DNA of 64,000 nucleotides. Source: Solea solea. Taxonomy: Eukaryota; Chordata; Actinopteri; Pleuronectiformes; Soleidae. Every line of letters starts with the position of its first letter. Position 1 is the stretch's first letter. Below are positions 1 through 64,000 of the stretch, one piece after another. A program made the translations under genes and the position numbers. Location: NCBI RefSeq assembly GCF_958295425.1, contig NC_081151.1, forward strand, positions 14,604,606-14,668,605, read 5' to 3'. The notes beneath the pieces were generated by a model that did no database searches, had not been told where the DNA came from, and was given only the letters and a program-made list of their open reading frames with translations.

Positions 1-131
1 AAAATGAAAAAAATCCGGAAAAAGCCTTATCTCAGCTGAATGCGCACAAAAATAGAAAAACACATTACAACAGTAAAATCATTGCAAAATCAAACAATGA
101 AGGCACAGAAGTATATCTTATAAGATGCGAA

Positions 132-2206
132 CTTCATTTGTGAGGTTTATGTTATGGTAGAGTAGAAAAATGAAAAAAAATCCGGAAACAGCCTTATCTC
201 AGCTGAATGCGCACACAAACAGACACCAATAGAAAAACACATGCAAACAGTGAAATCATTGCAAAAACAAACACTGAGGGTACAGAAGTATATCTTATAA
301 GTTGTTAACTTCATCTGTGAGGTTTATATTATGGGACAGTAGAAAAATGAAAAAAATCCGGAAACAGCCTTATCTCAGCTGAATGCGCACAAAAATAGAA
401 AAACACATGCAAACAGTGAAATCATTGCAAAAACAAACACTGAGGGTACATAAGTATATATTATAAGTTGTTTACTTCATTTGTGAGGTTTATATTATGG
501 GACAGTAGACAAAAGAAAAAAAATCAGAAAACAGCCTTATCTCAGCTGAATGCGCACACAAACAGACACCAAAATAAAAACACATCTCAACAGTGAAATC
601 ATTGCAAAATCAAACACTGAAGGTACAGAAGTATAACTTATATGATGTTAACTTCATTCATGAGGTTTATATCATGGGACAGTAGAAAAAATAAAATACA
701 TCCGAAAACAGCCTTATCTCAGCTGAATGCGCACAAAAATAGAAAAACACATGCAAACAGTGAAATCATTGCAAAAATCAAACACTGACGGTACATAAGT
801 ATATCTTATAAGATGTAGACTTCATTAGTGAGGTTTATGTTATGGTAGAGTAGAAAAATAAAAAAAAATCCGGAAACAGCCTTATCTCAGCGTATTGCGC
901 ACACGAACAGACACCAATAGAAAAACACATGCAAACAGTGAAATCATTGCAAAAACAAACACTGAGGGTACATAAGTATATATTATAAGTTGTTTACTTC
1001 ATTTGTGAGGTTTATATTATGGGACAGTAGACAAAAGAAAAAAAATCAGAAAACAGCCTTATCTCAGCTGAATGTGCACAAAACAGACATACATAGAAAA
1101 ACACATGCAAACAGTGAAATCATTGCAAAAACAAACACTGACGGTACAGAAGTATATCTTATATGATGTTAACTTCATTTGTGAGGTTTATGTTATGGGA
1201 CAGTAGACAAATGAAAAATCCGAAAACAGCCTTATCTCAGCTGAATGCGCACACAAACAGACACAAATAGAAAAACACATCCAAACTGTGAAATCATTGC
1301 AAAAACAAACACTGAGGGTTCAGAAGTATATCTTATAAGATGTTAACTTCATTTGTGAGGTTTATATTATGGGACAGTAGAAAAATGAAAAAAATCCGGA
1401 AACAGCCTTATCTCAGCTGAATGCGCACAAAAATAGAAAAACACATTACAACAGTGAAATCATTGCAAAAATCAAACACTGACGGTACATAAGTATATCT
1501 TATAAGATGTACACTTCATTTGTGAGGTTTATGTTATGGTACAGTAGAAAAATGAAAAAAATCCGGAAACAGCCTTATCTCAGCGTATTGCGCACACGAA
1601 CAGACACCAATAGAAAAACACATGCAAACAATGAAATCATTGCAAAAATCAAACACTGACGGTACATAAGTATATATTATAAGTTGTTTACTTCATTTGT
1701 GAGGTTTATATTATGGGACAGTAGACAAAAGAAAAAAAATCAGAAAACAGCCTTATCTCAGCTGGATGTGCACAAAACAGACATACATAGAAAAACACAT
1801 GCAATCAGTGAAATCATTGCAAAAACAAACACTGACGGTACAGAAGTATATCTTATATGATGTTAACTTCATTTGTGAGGTTTATGTTATGGGACAGTAG
1901 ACAAATGAAAAATCCGAAAACAGCCTTATCTCAGCTGAATGCGCACACAAACAGACACAAATAGAAAAACACATCCAAACTGTGAAATCATTGCAAAAAC
2001 AAACACTGAGGGTACAGAAGTATATCTTATAAGATGTTAACTTCATTTGTGAGGTTTATATTATGGGACAGTAGAAAAATGAAAAAAATCCGGAAAAAGC
2101 CTTATCTCAGCTGAATGCGCACAAAAATAGAAAAACACATTACAACAGTAAAATCATTGCAAAATCAAACAATGAAGGCACAGAAGTATATCTTATAAGA
2201 TGCGAA
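132..2206 (+). repeat. Satellite A higher-order repeat, copy 1 (12 monomers)
   Basis: This 2,075 bp copy matches the next higher-order copy except that one monomer is missing. The monomer beginning at 475 starts like copy 2's monomer at 2,549 but continues like the one at 2,725 (the CACCAAAATAAAAAC variant). That is the outcome expected from in-register unequal exchange between two adjacent monomers. Confidence 0.9.
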
Positions 2207-4453
2207 CTTCATTTGTGAGGTTTATGTTATGGTAGAGTAGAAAAATGAAAAAAATCCGGAAACAGCCTTATCTCAGCTGAATGCGCACACAAACAGACAC
2301 CAATAGAAAAACACATGCAAACAGTGAAATCATTGCAAAAACAAACACTGAGGGTACAGAAGTATATCTTATAAGTTGTTAACTTCATCTGTGAGGTTTA
2401 TATTATGGGACAGTAGAAAAATGAAAAAAATCCGGAAACAGCCTTATCTCAGCTGAATGCGCACAAAAATAGAAAAACACATGCAAACAGTGAAATCATT
2501 GCAAAAACAAACACTGAGGGTACATAAGTATATATTATAAGTTGTTTACTTCATTTGTGAGGTTTATATTATGGGACAGTAGACAAAAGAAAAAAAATCA
2601 GAAAACAGCCTTATCTCAGCTGGATGTGCACAAAACAGACATACATAGAAAAACACATGCAATCAGTGAAATCATTGCAAAAACAAACACTGACGGTACA
2701 GAAGTATATCTTATATGATGTTAACTTCATTTGTGAGGTTTATGTTATGGGACAGTAGACAAATGAAAAATCCGAAAACAGCCTTATCTCAGCTGAATGC
2801 GCACACAAACAGACACCAAAATAAAAACACATCTCAACAGTGAAATCATTGCAAAATCAAACACTGAAGGTACAGAAGTATAACTTATATGATGTTAACT
2901 TCATTCATGAGGTTTATATCATGGGACAGTAGAAAAAATAAAATACATCCGAAAACAGCCTTATCTCAGCTGAATGCGCACAAAAATAGAAAAACACATG
3001 CAAACAGTGAAATCATTGCAAAAATCAAACACTGACGGTACATAAGTATATCTTATAAGATGTAGACTTCATTAGTGAGGTTTATGTTATGGTAGAGTAG
3101 AAAAATAAAAAAAAATCCGGAAACAGCCTTATCTCAGCGTATTGCGCACACGAACAGACACCAATAGAAAAACACATGCAAACAGTGAAATCATTGCAAA
3201 AACAAACACTGAGGGTACATAAGTATATATTATAAGTTGTTTACTTCATTTGTGAGGTTTATATTATGGGACAGTAGACAAAAGAAAAAAAATCAGAAAA
3301 CAGCCTTATCTCAGCTGAATGTGCACAAAACAGACATACATAGAAAAACACATGCAAACAGTGAAATCATTGCAAAAACAAACACTGACGGTACAGAAGT
3401 ATATCTTATATGATGTTAACTTCATTTGTGAGGTTTATGTTATGGGACAGTAGACAAATGAAAAATCCGAAAACAGCCTTATCTCAGCTGAATGCGCACA
3501 CAAACAGACACAAATAGAAAAACACATCCAAACTGTGAAATCATTGCAAAAACAAACACTGAGGGTTCAGAAGTATATCTTATAAGATGTTAACTTCATT
3601 TGTGAGGTTTATATTATGGGACAGTAGAAAAATGAAAAAAATCCGGAAACAGCCTTATCTCAGCTGAATGCGCACAAAAATAGAAAAACACATTACAACA
3701 GTGAAATCATTGCAAAAATCAAACACTGACGGTACATAAGTATATCTTATAAGATGTACACTTCATTTGTGAGGTTTATGTTATGGTACAGTAGAAAAAT
3801 GAAAAAAATCCGGAAACAGCCTTATCTCAGCGTATTGCGCACACGAACAGACACCAATAGAAAAACACATGCAAACAATGAAATCATTGCAAAAATCAAA
3901 CACTGACGGTACATAAGTATATATTATAAGTTGTTTACTTCATTTGTGAGGTTTATATTATGGGACAGTAGACAAAAGAAAAAAAATCAGAAAACAGCCT
4001 TATCTCAGCTGGATGTGCACAAAACAGACATACATAGAAAAACACATGCAATCAGTGAAATCATTGCAAAAACAAACACTGACGGTACAGAAGTATATCT
4101 TATATGATGTTAACTTCATTTGTGAGGTTTATGTTATGGGACAGTAGACAAATGAAAAATCCGAAAACAGCCTTATCTCAGCTGAATGCGCACACAAACA
4201 GACACAAATAGAAAAACACATCCAAACTGTGAAATCATTGCAAAAACAAACACTGAGGGTACAGAAGTATATCTTATAAGATGTTAACTTCATTTGTGAG
4301 GTTTATATTATGGGACAGTAGAAAAATGAAAAAAATCCGGAAAAAGCCTTATCTCAGCTGAATGCGCACAAAAATAGAAAAACACATTACAACAGTAAAA
4401 TCATTGCAAAATCAAACAATGAAGGCACAGAAGTATATCTTATAAGATGCGAA
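2207..4453 (+). repeat. Satellite A higher-order repeat, copy 2 (13 monomers)
   Basis: Full 2,247 bp unit with monomer starts at 2207, 2383, 2549, 2725, 2899, 3067, 3244, 3420, 3594, 3761, 3938, 4114 and 4288. Diagnostic monomers include a CGTATTGCGCACACGAACAG type, a GGATGTGCACAAAACAG type, an AAAATACATCCG type and a CGGAAAAAGCC type. Within one unit the monomers differ at many sites, while the same monomer in the next unit is almost identical. Confidence 0.93.
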
Positions 4454-6700
4454 CTTCATTTGTGAGGTTTATGTTATGGTAGAGTAGAAAAATGAAAAAA
4501 ATCCGGAAACAGCCTTATCTCAGCTGAATGCGCACACAAACAGACACCAATAGAAAAACACATGCAAACAGTGAAATCATTGCAAAAACAAACACTGAGG
4601 GTACAGAAGTATATCTTATAAGTTGTTAACTTCATTTGTGAGGTTTATATTATGGGACAGTAGAAAAATGAAAAAAATCCGGAAACAGCCTTATCTCAGC
4701 TGAATGCGCACAAAAATAGAAAAACACATGCAAACAGTGAAATCATTGCAAAAACAAACACTGAGGGTACATAAGTATATATTATAAGTTGTTTACTTCA
4801 TTTGTGAGGTTTATATTATGGGACAGTAGACAAAAGAAAAAAAATCAGAAAACAGCCTTATCTCAGCTGGATGTGCACAAAACAGACATACATAGAAAAA
4901 CACATGCAATCAGTGAAATCATTGCAAAAACAAACACTGACGGTACAGAAGTATATCTTATATGATGTTAACTTCATTTGTGAGGTTTATGTTATGGGAC
5001 AGTAGACAAATGAAAAATCCGAAAACAGCCTTATCTCAGCTGAATGCGCACACAAACAGACACCAAAATAAAAACACATCTCAACAGTGAAATCATTGCA
5101 AAATCAAACACTGAAGGTACAGAAGTATAACTTATATGATGTTAACTTCATTCATGAGGTTTATATCATGGGACAGTAGAAAAAATAAAATACATCCGAA
5201 AACAGCCTTATCTCAGCTGAATGCGCACAAAAATAGAAAAACACATGCAAACAGTGAAATCATTGCAAAAATCAAACACTGACGGTACATAAGTATATCT
5301 TATAAGATGTAGACTTCATTAGTGAGGTTTATGTTATGGTAGAGTAGAAAAATAAAAAAAAATCCGGAAACAGCCTTATCTCAGCGTATTGCGCACACGA
5401 ACAGACACCAATAGAAAAACACATGCAAACAGTGAAATCATTGCAAAAACAAACACTGAGGGTACATAAGTATATATTATAAGTTGTTTACTTCATTTGT
5501 GAGGTTTATATTATGGGACAGTAGACAAAAGAAAAAAAATCAGAAAACAGCCTTATCTCAGCTGAATGTGCACAAAACAGACATACATAGAAAAACACAT
5601 GCAAACAGTGAAATCATTGCAAAAACAAACACTGACGGTACAGAAGTATATCTTATATGATGTTAACTTCATTTGTGAGGTTTATGTTATGGGACAGTAG
5701 ACAAATGAAAAATCCGAAAACAGCCTTATCTCAGCTGAATGCGCACACAAACAGACACAAATAGAAAAACACATCCAAACTGTGAAATCATTGCAAAAAC
5801 AAACACTGAGGGTTCAGAAGTATATCTTATAAGATGTTAACTTCATTTGTGAGGTTTATATTATGGGACAGTAGAAAAATGAAAAAAATCCGGAAACAGC
5901 CTTATCTCAGCTGAATGCGCACAAAAATAGAAAAACACATTACAACAGTGAAATCATTGCAAAAATCAAACACTGACGGTACATAAGTATATCTTATAAG
6001 ATGTACACTTCATTTGTGAGGTTTATGTTATGGTACAGTAGAAAAATGAAAAAAATCCGGAAACAGCCTTATCTCAGCGTATTGCGCACACGAACAGACA
6101 CCAATAGAAAAACACATGCAAACAATGAAATCATTGCAAAAATCAAACACTGACGGTACATAAGTATATATTATAAGTTGTTTACTTCATTTGTGAGGTT
6201 TATATTATGGGACAGTAGACAAAAGAAAAAAAATCAGAAAACAGCCTTATCTCAGCTGGATGTGCACAAAACAGACATACATAGAAAAACACATGCAATC
6301 AGTGAAATCATTGCAAAAACAAACACTGACGGTACAGAAGTATATCTTATATGATGTTAACTTCATTTGTGAGGTTTATGTTATGGGACAGTAGACAAAT
6401 GAAAAATCCGAAAACAGCCTTATCTCAGCTGAATGCGCACACAAACAGACACAAATAGAAAAACACATCCAAACTGTGAAATCATTGCAAAAACAAACAC
6501 TGAGGGTACAGAAGTATATCTTATAAGATGTTAACTTCATTTGTGAGGTTTATATTATGGGACAGTAGAAAAATGAAAAAAATCCGGAAAAAGCCTTATC
6601 TCAGCTGAATGCGCACAAAAATAGAAAAACACATTACAACAGTAAAATCATTGCAAAATCAAACAATGAAGGCACAGAAGTATATCTTATAAGATGCGAA
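4454..6700 (+). repeat. Satellite A higher-order repeat, copy 3 (13 monomers)
   Basis: Second full 2,247 bp unit, offset from copy 2 by exactly 2,247 bp. By eye it differs by only isolated substitutions, for example CTTCATTTGTG at 4,630 where copy 2 has CTTCATCTGTG at 2,383. Confidence 0.93.
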
Positions 6701-8253
6701 CTTCATTTGTGAGGTTTATGTTATGGTAGAGTAGAAAAATGAAAAAAATCCGGAAACAGCCTTATCTCAGCTGAATGCGCACACAAACAGACACCAATAG
6801 AAAAACACATGCAAACAGTGAAATCATTGCAAAAACAAACACTGAGGGTACAGAAGTATATCTTATAAGTTGTTAACTTCATTTGTGAGGTTTATATTAT
6901 GGGACAGTAGAAAAATGAAAAAAATCCGGAAACAGCCTTATCTCAGCTGAATGCGCACAAAAATAGAAAAACACATGCAAACAGTGAAATCATTGCAAAA
7001 ACAAACACTGAGGGTACATAAGTATATATTATAAGTTGTTTACTTCATTTGTGAGGTTTATATTATGGGACAGTAGACAAAAGAAAAAAAATCAGAAAAC
7101 AGCCTTATCTCAGCTGGATGTGCACAAAACAGACATACATAGAAAAACACATGCAATCAGTGAAATCATTGCAAAAACAAACACTGACGGTACAGAAGTA
7201 TATCTTATATGATGTTAACTTCATTTGTGAGGTTTATGTTATGGGACAGTAGACAAATGAAAAATCCGAAAACAGCCTTATCTCAGCTGAATGCGCACAC
7301 AAACAGACACCAAAATAAAAACACATCTCAACAGTGAAATCATTGCAAAATCAAACACTGAAGGTACAGAAGTATAACTTATATGATGTTAACTTCATTC
7401 ATGAGGTTTATATCATGGGACAGTAGAAAAAATAAAATACATCCGAAAACAGCCTTATCTCAGCTGAATGCGCACAAAAATAGAAAAACACATGCAAACA
7501 GTGAAATCATTGCAAAAATCAAACACTGACGGTACATAAGTATATCTTATAAGATGTAGACTTCATTAGTGAGGTTTATGTTATGGTAGAGTAGAAAAAT
7601 AAAGAAAAATCCGGAAACAGCCTTATCTCAGCGTATTGCGCACACGAACAGACACCAATAGAAAAACACATGCAAACAGTGAAATCATTGCAAAAACAAA
7701 CACTGAGGGTACATAAGTATATATTATAAGTTGTTTACTTCATTTGTGAGGTTTATATTATGGGACAGTAGACAAAAGAAAAAAAATCAGAAAACAGCCT
7801 TATCTCAGCTGGATGTGCACAAAACAGACATACATAGAAAAACACATGCAAACAGTGAAATCATTGCAAAAACAAACACTGACGGTACAGAAGTACATCT
7901 TATATGATGTTAACTTCATTTGTGAGGTTTATGTTATGGGACAGTAGACAAATGAAAAATCCGAAAACAGCCTTATCTCAGCTGAATGCGCACACAAACA
8001 GACACAAATAGAAAAACACATCCAAACTGTGAAATCATTGCAAAAACAAACACTGAGGGTACAGAAGTAAATCTTATAAGATGTTAACTTCATTTGTGAG
8101 GTTTATATTATGGGACAGTAGAAAAATGAAAAAAATCCGGAAACAGCCTTATCTCAGCTGAATGCGCACAAAAATAGAAAAACACATTACAACAGTAAAA
8201 TCATTGCAAAATCAAACAATGAAGGCACAGAAGTATATCTTATAAGATGCGAA
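6701..8253 (+). repeat. Satellite A higher-order repeat, copy 4 (9 monomers, shortened)
   Basis: Starts at the same monomer type as copies 2 and 3, but only nine monomers (1,553 bp) precede the next equivalent monomer at 8,254. Four monomers are missing, including one of the CGTATTGCGCACACG type. It carries private substitutions such as AATAAAGAAAAATCC near 7,599. Confidence 0.88.
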
Positions 8254-8935
8254 CTTCATTTGTGAGGTTTATGTTATGGTAGAGTAGAAAAATGAAAAAA
8301 ATCCGGAAACAGCCTTATCTCAGCTGAATGCGCACACAAACAGACACCAATAGAAAAACACATGCAAACAGTGAAATCATTGCAAAAACAAACACTGAGG
8401 GTACAGAAGTATATCTTATAAGTTGTTAACTTCATTTGTGAGGTTTATATTATGGGACAGTAGAAAAATGAAAAAAATCCGGAAACAGCCTTATCTCAGC
8501 TGAATGCGCACAAAAATAGAAAAACACATGCAAACAGTGAAATCATTGCAAAAACAAACACTGAGGGTACATAAGTATATATTATAAGTTGTTTACTTCA
8601 TTTGTGAGGTTTATATTATGGGACAGTAGACAAAAGAAAAAAAATCAGAAAACAGCCTTATCTCAGCTGAATGTGCACAAAACAGACATACATAGAAAAA
8701 CACATGCAAACAGTGAAATCATTGCAAAAACAAACACTGACGGTACAGAAGTACATCTTATATGATGTTAACTTCATTTGTGAGGTTTATGTTATGGGAC
8801 AGTAGACAAATGAAAAATCCGAAAACAGCCTTATCTCAGCTGAATGCGCACAAAAATAGAAAAACACATTACAACAGTAAAATCATTGCAAAATCAAACA
8901 ATGAAGGCACAGAAGTATATCTTATAAGATGCGAA
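8254..8935 (+). repeat. Satellite A higher-order repeat, copy 5 (4 monomers, strongly shortened)
   Basis: Monomer starts at 8254, 8430, 8596 and 8772, then the phase-defining GCGAACTTC monomer recurs at 8,936. The 682 bp unit lacks nine of thirteen monomers. An open frame of 61 codons crosses one junction but has no coding features. Confidence 0.85.
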
Positions 8936-11280
8936 CTTCATTTGTGAGGTTTATGTTATGGTAGAGTAGAAAAATGAAAAAAATCCGGAAACAGCCTTAT
9001 CTCAGCTGAATGCGCACACAAACAGACACCAATAGAAAAACACATGCAAACAGTGAAATCATTGCAAAAACAAACACTGAGGGTACAGAAGTATATCTTA
9101 TAAGTTGTTAACTTCATTTGTGAGGTTTATATTATGGGACAGTAGAAAAATGAAAAAAATCCGGAAACAGCCTTATCTCAGCTGAATGCGCACAAAAATA
9201 GAAAAACACATGCAAACAGTGAAATCATTGCAAAAACAAACACTGAGGGTACATAAGTATATATTATAAGTTGTTTACATCATTTGTGAGGTTTATATTA
9301 TGGGACAGTAGACAAAAGAAAAAAAATCAGAAAACAGCCTTATCTCAGCTGGATGTGCACAAAACAGACATACATAGAAAAACACATGCAATCAGTGAAA
9401 TCATTGCAAAAACAAACACTGACGGTACAGAAGTATATCTTATATGATGTTAACTTCATTTGTGAGGTTTATGTTATGGGACAGTAGACAAATGAAAAAT
9501 CCGAAAACAGCCTTATCTCAGCTGAATGCGCACACAAACAGACACAAATAGAAAAACACATCCAAACTGTGAAATCATTGCAAAAACAAACACTGAGGGT
9601 ACAGAAGTATATCTTATAAGATGTTAACTTCATTTGTGAGGTTTATATTATGGGACAGTAGAAAAATGAAAAAAATCCGGAAACAGCCTTATCTCAGCTG
9701 AATGCGCACAAAACAGACACCAATAGAAAAACACATCTCAACAGTGAAATCATTGCAAAATCAAACACTGAAGGTACAGAAGTATAACTTATAAGATGTT
9801 AACTTCATTCATGAGGTTTATATTATGGGACAGTAGAAAAAATAAAGAAATCCGAAAACAGCCTTATCTCAGCTGAATGCGCTCACAAACATACACCAAT
9901 AGAAAAACACATGCAAACAGTGAAATCATTGCAAAATCAAACAGTGAAGGTACAGAAGTATATATTATATGATGTTAACTTCATTTGTTAGGTTTATATT
10001 ATGGGAGAGTAGAACAATTAAAAAAAATCAGGAAACAGCCTTATCTCAGCTGTATGCGCACAAAACAGACACAAATAGAAAAACACATCCAAACAGTGAA
10101 ATCATTGCAAAATCAAACAGTGAAGGTACAGAAGTATATCTTATGAGATGCTAACTTCATTTGTGAGGTTTATATTATGGGACAGTAGACAAATGAAAAA
10201 TCCTAAAACAGCCTTATCTCAGCTGAATGCGCACACAAACAGACACAAATAGAAAAACACATCCAAACTGTGAAATCATTGCAAAAACAAACACTGAGGG
10301 TACAGAAGTATATCTTATAAGATGTTAACTTCATTTGTGAGGTTTATATTATGGGACAGTAGAAAAATGAAAGAAATCCGGAAACAGCCTTATCTCAGCT
10401 GAATGCGCACAAAAATAGAAAAACACATTACAACAGTAAAATCATTGCAAAATCAAACAATGAAGGCAGAGAAGTATATCTTATAAGATGCGAACTTCAT
10501 TTGTGAGGTTTATGTTATGGTAGAGTAGAAAAATGAAAAAAATCCGGAAACGGCCTTATCTCAGCTGAATGCGCACACAAACAGACACCAATAGAAAAAC
10601 ACATCCAAACAGTGAAATCATTGCAAAAATCAAACAAGACGGTACATAAGTATATCTTATAAGATGTACACTTCATTTGTGAGGTTTATGTTATGGTAGA
10701 GTAGAAAAATGAAAAAAATCCGGAAACAGCCTTATCTCAACTGAATGCGCAGAAAAATAGAAAAACACATTACAACAGTGAAATCATTGCAAAATCAAAT
10801 AGTGAAGGTACAGAAGTATATCTTATATGATGTTAACTTCATTCATGAGGTTTATATTATGGGACAGTAGAAAAAATAAAGAAATCCGAAAACAGCCTTA
10901 TCTCAGCTGAATGCGCTCACAAACATACACCAATAGAAAAACACATGCAAACAGTGAAATCATTGCAAAATCAAACAGTGAAGGTACAGAAGTATATATT
11001 ATATGATGTTAACTTCATTTGTTAGGTTTATATTATGGGAGAGTAGAACAATTAAAAAAAATCAGGAAACAGCCTTATCTCAGCTGTATGCGCACAAAAC
11101 AGACACAAATAGAAAAACACATCCAAACAGTGAAATCATTGCAAAATCAAACAGTGAAGGTACAGAAGTATATCTTATGAGATGCTAACTTCATTTGTGA
11201 AGTATATGTTATGGGACAATAGTAAAAAGAAAAACATCCGAAAACAGTGAAATCATTGCAAAATCAAACACTTATAAGTA
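8936..11280 (+). repeat. Satellite A, diverged terminal part of array 1
   Basis: About 13 monomers in which the higher-order order breaks down. New variants appear (GCGCTCACAAACATACACC, TTTGTTAGGTTTATATTATGGGAGAG, CAGCTGTATGCGC). A six-monomer stretch is duplicated: 9,803-10,154 reappears at 10,837-11,188, an offset of 1,034 bp, with no difference I could see. The final monomer after 11,189 (TGAAGTATATGTTATGGGACAATAG) is the most diverged and is truncated. Array edges normally look older than the homogenised interior, and this fits. Confidence 0.85.
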
Positions 11281-11589
11281 TTATAAGTGTAGTATCTATT
11301 GGGAACAATGACATGATGATGCTCCAACATTCGCCTCCGATTTTCATTAAGTTTCGATTCCACCTTAAAAAAATGCACGTTTCGGCCAGTAGGGAGAAGT
11401 GCAAATTCAGGAATGGTTGCACTAGAATTCAGTCAGCATTCATATTTGAGATGGACTTCCTCCTATAGTCCAGAGTAGATATGGACATATAGGGGATCAA
11501 TGGAAAAATAAGGAGCTGTAGTATGCAAAGCAGGTGACATATTTCATGGGAAATCATATTAGGCCATCATATATTTAGGCCAGAGGGCA

Positions 11590-11756
11590 AATTGTTGCAA
11601 AATAATTGTCAAAATCTTGACTTTTGAGATTGATTTTCTCCAAAATTCTCAAACCAGGAAAATTCATCACAAATACCTGATCACGATATGACAATATCAA
11701 AATTCTAAGATCATATCTTGTCTCATGTCATGATATAGATATAATATTGTCCAGCC
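11590..11756. repeat. Possible degenerate interspersed repeat ending in GTCCAGCC
   Basis: This stretch has alternating ATAT and GAT motifs and ends with GATATAATATTGTCCAGCC. Tails of this kind occur in dispersed non-coding repeats of fish genomes, as far as I recall. No terminal inverted repeat or target duplication could be recognised. A repeat-library search is needed for a name. Confidence 0.25.
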
Positions 11757-12113
11757 TTCCTCATCATAGTTCACATTCCATTTGTCAGAGATAAAATATG
11801 AATCCATAACCCATTTTGAGAGGCAGGTTCTCATAAGGTTGGGAAGTGTCGACTAACTGGGTTGTCACTGATAGGTAGACTTCCCTGTTTAAATGTTGGA
11901 GTTTAGTATTTTGGGCAACACCATGTTAGTTTTTGAAACCAGAAACAGCCATAGTTATAAGAGAAGGGATGGATACTGATAGCTTGTCCACTACAAATCC
12001 ACCTATAACTGCAACTTTGCAACCATGAAATGCAAAATTAAATTTACATTGTGGACATGCAGCTCTACTGAAGAGGAACTAAGACCATAAACCCTTTAGA
12101 ACAATGTATGTAG

Positions 12114-12123
12114 CCCCCCCCCC
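12114..12123 (+). repeat. Poly-C homopolymer (10 bp)
   Basis: Uninterrupted run of ten cytosines after TGTATGTAG. A simple mononucleotide repeat that is likely length-polymorphic. Confidence 0.9.
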
Positions 12124-12791
12124 ATAACTGAATGTTTTAGGAGAGCAAGCAGAACATTTAGGGGCGCACACCTTAAACATTTCCTCTCATTTTCACTGTA
12201 TTACTGATCAATACTTTGATAATAATTGAAGAAATTGCAATGTGCTATTTAGAATTCCCAGTGAATTTTATTGTGCACTTGTTTGTTGAAGAATAAGATC
12301 ACATAAGAGACATTAAGTGTACATAAAATACCATCACTGTCACTACAGTAAAGTTATTAACTAGAAGTGGCCCAGTACTGTCCAGTACACAGAACCGGCA
12401 CTTTTATTTGTGTACTGGCACGTTTCACAAGATGCCGGTAATCTCTTATCAGTCCAATTCATGATTTTGGTCCAGAGCAATAATGTCTCAGGGTACACAA
12501 TGTGACGTTCACCTGTTCTCGCAAAAGTCAAGTGTTTATTCCTTGAGTTTGGAGTTTTTATTTTCTATCTAATCTCTATCTGGAAGATGGCCGCTGTGTT
12601 GACCATCATCATGCTTCAAAAGCATGAGTTAGCTCATCCACAAACTTATACTTTCTGATATAATAAAAATAAACATGGAGCTGGCAAGTTGAGGCTTGAA
12701 AATATCAGAGGACCATGCACAGAAGGGATTAAGCTGGGATATTGCCCGGTATCCTGGACTCTTGCTCAAAATAATAAATTGATAAAGTTAG

Positions 12792-12805
12792 GTTGCCATG
12801 GAGAT
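12792..12805 (+). promoter_or_regulatory. Possible RFX-type X-box
   Basis: The segment GTTGCCATGGAGAT resembles the X-box palindrome bound by RFX factors (consensus close to GTTGCCATGGCAAC). The left half matches fully and the right half partly. It sits in a fairly GC-balanced 200 bp stretch (12,690-12,890) that could be a conserved non-coding element. One motif match of this length can occur by chance. Confidence 0.2.
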
Positions 12806-13069
12806 TTATTCTCTGAAGCTCTGCCAGACCAGGGTAAGAGCCAGAAGAGATTAATCCTGCTGATGATTCCATTTGGTCAGCTGTCACTCTGATTGGTAAA
12901 TAATTGCATTAACCCCCATGAAAATATTATGCTGTATGTCATTCAAAGAAGTAGCTACATCTTATATTATTTTGACTGTAATCAATTTTACAATGATTCA
13001 TGCCTACTGTGGTCATTATTAGACCACCGTCATTTAGGTCAGTAAGAGGTTTGATAATAAAGGCTCCAG

Positions 13070-13089
13070 AAAAAAAAAACAAAAAAAAC
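13070..13089 (+). repeat. A-rich tract
   Basis: A run of adenines broken by a single C. It could be a decayed retroposon tail, but no recognisable retroposon body precedes it. Confidence 0.6.
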
Positions 13090-13603
13090 ACTGAATGCTG
13101 CCATTGTGAAAGGTCAACTGTTAAGAAAACCGGTACATTTGAAATAAGTTTACTTCATTTTGAGTTGTTTTGGTGCAATCTTTCATGAACAATAGTGGTG
13201 TCACTCTTTCCATGTGCATTTTATTAATTTGGCACAGGACGTGGTTATCTCCCTAAATGATGTTTAGTTCATTAGACATTCAAGAAACTGGGATGATGAC
13301 ATCATATTTAAGAACGAGAAAGAGAAAAACACTGATTTCATATACTGACTCACATCTTGTTTTACAATAGCTACACCTTGTGTAGGAGTGACACAGGCAG
13401 TGGCAGTCACTTACGTTTCCTGACGTCTTAATTTGTGCTCATCTGAAGTGAAACAAAACCCTGAATTTTCTTTTACACTAAAACAAGGCCAGACCAAAAG
13501 TTTCACTCCCAGGGCTGGAGTATGCCAGATGTAATATTATGAGATATTAATGTGGATGTTATGCAAGAATTTGATGCACAAGCCTGTTTTCTTTGGGTAT
13601 TAC

Positions 13604-13696
13604 CTTAATGACTCTGTCCTGGCAGTGCTGGATGATCTTACACAGCTCCTCTGTACCCTGAGACTCGAGACTCTGATGAAGGATCTGCTCAAACAT
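13604..13696 (-). CDS. Candidate internal coding exon, unknown gene (31 codons)
   Basis: On the minus strand, a segment bounded by TGTGTAG (acceptor, with a weak pyrimidine tract) and AAG|GTAATA (donor) reads through 31 codons without a stop. It begins MFEQILHQSLES and ends CQDRVIK. Codon use is unlike the AT-rich surroundings, and the peptide looks helical and amphipathic. The exon is 93 bp, phase 0 at both ends, so it can follow the 14,216-14,371 exon in frame with no intervening exon. In-frame sequence upstream of the acceptor is a stop, so the exon cannot extend that way. I do not recognise the protein. It may belong to a gene whose other exons lie outside the window or were lost, in which case it is a relic. 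Confidence 0.4.
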
Positions 13697-14215
13697 CTAC
13701 ACAGCATTGTCCATTTGCTGGTGGCACACAGACACATGCACACAAAAGTGTCTTATTATGCCAAAAAGTTGAAAAAATGAACAAGCTAAAGTAAAACATA
13801 ATCTGTAGTTTTGTGACATACATGCATGTAACACCAGACAAACTGACTCATATAGGAATATCCCGTGAAATAATGATAATATATGATAATGTACTACACC
13901 CAGTCCCACAGTCTGTATTGTGGCATGTCTGTAGACAACTATATCTATTTAACTGTCCACTGAGTTATCGAACCGCCAAAAGATGTTTGCCTTTAGTTCT
14001 ACTGTGTCCTTGATCAATGCCACAGTCAGAACCTCATCATCCAACTATTTGACAAACTCTAGTCAAACAGGAGCTACAGTGTAGGAAAATGATCAAGAAA
14101 TAAAATGAGTGTCAATAAAATGATTAGCTCTCATAGAAACTTCCCATTGTGTTAACCAGTTAACCACCACCAACCAGTCTATATTAGACTGGTTAGTCAG
14201 TAGTTGAGGTTTCAC

Positions 14216-14371
14216 CTCTCTCATGGGGATCTGGGCCCTTTGGACAAACACTGAGGGGCTGCTCACGTCAAACTGTTGATGCAGACCCTCAAGGCTCAGG
14301 TTCACCACCTTCTCATAGCAGCTGTGCATCTTAACTGGATGGAAAGCCAGCATAGAGATCTTCTCCATGTG
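14216..14371 (-). CDS. Candidate internal coding exon, unknown gene (52 codons)
   Basis: On the minus strand a long pyrimidine tract ending CTCCTCCTCAG gives a strong acceptor, and GAG|GTGAAA a reasonable donor. Between them lie 52 codons without a stop. The peptide includes EKISMLAFHP, SCYEKVVNLSLEGLHQQF and SVFVQRAQI. The exon is 156 bp, phase 0 at both ends. The codons are GC-rich in an AT-rich region, as expected of real coding sequence. No domain family is apparent to me. The 13,604-13,696 exon lies 519 bp downstream on the same strand in compatible phase, which supports one gene model. The island between satellites is only 7.9 kb, so the gene may be truncated. Confidence 0.5.
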
Positions 14372-14889
14372 CTGAGGAGGAGGACAAGAAGGGAGAGGAA
14401 GAGATGGATGAGGCATGGACAGATTTGGGAAAAATGTATAATTGTGTCTCACAATAAATATACTACTGCAAAAGTATCACTAATGTTACACTAGACAAAT
14501 GCTGTTTAAATCACAAACATATTTGGAATAGGAGTATAGGAATTGCGGATAGATAACATTTGTTTTGTAAAGATCCAGATTCTTGTGCTTCAACTGAGAA
14601 AATCAGAGTGCATTTTCTATACATACACATACATCTCACGTTATGGGTTTTATTTAAAGCGACACAATTTTCAACCTTCACGTAATGTCTCTAAGCAGGG
14701 ATGGGAAGTATTTCTGATAAATTTATTTAAAAAAATACATATTTAAAATACAAAATATCATGCTCTTTTCTGGAGATGATGAAATTTCCTTCATATTTTG
14801 TACCAATATATTTCCATTATGTCTTTTTTATTTAAAATACTGTAACATACATCCTTAAAAAAAAGTGATGACATAAGAAGACAAATTGC

Positions 14890-15400
14890 AGGATGCTGCT
14901 TCAGATTGGACGTCATGGTGCTTGTGCCTACTTTAATTTGCGAGGACTCAAATTCACGCGATTACCGTCAGAGCTGAGTTTCAAGACTTTAGAACTCACT
15001 CTGTCGTTTACATCGATGACAGTGTTAAAGTCGCCACATAAAATAATTTTGTATCCGACCAATAGCGGTTCTTTAAGTCTTTTAAAAAGTTGAAAAATGT
15101 TTGTTCTCTCATGAGAGGTGTACACGTTTATCATTCGTATTTTTTCTTCATGAGCAATCTACAAGGAATTAAATTAGGAATTAATTCGTTTTATGAATAA
15201 TAGTGACATCACCAGTTTTAAAAAGTATCCCACCATCAGCTTTACTTTCGTCAGTAGAAATACACTTAGACCTTTGTTCCACATGCTGGATACCTTTACT
15301 CTTTACTTGTGTTCCGTCTCAGTTCTTGACAACATAATATGTCAAAGTCAGTTTTCAACAAAAACGTAATTTGTTGGGCTCTAAAAGAATTTGATTGGAT
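14890..15400 (-). mobile_element. LINE ORF2 endonuclease fragment, degenerate
   Basis: Minus-strand translation gives a run containing ILCGDFNTVIDVNDR, preceded by INVYTSHERTNIFQLFKRL. GDFN is the conserved motif of the APE-type endonuclease of LINE ORF2 proteins. Further upstream on the same strand is FLKTDFDILCCQELRR, matching the N-terminal pattern where a conserved Q-E-x-R motif follows a D-I-x-C strand. Between these the frame is broken by several stops and shifts (about 15,160-15,330), so this is a dead copy covering only the N-terminal domain. The closest type is probably an L1/Tx1-clade element. Confidence 0.75.
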
Positions 15401-15532
15401 GCCACGGGCATTCCAAGATGAAACTTTGGGGAAGGTCATAAATGTTTGGGGGGAAGCTATGGTGTGGGTTTGTCGTCATTTTATAACTTATACTACAAGC
15501 TTTTATTTTATTTTTCTCTACCTCTACAAAAG

Positions 15533-15604
15533 GTGTTTCATGATCATCATCAGGCTCTGGAGCGGGGAATTCAGAAGAAGAGTGAAAGAGCCAAAGTTGT
15601 TGCT
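15533..15604 (+). CDS. Candidate internal coding exon, unknown gene (24 codons)
   Basis: A strong pyrimidine tract (TTTATTTTTCTCTACCTCTA) and an AAAAG acceptor precede 72 bp that read HDHHQALERGIQKKSERAK in the middle. GTTGCT|GTAAGG follows as a donor. Phase is 0 at both ends if this frame is right. The segment lies between two oppositely oriented LINE fragments and on the opposite strand from the other two candidate exons, so it would belong to a different gene or be a relic. I do not recognise the peptide. A chance occurrence cannot be excluded for an exon this short. Confidence 0.3.
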
Positions 15605-15660
15605 GTAAGGGGGGCTCTCTGCTACAGCCTGCGGGTGCAGCGGGGTGCTGCCGACTCGCT

Positions 15661-15678
15661 GACCCTGACCCTGACCCT
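15661..15678 (+). repeat. Short CCCTGA simple repeat
   Basis: Three tandem GACCCT hexamers directly after CGACTCGCT. They are not telomeric TTAGGG, and too few copies are present to say more. Confidence 0.6.
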
Positions 15679-15726
15679 TATACCTACTCCAAGCCCTACC
15701 AGTAGAGACCCCCCAAACCCCAATTT

Positions 15727-16640
15727 ATGAGCTGGAATAAAATTATATCAAAGTTTATTTGGGGTGGCAAAAGACCCAGAATAAGACTGGAAACTCTCCA
15801 GCTGCCAAAAGAAGGAGGGATGGGACTTCCAAAATTAAAGGAATGCTACCATGCGGCCCAATTGAGATGAAACACAGTGAAATGAAATAGAAAAAGAGTT
15901 TGGAATTATATTCTGTACCCAGTACAGAATATAATTGGGGATAAAGAAACATACAAGAAGATTCAAAACCAAATAGACACAATCACGATGTTCACATACA
16001 AAATATGGTTCAGCATAATAAAAAAAATATAAGATACAGAAAGACACTAATTTATTGAATTGGCATATGATATTATAATAGCATATGATAGCAATTTTAC
16101 ACCGACTAGGTACGATATAGGATTGAAACAGTGGACAAACCAAGGGAATCACAGCATGGTGTGTTTTCGGTGAAAGATGGACAGCTGGAGAGTTTCCAAA
16201 ATATGACAGAAAAAAAGGATCTAGATAATCAATCATGAATTCTGTGGATTCCTGCAATTTAGAGACTACTATATGAAAGAGATCAGTATGGACCCCTCCT
16301 GAGAAGTGAATAGTGTGATCCAGATCATCATAATCAACGCATACAAAGAAACCACAATTAGAATTATATTGGGACTATATAAAAAATTGCTACAAAATAC
16401 ATAAAAAAAGATGGGAATCAGGATTTAACATAAAACCTAGTGATGAAGATTGGCTAAGATTGGTATAATCTGCCAGACATTAGCCTCATGTATGAAACAA
16501 AGTGATTTTGAAGCAGAAACATATTTAGGTTACAAGGTCAGAGCTGCAGTGACTTTATGACAAGTATAAATGAGCATTTCATGGGTTGTACTGGCAACAG
16601 ATATGACAAATGATGGGTGGCTGGGAGATTTTTTTTTTAA
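15727..16640 (+). mobile_element. LINE ORF2 C-terminal fragment, degenerate
   Basis: The plus-strand translation begins with KFIWGGKRPRIRLETLQLP, followed by KEGGMGLPKLKECYHAAQL. This is the hallmark block after the reverse transcriptase palm and thumb in L1-like ORF2 proteins: a tryptophan-rich FIW-G segment, then GGxxLPxLxxYYxAAQL. The frame then breaks at a stop near 15,867. Further weak matches (WESGFNIKPSDEDWL near 16,412-16,455) fit the distal C-terminal region. Both ends decay gradually, so limits are approximate. Orientation is opposite to the endonuclease fragment at 14,890-15,400. Confidence 0.75.
15904..15936. repeat. Perfect inverted repeat (15 bp arms, 3 bp loop)
   Basis: AATTATATTCTGTAC, loop CCA, then GTACAGAATATAATT. 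The arms are perfectly complementary. It lies inside the decayed LINE C-terminal region, just after the last clearly recognisable residues. Confidence 0.9.
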
Positions 16641-17040
16641 TCAGTCTTGAATATGTCAAAGATTACCCACAATATTAACTTTGAAGCATTGTTAGTTTTG
16701 TGTAGCATCAGATAAAACATGTATTCCCTCCCCTCTTAATTTGAAAAGAGGACATTTGTAATATGGAAATGATTGAATATTTGGAAGTTTTGAGGAGGAC
16801 TGATGGAGGAGGACAAAAGTATTAATCTTTTATGACAACAATTCTTGGGAGTGAACATCCCTGCCATATACTCAAGTGTATGGTGAAAACAATGTTCAGT
16901 GTTCTATTAATAAAATGTTTTCATTTGAATTCCAATTTGCCAAGAGACCTTCTTACAAGAAAGTGTGCCATATGCACTAACACAGTGGAAATTAATCATA
17001 ATGAAGCCTGAGGTTTAAGGATAAGGGTTGTCATCAACTA
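16641..17040. other. Unassigned sequence
   Basis: No exon, RNA gene or repeat was recognised between the end of the LINE fragment and the CpG-rich patch. An eight-T run lies near 16,631. A decayed LINE tail could extend into the start of this interval. Confidence 0.4.
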
Positions 17041-17046
17041 AATACT

Positions 17047-17240
17047 GTAGGCAGCAGCGAAGCTCTCTGAACAGATCAGCAATGTGACCCACAGTCCTCA
17101 CAACCGAAGACGCAGCCGAAACACAGCAAGCGGTTCCGCGGAGACGGGAGCTTTGCAGCTGCGGGTCCGGGTGAGAGGACATCGGTTCTCACGGTGGAAC
17201 TGTTCAGACAGAAAGTCTGGCTCCCGTGTAACGTCGCACA
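17047..17240. promoter_or_regulatory. CpG-rich patch, possible promoter or first exon
   Basis: This 190 bp stretch is far richer in GC and CpG than the rest of the window, for example AAGCGGTTCCGCGGAGACGG and GCGGGTCCGGGTGAG. CCGG|GTGAGA would be an acceptable plus-strand splice donor. A plus-strand frame stays open for 70 codons from 17,084, arginine-rich and without recognisable domains. Candidate roles are a CpG-island promoter, a 5' untranslated exon or a retroposon remnant. It is followed at 17,255-17,278 by a doubled ATCTCAGAGAT. Confidence 0.3.
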
Positions 17241-17408
17241 CAACACCATCTCAGAGATATCTCAGAGATAGGATACTGACTGTATTTAAACACTAAACTT
17301 TCGCAAAAAACAGCAAAGCGAAAAAGAAAAAAAAGAGCACGCAACATTTACATGTGCATAATTTATTATTAACTATATTTCGATTAATTCGTGTGTGTGT
17401 TTAAATAC

Positions 17409-17440
17409 ATGTGTATGTATGTATTTATGTATGTATGTGT
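17409..17440 (+). repeat. TGTA/TATG microsatellite
   Basis: Imperfect tetranucleotide repeat of GTAT and TGTA units, preceded by a short GT run at 17,391-17,400. Confidence 0.8.
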
Positions 17441-17554
17441 TTTCAATGAGTGAAAAGACGTAGTTACCCTAATTAACGAACACATTTTAGCAACAACTCT
17501 TTAGCCACCTGCCCTGCTGTTTAGCTCATTATAATAATGTAAAATTTCACTTAC

Positions 17555-17585
17555 CTCTACATTTTTGAGCATCTTCCTGTGACAT
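17555..17585 (-). CDS. Candidate first coding exon (MSQEDAQKCR)
   Basis: On the minus strand an ATG at 17,583-17,585 opens ten codons reading MSQEDAQKCR, then AGAG|GTAAGTG, a near-perfect splice donor, at 17,554. Immediately upstream, a separate minus-strand frame is open from about 17,815 to 17,588 (it includes VDEHVMELQHQSLTKELL) and stops just before this ATG. The transcribed exon could therefore be longer and use the other frame, with the donor then lying in untranslated sequence. The minus strand is also the strand of the exons at 14,216 and 13,604, but phase alone does not connect them (31 bp leaves phase 1). Confidence 0.22.
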
Positions 17586-17823
17586 GTCAATAGCCTCCCT
17601 CTACCACCAACATCCCCAGTAATTCCTTGGTCAGCGACTGATGCTGCAACTCCATTACATGTTCATCCACCTGCTGAGCAGACACTAACCTGTTAACGTT
17701 TTGGATATTAATCCGCTGCTGCTGTGGTGGGGAACTACGTTGCTTGGCTGGAGTGTGATGATGGTCGATAATTCTCTTAAAGCTACAGTAGTCGTTGAAA
17801 TAAACGCCCCTTTTTTTCACCAT

Positions 17824-17891
17824 ACGTGTGTGTGCGTGTTTGTGTGTGCGTGCGTGTGTGTGAGTGCGTGTGTGTGAGTGCGTGTGTGTGA

Positions 17892-17922
<31 letters not shown>
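17824..17922 (+). repeat. GT-rich microsatellite
   Basis: About 99 bp of GT dinucleotides interrupted by CG and AG steps (GTGTGAGTGCGTGTGTGTGA), ending in a pure GT run. Histidine-threonine frames on the minus strand across this interval are artefacts of the repeat. Confidence 0.95.
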
Positions 17923-18109
17923 CAACTCCAGACACTTCTTGTTCTCACATCAAGTTCAAATCGACATGATACACACACACCTACATCTACAAAGAGGCTC
18001 ATACACACATTCACTCCTTTGAGTAAAAAAAACAACAGGCATCTTGAGGGACTTCAAAGACTTGCCCTCTAAGTGAACCCAAACAAAAGTCTGGTTTTGT
18101 TTACACAGG

Positions 18110-18332
18110 TGCAATTACAGGTAAACACAATGTTTCACTTTGTTTGGGGCTCAATTCATCCTGACTGTCAAAGACACAGCATCAGAAGCTGAAGACCTCC
18201 ACCTCATCAACATCAGTCACAATGTACTGAAAAAGAAAAAGGTTAAATAATTTATCAAAACTAACCCTAGCCCTATCATATTATAGTGATTACATGTAAA
18301 ATAATTACATCAAATCAAACATAAGGTAGATG
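18110..18332 (+). repeat. Diverged direct duplication, left copy
   Basis: Shares the order GCAATTACAGGTAAACACAA, CTTTGTTTGGGGCTCAATTC, ATCAGTCACAATGTACTGA and CATTATAGTGATTACATG-like blocks with 18,911-19,128, at an offset of about 800 bp. Substitutions and small indels are numerous, so the duplication is old. A further partial copy of the TATAGTGATTACATG part lies near 18,820. Confidence 0.85.
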
Positions 18333-18390
18333 TTTGTTTGACCTGTGTGATCTACCGTTTTTGATGAAGTTTAAAATCCATAATTTGTAT

Positions 18391-18480
18391 TAGTAGTGTA
18401 TGATTTCACTTTCACTGAACTCTGAACTTATACTTCATATACTAGTAGTATGGAGTACTTTTACTGTATACGTTTTGGAG
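18391..18480 (+). repeat. Diverged tandem duplication nested between the 220 bp copies
   Basis: The segment with TATGATTTCACTTTCACTG, TACTTCATATACTAGTAGTA and GTATACGTTTTGGAG is repeated at 18,553-18,645 as TATGATTTTACTTTCACTG, TACTTCATATGCTAGTAATG and GTATACTTTTGGAG. The offset is about 165 bp. Confidence 0.8.
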
Positions 18481-18910
18481 GAATATAGGGTCAAAGTTCA
18501 ATTTTTTGCAACAAACAATAGGGTAACCATTTTGATGAAGTAAAACTTTTTTATCAGTAGTTTATGATTTTACTTTCACTGGATTCAGTACCTCTTGTAC
18601 TTCATATGCTAGTAATGTGAAGTACTTTTAATGTATACTTTTGGAGTAACCTGGCCTCCCTTCAACCCTTTTTTGTCCATTTTACTTAAACTGCCATAAC
18701 CAAGCAGTCTTATTTCTGGTTTTCAAAAAAAAGTCCTATCGGATGCGATTACAACATACTGAAAAATAAATGTTCAAATTATATGTCAGTTTAATTTATT
18801 ATATAACAATTATATCACATTATAGTGATTACATGAAAAATAATTGTTGAATATTTTCTAGTTTCTGTCATTTTTCAGCTTCTTAAATGTGAACATTTTT
18901 GACTTTCGGT

Positions 18911-19128
18911 TGCAATTATAGGTAAACACAATACACTTTGTTTGGGGCTCAATTCATCCTGACGGTCAAGACACAGCCTGAGACGCTGAAACCCTCGACC
19001 TCATCAACCATCAGTCACAATGTACTGATTATATATTAATTATAAATCAAAACTAACCCCAAGCCTATCACATTATAGTGATTACATGACAAATAATGAC
19101 ATCAAATCAAGCATAAGGTAGATGTATG
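18911..19128 (+). repeat. Diverged direct duplication, right copy
   Basis: Partner of 18,110-18,332, and it leads directly into the B minisatellite. The non-satellite island thus already has a repeated texture before the arrays begin. Confidence 0.85.
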
Positions 19129-19146
19129 TCCCAACAGGAACATGTT

Positions 19147-20826
19147 AACATACTATACTATGACATTTTTTAAATATTTTGGCCGACATACTAAACTGAC
19201 ATTTTTGAGTTATTTTGGATGACATACTATACTATGACATTTTTATCTCATATTGGACAGCATGCTATACTGTGTCATTTTTGTCTAATTTTGGACGACA
19301 TACTATACTATGACAATTTTGAGATTTATTTTTTACGACATACCATACTATGACATTTTTTGGTGATTTTGGACGACTAACTATACTATGAGATTTTTTA
19401 GTTATTTTGGACGACATACTATACTATGACATTTTTTTGTGATTTTGGACGACATACTATACTATGATGTTTTTGTCTCATATTGAAAAACATACTATAC
19501 TATGAAATTTTTGTGTGATTTTGGACGACATACTACACTATGACATTATTGAGTTGCTTTGGACGACATATTATACTATGACCTTTTTGTGTCATTTTGG
19601 ACGACATACTATACTATGACATTTTTGTGTCATTTTGGACGACATACTTTACTATGACGTTTTTGTCTGATTTTGGACAACATACTATACTATGACATTT
19701 TGTCTCATTTTGGACGACATAGTATACTATGACATTTTGTCCCATTTTGGACGACATACTATAGTATGGCGTTTTTGAATTATTTTGGAGGACATACTAT
19801 ACTGTGTCATTTTTGTCTAATTTTAGACGACATACTATACTATGACAATTTTGAGATTTATTTTTTACGACATACTATACTATGAGATTTATTAGTTATT
19901 TTGGACGACATACTATACTATAACATTTTTATCTCATTTTGGACAACATAGTATACTATGACATTTTGTCCCATTTTGGACGACATACTATAGTATGACG
20001 TTTTTGTCTCATTTTGGACAACATACTATACTATGACATTTTGTCTTATTTTGGACGACATACTATACTATGACATTTTGTCTCATTTTGGACGACATAC
20101 TATACTATGACATTTTTATCTAATTTTGGACAACATACTATGCTATGACATTTTTGTGTCATTTTGGACGACATACTATACTATGACGTTTTTGTCTCAC
20201 TTTGGACAACATACATTTTGACAACAACATACTATGACATTTTGTCTCATTTTGGACGACATTCTATACTATGACATTTTTGTCTAATTTTGGACGACAT
20301 ACTATACTATCACATTTTTGAGTTATTTTGGACGACATACTATACTATGACGTTTTTGTCTCATTTTGGACATCATACTATACTATGACGTTTGTGAGTT
20401 ATTTTGGACGAAATACTATAGTGACATTTTTTAGTTGTTTGGACGACATACTATACTATGACATTATTGAGTTGTTTTGGACGACATTCTATACTATGAC
20501 ATTCTTGTCTCATTTTGAAAGACACACTATGCAATGACATTCTTATCTCATTTTGGACGATATGCTATACTATAAAATTTTTATCTTATTTTGGGCGACA
20601 TACTATACTATGACATTTTTGTCTCATTTTGAAAAACATACTATACTAAGACGTTTTTGTCTGATTTTGAAAAACATACTATACTATGACATTTTTGAGT
20701 TATTTTGGACGATATACTATAGTGACATTTTTTAGTTGTTTTGGACAATATACTATACTGACATTTTTTAGTTGTTTTGGACGTCATACTATACTATGAC
20801 ATTATTGAGTGATTTTGGACAACATA
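19147..20826 (+). repeat. Minisatellite B, outer array (38 bp unit)
   Basis: Tandem copies of a 38 bp unit of the form ACGACATACTATACTATGAC followed by ATTTTTGTCTCATTTTGG. Unit variants have GAGTTATTTTGG, GTGTCATTTTGG or TTAGTTGTTTTGG in the second half. Some units are 35-36 bp. About 44 units. The left edge is abrupt, after CAACAGGAACATGTTAACATACTA. It has no sequence relation to satellite A. The recurring Tyr-Tyr-Thr-Met open frames are by-products of the repeat. Confidence 0.95.
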
Positions 20827-20985
20827 CTTCATTTGTGAGGTTTATATTTTGGGACAGTAGAAAAATTAAAAAAATCAGGAAACAGCCTTAGCTCAGCTGA
20901 ATACGCACACAAACAGACACCAATAGAAAAACCCATCCAAACTGTGAAATCATTGCAAAATCAAACACTGAGGGTACAGAAGTAT
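20827..20985 (+). repeat. Single satellite A monomer between two B arrays
   Basis: One A monomer, starting at CTTCATTTGTGAGG and ending ...GGGTACAGAAGTATT, embedded between B arrays. It has the GAATACGCACAC and TTAGCTCAGC variants that mark the first monomer after B in every later composite copy. Confidence 0.93.
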
Positions 20986-21940
20986 TTTAGACGACATGCT
21001 ATACTATGACATTTTTGTCTCTTTTTTGACCACATACTATACTATGACGTTTTTGTCTCATTTAGACTACATACTATACTATGACGTTTTTGTCTCATTT
21101 TGGAAGACATAGCATACTATGACATTTTTGAGTCATTTTGGACGACATACTATACTATGACATTTTTGTGTCATTTTGGACGACATACTATACTATGACA
21201 TTTTTGTGTCATTTTGGAAGACATACTATACTATGACGTTTTTGTCTCATTTTGGACATCATACTATACTATGACATTTTTGAGTTATTTTGGACGAAAT
21301 ACTATAGTGACATTTTTTAGTTGTTTGGACGACATACTATACTATGACATTATTGAGTTGTTTTGGACGACATTCTATACTATGACATTTTTGTCTCATT
21401 TTAAACGACACACTATGCAATGACATTTTTGTCTCATTTTGGACGACATACTATGCTATGACATTCTTATCTCATTTTGGACGATATGCTATACTATAAA
21501 ATTTTTATCTTATTTTGGGCGACATACTATACTATGACATTTTTGACTCATTTTGAAAAACATACTATACTAAGACGTTTTTGTCTCATTTTGAAAAACA
21601 TACTATACTATGACATTTTTGTGTGATTTTGGACGATATACTATACTATGTCGTTTTTGTCTCATTTTTGACAACATACGATACTATGACGTTTGTGTCT
21701 CATTTTGAAAAACATACTATACTATGACGTTTTTGTCTCATTTTGGACATCATACTATACTATGACATTTTTGAGTTATTTTGGACGATATACTATAGTG
21801 ACATTTTTTAGTTGTTTTGGACAACATACTATACTATGACATTTTTGAGTTATTTTGGACAATATACTATACTGACATTTTTTAGTTGTTTTGGACGTCA
21901 TACTATACTATGACATTATTGAGTGATTTTGGACAACATA
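20986..21940 (+). repeat. Minisatellite B, second array
   Basis: About 25 units of the 38 bp repeat between A sequences. The left junction is GAAGTAT|TTTAGACGAC and the right is GGACAACATAC|TTCATTTG, the same pair of junctions seen in all later composite copies. Confidence 0.95.
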
Positions 21941-22496
21941 CTTCATTTGTGAAGTATATATTATGGGAGAGTAGAAAAAAGAAAAACATCCGAAAACAGC
22001 CTTATCTCAGCATAATGCGCACACAAACAGACACCAATAGAAAAACACATCCCAACTGTGAAATCGTTGCAAAATCAAACACTGAGGGAACAGAAGTATA
22101 TCTTTTAAGATGTTAACTTCATTTGTGAGCTTTATATTATGGGACAGTAGAAAAATGAAAAAAATCAGTAAACAGCCTTACCTCAGCTGAATGCGCACAC
22201 AAAAAGACAGTAATAGAAAAACACATCCGAACAGTGAAATCATTGCAAAATCAAACACTGAGGGTACATAAATATATCTTATATGATGTTAACTTAATTT
22301 GTGAGGTTAATATTGTGGGACAGTAGAAAAAAGAAAAAATCAGTAAACAGCCTTATCTCACCGTAATGTGCACACAGAAGGACACCAATAGGAAAACATA
22401 ACCAAACAGTGGAAAAATTACAAATTCAAATACTGAGGCTACATAAATATATCTTATAAGGTGTTAACTTCATTTGTGAGTTTTATTTAGAAAAAA
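21941..22496 (+). repeat. Satellite A monomers preceding the first C cassette
   Basis: Monomer starts at 21941, 22117, 22293 and 22468. The last is cut after about 30 bp by the C cassette. Compared with later copies, this copy lacks about 15 bp (ATTATAGGACAG part) just before the cassette. Confidence 0.92.
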
Positions 22497-22769
22497 GATT
22501 GAAATACCCTCGATCAGCCTTAGTCTCTACTACACATACTGAAAAATCAGACCCCTGGCTCAATGCCTTTATTAATTATTGAAGAAAATACAGTTTCCCG
22601 CCTTTTTTACGTTTGAATTTTACAGACTGTCATTTTGGCCGCTACACGGTGACCTTTGGCCCTAGAGACCCCATATTCGGAACAGGGGATCCTCTGGACC
22701 CACTAAACAATAATCTGATAAAAAATATAAATAAAGTCCTCTAGAATAATATTTGGTGCAATTTCAGGC

Positions 22770-23346
22770 TGACCTTTGACCTTTCCGAAGGTTGCACAGG
22801 TCTGAAACTCGGCACCCTAGATCAGCCTAAGTCCCTGATACACATACGGAAAAATCTGACTCCTGGCTTAATGCCTTTAGGAATTATTACAAAAAACACA
22901 CCCGAACGGCTGACCTTTGACCTTTCCGAAGGTTACACGGGTCTAAAACTCGGCACCCTAGATCAGCCTTAGTCCCTGATACACATACGGAAAAATCACA
23001 CTCCTGGCTTAATGCCTTTAGGAATTATTACAAAAAACACACCCGAACGGCTGACCTTTGACCTTTCCGAAGGTTGCACAGGTCTGAAACTCAGCACCCT
23101 GGATCAACCTCAGTCCCTGATACACATACTGAAAAATCAGACTCCTGGCTCAATGCCTTTAGGAATTATTACAAAAAACACACCCGAACGGCTGACCTTT
23201 GACCTTTCCAAAGGCTGCACAGGTCTGAAACTCGGCACCCTGGATCACTCTTACTCCCTGATACACATACGAAAAAATCAGACTCCTGGCTTAATGCCTT
23301 TACAAATAATTACAAAAAACACACCCGAACTGCTGACCTTTGACCT
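22770..23346 (-). promoter_or_regulatory. Array of perfect DR1 nuclear-receptor sites in C units
   Basis: Each C unit contains TGACCTTTGACCT, whose complement AGGTCAAAGGTCA is the consensus direct repeat with one-base spacer (DR1) recognised by HNF4, COUP-TF and PPAR/RXR-type receptors. In this block sites start at 22770, 22911, 23052, 23193 and 23334. Further blocks start at 25296 (6 sites), 27963 (5), 31437 (7), 35193 (7), 38000 (3), 41192 (7), 44709 (4), about 47803 (4), 50946 (6), 53612 (6) and about 63893 (1 before the window end). The flanking arms carry degenerate forms (TGACCTTTGGCCC and GACCTTTGACCTG). The match is exact. Binding is not shown. Confidence 0.6.
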
Positions 23347-23590
23347 TTCTGAAGGTTGCACAGGTCTGAAACTCGGAACCCTGGATCAGCCTCAATCCCT
23401 GATACGCATACGGAGAAATCAGCATCCTGGCTCATTGCCTTTAGGAATTATTGAAGAAAAGACAGTTTCAGACCTTTTTTACTTTTTTGAATTTTACAGA
23501 CTGTCTTTTTGTTCTGCTACGTGGAGACCTTTGACCTGGGGGCTCCATATTCGGAACAGAGGATCCTCCGGAGCCACTAAACAATAATCT

Positions 23591-23799
23591 GGGGGGGAAA
23601 AGCCCAAAGGACTGTTTGTCCTGTGTCCAAAAGCTGAAAATCAGGTCGTGTCAGACTCTATACAGTCTTAGACCCTTTGGCCAGAGTGGAGGTTTTGGAG
23701 GGAACTACATTGCTACAGGTCGCAAGAGTGTGAATTTTTCATATGTCGTTTGGAGTCCTAAGACAAGCGGAACGACACCAGTCCCGTTCCGCGTCCCGG
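23591..23799 (+). repeat. D segment (representative copy)
   Basis: A 209-210 bp segment found once per composite copy, always between the trailing C arm and the re-entry into satellite A. It begins with a run of seven G and ends CGCGTCCCGG. It is more GC- and CpG-rich than the rest of the array and contains two small hairpin-forming pairs: AAGGAC...GTCCTG-like near 23,609 and AGACT...AGTCT near 23,652. Other copies start at 26259, 28783, 32539, 36295, 38538, 42294, 45388, 48482, 51906 and 54573. A 76-98 codon open frame crosses its end into A but begins without a supported start. Confidence 0.85.
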
Positions 23800-25021
23800 A
23801 AATAGCCTTATCTCAGTGTAATGCACACAGAAAGACACCAATAGGAAAACATAACCAAGCAGTGAAAAAATTACAAATTCAAACACTGAGGGTACATAAG
23901 TATATATTATAAGTTGTTAACTTCATTCGTGAGTTTTATATTATAGGACAGTAGAAAAAAGATAAAAATACGAAATATAGCCTTATCTCAGCATAATGTG
24001 CACACAAAAAGACACCAAAAGGAAAAAACACATCCACACAGTGAAATCCTTGCAGAATCAAATACTGAGGGTACAGAAGAATTTAGACGACATCCTATAC
24101 TATGACATTTTTGAGTTATTTTGGACGATATACTATAGTGACATTTTTTAGTTGTTTTGGACAACATACTATACTATGACATTTTTGAGTTATTTTGGAC
24201 AATATACTATACTGACATTTTTTAGTTGTTTTGGACGTCATACTATACTATGACATTATTGAGTGATTTTGGACAACATACTTCATTTGTGAGGTTTATA
24301 TTTTGGGACAGTAGAAAAATTAAAAAAATCAGGAAACAGCCTTAGCTCAGCTGAATACGCACACAAACAGACACCAATAGAAAAACCCATCCAAACTGTG
24401 AAATCATTGCAAAATCAAACACTGAGGGTACAGAAGTATGTCATAAGATGTTAACTTCATTTGTGAAGTATATATTATGGGAGAGTAGAAAAAAGAAAAA
24501 CATCCGAAAACAGCCTTATCTCAGCATAATGCGCACACAAACAGACAACAATAGAAAAACACATCCCAACTGTGAAATCGTTGCAAAATCAAACACTGAG
24601 GGAACAGAAGTATATCTTTTAAGATGTTAACTTCATTTGTGAGCTTTATATTATGGGACAGTAGAAAAATGAAAAAAATCAGTAAACAGCCTTACCTCAG
24701 CTGAATGCGCACACAAAAAGACAGTAATAGAAAAACACATCCGAACAGTGAAATCATTGCAAAATCAAACACTGAGGGTACATAAATATATCTTATATGA
24801 TGTTAACTTAATTTGTGAGGTTAATATTGTGGGACAGTAGAAAAAAGAAAAAATCTGGAAATAGCCTTATCTCACCGTAATGTGCACACAGAAAGACACC
24901 AATAGGAAAACATAACCAAACAGTGGAAAAATTACAAATTCAAATACTGAGGCTACATAAATATATCTTATAAGGTGTTAACTTCATTTGTGAGTTTTAT
25001 ATTATAGGACAGTAGAAAAAA

Positions 25022-27689
25022 GATTGAAATACCCTCGATCAGCCTTAGTCTCTACTACACATACTGAAAAATCAGACCCCTGGCTCAATGCCTTTATTAA
25101 TTATTGAAGAAAATACAGTTTCCCGCCTTTTTTTACGTTTGAATTTTACAGACTGTCCTTTTGGCTGCTACACGGTGACCTTTGGCCCTAGAGACCCCAT
25201 ATTCGGAACAGGGGATCCTCTGGACCCACTAAACAATAATCTGATAAAAAATATGAATAAAGTCCTCTAGAATAATATTTGGTGCAATTTCAGGCTGACC
25301 TTTGACCTTTCCGAAGGTTGCACAGGTCTGAAACTCGGCACCCTAGATCAGCCTAAGTCCCTGATACACATACGGAAAAATCTGACTCCTGGCTTAATGC
25401 CTTTAGGAATTATTACAAAAAACACACCCGAACGGCTGACCTTTGACCTTTCCGAAGGTTACACGGGTCTAAAACTCGGCACCCTAGATCAGCCTTAGTC
25501 CCTGATACACATACGGAAAAATCTGACTCCTGGCTTAATGCCTTTAGGAATTATTACAAAAAACACACCCGAACGGCTGACCTTTGACCTTTCCGAAGGT
25601 TACACGGGTCTAAAACTCGGCACCCTAGATCAGCCTTAGTCCCTGATACACATACGGAAAAATCACACTCCTGGCTCAATGCCTTTAGGAATTATTACAA
25701 AAAACACACCCGAACGGCTGACCTTTGACCTTTCCAAAAGCTGCAAAGGGTCTGAAACTCGACACCCTGGATCACTCTTACTCCCTGATACACATACTGA
25801 AAAATCAGACTCCTGGCTCAATGCCTTTAGGAATTATTACAAAAAACACACCCGAACGGCTGACCTTTGACCTTTCTGAAGGTTGCACAGGTCTGAAACT
25901 CGGCACCCTGGATCACTCTTACTCCCTGATACACATACGGAAAAATCAGACTCCTGGCTTAATGCCTTTACAAATAATTACAAAAAACACACCCGAACTG
26001 CTGACCTTTGACCTTTCTGAAGGTTGCACAGGTCTGAAACTCGGAACCCTGGATCAGCCTCAATCCCTGATACGCATACGGAGAAATCAGCATCCTGGCT
26101 CATTGCCTTTAGGAATTATTGAAGAAAAGACAGTTTCAGACCTTTTTTACTTTTTTGAATTTTACAGACTGTCTTTTTGTTCCGCTACGTGGAGACCTTT
26201 GACCTGGGGGCTCCATATTCGGAACAGAGGATCCTCCGGAGCCACTAAACAATAATCTGGGGGGGAAAAGCCCAAAGGACTGTTTGTCCTGTGTCCAAAA
26301 GCTGAAAATCAGGTCGTGTCAGACTCTATACAGTCTTAGACCCTTTGGCCAGAGTGGAGGTTTTGGAGGGAACTACATTGCTACAGGTCGCAAGAGTGTG
26401 AATTTTTCATATGTCGTTTGGAGTCCTAAGACAAGCGGAACGACACCAGTCCCGTGCCGCGTCCCGGAAATAGCCTTATCTCAGTGTAATGCACACAGAA
26501 AGACACCAATAGGAAAACATAACCAAGCAGTGAAAAAATTACAAATTCAAACACTGAGGGTACATAAGTATATATTATAAGTTGTTAACTTCATTTGTGA
26601 GTTTTATATTATAGGACAGTAGATAAAAGATAAAAATACGAAATATAGCCTTATCTCAGCATAATGTGCACACAAAATGACACCAAAAGGAAAAAACACA
26701 TCCACACAGTGAAATCCTTGCAGAATCAAATACTGAGGGTACAGAAGAATTTAGACGACATCCTATACTATGACATTTTTGAGTTATTTTGGACGATATA
26801 CTATAGTGACATTTTTTAGTTGTTTTGGACAACATACTATACTATGACATTTTTGAGTTATTTTGGACAATATACTATACTGACATTTTTTAGTTGTTTT
26901 GGACGTCATACTATACTATGACATTATTGAGTGATTTTGGACAACATACTTCATTTGTGAGGTTTATATTTTGGGACAGTAGAAAAATTAAAAAAATCAG
27001 GAAACAGCCTTAGCTCAGCTGAATACGCACACAAACAGACACCAATAGAAAAACCCATCCAAACTGTGAAATCATTGCAAAATCAAACACTGAGGGTACA
27101 GAAGTATGTCATAAGATGTTAACTTCATTTGTGAAGTATATATTATGGGAGAGTAGAAAAAAGAAAAACATCCGAAAACAGCCTTATCTCAGCATAATGC
27201 GCACACAAACAGACAACAATAGAAAAACACATCCCAACTGTGAACTCGTTGCAAAATCAAACACTGAGGGAACAGAAGTATATCTTTTAAGATGTTAACT
27301 TCATTTGTGAGCTTTATATTATGGGACAGTAGAAAAATGAAAAAAATCAGTAAACAGCCTTACCTCAGCTTAATGCGCACACAAAAAGACAGTAATAGAA
27401 AAACACATCCGAACAGTGAAATCATTGCAAAATCAAACACTGAGGGTACATAAATATATCTTATATGATGTTAACTTAATTTGTGAGGTTAATATTGTGG
27501 GACAGTAGAAAAAAGAAAAAATCTGGAAATAGCCTTATCTCACCGTAATGTGCACACAGAAAGACACCAATAGGAAAACATAACCAAACAGTGGAAAAAT
27601 TACAAATTCAAATACTGAGGCTACATAAATATATCTTATAAGGTGTTAACTTCATTTGTGAGTTTTATATTATAGGACAGTAGAAAAAA
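25022..27689 (+). repeat. Composite satellite copy 2
   Basis: Six C units. The fourth has an extra base (GCTGCAAAGGGTCTGAAAC, near 25,741), so spacing to the next site is 142 bp and the open frame shifts. D 26,259-26,467; short B 26,750-26,948; A 26,949-27,689. Length 2,668 bp. Confidence 0.93.
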
Positions 27690-30600
27690 GATTGAAATAC
27701 CCTCGATCAGCCTTAGTCTCTACTACACATACTGAAAAATCAGACCCCTGGCTCAATGCCTTTATTAATTATTGAAGAAAATACAGTTTCCCGCCTTTTT
27801 TACGTTTGAATTTTACAGACTGTCCTTTTGGCCGCTACACGGTGACCTTTGGCCCTAGAGACCCCATATTCGGAACAGGGGATCCTCTGGAACCACTAAA
27901 CAATAATCTGATAAAAAATATAAATAAAGTCCTCTAGAATAATATTTGGTGCAATTTCAGGCTGACCTTTGACCTTTCCGAAGGTTGCACAGGTCTGAAA
28001 CTCGGCACCCTAGATCAGCCTAAGTCCCTGATACACATACGGAAAAATCACACTCCTGGCTTAATGCCTTTAGGAATTATTACAAAAAACACACCCGAAC
28101 GGCTGACCTTTGACCTTTCCGAAGGTTACACGGGTCTAAAACTCGGCACCCTAGATCAGCCTTAGTCCCTGATACACATATGGAAAAATCACACTCCTGG
28201 CTTAATGCCTTTAGGAATTATTACAAAAAACACACCCGAACGGCTGACCTTTGACCTTTCCGAAGGTTGCACAGGTCTGAAACTCAGCACCCTGGATCAA
28301 CCTCAGTCCCTGATACACATACTGAAAAATCAGACTCCTGGCTTAATGCCTTTAGGAATTATTACAAAAAACACACCCGAACGGCTGACCTTTGACCTTT
28401 CCGAAGGTTGCACAGGTCTGAAACTCAGCACCCTGGATCAACCTCAGTCCCTGATACACATACTGAAAAATCAGACTCCTGGCTTAATGCCTTTACAAAT
28501 AATTACAAAAAACACACCCGAACTGCTGACCTTTGACCTTTCTGAAGGTTGCACAGGTCTGAAACTCGGAACCCTGGATCAGCCTCAATCCCTGATACGC
28601 ATACGGAGAAATCAGCATCCTGGCTCATTGCCTTTAGGAATTATTGAAGAAAAGACAGTCTCACACCTTTTTTACTTTTTTGAATTTTACAGACTGTCTT
28701 TTTGTTCCGCTACGTGGAGACCTTTGACCTGGGGGCTCCATATTCGGAACAGAGGATCCTCCGGAGCCACTAAACAATAATCCGGGGGGGAAAAGCCCAA
28801 AGGACTGTTTGTCCTGTGTCCAAAAACTGAAAATCAGGTCGTGTCAGACTCTATACAGTCTTAGACCCTTTGGCCAGAGTGGAGGTTTTGGAGGGAACTA
28901 CATTGCTACAGGTCGCAAGAGTGTGAATTTTTCATATGTCGTTTGGGGTCCTAAGACAAGCGGAACGACACCAGTCCCGTGCCGCGTCCCGGAAATAGCC
29001 TTATCTCAGTGTAATGCGCACACAGAAAGACACCAATAGGAAAACATAACCAAACAGTGAAAAAATTACAAATTCAAACACTGAGGGTACATAAGTATAT
29101 ATTATAAGTTGTTAACTTCATTCGTGAGTTTTATATTATAGGACAGTAGAAAAAAGATAAAAATACAAAATATAGCATTATCTCAGCATAATGCGCACAC
29201 AAAAAGACACCAAAAGGAAAAAACACATCCACACAGTGAAATCATTGCAAAATCAAATACTGAGGGTACAGAAGTATTTTAGACGACATGCTATACTATG
29301 ACATTTTTGTCTCTTTTTTGACAACATACTATACTATGACGTTTCTGTCTCATTTAGACGACATACTATTCTATGACATTTTTGAGTTATTTTGGACGAC
29401 ATACTATACTATGACGTTTTTATCTCATTTTGGACGACATACTATACTATGACCTTTTTATGTCATTTTGGACGACAAACTATACTATGACATTTTTGTG
29501 TCATTTTGGACGACATACTATACTATGACGTTTTTGTCTCATTTCGGACAACATACTATACTATGACGTTTTTGTCTCATTTTGGACGACATACTATACT
29601 ATGACATTTTTGAGTTATTTTGGACGACATACTATACAATGACATTTTTGTGTCATTTTGGACAACATACTATACTATGACATTTTTGTGTCATTTTGGA
29701 AGACATACTATACTATGACGTTTTTGTCTCATTTTGGACATCATACTATACTATGACATTTTTGAGTTATTTTGGACGAAATACTATAGTGACATTTTTT
29801 TGTTGTTTGGACGACATACTATACTATGACATTATCGAGTTGTTTTGGACGACATTCTATACTATGACATGTTTGTCTCATTTTGAACGACACACTATGC
29901 AATGACAATTTTGTCTCATTTTGGACGACATACTATGCTATGACATTCTTATCTCATTTTGGACGATATGCTATACTATAAAATTTTTATCTTATTTTGG
30001 GCGACATACTATACTATGACATTTTTGTCTCATTTTGAAAAACATACTATACTAAGACGTTTTTGTCTCATTTTGAAAAACATACTATACTATGACATTT
30101 TTGTGTGATTTTGGACGATATACTATACTATGTCGTTTTTGTCTCATTTTGGACAACATACGATACTATGACGTTTGTGTCTCATTTTGAAAAACATACT
30201 ATACTATGACATTTTTGAGTTATTTTGGACGATATACTATAGTGATATTTTTTAGTTGTTTTGGACAACATACTATACTATGACATTTTTTAGTTGTTTT
30301 GGACAACATACTATACTATGACATTTTTGAGTTATTTTGGACAATATACTATACTGACATTTTTTAGTTGTTTTGGACGTCATACTATACTATGACATTA
30401 TTGAGTGATTTTGGACAACATACTTCATTTGTGAGGTTTATATTTTGGGACAGTAGAAAAATTAAAAAAATCAGGAAACAGCCTTAGCTCAGCTGAATAC
30501 GCACACAAACAGACACCAATAGAAAAACCCATCCAAACTGTGAAATCATTGCAAAATCAAACACTGAGGGTACAGAAGTATGTCATAAGATGTTAACTTC

Positions 30601-31163
30601 ATTTGTGAAGTATATATTATGGGAGAGTAGAAAAAAGAAAAACATCCGAAAACAGCCTTATCTCAGCATAATGCGCACACAAACAGACAACAATAGAAAA
30701 ACACATCCCAACTGTGAACTCGTTGCAAAATCAAACACTGAGGGAACAGAAGTATATCTTTTAAGATGTTAACTTCATTTGTGAGCTTTATATTATGGGA
30801 CAGTAGAAAAATGAAAAAAATCAGTAAACAGCCTTACCTCAGCTGAATGCGCACACAAAAAGACAGTAATAGAAAAACACATCCGAACAGTGAAATCATT
30901 GCAAAATCAAACACTGAGGGTACATAAATATATCTTATATGATGTTAACTTAATTTGTGAGGTTAATATTGTGGGACAGTAGAAAAAAGAAAAAATCTGG
31001 AAATAGCCTTATCTCACCGTAATGTGCACACAGAAAGACACCAATAGGAAAACATAACCAAACAGTGGAAAAATTACAAATTCAAATACTGAGGCTACAT
31101 AAATATATCTTATAAGGTGTTAACTTCATTTGTGAGTTTTATATTATAGGACAGTAGAAAAAA
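27690..31163 (+). repeat. Composite satellite copy 3
   Basis: Five C units; D 28,783-28,992; long B array 29,276-30,422 (about 30 units); A monomers 30,423-31,163. Length 3,474 bp. The long B form distinguishes this copy from copies 1 and 2. Confidence 0.93.
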
Positions 31164-34100
31164 GATTGAAATACCCTCGATCAGCCTTAGTCTCTACTAC
31201 ACATACTGAAAAATCAGACCCCTGGCTCAATGCCTTTATTAATTATTGAAGAAAATACAGTTTCCCGCCTTTTTTACGTTTGAATTTTACAGACTGTCCT
31301 TTTGGCCGCTACACGGTGACCTTTGGCCCTAGAGACCCCATATTCGGAACAGGGGATCCTCTGGACCCACTAAACAATAATCTGATAAAAAATATAAATA
31401 AAGTCCTCTAGAATAATATTTGGTGCAATTTCAGGCTGACCTTTGACCTTTCCGAAGGTTGCACAGGTCTGAAACTCGGCACCCTAGATCAGCCTAAGTC
31501 CCTGATACACATACGGAAAAATCACACTCCTGGCTTAATGCCTTTGGGAATTATTACAAAAAACACACCCGAACGGCTGACCTTTGACCTTTCCGAAGGT
31601 TACACGGGTCTAAAACTCGGCACCCTAGATCAGCCTTAGTCCCTGATACACATACGGAAAAATCACACTCCTGGCTTAATGCCTTTAGGAATTATTACAA
31701 AAAACACACCCAAACGGCTGACCTTTGACCTTTCCGAAGGTTGCACAGGTCTGAAACTCAGCACCCTGGATCAACCTCAGTCCCTGATACACATACTGAA
31801 AAATCAGACTCCTGGCTTAATGCCTTTAGGAATTATTACAAAAAACACACCCGAACGGCTGACCTTTGACCTTTCCGAAGGTTGCACAGGTCTGAAACTC
31901 AGCACCCTGGATCAACCTCAGTCCCTGATACACATACTGAAAAATCAGACTCCTGGCTTAATGCCTTTAGGAATTATTACAAAAAACACACCCGAACGGC
32001 TGACCTTTGACCTTTCCGAAGGTTGCACAGGTCTGAAACTCGGCACCCTGGATCACTCTTACTCCCTGATACACATACGGAAAAATCAGACTCCTGGCTT
32101 AATGCCTTTACAAATAATTACAAAAAACACACCCGAACGGCTGACCTTTGACCTTTCCAAAGGCTGCACAGGTCTGAAACTCGGCACCCTGGATCACTCT
32201 TACTCCCTGATACACATACGGAAAAATCAGACTCCTGGCTTAATGCCTTTACAAATAATTACAAAAAACACACCCGAACTGCTGACCTTTGACCTTTCTG
32301 AAGGTTGCACAGGTCTGAAACTCGGAACCCTGGATCAGCCTCAATCCCTGATACGCATACGGAGAAATCAGCATCCTGGCTCATTGCCTTTAGGAATTAT
32401 TGAAGAAAAGACAGTCTCACACCTTTTTTACTTTTTTGAATTTTACAGACTGTCTTTTTGTTCCGCTACGTGGAGACCTTTGACCTGGGGGCTCCATATT
32501 CGGAACAGAGGATCCTCCGGAGCCACTAAACAATAATCCGGGGGGGAAAAGCCCAAAGGACTGTTTGTCCTGTGTCCAAAAACTGAAAATCAGGTCGTGT
32601 CAGACTCTATACAGTCTTAGACCCTTTGGCCAGAGTGGAGGTTTTGGAGGGAACTACATTGCTACAGGTCGCAAGAGTGTGAATTTTTCATATGTCGTTT
32701 GGGGTCCTAAGACAAGCGGAACGACACCAGTCCCGTGCCGCGTCCCGGAAATAGCCTTATCTCAGTGTAATGCGCACACAGAAAGACACCAATAGGAAAA
32801 CATAACCAAACAGTGAAAAAATTACAAATTCAAACACTGAGGGTACATAAGTATATATTATAAGTTGTTAACTTCATTCGTGAGTTTTATATTATAGGAC
32901 AGTAGAAAAAAGATAAAAATACAAAATATAGCATTATCTCAGCATAATGCGCACACAAAAAGACACCAAAAGGAAAAAACACATCCACACAGTGAAATCA
33001 TTGCAAAATCAAATACTGAGGGTACAGAAGTATTTTAGACGACATGCTATACTATGACATTTTTGTCTCTTTTTTGACAACATACTATACTATGACGTTT
33101 CTGTCTCATTTAGACGACATACTATTCTATGACATTTTTGAGTTATTTTGGACGACATACTATACTATGACGTTTTTATCTCATTTTGGACGACATACTA
33201 TACTATGACCTTTTTATGTCATTTTGGACGACAAACTATACTATGACATTTTTGTGTCATTTTGGACGACATACTATACTATGACGTTTTTGTCTCATTT
33301 CGGACAACATACTATACTATGACGTTTTTGTCTCATTTTGGACGACATACTATACTATGACATTTTTGAGTTATTTTGGACGACATACTATACAATGACA
33401 TTTTTGTGTCATTTTGGACAACATACTATACTATGACATTTTTGTGTCATTTTGGAAGACATACTATACTATGACGTTTTTGTCTCATTTTGGACATCAT
33501 ACTATACTATGACATTTTTGAGTTATTTTGGACGAAATACTATAGTGACATTTTTTTGTTGTTTGGACGACATACTATACTATGACATTATCGAGTTGTT
33601 TTGGACGACATTCTATACTATGACATGTTTGTCTCATTTTGAACGACACACTATGCAATGACAATTTTGTCTCATTTTGGACGACATACTATGCTATGAC
33701 ATTCTTATCTCATTTTGGACGATATGCTATACTATAAAATTTTTATCTTATTTTGGGCGACATACTATACTATGACATTTTTGTCTCATTTTGAAAAACA
33801 TACTATACTAAGACGTTTTTGTCTCATTTTGAAAAACATACTATACTATGACATTTTTGTGTGATTTTGGACGATATACTATACTATGTCGTTTTTGTCT
33901 CATTTTGGACAACATACGATACTATGACGTTTGTGTCTCATTTTGAAAAACATACTATACTATGACATTTTTGAGTTATTTTGGACGATATACTATAGTG
34001 ATATTTTTTAGTTGTTTTGGACAACATACTATACTATGACATTTTTTAGTTGTTTTGGACAACATACTATACTATGACATTTTTGAGTTATTTTGGACAA

Positions 34101-34919
34101 TATACTATACTGACATTTTTTAGTTGTTTTGGACGTCATACTATACTATGACATTATTGAGTGATTTTGGACAACATACTTCATTTGTGAGGTTTATATT
34201 TTGGGACAGTAGAAAAATTAAAAAAATCAGGAAACAGCCTTAGCTCAGCTGAATACGCACACAAACAGACACCAATAGAAAAACCCATCCAAACTGTGAA
34301 ATCATTGCAAAATCAAACACTGAGGGTACAGAAGTATGTCATAAGATGTTAACTTCATTTGTGAAGTATATATTATGGGAGAGTAGAAAAAAGAAAAACA
34401 TCCGAAAACAGCCTTATCTCAGCATAATGCGCACACAAACAGACAACAATAGAAAAACACATCCCAACTGTGAACTCGTTGCAAAATCAAACACTGAGGG
34501 AACAGAAGTATATCTTTTAAGATGTTAACTTCATTTGTGAGCTTTATATTATGGGACAGTAGAAAAATGAAAAAAATCAGTAAACAGCCTTACCTCAGCT
34601 GAATGCGCACACAAAAAGACAGTAATAGAAAAACACATCCGAACAGTGAAATCATTGCAAAATCAAACACTGAGGGTACATAAATATATCTTATATGATG
34701 TTAACTTAATTTGTGAGGTTAATATTGTGGGACAGTAGAAAAAAGAAAAAATCTGGAAATAGCCTTATCTCACCGTAATGTGCACACAGAAAGACACCAA
34801 TAGGAAAACATAACCAAACAGTGGAAAAATTACAAATTCAAATACTGAGGCTACATAAATATATCTTATAAGGTGTTAACTTCATTTGTGAGTTTTATAT
34901 TATAGGACAGTAGAAAAAA
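31164..34919 (+). repeat. Composite satellite copy 4
   Basis: Seven C units (31,437-32,283 site starts), giving an open frame of 285 codons from 31,679; D 32,539-32,748; long B 33,033-34,178; A 34,179-34,919. Length 3,756 bp. The open frame is built of 47-residue repeats because 141 is divisible by three. The second C unit still carries the TAG stop, so I treat it as non-coding. Confidence 0.93.
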
Positions 34920-37726
34920 GATTGAAATACCCTCGATCAGCCTTAGTCTCTACTACACATACTGAAAAATCAGACCCCTGGCTCAATGCCTTTATTAATT
35001 ATTGAAGAAAATACAGTTTCCCGCCTTTTTTACGTTTGAATTTTACAGACTGTCCTTTTGGCCGCTACACGGTGACCTTTGGCCCTAGAGACCCCATATT
35101 CGGAACAGGGGATCCTCTGGACCCACTAAACAATAATCTGATAAAAAATATAAATAAAGTCCTCTAGAATAATATTTGGTGCAATTTCAGGCTGACCTTT
35201 GACCTTTCCGAAGGTTGCACAGGTCTGAAACTCGGCACCCTAGATCAGCCTAAGTCCCTGATACACATACGGAAAAATCACACTCCTGGCTTAATGCCTT
35301 TGGGAATTATTACAAAAAACACACCCGAACGGCTGACCTTTGACCTTTCCGAAGGTTACACGGGTCTAAAACTCGGCACCCTAGATCAGCCTTAGTCCCT
35401 GATACACATACGGAAAAATCACACTCCTGGCTTAATGCCTTTAGGAATTATTACAAAAAACACACCCAAACGGCTGACCTTTGACCTTTCCGAAGGTTGC
35501 ACAGGTCTGAAACTCAGCACCCTGGATCAACCTCAGTCCCTGATACACATACTGAAAAATCAGACTCCTGGCTTAATGCCTTTAGGAATTATTACAAAAA
35601 ACACACCCGAACGGCTGACCTTTGACCTTTCCGAAGGTTGCACAGGTCTGAAACTCAGCACCCTGGATCAACCTCAGTCCCTGATACACATACTGAAAAA
35701 TCAGACTCCTGGCTTAATGCCTTTAGGAATTATTACAAAAAACACACCCGAACGGCTGACCTTTGACCTTTCTGAAGGTTGCACAGGTCTGAAACTCGGC
35801 ACCCTGGATCACTCTTACTCCCTGATACACATACGGAAAAATCAGACTCCTGGCTTAATGCCTTTACAAATAATTACAAAAAACACACCCGAACGGCTGA
35901 CCTTTGACCTTTCCAAAGGCTGCACAGGTCTGAAACTCGGCACCCTGGATCACTCTTACTCCCTGATACACATACGGAAAAATCAGACTCCTGGCTTAAT
36001 GCCTTTACAAATAATTACAAAAAACACACCCGAACTGCTGACCTTTGACCTTTCTGAAGGTTGCACAGGTCTGAAACTCGGAACCCTGGATCAGCCTCAA
36101 TCCCTGATACGCATACGGAGAAATCAGCATCCTGGCTCATTGCCTTTAGGAATTATTGAAGAAAAGACAGTCTCACACCTTTTTTACTTTTTTGAATTTT
36201 ACAGACTGTCTTTTTGTTCCGCTACGTGGAGACCTTTGACCTGGGGGCTCCATATTCGGAACAGAGGATCCTCCGGAGCCACTAAACAATAATCCGGGGG
36301 GGAAAAGCCCAAAGGACTGTTTGTCCTGTGTCCAAAAACTGAAAATCAGGTCGTGTCAGACTCTATACAGTCTTAGACCCTTTGGCCAGAGTGGAGGTTT
36401 TGGAGGGAACTACATTGCTACAGGTCGCAAGAGTGTGAATTTTTCATATGTCGTTTGGGGTCCTAAGACAAGCGGAACGACACCAGTCCCGTGCCGCGTC
36501 CCGGAAATAGCCTTATCTCAGTGTAATGCACACAGAAAGACACCAATAGGAAAACATAACCAAGCAGTGAAAAAATTACAAATTCAAACACTGAGGGTAC
36601 ATAAGTATATATTATAAGTTGTTAACTTCATTCGTGAGTTTTATATTATAGGACAGTAGAAAAAAGATAAAAATACGAAATATAGCCTTATCTCAGCATA
36701 ATGTGCACACAAAAAGACACCAAAAGGAAAAAACACATCCACACAGTGAAATCCTTGCAGAATCAAATACTGAGGGTACAGAAGAATTTAGACGACATCC
36801 TATACTATGACATTTTTGAGTTATTTTGGACGATATACTATAGTGACATTTTTTAGTTGTTTTGGACAACATACTATACTATGACATTTTTGAGTTATTT
36901 TGGACAATATACTATACTGACATTTTTTAGTTGTTTTGGACGTCATACTATACTATGACATTATTGAGTGATTTTGGACAACATACTTCATTTGTGAGGT
37001 TTATATTTTGGGACAGTAGAAAAAATAAAAAAATCAGGAAACAGCCTTAGCTCAGCTGAATACGCACACAAACAGACACCAATAGAAAAACCCATCCAAA
37101 CTGTGAAATCATTGCAAAATCAAACACTGAGGGTACAGAAGTATATCATAAGATGTTAACTTCATTTGTGAAGTATATATTATGGGAGAGTAGAAAAAAG
37201 AAAAACATCCGAAAACAGCCTTATCTCAGCATAATGCGCACACAAACAGACACCAATAGAAAAACACATCCCAACTGTGAAATCGTTGCAAAATCAAACA
37301 CTGAGGGAACAGAAGTATATCTTTTAAGATGTTAACTTCATTTGTGAGCTTTATATTATGGGACAGTAGAAAAATGAAAAAAATCAGTAAACAGCCTTAC
37401 CTCAGCTTAATGCGCACACAAAAAGACAGTAATAGAAAAACACATCCGAACAGTGAAATCATTGCAAAATCAAACACTGAGGGTACATAAATATATCTTA
37501 TATGATGTTAACTTAATTTGTGAGGTTAATATTGTGGGACAGTAGAAAAAAGAAAAAATCTGGAAATAGCCTTATCTCACCGTAATGTGCACACAGAAAG
37601 ACACCAATAGGAAAACATAACCAAACAGTGGAAAAATTACAAATTCAAATACTGAGGCTACATAAATATATCTTATAAGGTGTTAACTTCATTTGTGAGT
37701 TTTATATTATAGGACAGTAGAAAAAA
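34920..37726 (+). repeat. Composite satellite copy 5
   Basis: The C cassette is nearly identical to that of copy 4 at an offset of 3,756 bp, with an occasional substitution (CTTTCTGAAGG near 35,770 versus CTTTCCGAAGG). D 36,295-36,504; short B 36,787-36,985; A 36,986-37,726. It switches from the long-B to the short-B form, and the TGCACACAG variant after D goes with short B. Confidence 0.93.
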
Positions 37727-40700
37727 GATTGAAATACCCTCGATCAGCCTTAGTCTCTACTACACATACTGAAAAATCAGACCCCTGGCTCAATGCCTTT
37801 ATTAATTATTGAAGAAAATACAGTTTCCCGCCTTTTTTACGTTTGAATTTTACAGACTGTCCTTTTGGCCGCTACACGGTGACCTTTGGCCCTAGAGACC
37901 CCATATTCGGAACAGGGGATCCTCTGGAACCACTAAACAATAATCTGATAAAAAATATAAATAAAGTCCTCTAGAATAATATTTGGTGCAATTTCAGGCT
38001 GACCTTTGACCTTTCCGAAGGTTGCACAGGTCTGAAACTCGGCACCCTAGATCAGCCTAAGTCCCTGATACACATACGGAAAAATCACACTCCTGGCTTA
38101 ATGCCTTTAGGAATTATTACAAAAAACACACCCGAACGGCTGACCTTTGACCTTTCCGAAGGTTGCACAGGTCTGAAACTCAGCACCCTGGATCAACCTC
38201 AGTCCCTGATACACATACTGAAAAATCAGACTCCTGGCTTAATGCCTTTACAAATAATTACAAAAAACACACCCGAACTGCTGACCTTTGACCTTTCTGA
38301 AGGTTGCACAGGTCTGAAACTCGGAACCCTGGATCAGCCTCAATCCCTGATACGCATACGGAGAAATCAGCATCCTGGCTCATTGCCTTTAGGAATTATT
38401 GAAGAAAAGACAGTCTCACACCTTTTTTACTTTTTTGAATTTTACAGACTGTCTTTTTGTTCCGCTACGTGGAGACCTTTGACCTGGGGGCTCCATATTC
38501 GGAACAGAGGATCCTCCGGAGCCACTAAACAATAATCCGGGGGGGAAAAGCCCAAAGGACTGTTTGTCCTGTGTCCAAAAACTGAAAATCAGGTCGTGTC
38601 AGACTCTATACAGTCTTAGACCCTTTGGCCAGAGTGGAGGTTTTGGAGGGAACTACATTGCTACAGGTCGCAAGAGTGTGAATTTTTCATATGTCGTTTG
38701 GGGTCCTAAGACAAGCGGAACGACACCAGTCCCGTGCCGCGTCCCGGAAATAGCCTTATCTCAGTGTAATGCGCACACAGAAAGACACCAATAGGAAAAC
38801 ATAACCAAACAGTGAAAAAATTACAAATTCAAACACTGAGGGTACATAAGTATATATTATAAGTTGTTAACTTCATTCGTGAGTTTTATATTATAGGACA
38901 GTAGAAAAAAGATAAAAATACAAAATATAGCATTATCTCAGCATAATGCGCACACAAAAAGACACCAAAAGGAAAAAACACATCCACACAGTGAAATCAT
39001 TGCAAAATCAAATACTGAGGGTACAGAAGTATTTTAGACGACATGCTATACTATGACATTTTTGTCTCTTTTTTGACAACATACTATACTATGACGTTTC
39101 TGTCTCATTTAGACGACATACTATTCTATGACATTTTTGAGTTATTTTGGACGACATACTATACTATGACGTTTTTATCTCATTTTGGACGACATACTAT
39201 ACTATGACCTTTTTATGTCATTTTGGACGACAAACTATACTATGACATTTTTGTGTCATTTTGGACGACATACTATACTATGACGTTTTTGTCTCATTTC
39301 GGACAACATACTATACTATGACGTTTTTGTCTCATTTTGGACGACATACTATACTATGACATTTTTGAGTTATTTTGGACGACATACTATACAATGACAT
39401 TTTTGTGTCATTTTGGACAACATACTATACTATGACATTTTTGTGTCATTTTGGAAGACATACTATACTATGACGTTTTTGTCTCATTTTGGACATCATA
39501 CTATACTATGACATTTTTGAGTTATTTTGGACGAAATACTATAGTGACATTTTTTTGTTGTTTGGACGACATACTATACTATGACATTATCGAGTTGTTT
39601 TGGACGACATTCTATACTATGACATGTTTGTCTCATTTTGAACGACACACTATGCAATGACAATTTTGTCTCATTTTGGACGACATACTATGCTATGACA
39701 TTCTTATCTCATTTTGGACGATATGCTATACTATAAAATTTTTATCTTATTTTGGGCGACATACTATACTATGACATTTTTGTCTCATTTTGAAAAACAT
39801 ACTATACTAAGACGTTTTTGTCTCATTTTGAAAAACATACTATACTATGACATTTTTGTGTGATTTTGGACGATATACTATACTATGTCGTTTTTGTCTC
39901 ATTTTGGACAACATACGATACTATGACGTTTGTGTCTCATTTTGAAAAACATACTATACTATGACATTTTTGAGTTATTTTGGACGATATACTATAGTGA
40001 TATTTTTTAGTTGTTTTGGACAACATACTATACTATGACATTTTTTAGTTGTTTTGGACAACATACTATACTATGACATTTTTGAGTTATTTTGGACAAT
40101 ATACTATACTGACATTTTTTAGTTGTTTTGGACGTCATACTATACTATGACATTATTGAGTGATTTTGGACAACATACTTCATTTGTGAGGTTTATATTT
40201 TGGGACAGTAGAAAAATTAAAAAAATCAGGAAACAGCCTTAGCTCAGCTGAATACGCACACAAACAGACACCAATAGAAAAACCCATCCAAACTGTGAAA
40301 TCATTGCAAAATCAAACACTGAGGGTACAGAAGTATGTCATAAGATGTTAACTTCATTTGTGAAGTATATATTATGGGAGAGTAGAAAAAAGAAAAACAT
40401 CCGAAAACAGCCTTATCTCAGCATAATGCGCACACAAACAGACAACAATAGAAAAACACATCCCAACTGTGAACTCGTTGCAAAATCAAACACTGAGGGA
40501 ACAGAAGTATATCTTTTAAGATGTTAACTTCATTTGTGAGCTTTATATTATGGGACAGTAGAAAAATGAAAAAAATCAGTAAACAGCCTTACCTCAGCTG
40601 AATGCGCACACAAAAAGACAGTAATAGAAAAACACATCCGAACAGTGAAATCATTGCAAAATCAAACACTGAGGGTACATAAATATATCTTATATGATGT

Positions 40701-40918
40701 TAACTTAATTTGTGAGGTTAATATTGTGGGACAGTAGAAAAAAGAAAAAATCTGGAAATAGCCTTATCTCACCGTAATGTGCACACAGAAAGACACCAAT
40801 AGGAAAACATAACCAAACAGTGGAAAAATTACAAATTCAAATACTGAGGCTACATAAATATATCTTATAAGGTGTTAACTTCATTTGTGAGTTTTATATT
40901 ATAGGACAGTAGAAAAAA
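37727..40918 (+). repeat. Composite satellite copy 6
   Basis: Smallest C cassette, three units (site starts 38000, 38141, 38282); D 38,538-38,747; long B 39,033-40,177; A 40,178-40,918. From the last C unit onward it matches copy 4 at an offset of 5,999 bp. Confidence 0.93.
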
Positions 40919-43900
40919 GATTGAAATACCCTCGATCAGCCTTAGTCTCTACTACACATACTGAAAAATCAGACCCCTGGCTCAATGCCTTTATTAATTA
41001 TTGAAGAAAATACAGTTTCCCGCCTTTTTTACGTTTGAATTTTACAGACTGTCCTTTTGGCCGCTACACGGTGACCTTTGGCCCTAGAGACCCCATATTC
41101 GGAACAGGGGATCCTCTGGACCCACTAAACAATAATCTGATAAAAAATATAAATAAAGTCCTCTAGAATAATATTTGGTGCAATTTCAGGCTGACCTTTG
41201 ACCTTTCCGAAGGTTGCACAGGTCTGAAACTCGGCACCCTAGATCAGCCTAAGTCCCTGATACACATACGGAAAAATCACACTCCTGGCTTAATGCCTTT
41301 GGGAATTATTACAAAAAACACACCCGAACGGCTGACCTTTGACCTTTCCGAAGGTTACACGGGTCTAAAACTCGGCACCCTAGATCAGCCTTAGTCCCTG
41401 ATACACATACGGAAAAATCACACTCCTGGCTTAATGCCTTTAGGAATTATTACAAAAAACACACCCAAACGGCTGACCTTTGACCTTTCCGAAGGTTGCA
41501 CAGGTCTGAAACTCAGCACCCTGGATCAACCTCAGTCCCTGATACACATACTGAAAAATCAGACTCCTGGCTTAATGCCTTTAGGAATTATTACAAAAAA
41601 CACACCCGAACGGCTGACCTTTGACCTTTCCGAAGGTTGCACAGGTCTGAAACTCAGCACCCTGGATCAACCTCAGTCCCTGATACACATACTGAAAAAT
41701 CAGACTCCTGGCTTAATGCCTTTAGGAATTATTACAAAAAACACACCCGAACGGCTGACCTTTGACCTTTCTGAAGGTTGCACAGGTCTGAAACTCGGCA
41801 CCCTGGATCACTCTTACTCCCTGATACACATACGGAAAAATCAGACTCCTGGCTTAATGCCTTTACAAATAATTACAAAAAACACACCCGAACGGCTGAC
41901 CTTTGACCTTTCCAAAGGCTGCACAGGTCTGAAACTCGGCACCCTGGATCACTCTTACTCCCTGATACACATACGGAAAAATCAGACTCCTGGCTTAATG
42001 CCTTTACAAATAATTACAAAAAACACACCCGAACTGCTGACCTTTGACCTTTCTGAAGGTTGCACAGGTCTGAAACTCGGAACCCTGGATCAGCCTCAAT
42101 CCCTGATACGCATACGGAGAAATCAGCATCCTGGCTCATTGCCTTTAGGAATTATTGAAGAAAAGACAGTCTCACACCTTTTTTACTTTTTTGAATTTTA
42201 CAGACTGTCTTTTTGTTCCGCTACGTGGAGACCTTTGACCTGGGGGCTCCATATTCGGAACAGAGGATCCTCCGGAGCCACTAAACAATAATCCGGGGGG
42301 GAAAAGCCCAAAGGACTGTTTGTCCTGTGTCCAAAAACTGAAAATCAGGTCGTGTCAGACTCTATACAGTCTTAGACCCTTTGGCCAGAGTGGAGGTTTT
42401 GGAGGGAACTACATTGCTACAGGTCGCAAGAGTGTGAATTTTTCATATGTCGTTTGGGGTCCTAAGACAAGCGGAACGACACCAGTCCCGTGCCGCGTCC
42501 CGGAAATAGCCTTATCTCAGTGTAATGCACACAGAAAGACACCAATAGGAAAACATAACCAAGCAGTGAAAAAATTACAAATTCAAACACTGAGGGTACA
42601 TAAGTATATATTATAAGTTGTTAACTTCATTCGTGAGTTTTATATTATAGGACAGTAGAAAAAAGATAAAAATACGAAATATAGCCTTATCTCAGCATAA
42701 TGTGCACACAAAAAGACACCAAAAGGAAAAAACACATCCACACAGTGAAATCCTTGCAGAATCAAATACTGAGGGTACAGAAGAATTTAGACGACATCCT
42801 ATACTATGACATTTTTGAGTTATTTTGGACGATATACTATAGTGACATTTTTTAGTTGTTTTGGACAACATACTATACTATGACATTTTTGAGTTATTTT
42901 GGACAATATACTATACTGACATTTTTTAGTTGTTTTGGACGTCATACTATACTATGACATTATTGAGTGATTTTGGACAACATACTTCATTTGTGAGGTT
43001 TATATTTTGGGACAGTAGAAAAAATAAAAAAATCAGGAAACAGCCTTAGCTCAGCTGAATACGCACACAAACAGACACCAATAGAAAAACCCATCCAAAC
43101 TGTGAAATCATTGCAAAATCAAACACTGAGGGTACAGAAGTATATCATAAGATGTTAACTTCATTTGTGAAGTATATATTATGGGAGAGTAGAAAAAAGA
43201 AAAACATCCGAAAACAGCCTTATCTCAGCATAATGCGCACACAAACAGACACCAATAGAAAAACACATCCCAACTGTGAAATCGTTGCAAAATCAAACAC
43301 TGAGGGAACAGAAGTATATCTTTTAAGATGTTAACTTCATTTGTGAGCTTTATATTATGGGACAGTAGAAAAAAGATAAAAATACGAAATATAGCCTTAT
43401 CTCAGCATAATGTGCACACAAAAAGACACCAAAAGGAAAAAACACATCCACACAGTGAAATCCTTGCAGAATCAAATACTGAGGGTACAGAAGAATTTAG
43501 ACGACATCCTATACTATGACATTTTTGAGTTATTTTGGACGATATACTATAGTGACATTTTTTAGTTGTTTTGGACAACATACTATACTATGACATTTTT
43601 GAGTTATTTTGGACAATATACTATACTGACATTTTTTAGTTGTTTTGGACGTCATACTATACTATGACATTATTGAGTGATTTTGGACAACATACTTCAT
43701 TTGTGAGGTTTATATTTTGGGACAGTAGAAAAATTAAAAAAATCAGGAAACAGCCTTAGCTCAGCTGAATACGCACACAAACAGACACCAATAGAAAAAC
43801 CCATCCAAACTGTGAAATCATTGCAAAATCAAACACTGAGGGTACAGAAGTATATCATAAGATGTTAACTTCATTTGTGAAGTATATATTATGGGAGAGT

Positions 43901-44435
43901 AGAAAAAAGAAAAACATCCGAAAACAGCCTTATCTCAGCATAATGCGCACACAAACAGACACCAATAGAAAAACACATCCCAACTGTGAAATCGTTGCAA
44001 AATCAAACACTGAGGGAACAGAAGTATATCTTTTAAGATGTTAACTTCATTTGTGAGCTTTATATTATGGGACAGTAGAAAAATGAAAAAAATCAGTAAA
44101 CAGCCTTACCTCAGCTGAATGCGCACACAAAAAGACAGTAATAGAAAAACACATCCGAACAGTGAAATCATTGCAAAATCAAACACTGAGGGTACATAAA
44201 TATATCTTATATGATGTTAACTTAATTTGTGAGGTTAATATTGTGGGACAGTAGAAAAAAGAAAAAATCTGGAAATAGCCTTATCTCACCGTAATGTGCA
44301 CACAGAAAGACACCAATAGGAAAACATAACCAAACAGTGGAAAAATTACAAATTCAAATACTGAGGCTACATAAATATATCTTATAAGGTGTTAACTTCA
44401 TTTGTGAGTTTTATATTATAGGACAGTAGAAAAAA
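40919..44435 (+). repeat. Composite satellite copy 7, with duplicated A-B segment
   Basis: Seven C units; D 42,294-42,503; short B 42,785-42,984; A; second short B 43,495-43,694; A 43,695-44,435. The A-B-A segment starting at 43,152 recurs at 43,862, a 710 bp internal duplication absent from copies 1-6. Up to about 43,370 this copy matches copy 5 at an offset of 5,999 bp. Confidence 0.92.
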
Positions 44436-47400
44436 GATTGAAATACCCTCGATCAGCCTTAGTCTCTACTACACATACTGAAAAATCAGACCCCTGGCTC
44501 AATGCCTTTATTAATTATTGAAGAAAATACAGTTTCCCGCCTTTTTTATGTTTGAATTTTACAGACTGTCCTTTTGGCCGCTACACGGTGACCTTTGGCC
44601 CTAGAGACCCCATATTCGGAACAGGGGATCCTCTGGACCCACTAAACAATAATCTGATAAAAAATATAAATAAAGTCCTCTAGAATAATATTTGGTGCAA
44701 TTTCAGGCTGACCTTTGACCTTTCCGAAGGTTGCACAGGTCTGAAACTCGGCACCCTAGATCAGCCCAAGTCCCTGATACACATACGGAAAAATCTGACT
44801 CCTGGCTTAATGCCTTTAGGAATTATTACAAAAAACACACCCGAACGGCTGACCTTTGACCTTTCCGAAGGTTACACGGGTCTAAAACTCGGCACCCTAG
44901 ATCAGCCTTAGTCCCTGATACACATACGGAAAAATCACACTCCTGGCTCAATGCCTTTAGGAATTATTACAAAAAACACACCCGAACGGCTGACCTTTGA
45001 CCTTTCCAAAGGCTGCACAGGTCTGAAACTCGGCACCCTGGATCACTCTTACTCCCTGATACACATACGGAAAAATCAGACTCCTGGCTTAATGCCTTTA
45101 CAAATAATTACAAAAAACACACCCGAACTGCTGACCTTTGACCTTTCTGAAGGTTGCACAGGTCTGAAACTCGGAACCCTGGATCAGCCTCAATCCCTGA
45201 TACTCATACGGAGAAATCAGCATCCTGGCTCATTGCCTTTAGGAATTATTGAAGAAAAGACAGTTTCAGACCTTTTTTACTTTTTTGAATTTTACAGACT
45301 GTCTTTTTGTTCCGCTACGTGGAGACCTTTGACCTGGGGGCTCCATATTCGGAACAGAGGATCCTCCGGAGCCACTAAACAATAATCCGGGGGGGAAAAG
45401 CCCAAAGGACTGTTTGTCCTGTGTCCAAAAACTGAAAATCAGGTCGTGTCAGACTCTATACAGTCTTAGACCCTTTGGCCAGAGTGGAGGTTTTGGAGGG
45501 AACTACATTGCTACAGGTCGCAAGAGTGTGAATTTTTCATATGTCGTTTGGGGTCCTAAGACAAGCGGAACGACACCAGTCCCGTGCCGCGTCCCGGAAA
45601 TAGCCTTATCTCAGTGTAATGCACACAGAAAGACACCAATAGGAAAACATAACCAAGCAGTGAAAAAATTACAAATTCAAACACTGAGGGTACATAAGTA
45701 TATATTATAAGTTGTTAACTTCATTCGTGAGTTTTATATTATAGGACAGTAGAAAAAAGATAAAAATACGAAATATAGCCTTATCTCAGCATAATGTGCA
45801 CACAAAAAGACACCAAAAGGAAAAAACACATCCACACAGTGAAATCCTTGCAGAATCAAATACTGAGGGTACAGAAGAATTTAGACGACATCCTATACTA
45901 TGACATTTTTGAGTTATTTTGGACGATATACTATAGTGACATTTTTTAGTTGTTTTGGACAACATACTATACTATGACATTTTTGAGTTATTTTGGACAA
46001 TATACTATACTGACATTTTTTAGTTGTTTTGGACGTCATACTATACTATGACATTATTGAGTGATTTTGGACAACATACTTCATTTGTGAGGTTTATATT
46101 TTGGGACAGTAGAAAAATTAAAAAAATCAGGAAACAGCCTTAGCTCAGCTGAATACGCACACAAACAGACACCAATAGAAAAACCCATCCAAACTGTGAA
46201 ATCATTGCAAAATCAAACACTGAGGGTACAGAAGTATATCATAAGATGTTAACTTCATTTGTGAAGTATATATTATGGGAGAGTAGAAAAAAGAAAAACA
46301 TCCGAAAACAGCCTTATCTCAGCATAATGCGCACACAAACAGACACCAATAGAAAAACACATCCCAACTGTGAAATCGTTGCAAAATCAAACACTGAGGG
46401 AACAGAAGTATATCTTTTAAGATGTTAACTTCATTTGTGAGCTTTATATTATGGGACAGTAGAAAAAAGATAAAAATACGAAATATAGCCTTATCTCAGC
46501 ATAATGTGCACACAAAAAGACACCAAAAGGAAAAAACACATCCACACAGTGAAATCCTTGCAGAATCAAATACTGAGGGTACAGAAGAATTTAGACGACA
46601 TCCTATACTATGACATTTTTGAGTTATTTTGGACGATATACTATAGTGACATTTTTTAGTTGTTTTGGACAACATACTATACTATGACATTTTTGAGTTA
46701 TTTTGGACAATATACTATACTGACATTTTTTAGTTGTTTTGGACGTCATACTATACTATGACATTATTGAGTGATTTTGGACAACATACTTCATTTGTGA
46801 GGTTTATATTTTGGGACAGTAGAAAAATTAAAAAAATCAGGAAACAGCCTTAGCTCAGCTGAATACGCACACAAACAGACACCAATAGAAAAACCCATCC
46901 AAACTGTGAAATCATTGCAAAATCAAACACTGAGGGTACAGAAGTATATCATAAGATGTTAACTTCATTTGTGAAGTATATATTATGGGAGAGTAGAAAA
47001 AAGAAAAACATCCGAAAACAGCCTTATCTCAGCATAATGCGCACACAAACAGACACCAATAGAAAAACACATCCCAACTGTGAAATCGTTGCAAAATCAA
47101 ACACTGAGGGAACAGAAGTATATCTTTTAAGATGTTAACTTCATTTGTGAGCTTTATATTATGGGACAGTAGAAAAATGAAAAAAATCAGTAAACAGCCT
47201 TACCTCAGCTGAATGCGCACACAAAAAGACAGTAATAGAAAAACACATCCGAACAGTGAAATCATTGCAAAATCAAACACTGAGGGTACATAAATATATC
47301 TTATATGATGTTAACTTAATTTGTGAGGTTAATATTGTGGGACAGTAGAAAAAAGAAAAAATCTGGAAATAGCCTTATCTCACCGTAATGTGCACACAGA

Positions 47401-47529
47401 AAGACACCAATAGGAAAACATAACCAAACAGTGGAAAAATTACAAATTCAAATACTGAGGCTACATAAATATATCTTATAAGGTGTTAACTTCATTTGTG
47501 AGTTTTATATTATAGGACAGTAGAAAAAA
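44436..47529 (+). repeat. Composite satellite copy 8
   Basis: Four C units; D 45,388-45,597; two short B arrays 45,880-46,078 and 46,590-46,788, with the same 710 bp A-B duplication as copy 7. Private variants (TTTTTTATGTTTG in the leading arm, CAGCCCAAGTCC, GATACTCATACGG) are shared only with copy 9. Confidence 0.92.
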
Positions 47530-50500
47530 GATTGAAATACCCTCGATCAGCCTTAGTCTCTACTACACATACTGAAAAATCAGACCCCTGGCTCAATGCC
47601 TTTATTAATTATTGAAGAAAATACAGTTTCCCGCCTTTTTTATGTTTGAATTTTACAGACTGTCCTTTTGGCCGCTACACGGTGACCTTTGGCCCTAGAG
47701 ACCCCATATTCGGAACAGGGGATCCTCTGGACCCACTAAACAATAATCTGATAAAAAATATAAATAAAGTCCTCTAGAATAATATTTGGTGCAATTTCAG
47801 GCTGACCTTTGACCTTTCCGAAGGTTGCACAGGTCTGAAACTCGGCACCCTAGATCAGCCCAAGTCCCTGATACACATACGGAAAAATCTGACTCCTGGC
47901 TTAATGCCTTTAGGAATTATTACAAAAAACACACCCGAACGGCTGACCTTTGACCTTTCCGAAGGTTACACGGGTCTAAAACTCGGCACCCTAGATCAGC
48001 CTTAGTCCCTGATACACATACGGAAAAATCACACTCCTGGCTCAATGCCTTTAGGAATTATTACAAAAAACACACCCGAACGGCTGACCTTTGACCTTTC
48101 CAAAGGCTGCACAGGTCTGAAACTCGGCACCCTGGATCACTCTTACTCCCTGATACACATACGGAAAAATCAGACTCCTGGCTTAATGCCTTTACAAATA
48201 ATTACAAAAAACACACCCGAACTGCTGACCTTTGACCTTTCTGAAGGTTGCACAGGTCTGAAACTCGGAACCCTGGATCAGCCTCAATCCCTGATACTCA
48301 TACGGAGAAATCAGCATCCTGGCTCATTGCCTTTAGGAATTATTGAAGAAAAGACAGTTTCAGACCTTTTTTACTTTTTTGAATTTTACAGACTGTCTTT
48401 TTGTTCCGCTACGTGGAGACCTTTGACCTGGGGGCTCCATATTCGGAACAGAGGATCCTCCGGAGCCACTAAACAATAATCCGGGGGGGAAAAGCCCAAA
48501 GGACTGTTTGTCCTGTGTCCAAAAACTGAAAATCAGGTCGTGTCAGACTCTATACAGTCTTAGACCCTTTGGCCAGAGTGGAGGTTTTGGAGGGAACTAC
48601 ATTGCTACAGGTCGCAAGAGTGTGAATTTTTCATATGTCGTTTGGGGTCCTAAGACAAGCGGAACGACACCAGTCCCGTGCCGCGTCCCGGAAATAGCCT
48701 TATCTCAGTGTAATGCGCACACAGAAAGACACCAATAGGAAAACATAACCAAACAGTGAAAAAATTACAAATTCAAACACTGAGGGTACATAAGTATATA
48801 TTATAAGTTGTTAACTTCATTCGTGAGTTTTATATTATAGGACAGTAGAAAAAAGATAAAAATACAAAATATAGCCTTATCTCAGCATAATGCGCACACA
48901 AAAAGACACCAAAAGGAAAAAACACAGCCACACAGTGAAATCATTGCAAAATCAAATACTGAGGGTACAGAAGTATTTTAGACGACATGCTATACTATGA
49001 CATTTTTGTCTCTTTTTTGACAACATACTATACTATGACGTTTCTGTCTCATTTAGACGACATACTATTCTATGACATTTTTGAGTTATTTTGGACGACA
49101 TACTATACTATGACGTTTTTATCTCATTTTGGACGACATACTATACTATGACCTTTTTATGTCATTTTGGACGACAAACTATACTATGACATTTTTGTGT
49201 CATTTTGGACGACATACTATACTATGACGTTTTTGTCTCATTTCGGACAACATACTATACTATGACGTTTTTGTCTCATTTTGGACGACATACTATACTA
49301 TGACATTTTTGTGTCATTTTGGAAGACATACTATACTATGACGTTTTTGTCTCATTTTGGACATCATACTATACTATGACATTTTTGAGTTATTTTGGAC
49401 GAAATACTATAGTGACATTTTTTAGTTGTTTGGACGACATACTATACTATGACATTATCGAGTTGTTTTGGACGACATTCTATACTATGACATGTTTGTC
49501 TCATTTTGAACGACACACTATGCAATGACATTCTTGTCTCATTTTGGACGATATGCTATACTATAAAATTTTTATCTTATTTTGGGCGACATACTATACT
49601 ATGACATTTTTGTCTCATTTTGAAAAACATACTATACTAAGACGTTTTTGTCTCATTTTGAAAAACATACTATACTATGACATTTTTGAGTTATTTTGGA
49701 CGATATACTATAGTGACATTTTTTAGTTGTTTTGGACAACATACTATACTATGACATTTTTTAGTTGTTTTGGACAACATACTATACTATGACATTTTTT
49801 AGTTGTTTTGGACAACATACTATACTATGACATTTTTGAGTTATTTTGGACAATATACTATACTGACATTTTTTAGTTGTTTTGGACGTCATACTATACT
49901 ATGACATTATTGAGTGATTTTGGACAACATACTTCATTTGTGAGGTTTATATTTTGGGACAGTAGAAAAATTAAAAAAATCAGGAAACAGCCTTAGCTCA
50001 GCTGAATACGCACACAAACAGACACCAATAGAAAAACCCATCCAAACTGTGAAATCATTGCAAAATCAAACACTGAGGGTACAGAAGTATGTCATAAGAT
50101 GTTAACTTCATTTGTGAAGTATATATTATGGGAGAGTAGAAAAAAGAAAAACATCCGAAAACAGCCTTATCTCAGCATAATGCGCACACAAACAGACATC
50201 AATAGAAAAACACATCCCAACTGTGAACTCGTTGCAAAATCAAACACTGAGGGAACAGAAGTATATCTTTTAAGATGTTAACTTCATTTGTGAGCTTTAT
50301 ATTATGGGACAGTAGAAAAATGAAAAAAATCAGTAAACAGCCTTACCTCAGCTGAATGCGCACACAAAAAGAGAGTAATAGAAAAACACATCCGAACAGT
50401 GAAATCATTGCAAAATCAAACACTGAGGGTACATAAATATATCTTATATGATGTTAACTTAATTTGTGAGGTTAATATTGTGGGACAGTAGAAAAAAGAA

Positions 50501-50672
50501 AAAATCTGGAAATAGCCTTATCTCACCGTAATGTGCACACAGAAAGACACCAATAGGAAAACATAACCAAACAGTGGAAAAATTACAAATTCAAATACTG
50601 AGGCTACATAAATATATCTTATAAGGTGTTAACTTCATTTGTGAGTTTTATATTATAGGACAGTAGAAAAAA
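47530..50672 (+). repeat. Composite satellite copy 9
   Basis: The C cassette (four units) repeats that of copy 8 at an offset of 3,094 bp, including its private variants. D 48,482-48,691. It then switches to a long B array, 48,976-49,931, which is shorter than in copies 3, 4 and 6 because several units are missing and the TTAGTTG unit is repeated three times near 49,750-49,800. A 49,932-50,672. Confidence 0.92.
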
Positions 50673-53338
50673 GATTGAAATACCCTCGATCAGCCTTAGT
50701 CTCTACTACACATACTGAAAAATCAGACCCCTGGCTCAATGCCTTTATTAATTATTGAAGAAAATACAGTTTCCCGCCTTTTTTACGTTTGAATTTTACA
50801 GACTGTCCTTTTGGCCGCTACACGGTGACCTTTGGCCCTAGAGACCCCATATTCGGAACAGGGGATCCTCTGGACCCACTAAACAATAATCTGATAAAAA
50901 ATATAAATAAAGTCCTCTAGAATAATATTTGGTGCAATTTCAGGCTGACCTTTGACCTTTCCGAAGGTTGCACAGGTCTGAAACTCGGCACCCTAGATCA
51001 GCCTAAGTCCCTGATACACATACGGAAAAATCACACTCCTGGCTTAATGCCTTTAGGAATTATTACAAAAAACACACCCGAACGGCTGACCTTTGACCTT
51101 TCCGAAGGTTACACGGGTCTAAAACTCGGCACCCTAGATCAGCCTTAGTCCCTGATACACATACGGAAAAATCACACTCCTTGCTTAATGCCTTTAGGAA
51201 TTATTACAAAAAACACACCCGAACGGCTGACCTTTGACCTTTCCGAAGGTTGCACAGGTCTGAAACTCAGCACCCTGGATCAACCTCAGTCCCTGATACA
51301 CATACTGAAAAATCAGACTCCTGGCTTAATGCCTTTAGGAATTATTACAAAAAACACACCCGAACGGCTGACCTTTGACCTTTCCGAAGGTTGCACAGGT
51401 CTGAAACTCAGCACCCTGGATCAACCTCAGTCCCTGATACACATACTGAAAAATCAGACTCCTGGCTTAATGCCTTTAGGAATTATTACAAAAAACACAC
51501 CCGAACGGCTGACCTTTGACCTTTCTGAAGGTTGCACAGGTCTGAAACTCGGCACCCTGGATCACTCTTACTCCCTGATACACATACGGAAAAATCAGAC
51601 TCCTGGCTTAATGCCTTTACAAATAATTACAAAAAACACACCCGAACTGCTGACCTTTGACCTTTCTGAAGGTTGCACAGGTCTGAAACTCGGAATCCTG
51701 GATCAGCCTCAATCCCTGATACGCATACGGAGAAATCAGCATCCTGGCTCATTGCCTTTAGGAATTATTGAAGAAAAGACAGTCTCACACCTTTTTTACT
51801 TTTTTGAATTTTACAGACTGTCTTTTTGTTCCGCTACGTGGAGACCTTTGACCTGGGGGCTCCATATTCGGAACAGAGGATCCTCCGGAGCCACTAAACA
51901 ATAATCCGGGGGGGAAAAGCCCAAAGGACTGTTTGTCCTGTGTCCAAAAACTGAAAATCAGGTCGTGTCAGACTCTATACAGTCTTAGACCCTTTGGCCA
52001 GAGTGGAGGTTTTGGAGGGAACTACATTGCTACAGGTCGCAAGAGTGTGAATTTTTCATATGTCGTTTGGGGTCCTAAGACAAGCGGAACGACACCAGTC
52101 CCGTGCCGCGTCCCGGAAATAGCCTTATCTCAGTGTAATGCACACAGAAAGACACCAATAGGAAAACATAACCAAGCAGTGAAAAAATTACAAATTCCAA
52201 CACTGAGGGTACATAAGTATATATTATAAGTTGTTAACTTCATTCGTGAGTTTTATATTATAGGACAGTAGAAAAAAGATAAAAATACGAAATATAGCCT
52301 TATCTCAGCATAATGTGCACACAAAAAGACACCAAAAGGAAAAAACACATCCACACAGTGAAATCCTTGCAGAATCAAATACTGAGGGTACAGAAGAATT
52401 TAGACGACATCCTATACTATGACATTTTTGAGTTATTTTGGACGATATACTATAGTGACATTTTTTAGTTGTTTTGGACAACATACTATACTATGACATT
52501 TTTGAGTTATTTTGGACAATATACTATACTGACATTTTTTAGTTGTTTTGGACGTCATACTATACTATGACATTATTGAGTGATTTTGGACAACATACTT
52601 CATTTGTGAGGTTTATATTTTGGGACAGTAGAAAAAATAAAAAAATCAGGAAACAGCCTTAGCTCAGCTGAATACGCACACAAACAGACACCAATAGAAA
52701 AACCCATCCAAACTGTGAAATCATTGCAAAATCAAACACTGAGGGTACAGAAGTATATCATAAGATGTTAACTTCATTTGTGAAGTATATATTATGGGAG
52801 AGTAGAAAAAAGAAAAACATCCGAAAACAGCCTTATCTCAGCATAATGCGCACACAAACAGACACCAATAGAAAAACACATCCCAACTGTGAAATCGTTG
52901 CAAAATCAAACACTGAGGGAACAGAAGTATATCTTTTAAGATGTTAACTTCATTTGTGAGCTTTATATTATGGGACAGTAGAAAAATGAAAAAAATCAGT
53001 AAACAGCCTTACCTCAGCTTAATGCGCACACAAAAAGACAGTAATAGAAAAACACATCCGAACAGTGAAATCATTGCAAAATCAAACACTGAGGGTACAT
53101 AAATATATCTTAAATGATGTTAACTTAATTTGTGAGGTTAATATTGTGGGACAGTAGAAAAAAGAAAAAATCTGGAAATAGCCTTATCTCACCGTAATGT
53201 GCACACAGAAAGACACCAATAGGAAAACATAACCAAACAGTGGAAAAATTACAAATTCAAATACTGAGGCTACATAAATATATCTTATAAGGTGTTAACT
53301 TCATTTGTGAGTTTTATATTATAGGACAGTAGAAAAAA
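50673..53338 (+). repeat. Composite satellite copy 10
   Basis: Six C units, with GGAATCCTGG in the last one; D 51,906-52,116; short B 52,399-52,597; A 52,598-53,338. Length 2,666 bp. Confidence 0.92.
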
Positions 53339-55647
53339 GATTGAAATACCCTCGATCAGCCTTAGTCTCTACTACACATACTGAAAAATCAGACCCCTGG
53401 CTCAATGCCTTTATTAATTATTGAAGAAAATACAGTTTCCCGCCTTTTTTACGTTTGAATTTTACAGACTGTCCTTTTGGCCGCTACACGGTGACCTTTG
53501 GCCCTAGAGACCCCATATTCGGAACAGGGGATCCTCTGGACCCACTAAACAATAATCTGATAAAAAATATAAATAAAGTCCTCTAGAATAATATTTGGTG
53601 CAATTTCAGGCTGACCTTTGACCTTTCCGAAGGTTGCACAGGTCTGAAACTCGGCACCCTAGATCAGCCTAAGTCCCTGATACACATACGGAAAAATCAC
53701 ACTCCTGGCTTAATGCCTTTAGGAATTATTACAAAAAACACACCCGAACGGCTGACCTTTGACCTTTCCGAAGGTTACACGGGTCTAAAACTCGGCACCC
53801 TAGATCAGCCTTAGTCCCTGATACACATACGGAAAAATCACACTCCTGGCTTAATGCCTTTAGGAATTATTACAAAAAACACACCCGAACGGCTGACCTT
53901 TGACCTTTCCGAAGGTTACACGGGTCTAAAACTCGGCACCCTAGATCAGCCTTAGTCCCTGATACACATACGGAAAAATCACACTCCTGGCTTAATGCCT
54001 TTAGGAATTATTACAAAAAACACACCCGAACGGCTGACCTTTGACCTTTCCGAAGGTTGCACAGGTCTGAAACTCAGCACCCTGGATCAACCTCAGTCCC
54101 TGATACACATACTGAAAAATCAGACTCCTGGCTTAATGCCTTTAGGGATTATTACAAAAAACACACCCGAACGGCTGACCTTTGACCTTTCTGAAGGTTG
54201 CACAGGTCTGAAACTCGGCACCCTGGATCACTCTTACTCCCTGATACACATACGGAAAAATCAGACTCCTGGCTTAATGCCTTTACAAATAATTACAAAA
54301 AACACACCCGAACTGCTGACCTTTGACCTTTCTGAAGGTTGCACAGGTCTGAAACTCGGAACCCTGGATCAGCCTCAATCCCTGATACGCATACGGAGAA
54401 ATCAGCATCCTGGCTCATTGCCTTTAGGAATTATTGAAGAAAAGACAGTCTCACACCTTTTTTACTTTTTTGAATTTTACAGACTGTCTTTTTGTTCCGC
54501 TACGTGGAGACCTTTGACCTGGGGGCTCCATATTCGGAACAGAGGATCCTCCGGAGCCACTAAACAATAATCCGGGGGGGAAAAGCCCAAAGGACTGTTT
54601 GTCCTGTGTCCAAAAACTGAAAATCAGGTCGTGTCAGACTCTATACAGTCTTAGACCCTTTGGCCAGAGTGGAGGTTTTGGAGGGAACTACATTGCTACA
54701 GGTCGCAAGAGTGTGAATTTTTCATATGTCGTTTGGGGTCCTAAGACAAGCGGAACGACACCAGTCCCGTGCCGCGTCCCGGAAATAGCCTTATCTCAGT
54801 GTAATGCGCACACAGAAAGACACCAATAGGAAAACATAACCAAACAGTGAAAAAATTACAAATTCAAACACTGAGGGTACATAAGTATATATTATAAGTT
54901 GTTAACTTCATTCGTGAGTTTTATATTATAGGACAGTAGAAAAAAGATAAAAATACAAAATATAGCCTTATCTCAGCATAATGTGCACACAAAAAGACAC
55001 CAAAAGGAAAAAACACAGCCACACAGTGAAATCATTGCAAAATCAAATACTGAGGGTACAGAAGTATTTTAGACGACATGCTATACTATGACATTTTTGT
55101 CTCTTTTTTGACAACATACTATACTATGACGTTTCTGTCTCATTTAGACGACATACTATTCTATGACATTATCGAGTTGTTTTGGACGACATTCTATACT
55201 ATGACATGTTTGTCTCATTTTGAACGACACACTATGCAATGACATTTTTGTCTCATTTTGGACGACATACTATACTATAAAATTTTTATCTTATTTTGGG
55301 CGACATACTATACTATGACATTTTTGTCTCATTTTGAAAAACATACTATACTAAGACGTTTTTGTCTCATTTTGAAAAACATACTATACTATGACATTTT
55401 TGTGTGATTTTGGACGATATACTATACTATGTCGTTTTTGTCTCATTTTGGACAACATACGATACGATGACGTTTGTGTCTCATTTTGAAAAACGTACTA
55501 TACTATGACGTTTTTGTCTCATTTTGGACATCATACTATACTATGACATTTTTGAGTTATTTTGGACAATATACTATACTGACATTTTTTAGTTGTTTTG
55601 GACGTCATACTATACTATGACATTATTGAGTGATTTTGGATAACATA
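53339..55647 (+). repeat. Composite satellite copy 11 (last before array A2)
   Basis: Six C units, two of which keep the TAG stop; D 54,573-54,782; A; intermediate-length B array 55,077-55,647. After B the composite-type monomer starts (TTTATATTTTGGG) but changes within about 35 bp into array-1-type satellite A. The unit therefore ends in a recombinant monomer. Confidence 0.92.
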
Positions 55648-58600
55648 CTTCATTTGTGAGGTTTATATTTTGGGACAGTAGAAAAATGAAAAAAATCCGG
55701 AAACAGCCTTATCTCAGCTGAATGAGCACAAAAATAGAAAAACACATTACAACAGTAAAATCATTGCAAAAACAAACACTGAGGGTACAGAAGTATAACT
55801 TATATGATGTTAACTTCATTCATGAGGTTTATATCATGGGACAGTAGAAAAAATAAAATACATCCGAAAACAGCCTTATCTCAGCTGAATGCGCACAAAA
55901 ATAGAAAAACACATGCAAACAGTGAAATCATTGCAAAAATCAAACACTGACGGTACATAAGTATATCTTATAAGATGTAGACTTCATTAGTGAGGTTTAT
56001 GTTATGGTAGAGTAGAAAAATAAAAAAAAATCCGGAAACAGCCTTATCTCAGCGTATTGCGCACACGAACAGACACCAATAGAAAAACACATGCAAACAG
56101 TGAAATCATTGCAAAAACAAACACTGAGGGTACATAAGTATATATTATAAGTTGTTTACTTCATTTGTGAGGTTTATATTATGGGACAGTAGACAAAAGA
56201 AAAAAAATCAGAAAACAGCCTTATCTCAGCTGAATGTGCACAAAAATAGAAAAACACATTACAACAGTAAAATCATTGCAAAATCAAACAATGAAGGCAC
56301 AAAAGTATATCTTATAAGATGCGAACTTCATTTGTGAGGTTTATGTTATGGTAGAGTAGAAAAATGAAAAAAAATCCGGAAACAGCCTTATCTCAGCTGA
56401 ATGCGCACACAAACAGACACCAATAGAAAAACACATGCAATCAGTGAAATCATTGCAAAATCAAACAATGAAGGCACAGAAGTATATCTTATAAGATGCG
56501 AACTTCATTTGTGAGGTTTATGTTATGGTAGAGTAGAAAAATGAAAAAAATCCGGAAACAGCCTTATCTCAGCTGAATGAGCACAAAAATAGAAAAACAC
56601 ATTACAACAGTAAAATCATTGCAAAAACAAACACTGAGGGTACAGAAGTATAACTTATATGATGTTAACTTCATTCATGAGGTTTATATCATGGGACAGT
56701 AGAAAAAATAAAATACATCCGAAAACAGCCTTATCTCAGCTGAATGCGCACAAAAATAGAAAAACACATGCAAACAGTGAAATCATTGCAAAAATCAAAC
56801 ACTGACGGTACATAAGTATATCTTATAAGATGTAGACTTCATTAGTGAGGTTTATGTTATGGTAGAGTAGAAAAATAAAAAAAAATCCGGAAACAGCCTT
56901 ATCTCAGCGTATTGCGCACACGAACAGACACCAATAGAAAAACACATGCAAACAGTGAAATCATTGCAAAAACAAACACTGAGGGTACATAAGTATATAT
57001 TATAAGTTGTTTACTTCATTTGTGAGGTTTATATTATGGGACAGTAGACAAAAGAAAAAAAATCAGAAAACAGCCTTATCTCAGCTGAATGTGCACAAAA
57101 ATAGAAAAACACATTACAACAGTAAAATCATTGCAAAATCAAACAATGAAGGCACAGAAGTATATCTTATAAGATGCGAACTTCATTTGTGAGGTTTATG
57201 TTATGGTAGAGTAGAAAAATGAAAAAAAATCCGGAAACAGCCTTATCTCAGCTGAATGCGCACACAAACAGACACCAATAGAAAAACACATGCAATCAGT
57301 GAAATCATTGCAAAATCAAACAATGAAGGCACAGAAGTATATCTTATAAGATGCGAACTTCATTTGTGAGGTTTATATTATGGGACAGTAGAAAAATGAA
57401 AAAAATCCGGAAACAGCCTTATCTCAGCTGAATGCGCACAAAAATAGAAAAACACATGCAAACAGTGAAATCATTGCAAAAACAAACACTGAGGGTACAG
57501 AAGTATATCTTATAAGTTGTTAACTTCATTTGTGAGGTTTATATTATGGGACAGTAGACAAAAGAAAAAAAATCAGAAAACAGCCTTATCTCAGCTGGAT
57601 GTGCACAAAACAGACATACATAGAAAAACACATGCAATCAGTGAAATCATTGCAAAAACAAACACTGACGGTACAGAAGTATATCTTATATGATGTTAAC
57701 TTCATTTGTGAGGTTTATGTTATGGGACAGTAGACAAATGAAAAATCCGAAAACAGCCTTATCTCAGCTGAATGCGCACACAAACAGACACAAATAGAAA
57801 AACACATCCAAACTGTGAAATCATTGCAAAAACAAACACTGAGGGTACAGAAGTATATCTTATAAGATGTTAACTTCATTTGTGAGGTTTATATTATGGG
57901 ACAGTAGACAAAAGAAAAAAAATCAGAAAACAGCCTTATCTCAGCTGGATGTGCACAAAACAGACATACATAGAAAAACACATGCAATCAGTGAAATCAT
58001 TGCAAAAACAAACACTGACGGTACAGAAGTATATCTTATATGATGTTAACTTCATTTGTGAGGTTTATGTTATGGGACAGTAGACAAATGAAAAATCCGA
58101 AAACAGCCTTATCTCAGCTGAATGCGCACACAAACAGACACAAATAGAAAAACACATCCAAACTGTGAAATCATTGCAAAAACAAACACTGAGGGTACAG
58201 AAGTATATCTTATAAGTTGTTAACTTCATTTGTGAGGTTTATATTATGGGACAGTAGAAAAATGAAAAAAATCCGGAAACAGCCTTATCTCAGCTGAATG
58301 CGCACAAAAATAGAAAAACACATTACAACAGTAAAATCATTGCAAAATCAAACAATGAAGGCACAGAAGTATATCTTATAAGATGCGAACTTCATTTGTG
58401 AGGTTTATGTTATGGTAGAGTAGAAAAATGAAAAAAATCCGGAAACAGCCTTATCTCAGCGTATTGCGCACACGAACAGACACCAATAGAAAAACACATG
58501 CAAACAGTGAAATCATTGCAAAAACAAACACTGAGGGTACATAAGTATATATTAAAAGTTGTTTACTTCATTTGTGAGGTTTATATTATGGGACAGTAGA

Positions 58601-61600
58601 CAAAAGAAAAAAAATCAGAAAACAGCCTTATCTCAGCTGAATGCGCACAAAAATAGAAAAACACATTACAACAGTAAAATCATTGCAAAATCAAACAATG
58701 AAGGCACAGAAGTATATCTTATAAGATGCGAACTTCATTTGTGAGGTTTATGTTATGGTAGAGTAGAAAAATGAAAAAAATCCGGAAACAGCCTTATCTC
58801 AGCGTATTGCGCACACGAACAGACACCAATAGAAAAACACATGCAAACAGTGAAATCATTGCAAAAACAAATACTGAGGGTACAGAAGTATATCTTATAA
58901 GTTGTTTACTTCATTTGTGAGGTTTATATTATGGGACAGTAGACAAAAGAAAAAAAATCAGAAAACAGCCTTATCTCAGCTGAATGTGCACAAAACAGAC
59001 ATACATAGAAAAACACATGCAAACAGTGAAATCATTGCAAAAACAAACACTAACGGTACAGAAGTATATCTTATATGATGTTAACTTCATTTGTGAGGTT
59101 TATGTTATGGGACAGTAGACAAATGAAAAATCCGAAAACAGCCTTATCTCAGCTGAATGCGCACACAAACAGACACAAATAGAAAAACACATCCAAACTG
59201 TGAAATCATTGCAAAAACAAACACTGAGGGTACAGAAGTATATCTTATAAGATGTTAACTTCATTTGTGAGGTTTATATTATGGGACAGTAGAAAAATGA
59301 AAAAAATCCGGAAACAGCCTTATCTCAGCTGAATGCGCACAAAAATAGAAAAACACATGCAAACAGTGAAATCATTGCAAAAACAAACACTGAGGGTACA
59401 TAAGTATATATTATAAGTTGTTTACTTCATTTGTGAGGTTTATATTATGGGACAGTAGACAAAAGAAAAAAAATCAGAAAACAGCCTTATCTCAGCTGAA
59501 TGCGCACAAAACAGACACCAATAGAAAAACACATCTCAACAGTGAAATCATTGCAAAATCAAACACTGAAGGTACAGAAGTATAACTTATAAGATGTTAA
59601 CTTCATTCATGAGGTTTATATCATGGGACAGTAGTAAAAATAAAATAAATCCGAAAACAGCCTTATCTCAGCTGAATGCGCACACAAACAGACACAAATA
59701 GAAAAACACATCCAAACTGTGAAATCATTGCAAAAACAAATACTGAGGGTACAGAAGTATATCTTATAAGTTGTTAACTTCATTTGTGAGGTTTATGTTA
59801 TGGGACAGTAGACAAATGAAAAATCCGAAAACAGCCTTATCTCAGCTGAATGCGCACACAAACGGACACCAATAGAAAAACACATCCAAACTGTGAAATC
59901 ATAGAAAAAACAAACAATGAAGGCACAGAAGTATATCTTATAAGATGCGAACTTCATTTGTGAGGTTTATGTTATGGTAGAGTAGAAAAATGAAAAAAAT
60001 CCGGAAACAGCCTTATCTCAGCTGAATGCGCACACAAACAGACACCAAAATAAAAACACATCTCAACAGTGAAACCATTGCAAAATCAAACACTGAAGGT
60101 ACAGAAGTATATCTTATAAGATGTTAACTTCATTCATGAGGTTTATATCATGGGACAGTAGAAAAAATAAAATAAATCCGAAAACAGCCTTATCTCAGCT
60201 GAATGCGGACAAAAATAGAAAAACACATTACAACAGTGAAATCATTGCAAAAATCAAACACTGACGGTACTTAAGTATATCTTATAAGATGCTAACTTCA
60301 TTTGTGAGGTTTATGTTATGGTAGAGTAGAAAAATGAAAAAAATCCGGAAACAGCCTTATCTCAGCGTATTGCGCACACGAACAGACACCAATAGAAAAA
60401 CACATGCAAACAGTGAAATCATTGCAAAAACAAATACTGAGGGTACAGAAGTATATCTTATAAGTTGTTTACTTCATTTGTGAGGTTTATATTATGGGAC
60501 AGTAGAAAAATGAAAAAAATCCGGAAACAGCCTTATCTCAGCTGAATGCGCACAAAAATAGAAAAACACATTACAACAGTAAAATCATTGCAAAATCAAA
60601 CAATGAAGGCACAGAAGTATATCTTATAAGATGCGAACTTCATTTGTGAGGTTTATGTTATGGTAGAGTAGAAAAATGAAAAAAATCCGGAAACAGCCTT
60701 ATCTCAGCGTATTGCGCACACGAACAGACACCAATAGAAAAACACATGCAAACAGTGAAATCATTGCAAAAACAAACACTGAGGGTACATAAATATATAT
60801 TATAAGTTGTTTACTTCATTTGTGAGGTTTATATTATGGGACAGTAGACAAAAGAAAAAAAATCAGAAAACAGCCTTATCTCAGCTGGATGTGCACAAAA
60901 CAGACATACATAGAAAAACACATGCAATCAGTGAAATCATTGCAAAAACAAACACTGACGGTACAGAAGTATATCTTATATGATGTTAACTTCATTTGTG
61001 AGGTTTATGTTATGGGACAGTAGACAAATGAAAAATCCGAAAACAGCCTTATCTCAGCTGAATGCGCACACAAACAGACACAAATAGAAAAACACATCCA
61101 AACTGTGAAATCATTGCAAAAACAAACACTGAGGGTACAGAAGTATATCTTATAAGATGTTAACTTCATTTGTGAGGTTTATATTATGGGACAGTAGAAA
61201 AATGAAAAAAAGTCCGGAAACAGCCTTATCTCAGCTGAATGCGCACAAAAATAGAAAAACACATGCAAACAGTGAAATCATTGCAAAAATCAAACACTGA
61301 CGGTACAGAAGTATATCTTATATGATGTTAACTTCATTTGTGAGGTTTATGTTATGGGACAGTAGACAAATGAAAAATCCGAAAACAGCCTTATCTCAGC
61401 TGAATGCGCACACAAACAGACACAAATAGAAAAACACATCCAAACTGTGAAATCATTGCAAAAACAAACACTGAGGGTACAGAAGTATATCTTATAAGAT
61501 TTTAACTTCATTTGTGAGGTTTATATTATGGGACAGTAGAAAAATGAAAAAAAGACGGAAACATCCTTATCTCAGCTGAATGCGCACAAAAATAGAAAAA

Positions 61601-63618
61601 CACATTACAACAGTAAAATCATTGCAAAATCAAACAATGAAGGCACAGAAGTATATCTTATAAGATGCGAACTTCATTTGTGAGGTTTATGTTATGGTAG
61701 AGTAGAAAAATTTAAAAAATCCGGAAACAGCCTTATCTCAGCTGAATGAGCACAAAACAGACATAAATAGAAAAACACATGCAAACAGTGAAATCATTGC
61801 AAAATCAAACACTGAAGGTACAGAAGTATATCTTATATGATGTTAACTTCATTTGTGAGGTTTATGTTATTGGACAGTAGACAAATGAAAAATCCGAAAA
61901 CAGCCTTATCTCAGCTGAATGCGCACACAAACAGACACCAATAGAAAAACACATCCAAACAGTGAAATCATTGCAAAAATCAAACAAGACGGTACATAAG
62001 TATATCTTATAATATGTACACTTCATTTGTGAGGTTTATGTTATAGTAGAGTAGAAAAATTAAAAAAATCCGAAAACAGCCTTATCTCAGCTGAATGCGC
62101 ACACAAACAGACACCAAAATAAAAACACATCTCAACAGTGAAATCATTGCAAAATCAAACACTGAAGGTACAGAAGTATAACTTATAAGATGTTAACTTC
62201 ATTCATGAGGTTTATATCATGGGACAGTAGAAAAAATAAAATAAATCCGAAAACAGCCTTATCTCAGCTGAATGCGCACAAAAATAGAAAAACACATGCA
62301 AACAGTGAAATCATTACAAAAATCAAACACTGACGGTACATAAGTATATCTTATAAGATGTACACTTCATTAGTGAGGTTTATGTTATGGTAGAGTAGAA
62401 AAATTAAAAAAAATCCGGAAACAGCCTTATCTCAGCGTATTGCGCACATGAACAGACACCAATAGAAAAACACATGCAAACAGTGAAATCATTGCAAAAA
62501 CAAACACTGAGGGTACAGAAGTATATCTTATAAGTTGTTAACTTCATTTGTGAGGTTTATGTTATGGGACAGTACACAAATGAAAAATCCGAAAACAGCC
62601 TTATCTCAGCTGAATGCGTACACAAACAGACACAAATAGAAAAACACATCCAAACTGTGAAATCATTGCAAAAACAAACACTGAGGGTTCAGAAGTATAT
62701 CTTATAAGATGTTAACTTCATTTGTGAGGTTTATATTATGGGACAGTAGAAAAATGAAAGAAATCCGGAAACAGCCTTATCTCAGCTGAATGCGCACAAA
62801 AATAGAAAAACACATTACAACAGTAAAATCATTGCAAAATCAAACAGTGAAGGTACAGAAGTATATCTTATATGATGTTAACTTCATTCATGAGGTTTAT
62901 ATTATGGGACAGTAGAAAAAATAAAGAAATCCGAAAACTTATCTCGGCTGAATGCGCACACAAACATACACAAATAGAAAAACAGATGCAAACTGTGAAA
63001 TCATTGCAAAATCAGACAGTGAAGGTACAGAAGTATATCATAAGATGTTAACTTCATTTGTGAAGTATATATTATGGGAGAGTAGAAAAAAGAAAAACAT
63101 CCGAAAACAGCCTTATCTCAGCATAATGCGCACACAAACAGACACCAATAGAAAAACACATCCCAACTGTGAAATCGTTGCAAAATCAAACACTGAGGGA
63201 ACAGAAGTATATCTTTTAAGATGTTAACTTCATTTGTGAGCTTTATATTATGGGACAGTAGAAAAATGAAAAAAATCAGTAAACAGCCTTACCTCAGCTT
63301 AATGCGCACACAAAAAGACAGTAATAGAAAAACACATCCGAACAGTGAAATCATTGCAAAATCAAACACTGAGGGTACATAAATATATCTTAAATGATGT
63401 TAACTTAATTTGTGAGGTTAATATTGTGGGACAGTAGAAAAAAGAAAAAATCTGGAAATAGCCTTATCTCACCGTAATGTGCACACAGAAAGACACCAAT
63501 AGGAAAACATAACCAAACAGTGGAAAAATTACAAATTCAAATACTGAGGCTACATAAATATATCTTATAAGGTGTTAACTTCATTTGTGAGTTTTATATT
63601 ATAGGACAGTAGAAAAAA
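55648..63618 (+). repeat. Satellite A, array 2
   Basis: About 46 monomers in the same orientation and of the same variant types as array 1 (AAAATACATCCG, CGTATTGCGCACACG, GGATGTGCACAAAACAG, CGAACTTC). The regular 13-monomer order is not kept. Local duplications dominate: an 855 bp, five-monomer block starting near 55,680 recurs near 56,535 and shares the private GAATGAGCAC variant, and a 350 bp dimer at 57,551 recurs at 57,901. From about 63,048 the monomers are of the composite type (TGAAGTATATATTATGGGAGAG) and lead into the next C cassette. Confidence 0.95.
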
Positions 63619-64000
63619 GATTGAAATACCCTCGATCAGCCTTAGTCTCTACTACACATACTGAAAAATCAGACCCCTGGCTCAATGCCTTTATTAATTA
63701 TTGAAGAAAATACAGTTTCCCGCCTTTTTTACGTTTGAATTTTACAGACTGTCCTTTTGGCCGCTACACGGTGACCTTTGGCCCTAGAGACCCCATATTC
63801 GGAACAGGGGATCCTCTGGACCCACTAAACAATAATCTGATAAAAAATATAAATAAAGTCCTCTAGAATAATATTTGGTGCAATTTCAGGCTGACCTTTG
63901 ACCTTTCCGAAGGTTGCACAGGTCTGAAACTCGGCACCCTAGATCAGCCTAAGTCCCTGATACACATACGGAAAAATCACACTCCTGGCTTAATGCCTTT
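63619..64000 (+). repeat. Composite satellite copy 12, truncated by the window end
   Basis: Leading arm and the first C unit with its DR1 site. The window ends within the first unit, at the GGCTTAATGCCTTT motif. The preceding A monomers (63,048-63,618) match those of copy 10/11, including the CTTAAATGATG variant at about 53,110 and 63,390. The composite array therefore resumes after array A2. Confidence 0.92.

Follow-up and report, generated by a model that had tools for sequence, protein, structure and literature searches.

We analysed a window of 64,000 nucleotides of Solea solea (contig NC_081151.1, here C38) and 264 kb of the same contig around it, in one assembly without the reads behind it, so that collapsed or misjoined copies are possible in all counts given below. 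The window opens with a pure satellite A array (1-11247), which holds about 65 monomers and has its own higher-order period of 2,247 bp. It is followed by segment G (11248-19147), 7.9 kb of non-satellite sequence and the second of five copies in the 264 kb. G carries two Niban-2-like exons on the minus strand: an exon stretch with a probable in-frame stop immediately upstream (13604-13696) and an exon with AG/GT splice sites (14216-14371). A B minisatellite array of 38-bp units adjoins G (19148-20826), followed by a lone A monomer in which a1 is fused to the end of a long-type a7 (20827-20988), a 952-bp B array (20989-21940) and the composite higher-order array (21941-55647), which comprises 11 units with a cassette and two without. 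A second pure satellite A array (55648-63049) leads to monomers a2-a5 and a 12th cassette, of which only the start falls within the window (63052-64000). All satellite features lie on the plus strand.

Architecture of the composite unit

A representative complete unit of 3,756 bp (30423-34178) begins with monomers a1-a4 (30423-31121) and the left part of a5 (31124-31172). The cassette then starts with half a C unit, from about C position 46 to 134 (31173-31260), and continues with a left arm, whose end resembles the cassette start at the C3 junction with A described below (31261-31434), a C array of seven 141-bp units, the last one shorter (31435-32415), a right arm (32416-32537) and the D segment (32538-32744). 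The right part of a5 (A 50-174, also labelled a6/H6) and a7 (A 1-162) follow (32745-33036), and a long-type B array of 1,142 bp completes the unit (33037-34178). In general, the unit consists of about six A monomers, a cassette and a B array. The cassette (half C, left arm, three to seven C units, right arm, D) lies entirely within one A monomer, flanked by A 1 to ~47 and A 50-174, and the 38-bp B array ends another A monomer, where a 12-bp palindrome would otherwise lie. These placements, obtained with TRF and profile scans, bear out the initial annotation, which had described satellite A as a frame with 38-bp B units and 141-bp C units inside its monomers; the monomer length of about 172 bp given there is replaced by a period of 174-176 bp.

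The B|A junction occurs 15 times in the window (13 exact, two with one mismatch), and the A|cassette (12), D|A (11) and A|long-B (6) junctions are exact throughout. Successive B|A junctions bound 14 intervals. Eleven contain a cassette and span 2,340-3,756 bp, in agreement with the earlier estimate of at least 11 tandem copies of 2.3-3.8 kb; two are 710-bp units of a1, a2, an a3/a7 chimera and B, without the cassette (42985-43694 and 46079-46788); and the first, of 1,114 bp, is the lone A monomer plus B. Copy number varies as had been proposed, B ranging from 196 to 1,142 bp across these intervals and C from three to seven units in the 11 complete cassettes.

The 11 complete cassette units run head to tail in a single orientation, all 39 D copies in the 264 kb of C38 lie on the plus strand, and A, B, C and D are present in every one of the 11 units. 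A monomers at the same position in different units are 97.6-99.6% identical and those at different positions 80-92%, far above chance, so that monomers are diverged within the unit and near-identical between units. The array belongs to a class already known, the composite higher-order satellite, of which the present form is a variant. Profile matches of A, B and D do not overlap one another anywhere in the 264 kb, and those of A and C do so only at 37 junctions, by 19 bp; A, B and C can therefore be called unrelated, as had been claimed, at the sensitivity of the profiles. The two arms are related, 82.6% alike over 213 columns, with the refinement that each is the continuation of a C unit.

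The length of the C unit (141 bp, 47 codons), open frames of up to 298 aa and a nonsynonymous/synonymous ratio of 1.33 where 2.48 would be expected for that frame could suggest that the C array belongs to a protein-coding gene. However, that frame is interrupted by a stop in 6 of 19 distinct full units, and in 37% of trials a shuffled 141-mer has one or more endless frames. On these grounds a coding C array was rejected as unsupported, and we regard it as extremely improbable. Six unnamed predicted proteins were found among 7,996 scored candidates, and the four compared read the repeats, often in changing frames; with the D frame as query, the only protein recovered was P0005.

The cassette on other contigs

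D had been described as unique, but a D 20-mer has 1,389 + 1,312 = 2,701 matches in the genome, compared with 27 + 31 = 58 for a control. The exact D matches listed, at least 100, all lie on three other large contigs (C2, C3 and C4), which carry A-C-D composites. D runs into A in all six sampled stretches, which represent six of the many loci behind the 2,701 matches; the question raised in the initial annotation, whether C-D exists outside A, thus finds no case in these six.

Comparison of the junctions shows several forms. C38, C2 and C4 have one shorter left junction in common, and the aligned C3 array retains a fuller start of the cassette. The left-junction alignment took in this one C3 junction; in the second C3 stretch, read separately, the left junction takes a third form (A~27|C~112, AGGA shared). 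At the right end, D206|A50 is found on C38, in both C3 stretches and in the second C4 stretch, and D~189|A139-144 on C2 and in the C4 array, so that the C4 stretches L039 and L042 together show both forms. Two exceptions stand apart in this comparison: L042 has a strand switch as its left flank, and the last copy on C38 is cut by the stretch end. Because both right forms occur on C4 and a third left form on C3, the junction forms do not match chromosomes one to one. D is 99.6% identical within C38 and 89.5-93.5% identical between C38 and the other stretches, and the D copies of C38 are split from those of the other contigs with a support of 0.998 (38 of the 39 C38 copies, leaving out the cut one; C units of C38 were taken from 24 kb only).

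These related composites also bear on the possibility that repeat graph errors piled A, B, C and G in their present order. Near-identical blocks in the array would be compatible with such an artefact (5,228 bp with 13 mismatches at an offset of 5,999 bp, and 3,826 bp with 17 mismatches at an offset of 3,094), but the blocks are inexact, and throughout the 264 kb the units differ in their number of C units, in B length and in A content. Together with the composites on other contigs and two unnamed ENA proteins, P0003 and P0005, that read through C-arm-D-A, this makes an assembly artefact very unlikely.

The cassette could also be a non-autonomous mobile element with a preference for A, similar to those MITEs that carry internal tandem repeats; its copies on each chromosome would then be separate insertions. 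The sharp C-D ends in A and the variable internal tandem array recall an oyster MITE, related to satellites, that is described as carrying internal tandem repeats (PMC4107277), and the presence of the cassette on at least four contigs, with three left-end forms, would be in keeping with mobility. However, no transposon ends were seen by eye in the junction alignment, neither terminal repeats, inverted ones included, nor a clear target-site duplication, a short one of which the A repeats could mask. Moreover, D206|A50 is common to C38, C3 and C4 stretches, which is better explained by one insertion spread by exchange, and we consider separate insertions of a mobile element rather unlikely.

B arrays, exchange and the G macro-unit

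A genome search for the B|A junction returned 77 + 0 matches, all on C38 and on one strand (control, 0 + 0); the search detects that junction alone, and B joined to A in another way would escape it. B was absent from the 38 kb examined from C2, C3 and C4. The C38 form is chromosome-specific by this junction and by its separate D copies, and the specificity is limited to that form because C2 and C4 have one form in common. C-D in A is older than B in A and is common to several contigs.

B occupies a site that lacks the A palindrome, as would be expected if it had grown in place from A and not been captured. Against this, none of the 772 A profile hits overlaps any of the 1,033 B profile hits, segment G likewise has B at its border, and a relative of B is a pericentromeric repeat in another fish, so that growth from A is very improbable. 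The relative, Lca_38, was localised in Asian seabass by FISH with a 38-base probe (PMC4833346). Compared via the probe sequence, B and Lca_38 have a 38-bp unit and the 18-base word AAAAATGTCATAGTATAG in common; unlike B here, Lca_38 is given no placement inside another satellite in the passages of that paper on it (PMC4833346).

The chimeric A monomers in the window, a3/a7 and a1/a7, show that out-of-register exchange reshapes the array, and the lone A monomer (a1 and the end of a long-type a7) is as expected from such exchange. Whole-monomer deletions are seen across the 264 kb of C38. The type of a7 tracks the size of B: 11 of 11 a7 monomers precede B arrays with profile hits spanning 182 bp (196 bp between A monomers), compared with 0 of 29 a7L monomers. 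Copy-number change is, we infer, driven by unequal exchange between A monomers or by homologous repair of a similar kind; against this picture stands one product of exchange, a B|C fusion, which is nonhomologous.

Segment G had been noted as a unique flank, but it is present five times in the 264 kb, with starts 25-62 kb apart, 99.2-99.8% identity in the 10 pairs and the same junctions in each copy, and it is bordered by A and by B on C38. Its gene exons are probably dead. D copies are not clustered by macro-unit (99.15-99.6% identity within, 99.16-99.58% between). The results confirm a satellite array of a fish chromosome with repeats nested in repeats, and add a fourth level, the G macro-unit, to the three that the initial annotation had recognised. 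Its scheme of two captures into A followed by co-amplification holds for the foreign pieces in A and for their joint amplification. It does not hold for the number of captures, as G is a third, nor for a single amplification event, as C-D in A is older and also on C2, C3 and C4, whereas only C38 has the B|A junction.

Proposed history and known relatives

The best explanation, in which we have good confidence, is a composite satellite whose nested layers were added step by step, probably in the (peri)centromere of a fish. The C-D cassette would have entered one A monomer at position ~48, and A plus cassette would have become a composite repeat of several chromosomes. The left end of the cassette may then have been trimmed to the form now on C38, C2 and C4 with its one junction in common, and C2 and one C4 array would have in common a further trimmed right end. 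In a step seen on C38 only, B would have taken the position of the palindrome that ends one A monomer; there, too, the cassette carries a second arm. Also on C38 only, the 7.9-kb segment with the probably dead exons would have come to lie between A and B, and everything from one G copy to the next would have multiplied as a macro-unit. This scheme draws on observed junctions, on their distribution within the searched range and on copy numbers and identities; the order of the last two steps would be the one given here.

A more specific proposal, which we think unlikely, is that satellite A acts as a trap, with the 12-bp palindrome ATCTTATAAGAT (consensus 160-171) as a recurrent break and capture site. 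B occupies the place of the palindrome, and two junctions lie within ~20 bp upstream of it, A|G on C38 and the derived D|A form found on C2 and C4. Against the proposal, three sites fall elsewhere: the strand switch at A~109, the cassette site at A 47/50 and the third left form, A~27|C~112. If the proposal held, each capture would have spread along one chromosome by exchange, and the nested layers would be a readable log of break, capture and amplification, up to exon-carrying macro-units.

The likeness of B to Lca_38 points to a likely pericentromeric setting, and we infer a (peri)centromeric location; against this, a match of A at 0.62 Mb of C34 is not clearly interior. No exact form of the core pattern of the 17-bp CENP-B box was found on either strand of the window, and Rfam returned no family at the gathering threshold. 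Viral contigs gave no match to exact words of B and D, and bacterial and archaeal genomes none to exact words of B, as is to be expected of fish DNA. In sequence printed in the main text of open papers, words of A, B and C led to one paper, for B, and further words of A and the cassette to none; topic searches gave no title on this array among the matches listed.

Bovine satellite 1.711b resembles the present array in that an insertion into a satellite unit, in that case one insertion, was followed by joint amplification; we know of no nested variable arrays in it. Its unit is 2.6 kb (PMC7644632). The sheep Y centromere is likewise a tandem composite of unlike parts in the range of 2-4 kb, described as a 2.5-kb unit with SINE and LINE (PMC11436988), but its inserts are transposons, whereas those here are tandem arrays varying in copy number. 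Alpha-satellite HORs are described with ~171-bp monomers diverged in the unit, often chromosome-specific arrays and monomeric flanks (PMC4107277). The present array is alike in these respects and differs in having two foreign tandem arrays inside monomers and in being, as an array of units, one layer of a macro-unit. Among teleosts, pike 5S rDNA also has a higher-order structure of repeat blocks forming larger repeats; its units are genes, and the passages of that paper mention no nested foreign satellites (PMC5437419).

The likeliest putative host role of the array is passive heterochromatin. Satellite arrays usually lose their own history through homogenisation. Here, the sharp foreign junctions, some common to several chromosomes and some on one, suggest an order of events, and the chimeric monomers make the exchange process visible. 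Through these junctions in related fish, the origin of composite satellites, the reach of homogenisation between chromosomes and the capture of gene pieces in such arrays are opened to testing.

Four nested levels of tandem repetition

The composite array proposed in the initial annotation is borne out by TRF, profile scans, and junction searches, and it occupies 21941-55647 of the window with the unit order a1-a2-a3-a4-a5(cassette)-a7-B, where a1-a7 are monomers of satellite A and B is a 38-bp minisatellite. Monomer a5 is interrupted by the cassette: A stops after approximately position 47 and restarts at position 50, and the window cassettes consist, in order, of a half C unit, a left arm, 3-7 C units of 141 bp each, a right arm, and D. 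The B array lies at the end of a7, at the site of the palindrome ATCTTATAAGAT in the A consensus (160-171). Of the cassette units in the window, eleven are complete; a twelfth starts at the window end, separated from them by 7.4 kb of pure A. At 20827, the first A monomer is isolated, with B on both sides. Two cassette-free 710-bp units (42985-43694 and 46079-46788) are also present, both within a 3,094-bp duplication.

We read 264 kb around the window (C38:14604606-14668605, C38 being the contig that holds it) in the genome of 642 Mb and 211 contigs. The 7.9-kb stretch at 11248-19147, termed G, looked unique within the window; it is present in five copies in the 264 kb. These copies are 7,791-7,903 bp long, their ten pairs are 99.2-99.8% identical, and the junctions (left to A, right to B) are alike in all five, with 36 bp of B missing just past the right junction of copy 4. 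The computed start-to-start spacings are 24.9, 62.3, 37.7, and 58.2 kb. Each macro-unit, counted from one G to the next, runs in the order G, B, (in four of five) a lone a1 and B, composite units, pure A, and the next G; the fifth is covered in part, its end lying outside the stretch read. The pure A runs contain 30 to 74 monomers, and the second macro-unit has two such runs with one composite unit in between. The macro-unit is a fourth level of repetition, invisible to the first reading. D copies show no grouping by macro-unit.

G contains two exons, the joined product of which matches human Niban 2 (E 1.1e-21), as well as L1-like pieces recognised by eye. The two exon stretches that were compared, of 201 and 141 bp, show no differences among the five copies, and a TAG is met in frame just upstream of the second one in the comparison with the human protein. 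A dead piece of a gene was therefore probably already in G when its amplification began.

Copy number and probable exchange within the array

The 61 C units in the window, the last one cut, represent 24 distinct sequences. C arrays close with a single unit type, or with variants of it that differ by one base; how many units precede that end varies: among 39 cassettes, one has 3 C units, 11 have 4, 12 have 5, 10 have 6, three have 7, and two have 8. The B arrays are 196-2,968 bp long (38 measured), nine of them exactly 196 bp. Over the 264 kb, a short B array lies beside the short a7 type in 11/11 cases and beside the long type in 0/29, indicating that B length is inherited with the neighbouring monomer.

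A monomers at the same position in different units are 97.6-99.6% identical, and those at different positions 80-92%; pure A arrays have an internal identity of 91-92%. The left pure A array (1-11247) has its own higher-order period of 2,247 bp, or approximately 13 monomers; 5,460 bp aligned at this period contain 17 mismatches. Three monomers are chimeric: two pass from an a3 start into a short-type a7 (43335-43498 and 46429-46592), and one is an a1 with a long-type a7 end (20827-20988). Such a3/a7 and a1/a7 chimeras are the products expected of out-of-register exchange between A monomers. Comparable changes over the 264 kb gave units with a1 only, a1-a2-a7, a3-a4, a1-a3-a4, and a1-a4. At C38:14701591, a B array runs straight into a half C unit that is itself truncated (n=1), a fusion that is a nonhomologous deletion.

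Relatives on other contigs and a proposed order of junction forms

With up to 3 mismatches allowed, a D 20-mer matches the genome 1,389 times on the forward and 1,312 times on the reverse strand, against 27 and 31 times for the reversed control. Among the 100 exact matches listed, 26 lie on contig C2 (14.48-15.63 of 40.0 Mb), two on C3 (19.17 and 20.06 of 37.3 Mb), and 72 on C4 (8.63-9.13 of 26.9 Mb). Among the best 40 candidates, A also matches C3, C4, C33, and C34, the last at 0.62 Mb. In five sampled stretches of C2, C3, and C4 (38 kb in total), D continues into A in 5/5, no B was found, and the left arm is absent from every C array start seen. D is 99.6% identical within C38 and 89.5-93.5% between C38 and the others (split support 0.998). 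In one C3 stretch (L041, 1-4714), a single array comprises at least 34 C units, which makes it far longer than the C38 arrays.

The left junction takes several forms. In one C3 array, A is followed by a fuller cassette start (TTGTTGCAATTTCAGCCTGACC) and then C. A shorter form, common to C38, C2, and C4, passes from A directly into C position 46. A third form, in the other C3 stretch (L043, 3030-3130), joins A at about 27 to C at about 112, with AGGA common to both. In the second C4 stretch (L042, 3121-3250), the left side is a strand switch, with a minus-strand C array against plus-strand A, which is an inversion junction within the satellite. On the right, D206 joins A50 in C38, both C3 stretches, and the second C4 stretch, and D at about 189 joins A139-144 in C2 and the C4 array. 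The simplest order is from the fuller C3 form to the C38 form and then to the C2/C4 form; it holds for the forms and not for whole chromosomes, because C4 and C3 hold two forms each. In C38, the motif GGTGCAATTTCAGGCTGACC follows the left arm, and the cassette there resembles two copies in succession, the first truncated and the second fuller.

When the longest C frame was used as a query, six predicted proteins from ENA contigs were retrieved among 7,996 scored candidates. By translated comparison, P0003 and P0005 are C-arm-D-A read-throughs with the derived D-A junction, and P0006 is a C-A read-through. These three would be independent support for the composite. As evidence for a protein they were rejected; the case for a coding C frame is unconvincing.

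Proposed entry of B and probable chromosomal setting

Known kinds of arrangement (PMC11436988, PMC4107277) include composite satellites, higher-order repeats, and links between satellites and transposons. The combination of four nested levels, two variable arrays within monomers, a gene-bearing macro-unit, and capture-ordering relatives did not appear among the titles and abstracts surveyed, which is weak evidence of absence. The whole analysis covers the assembled sequence of one assembly and, on other chromosomes, a few sampled stretches.

The B-A junction, queried with 24 bases and up to 2 mismatches and thus blind to B joined to A otherwise, has 77 matches genome-wide (control, 0), all at 14.41-15.08 Mb of C38 and all on one strand, which fits a single entry of B into A on the C38 chromosome. 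B has an 18-base word and its unit length in common with Lca_38, described as a FISH probe for the pericentromeres of Asian seabass (PMC4833346). This likeness and the clustering of the listed D matches, which lie inside three large contigs and away from the ends, make a pericentromere the probable setting of the array.
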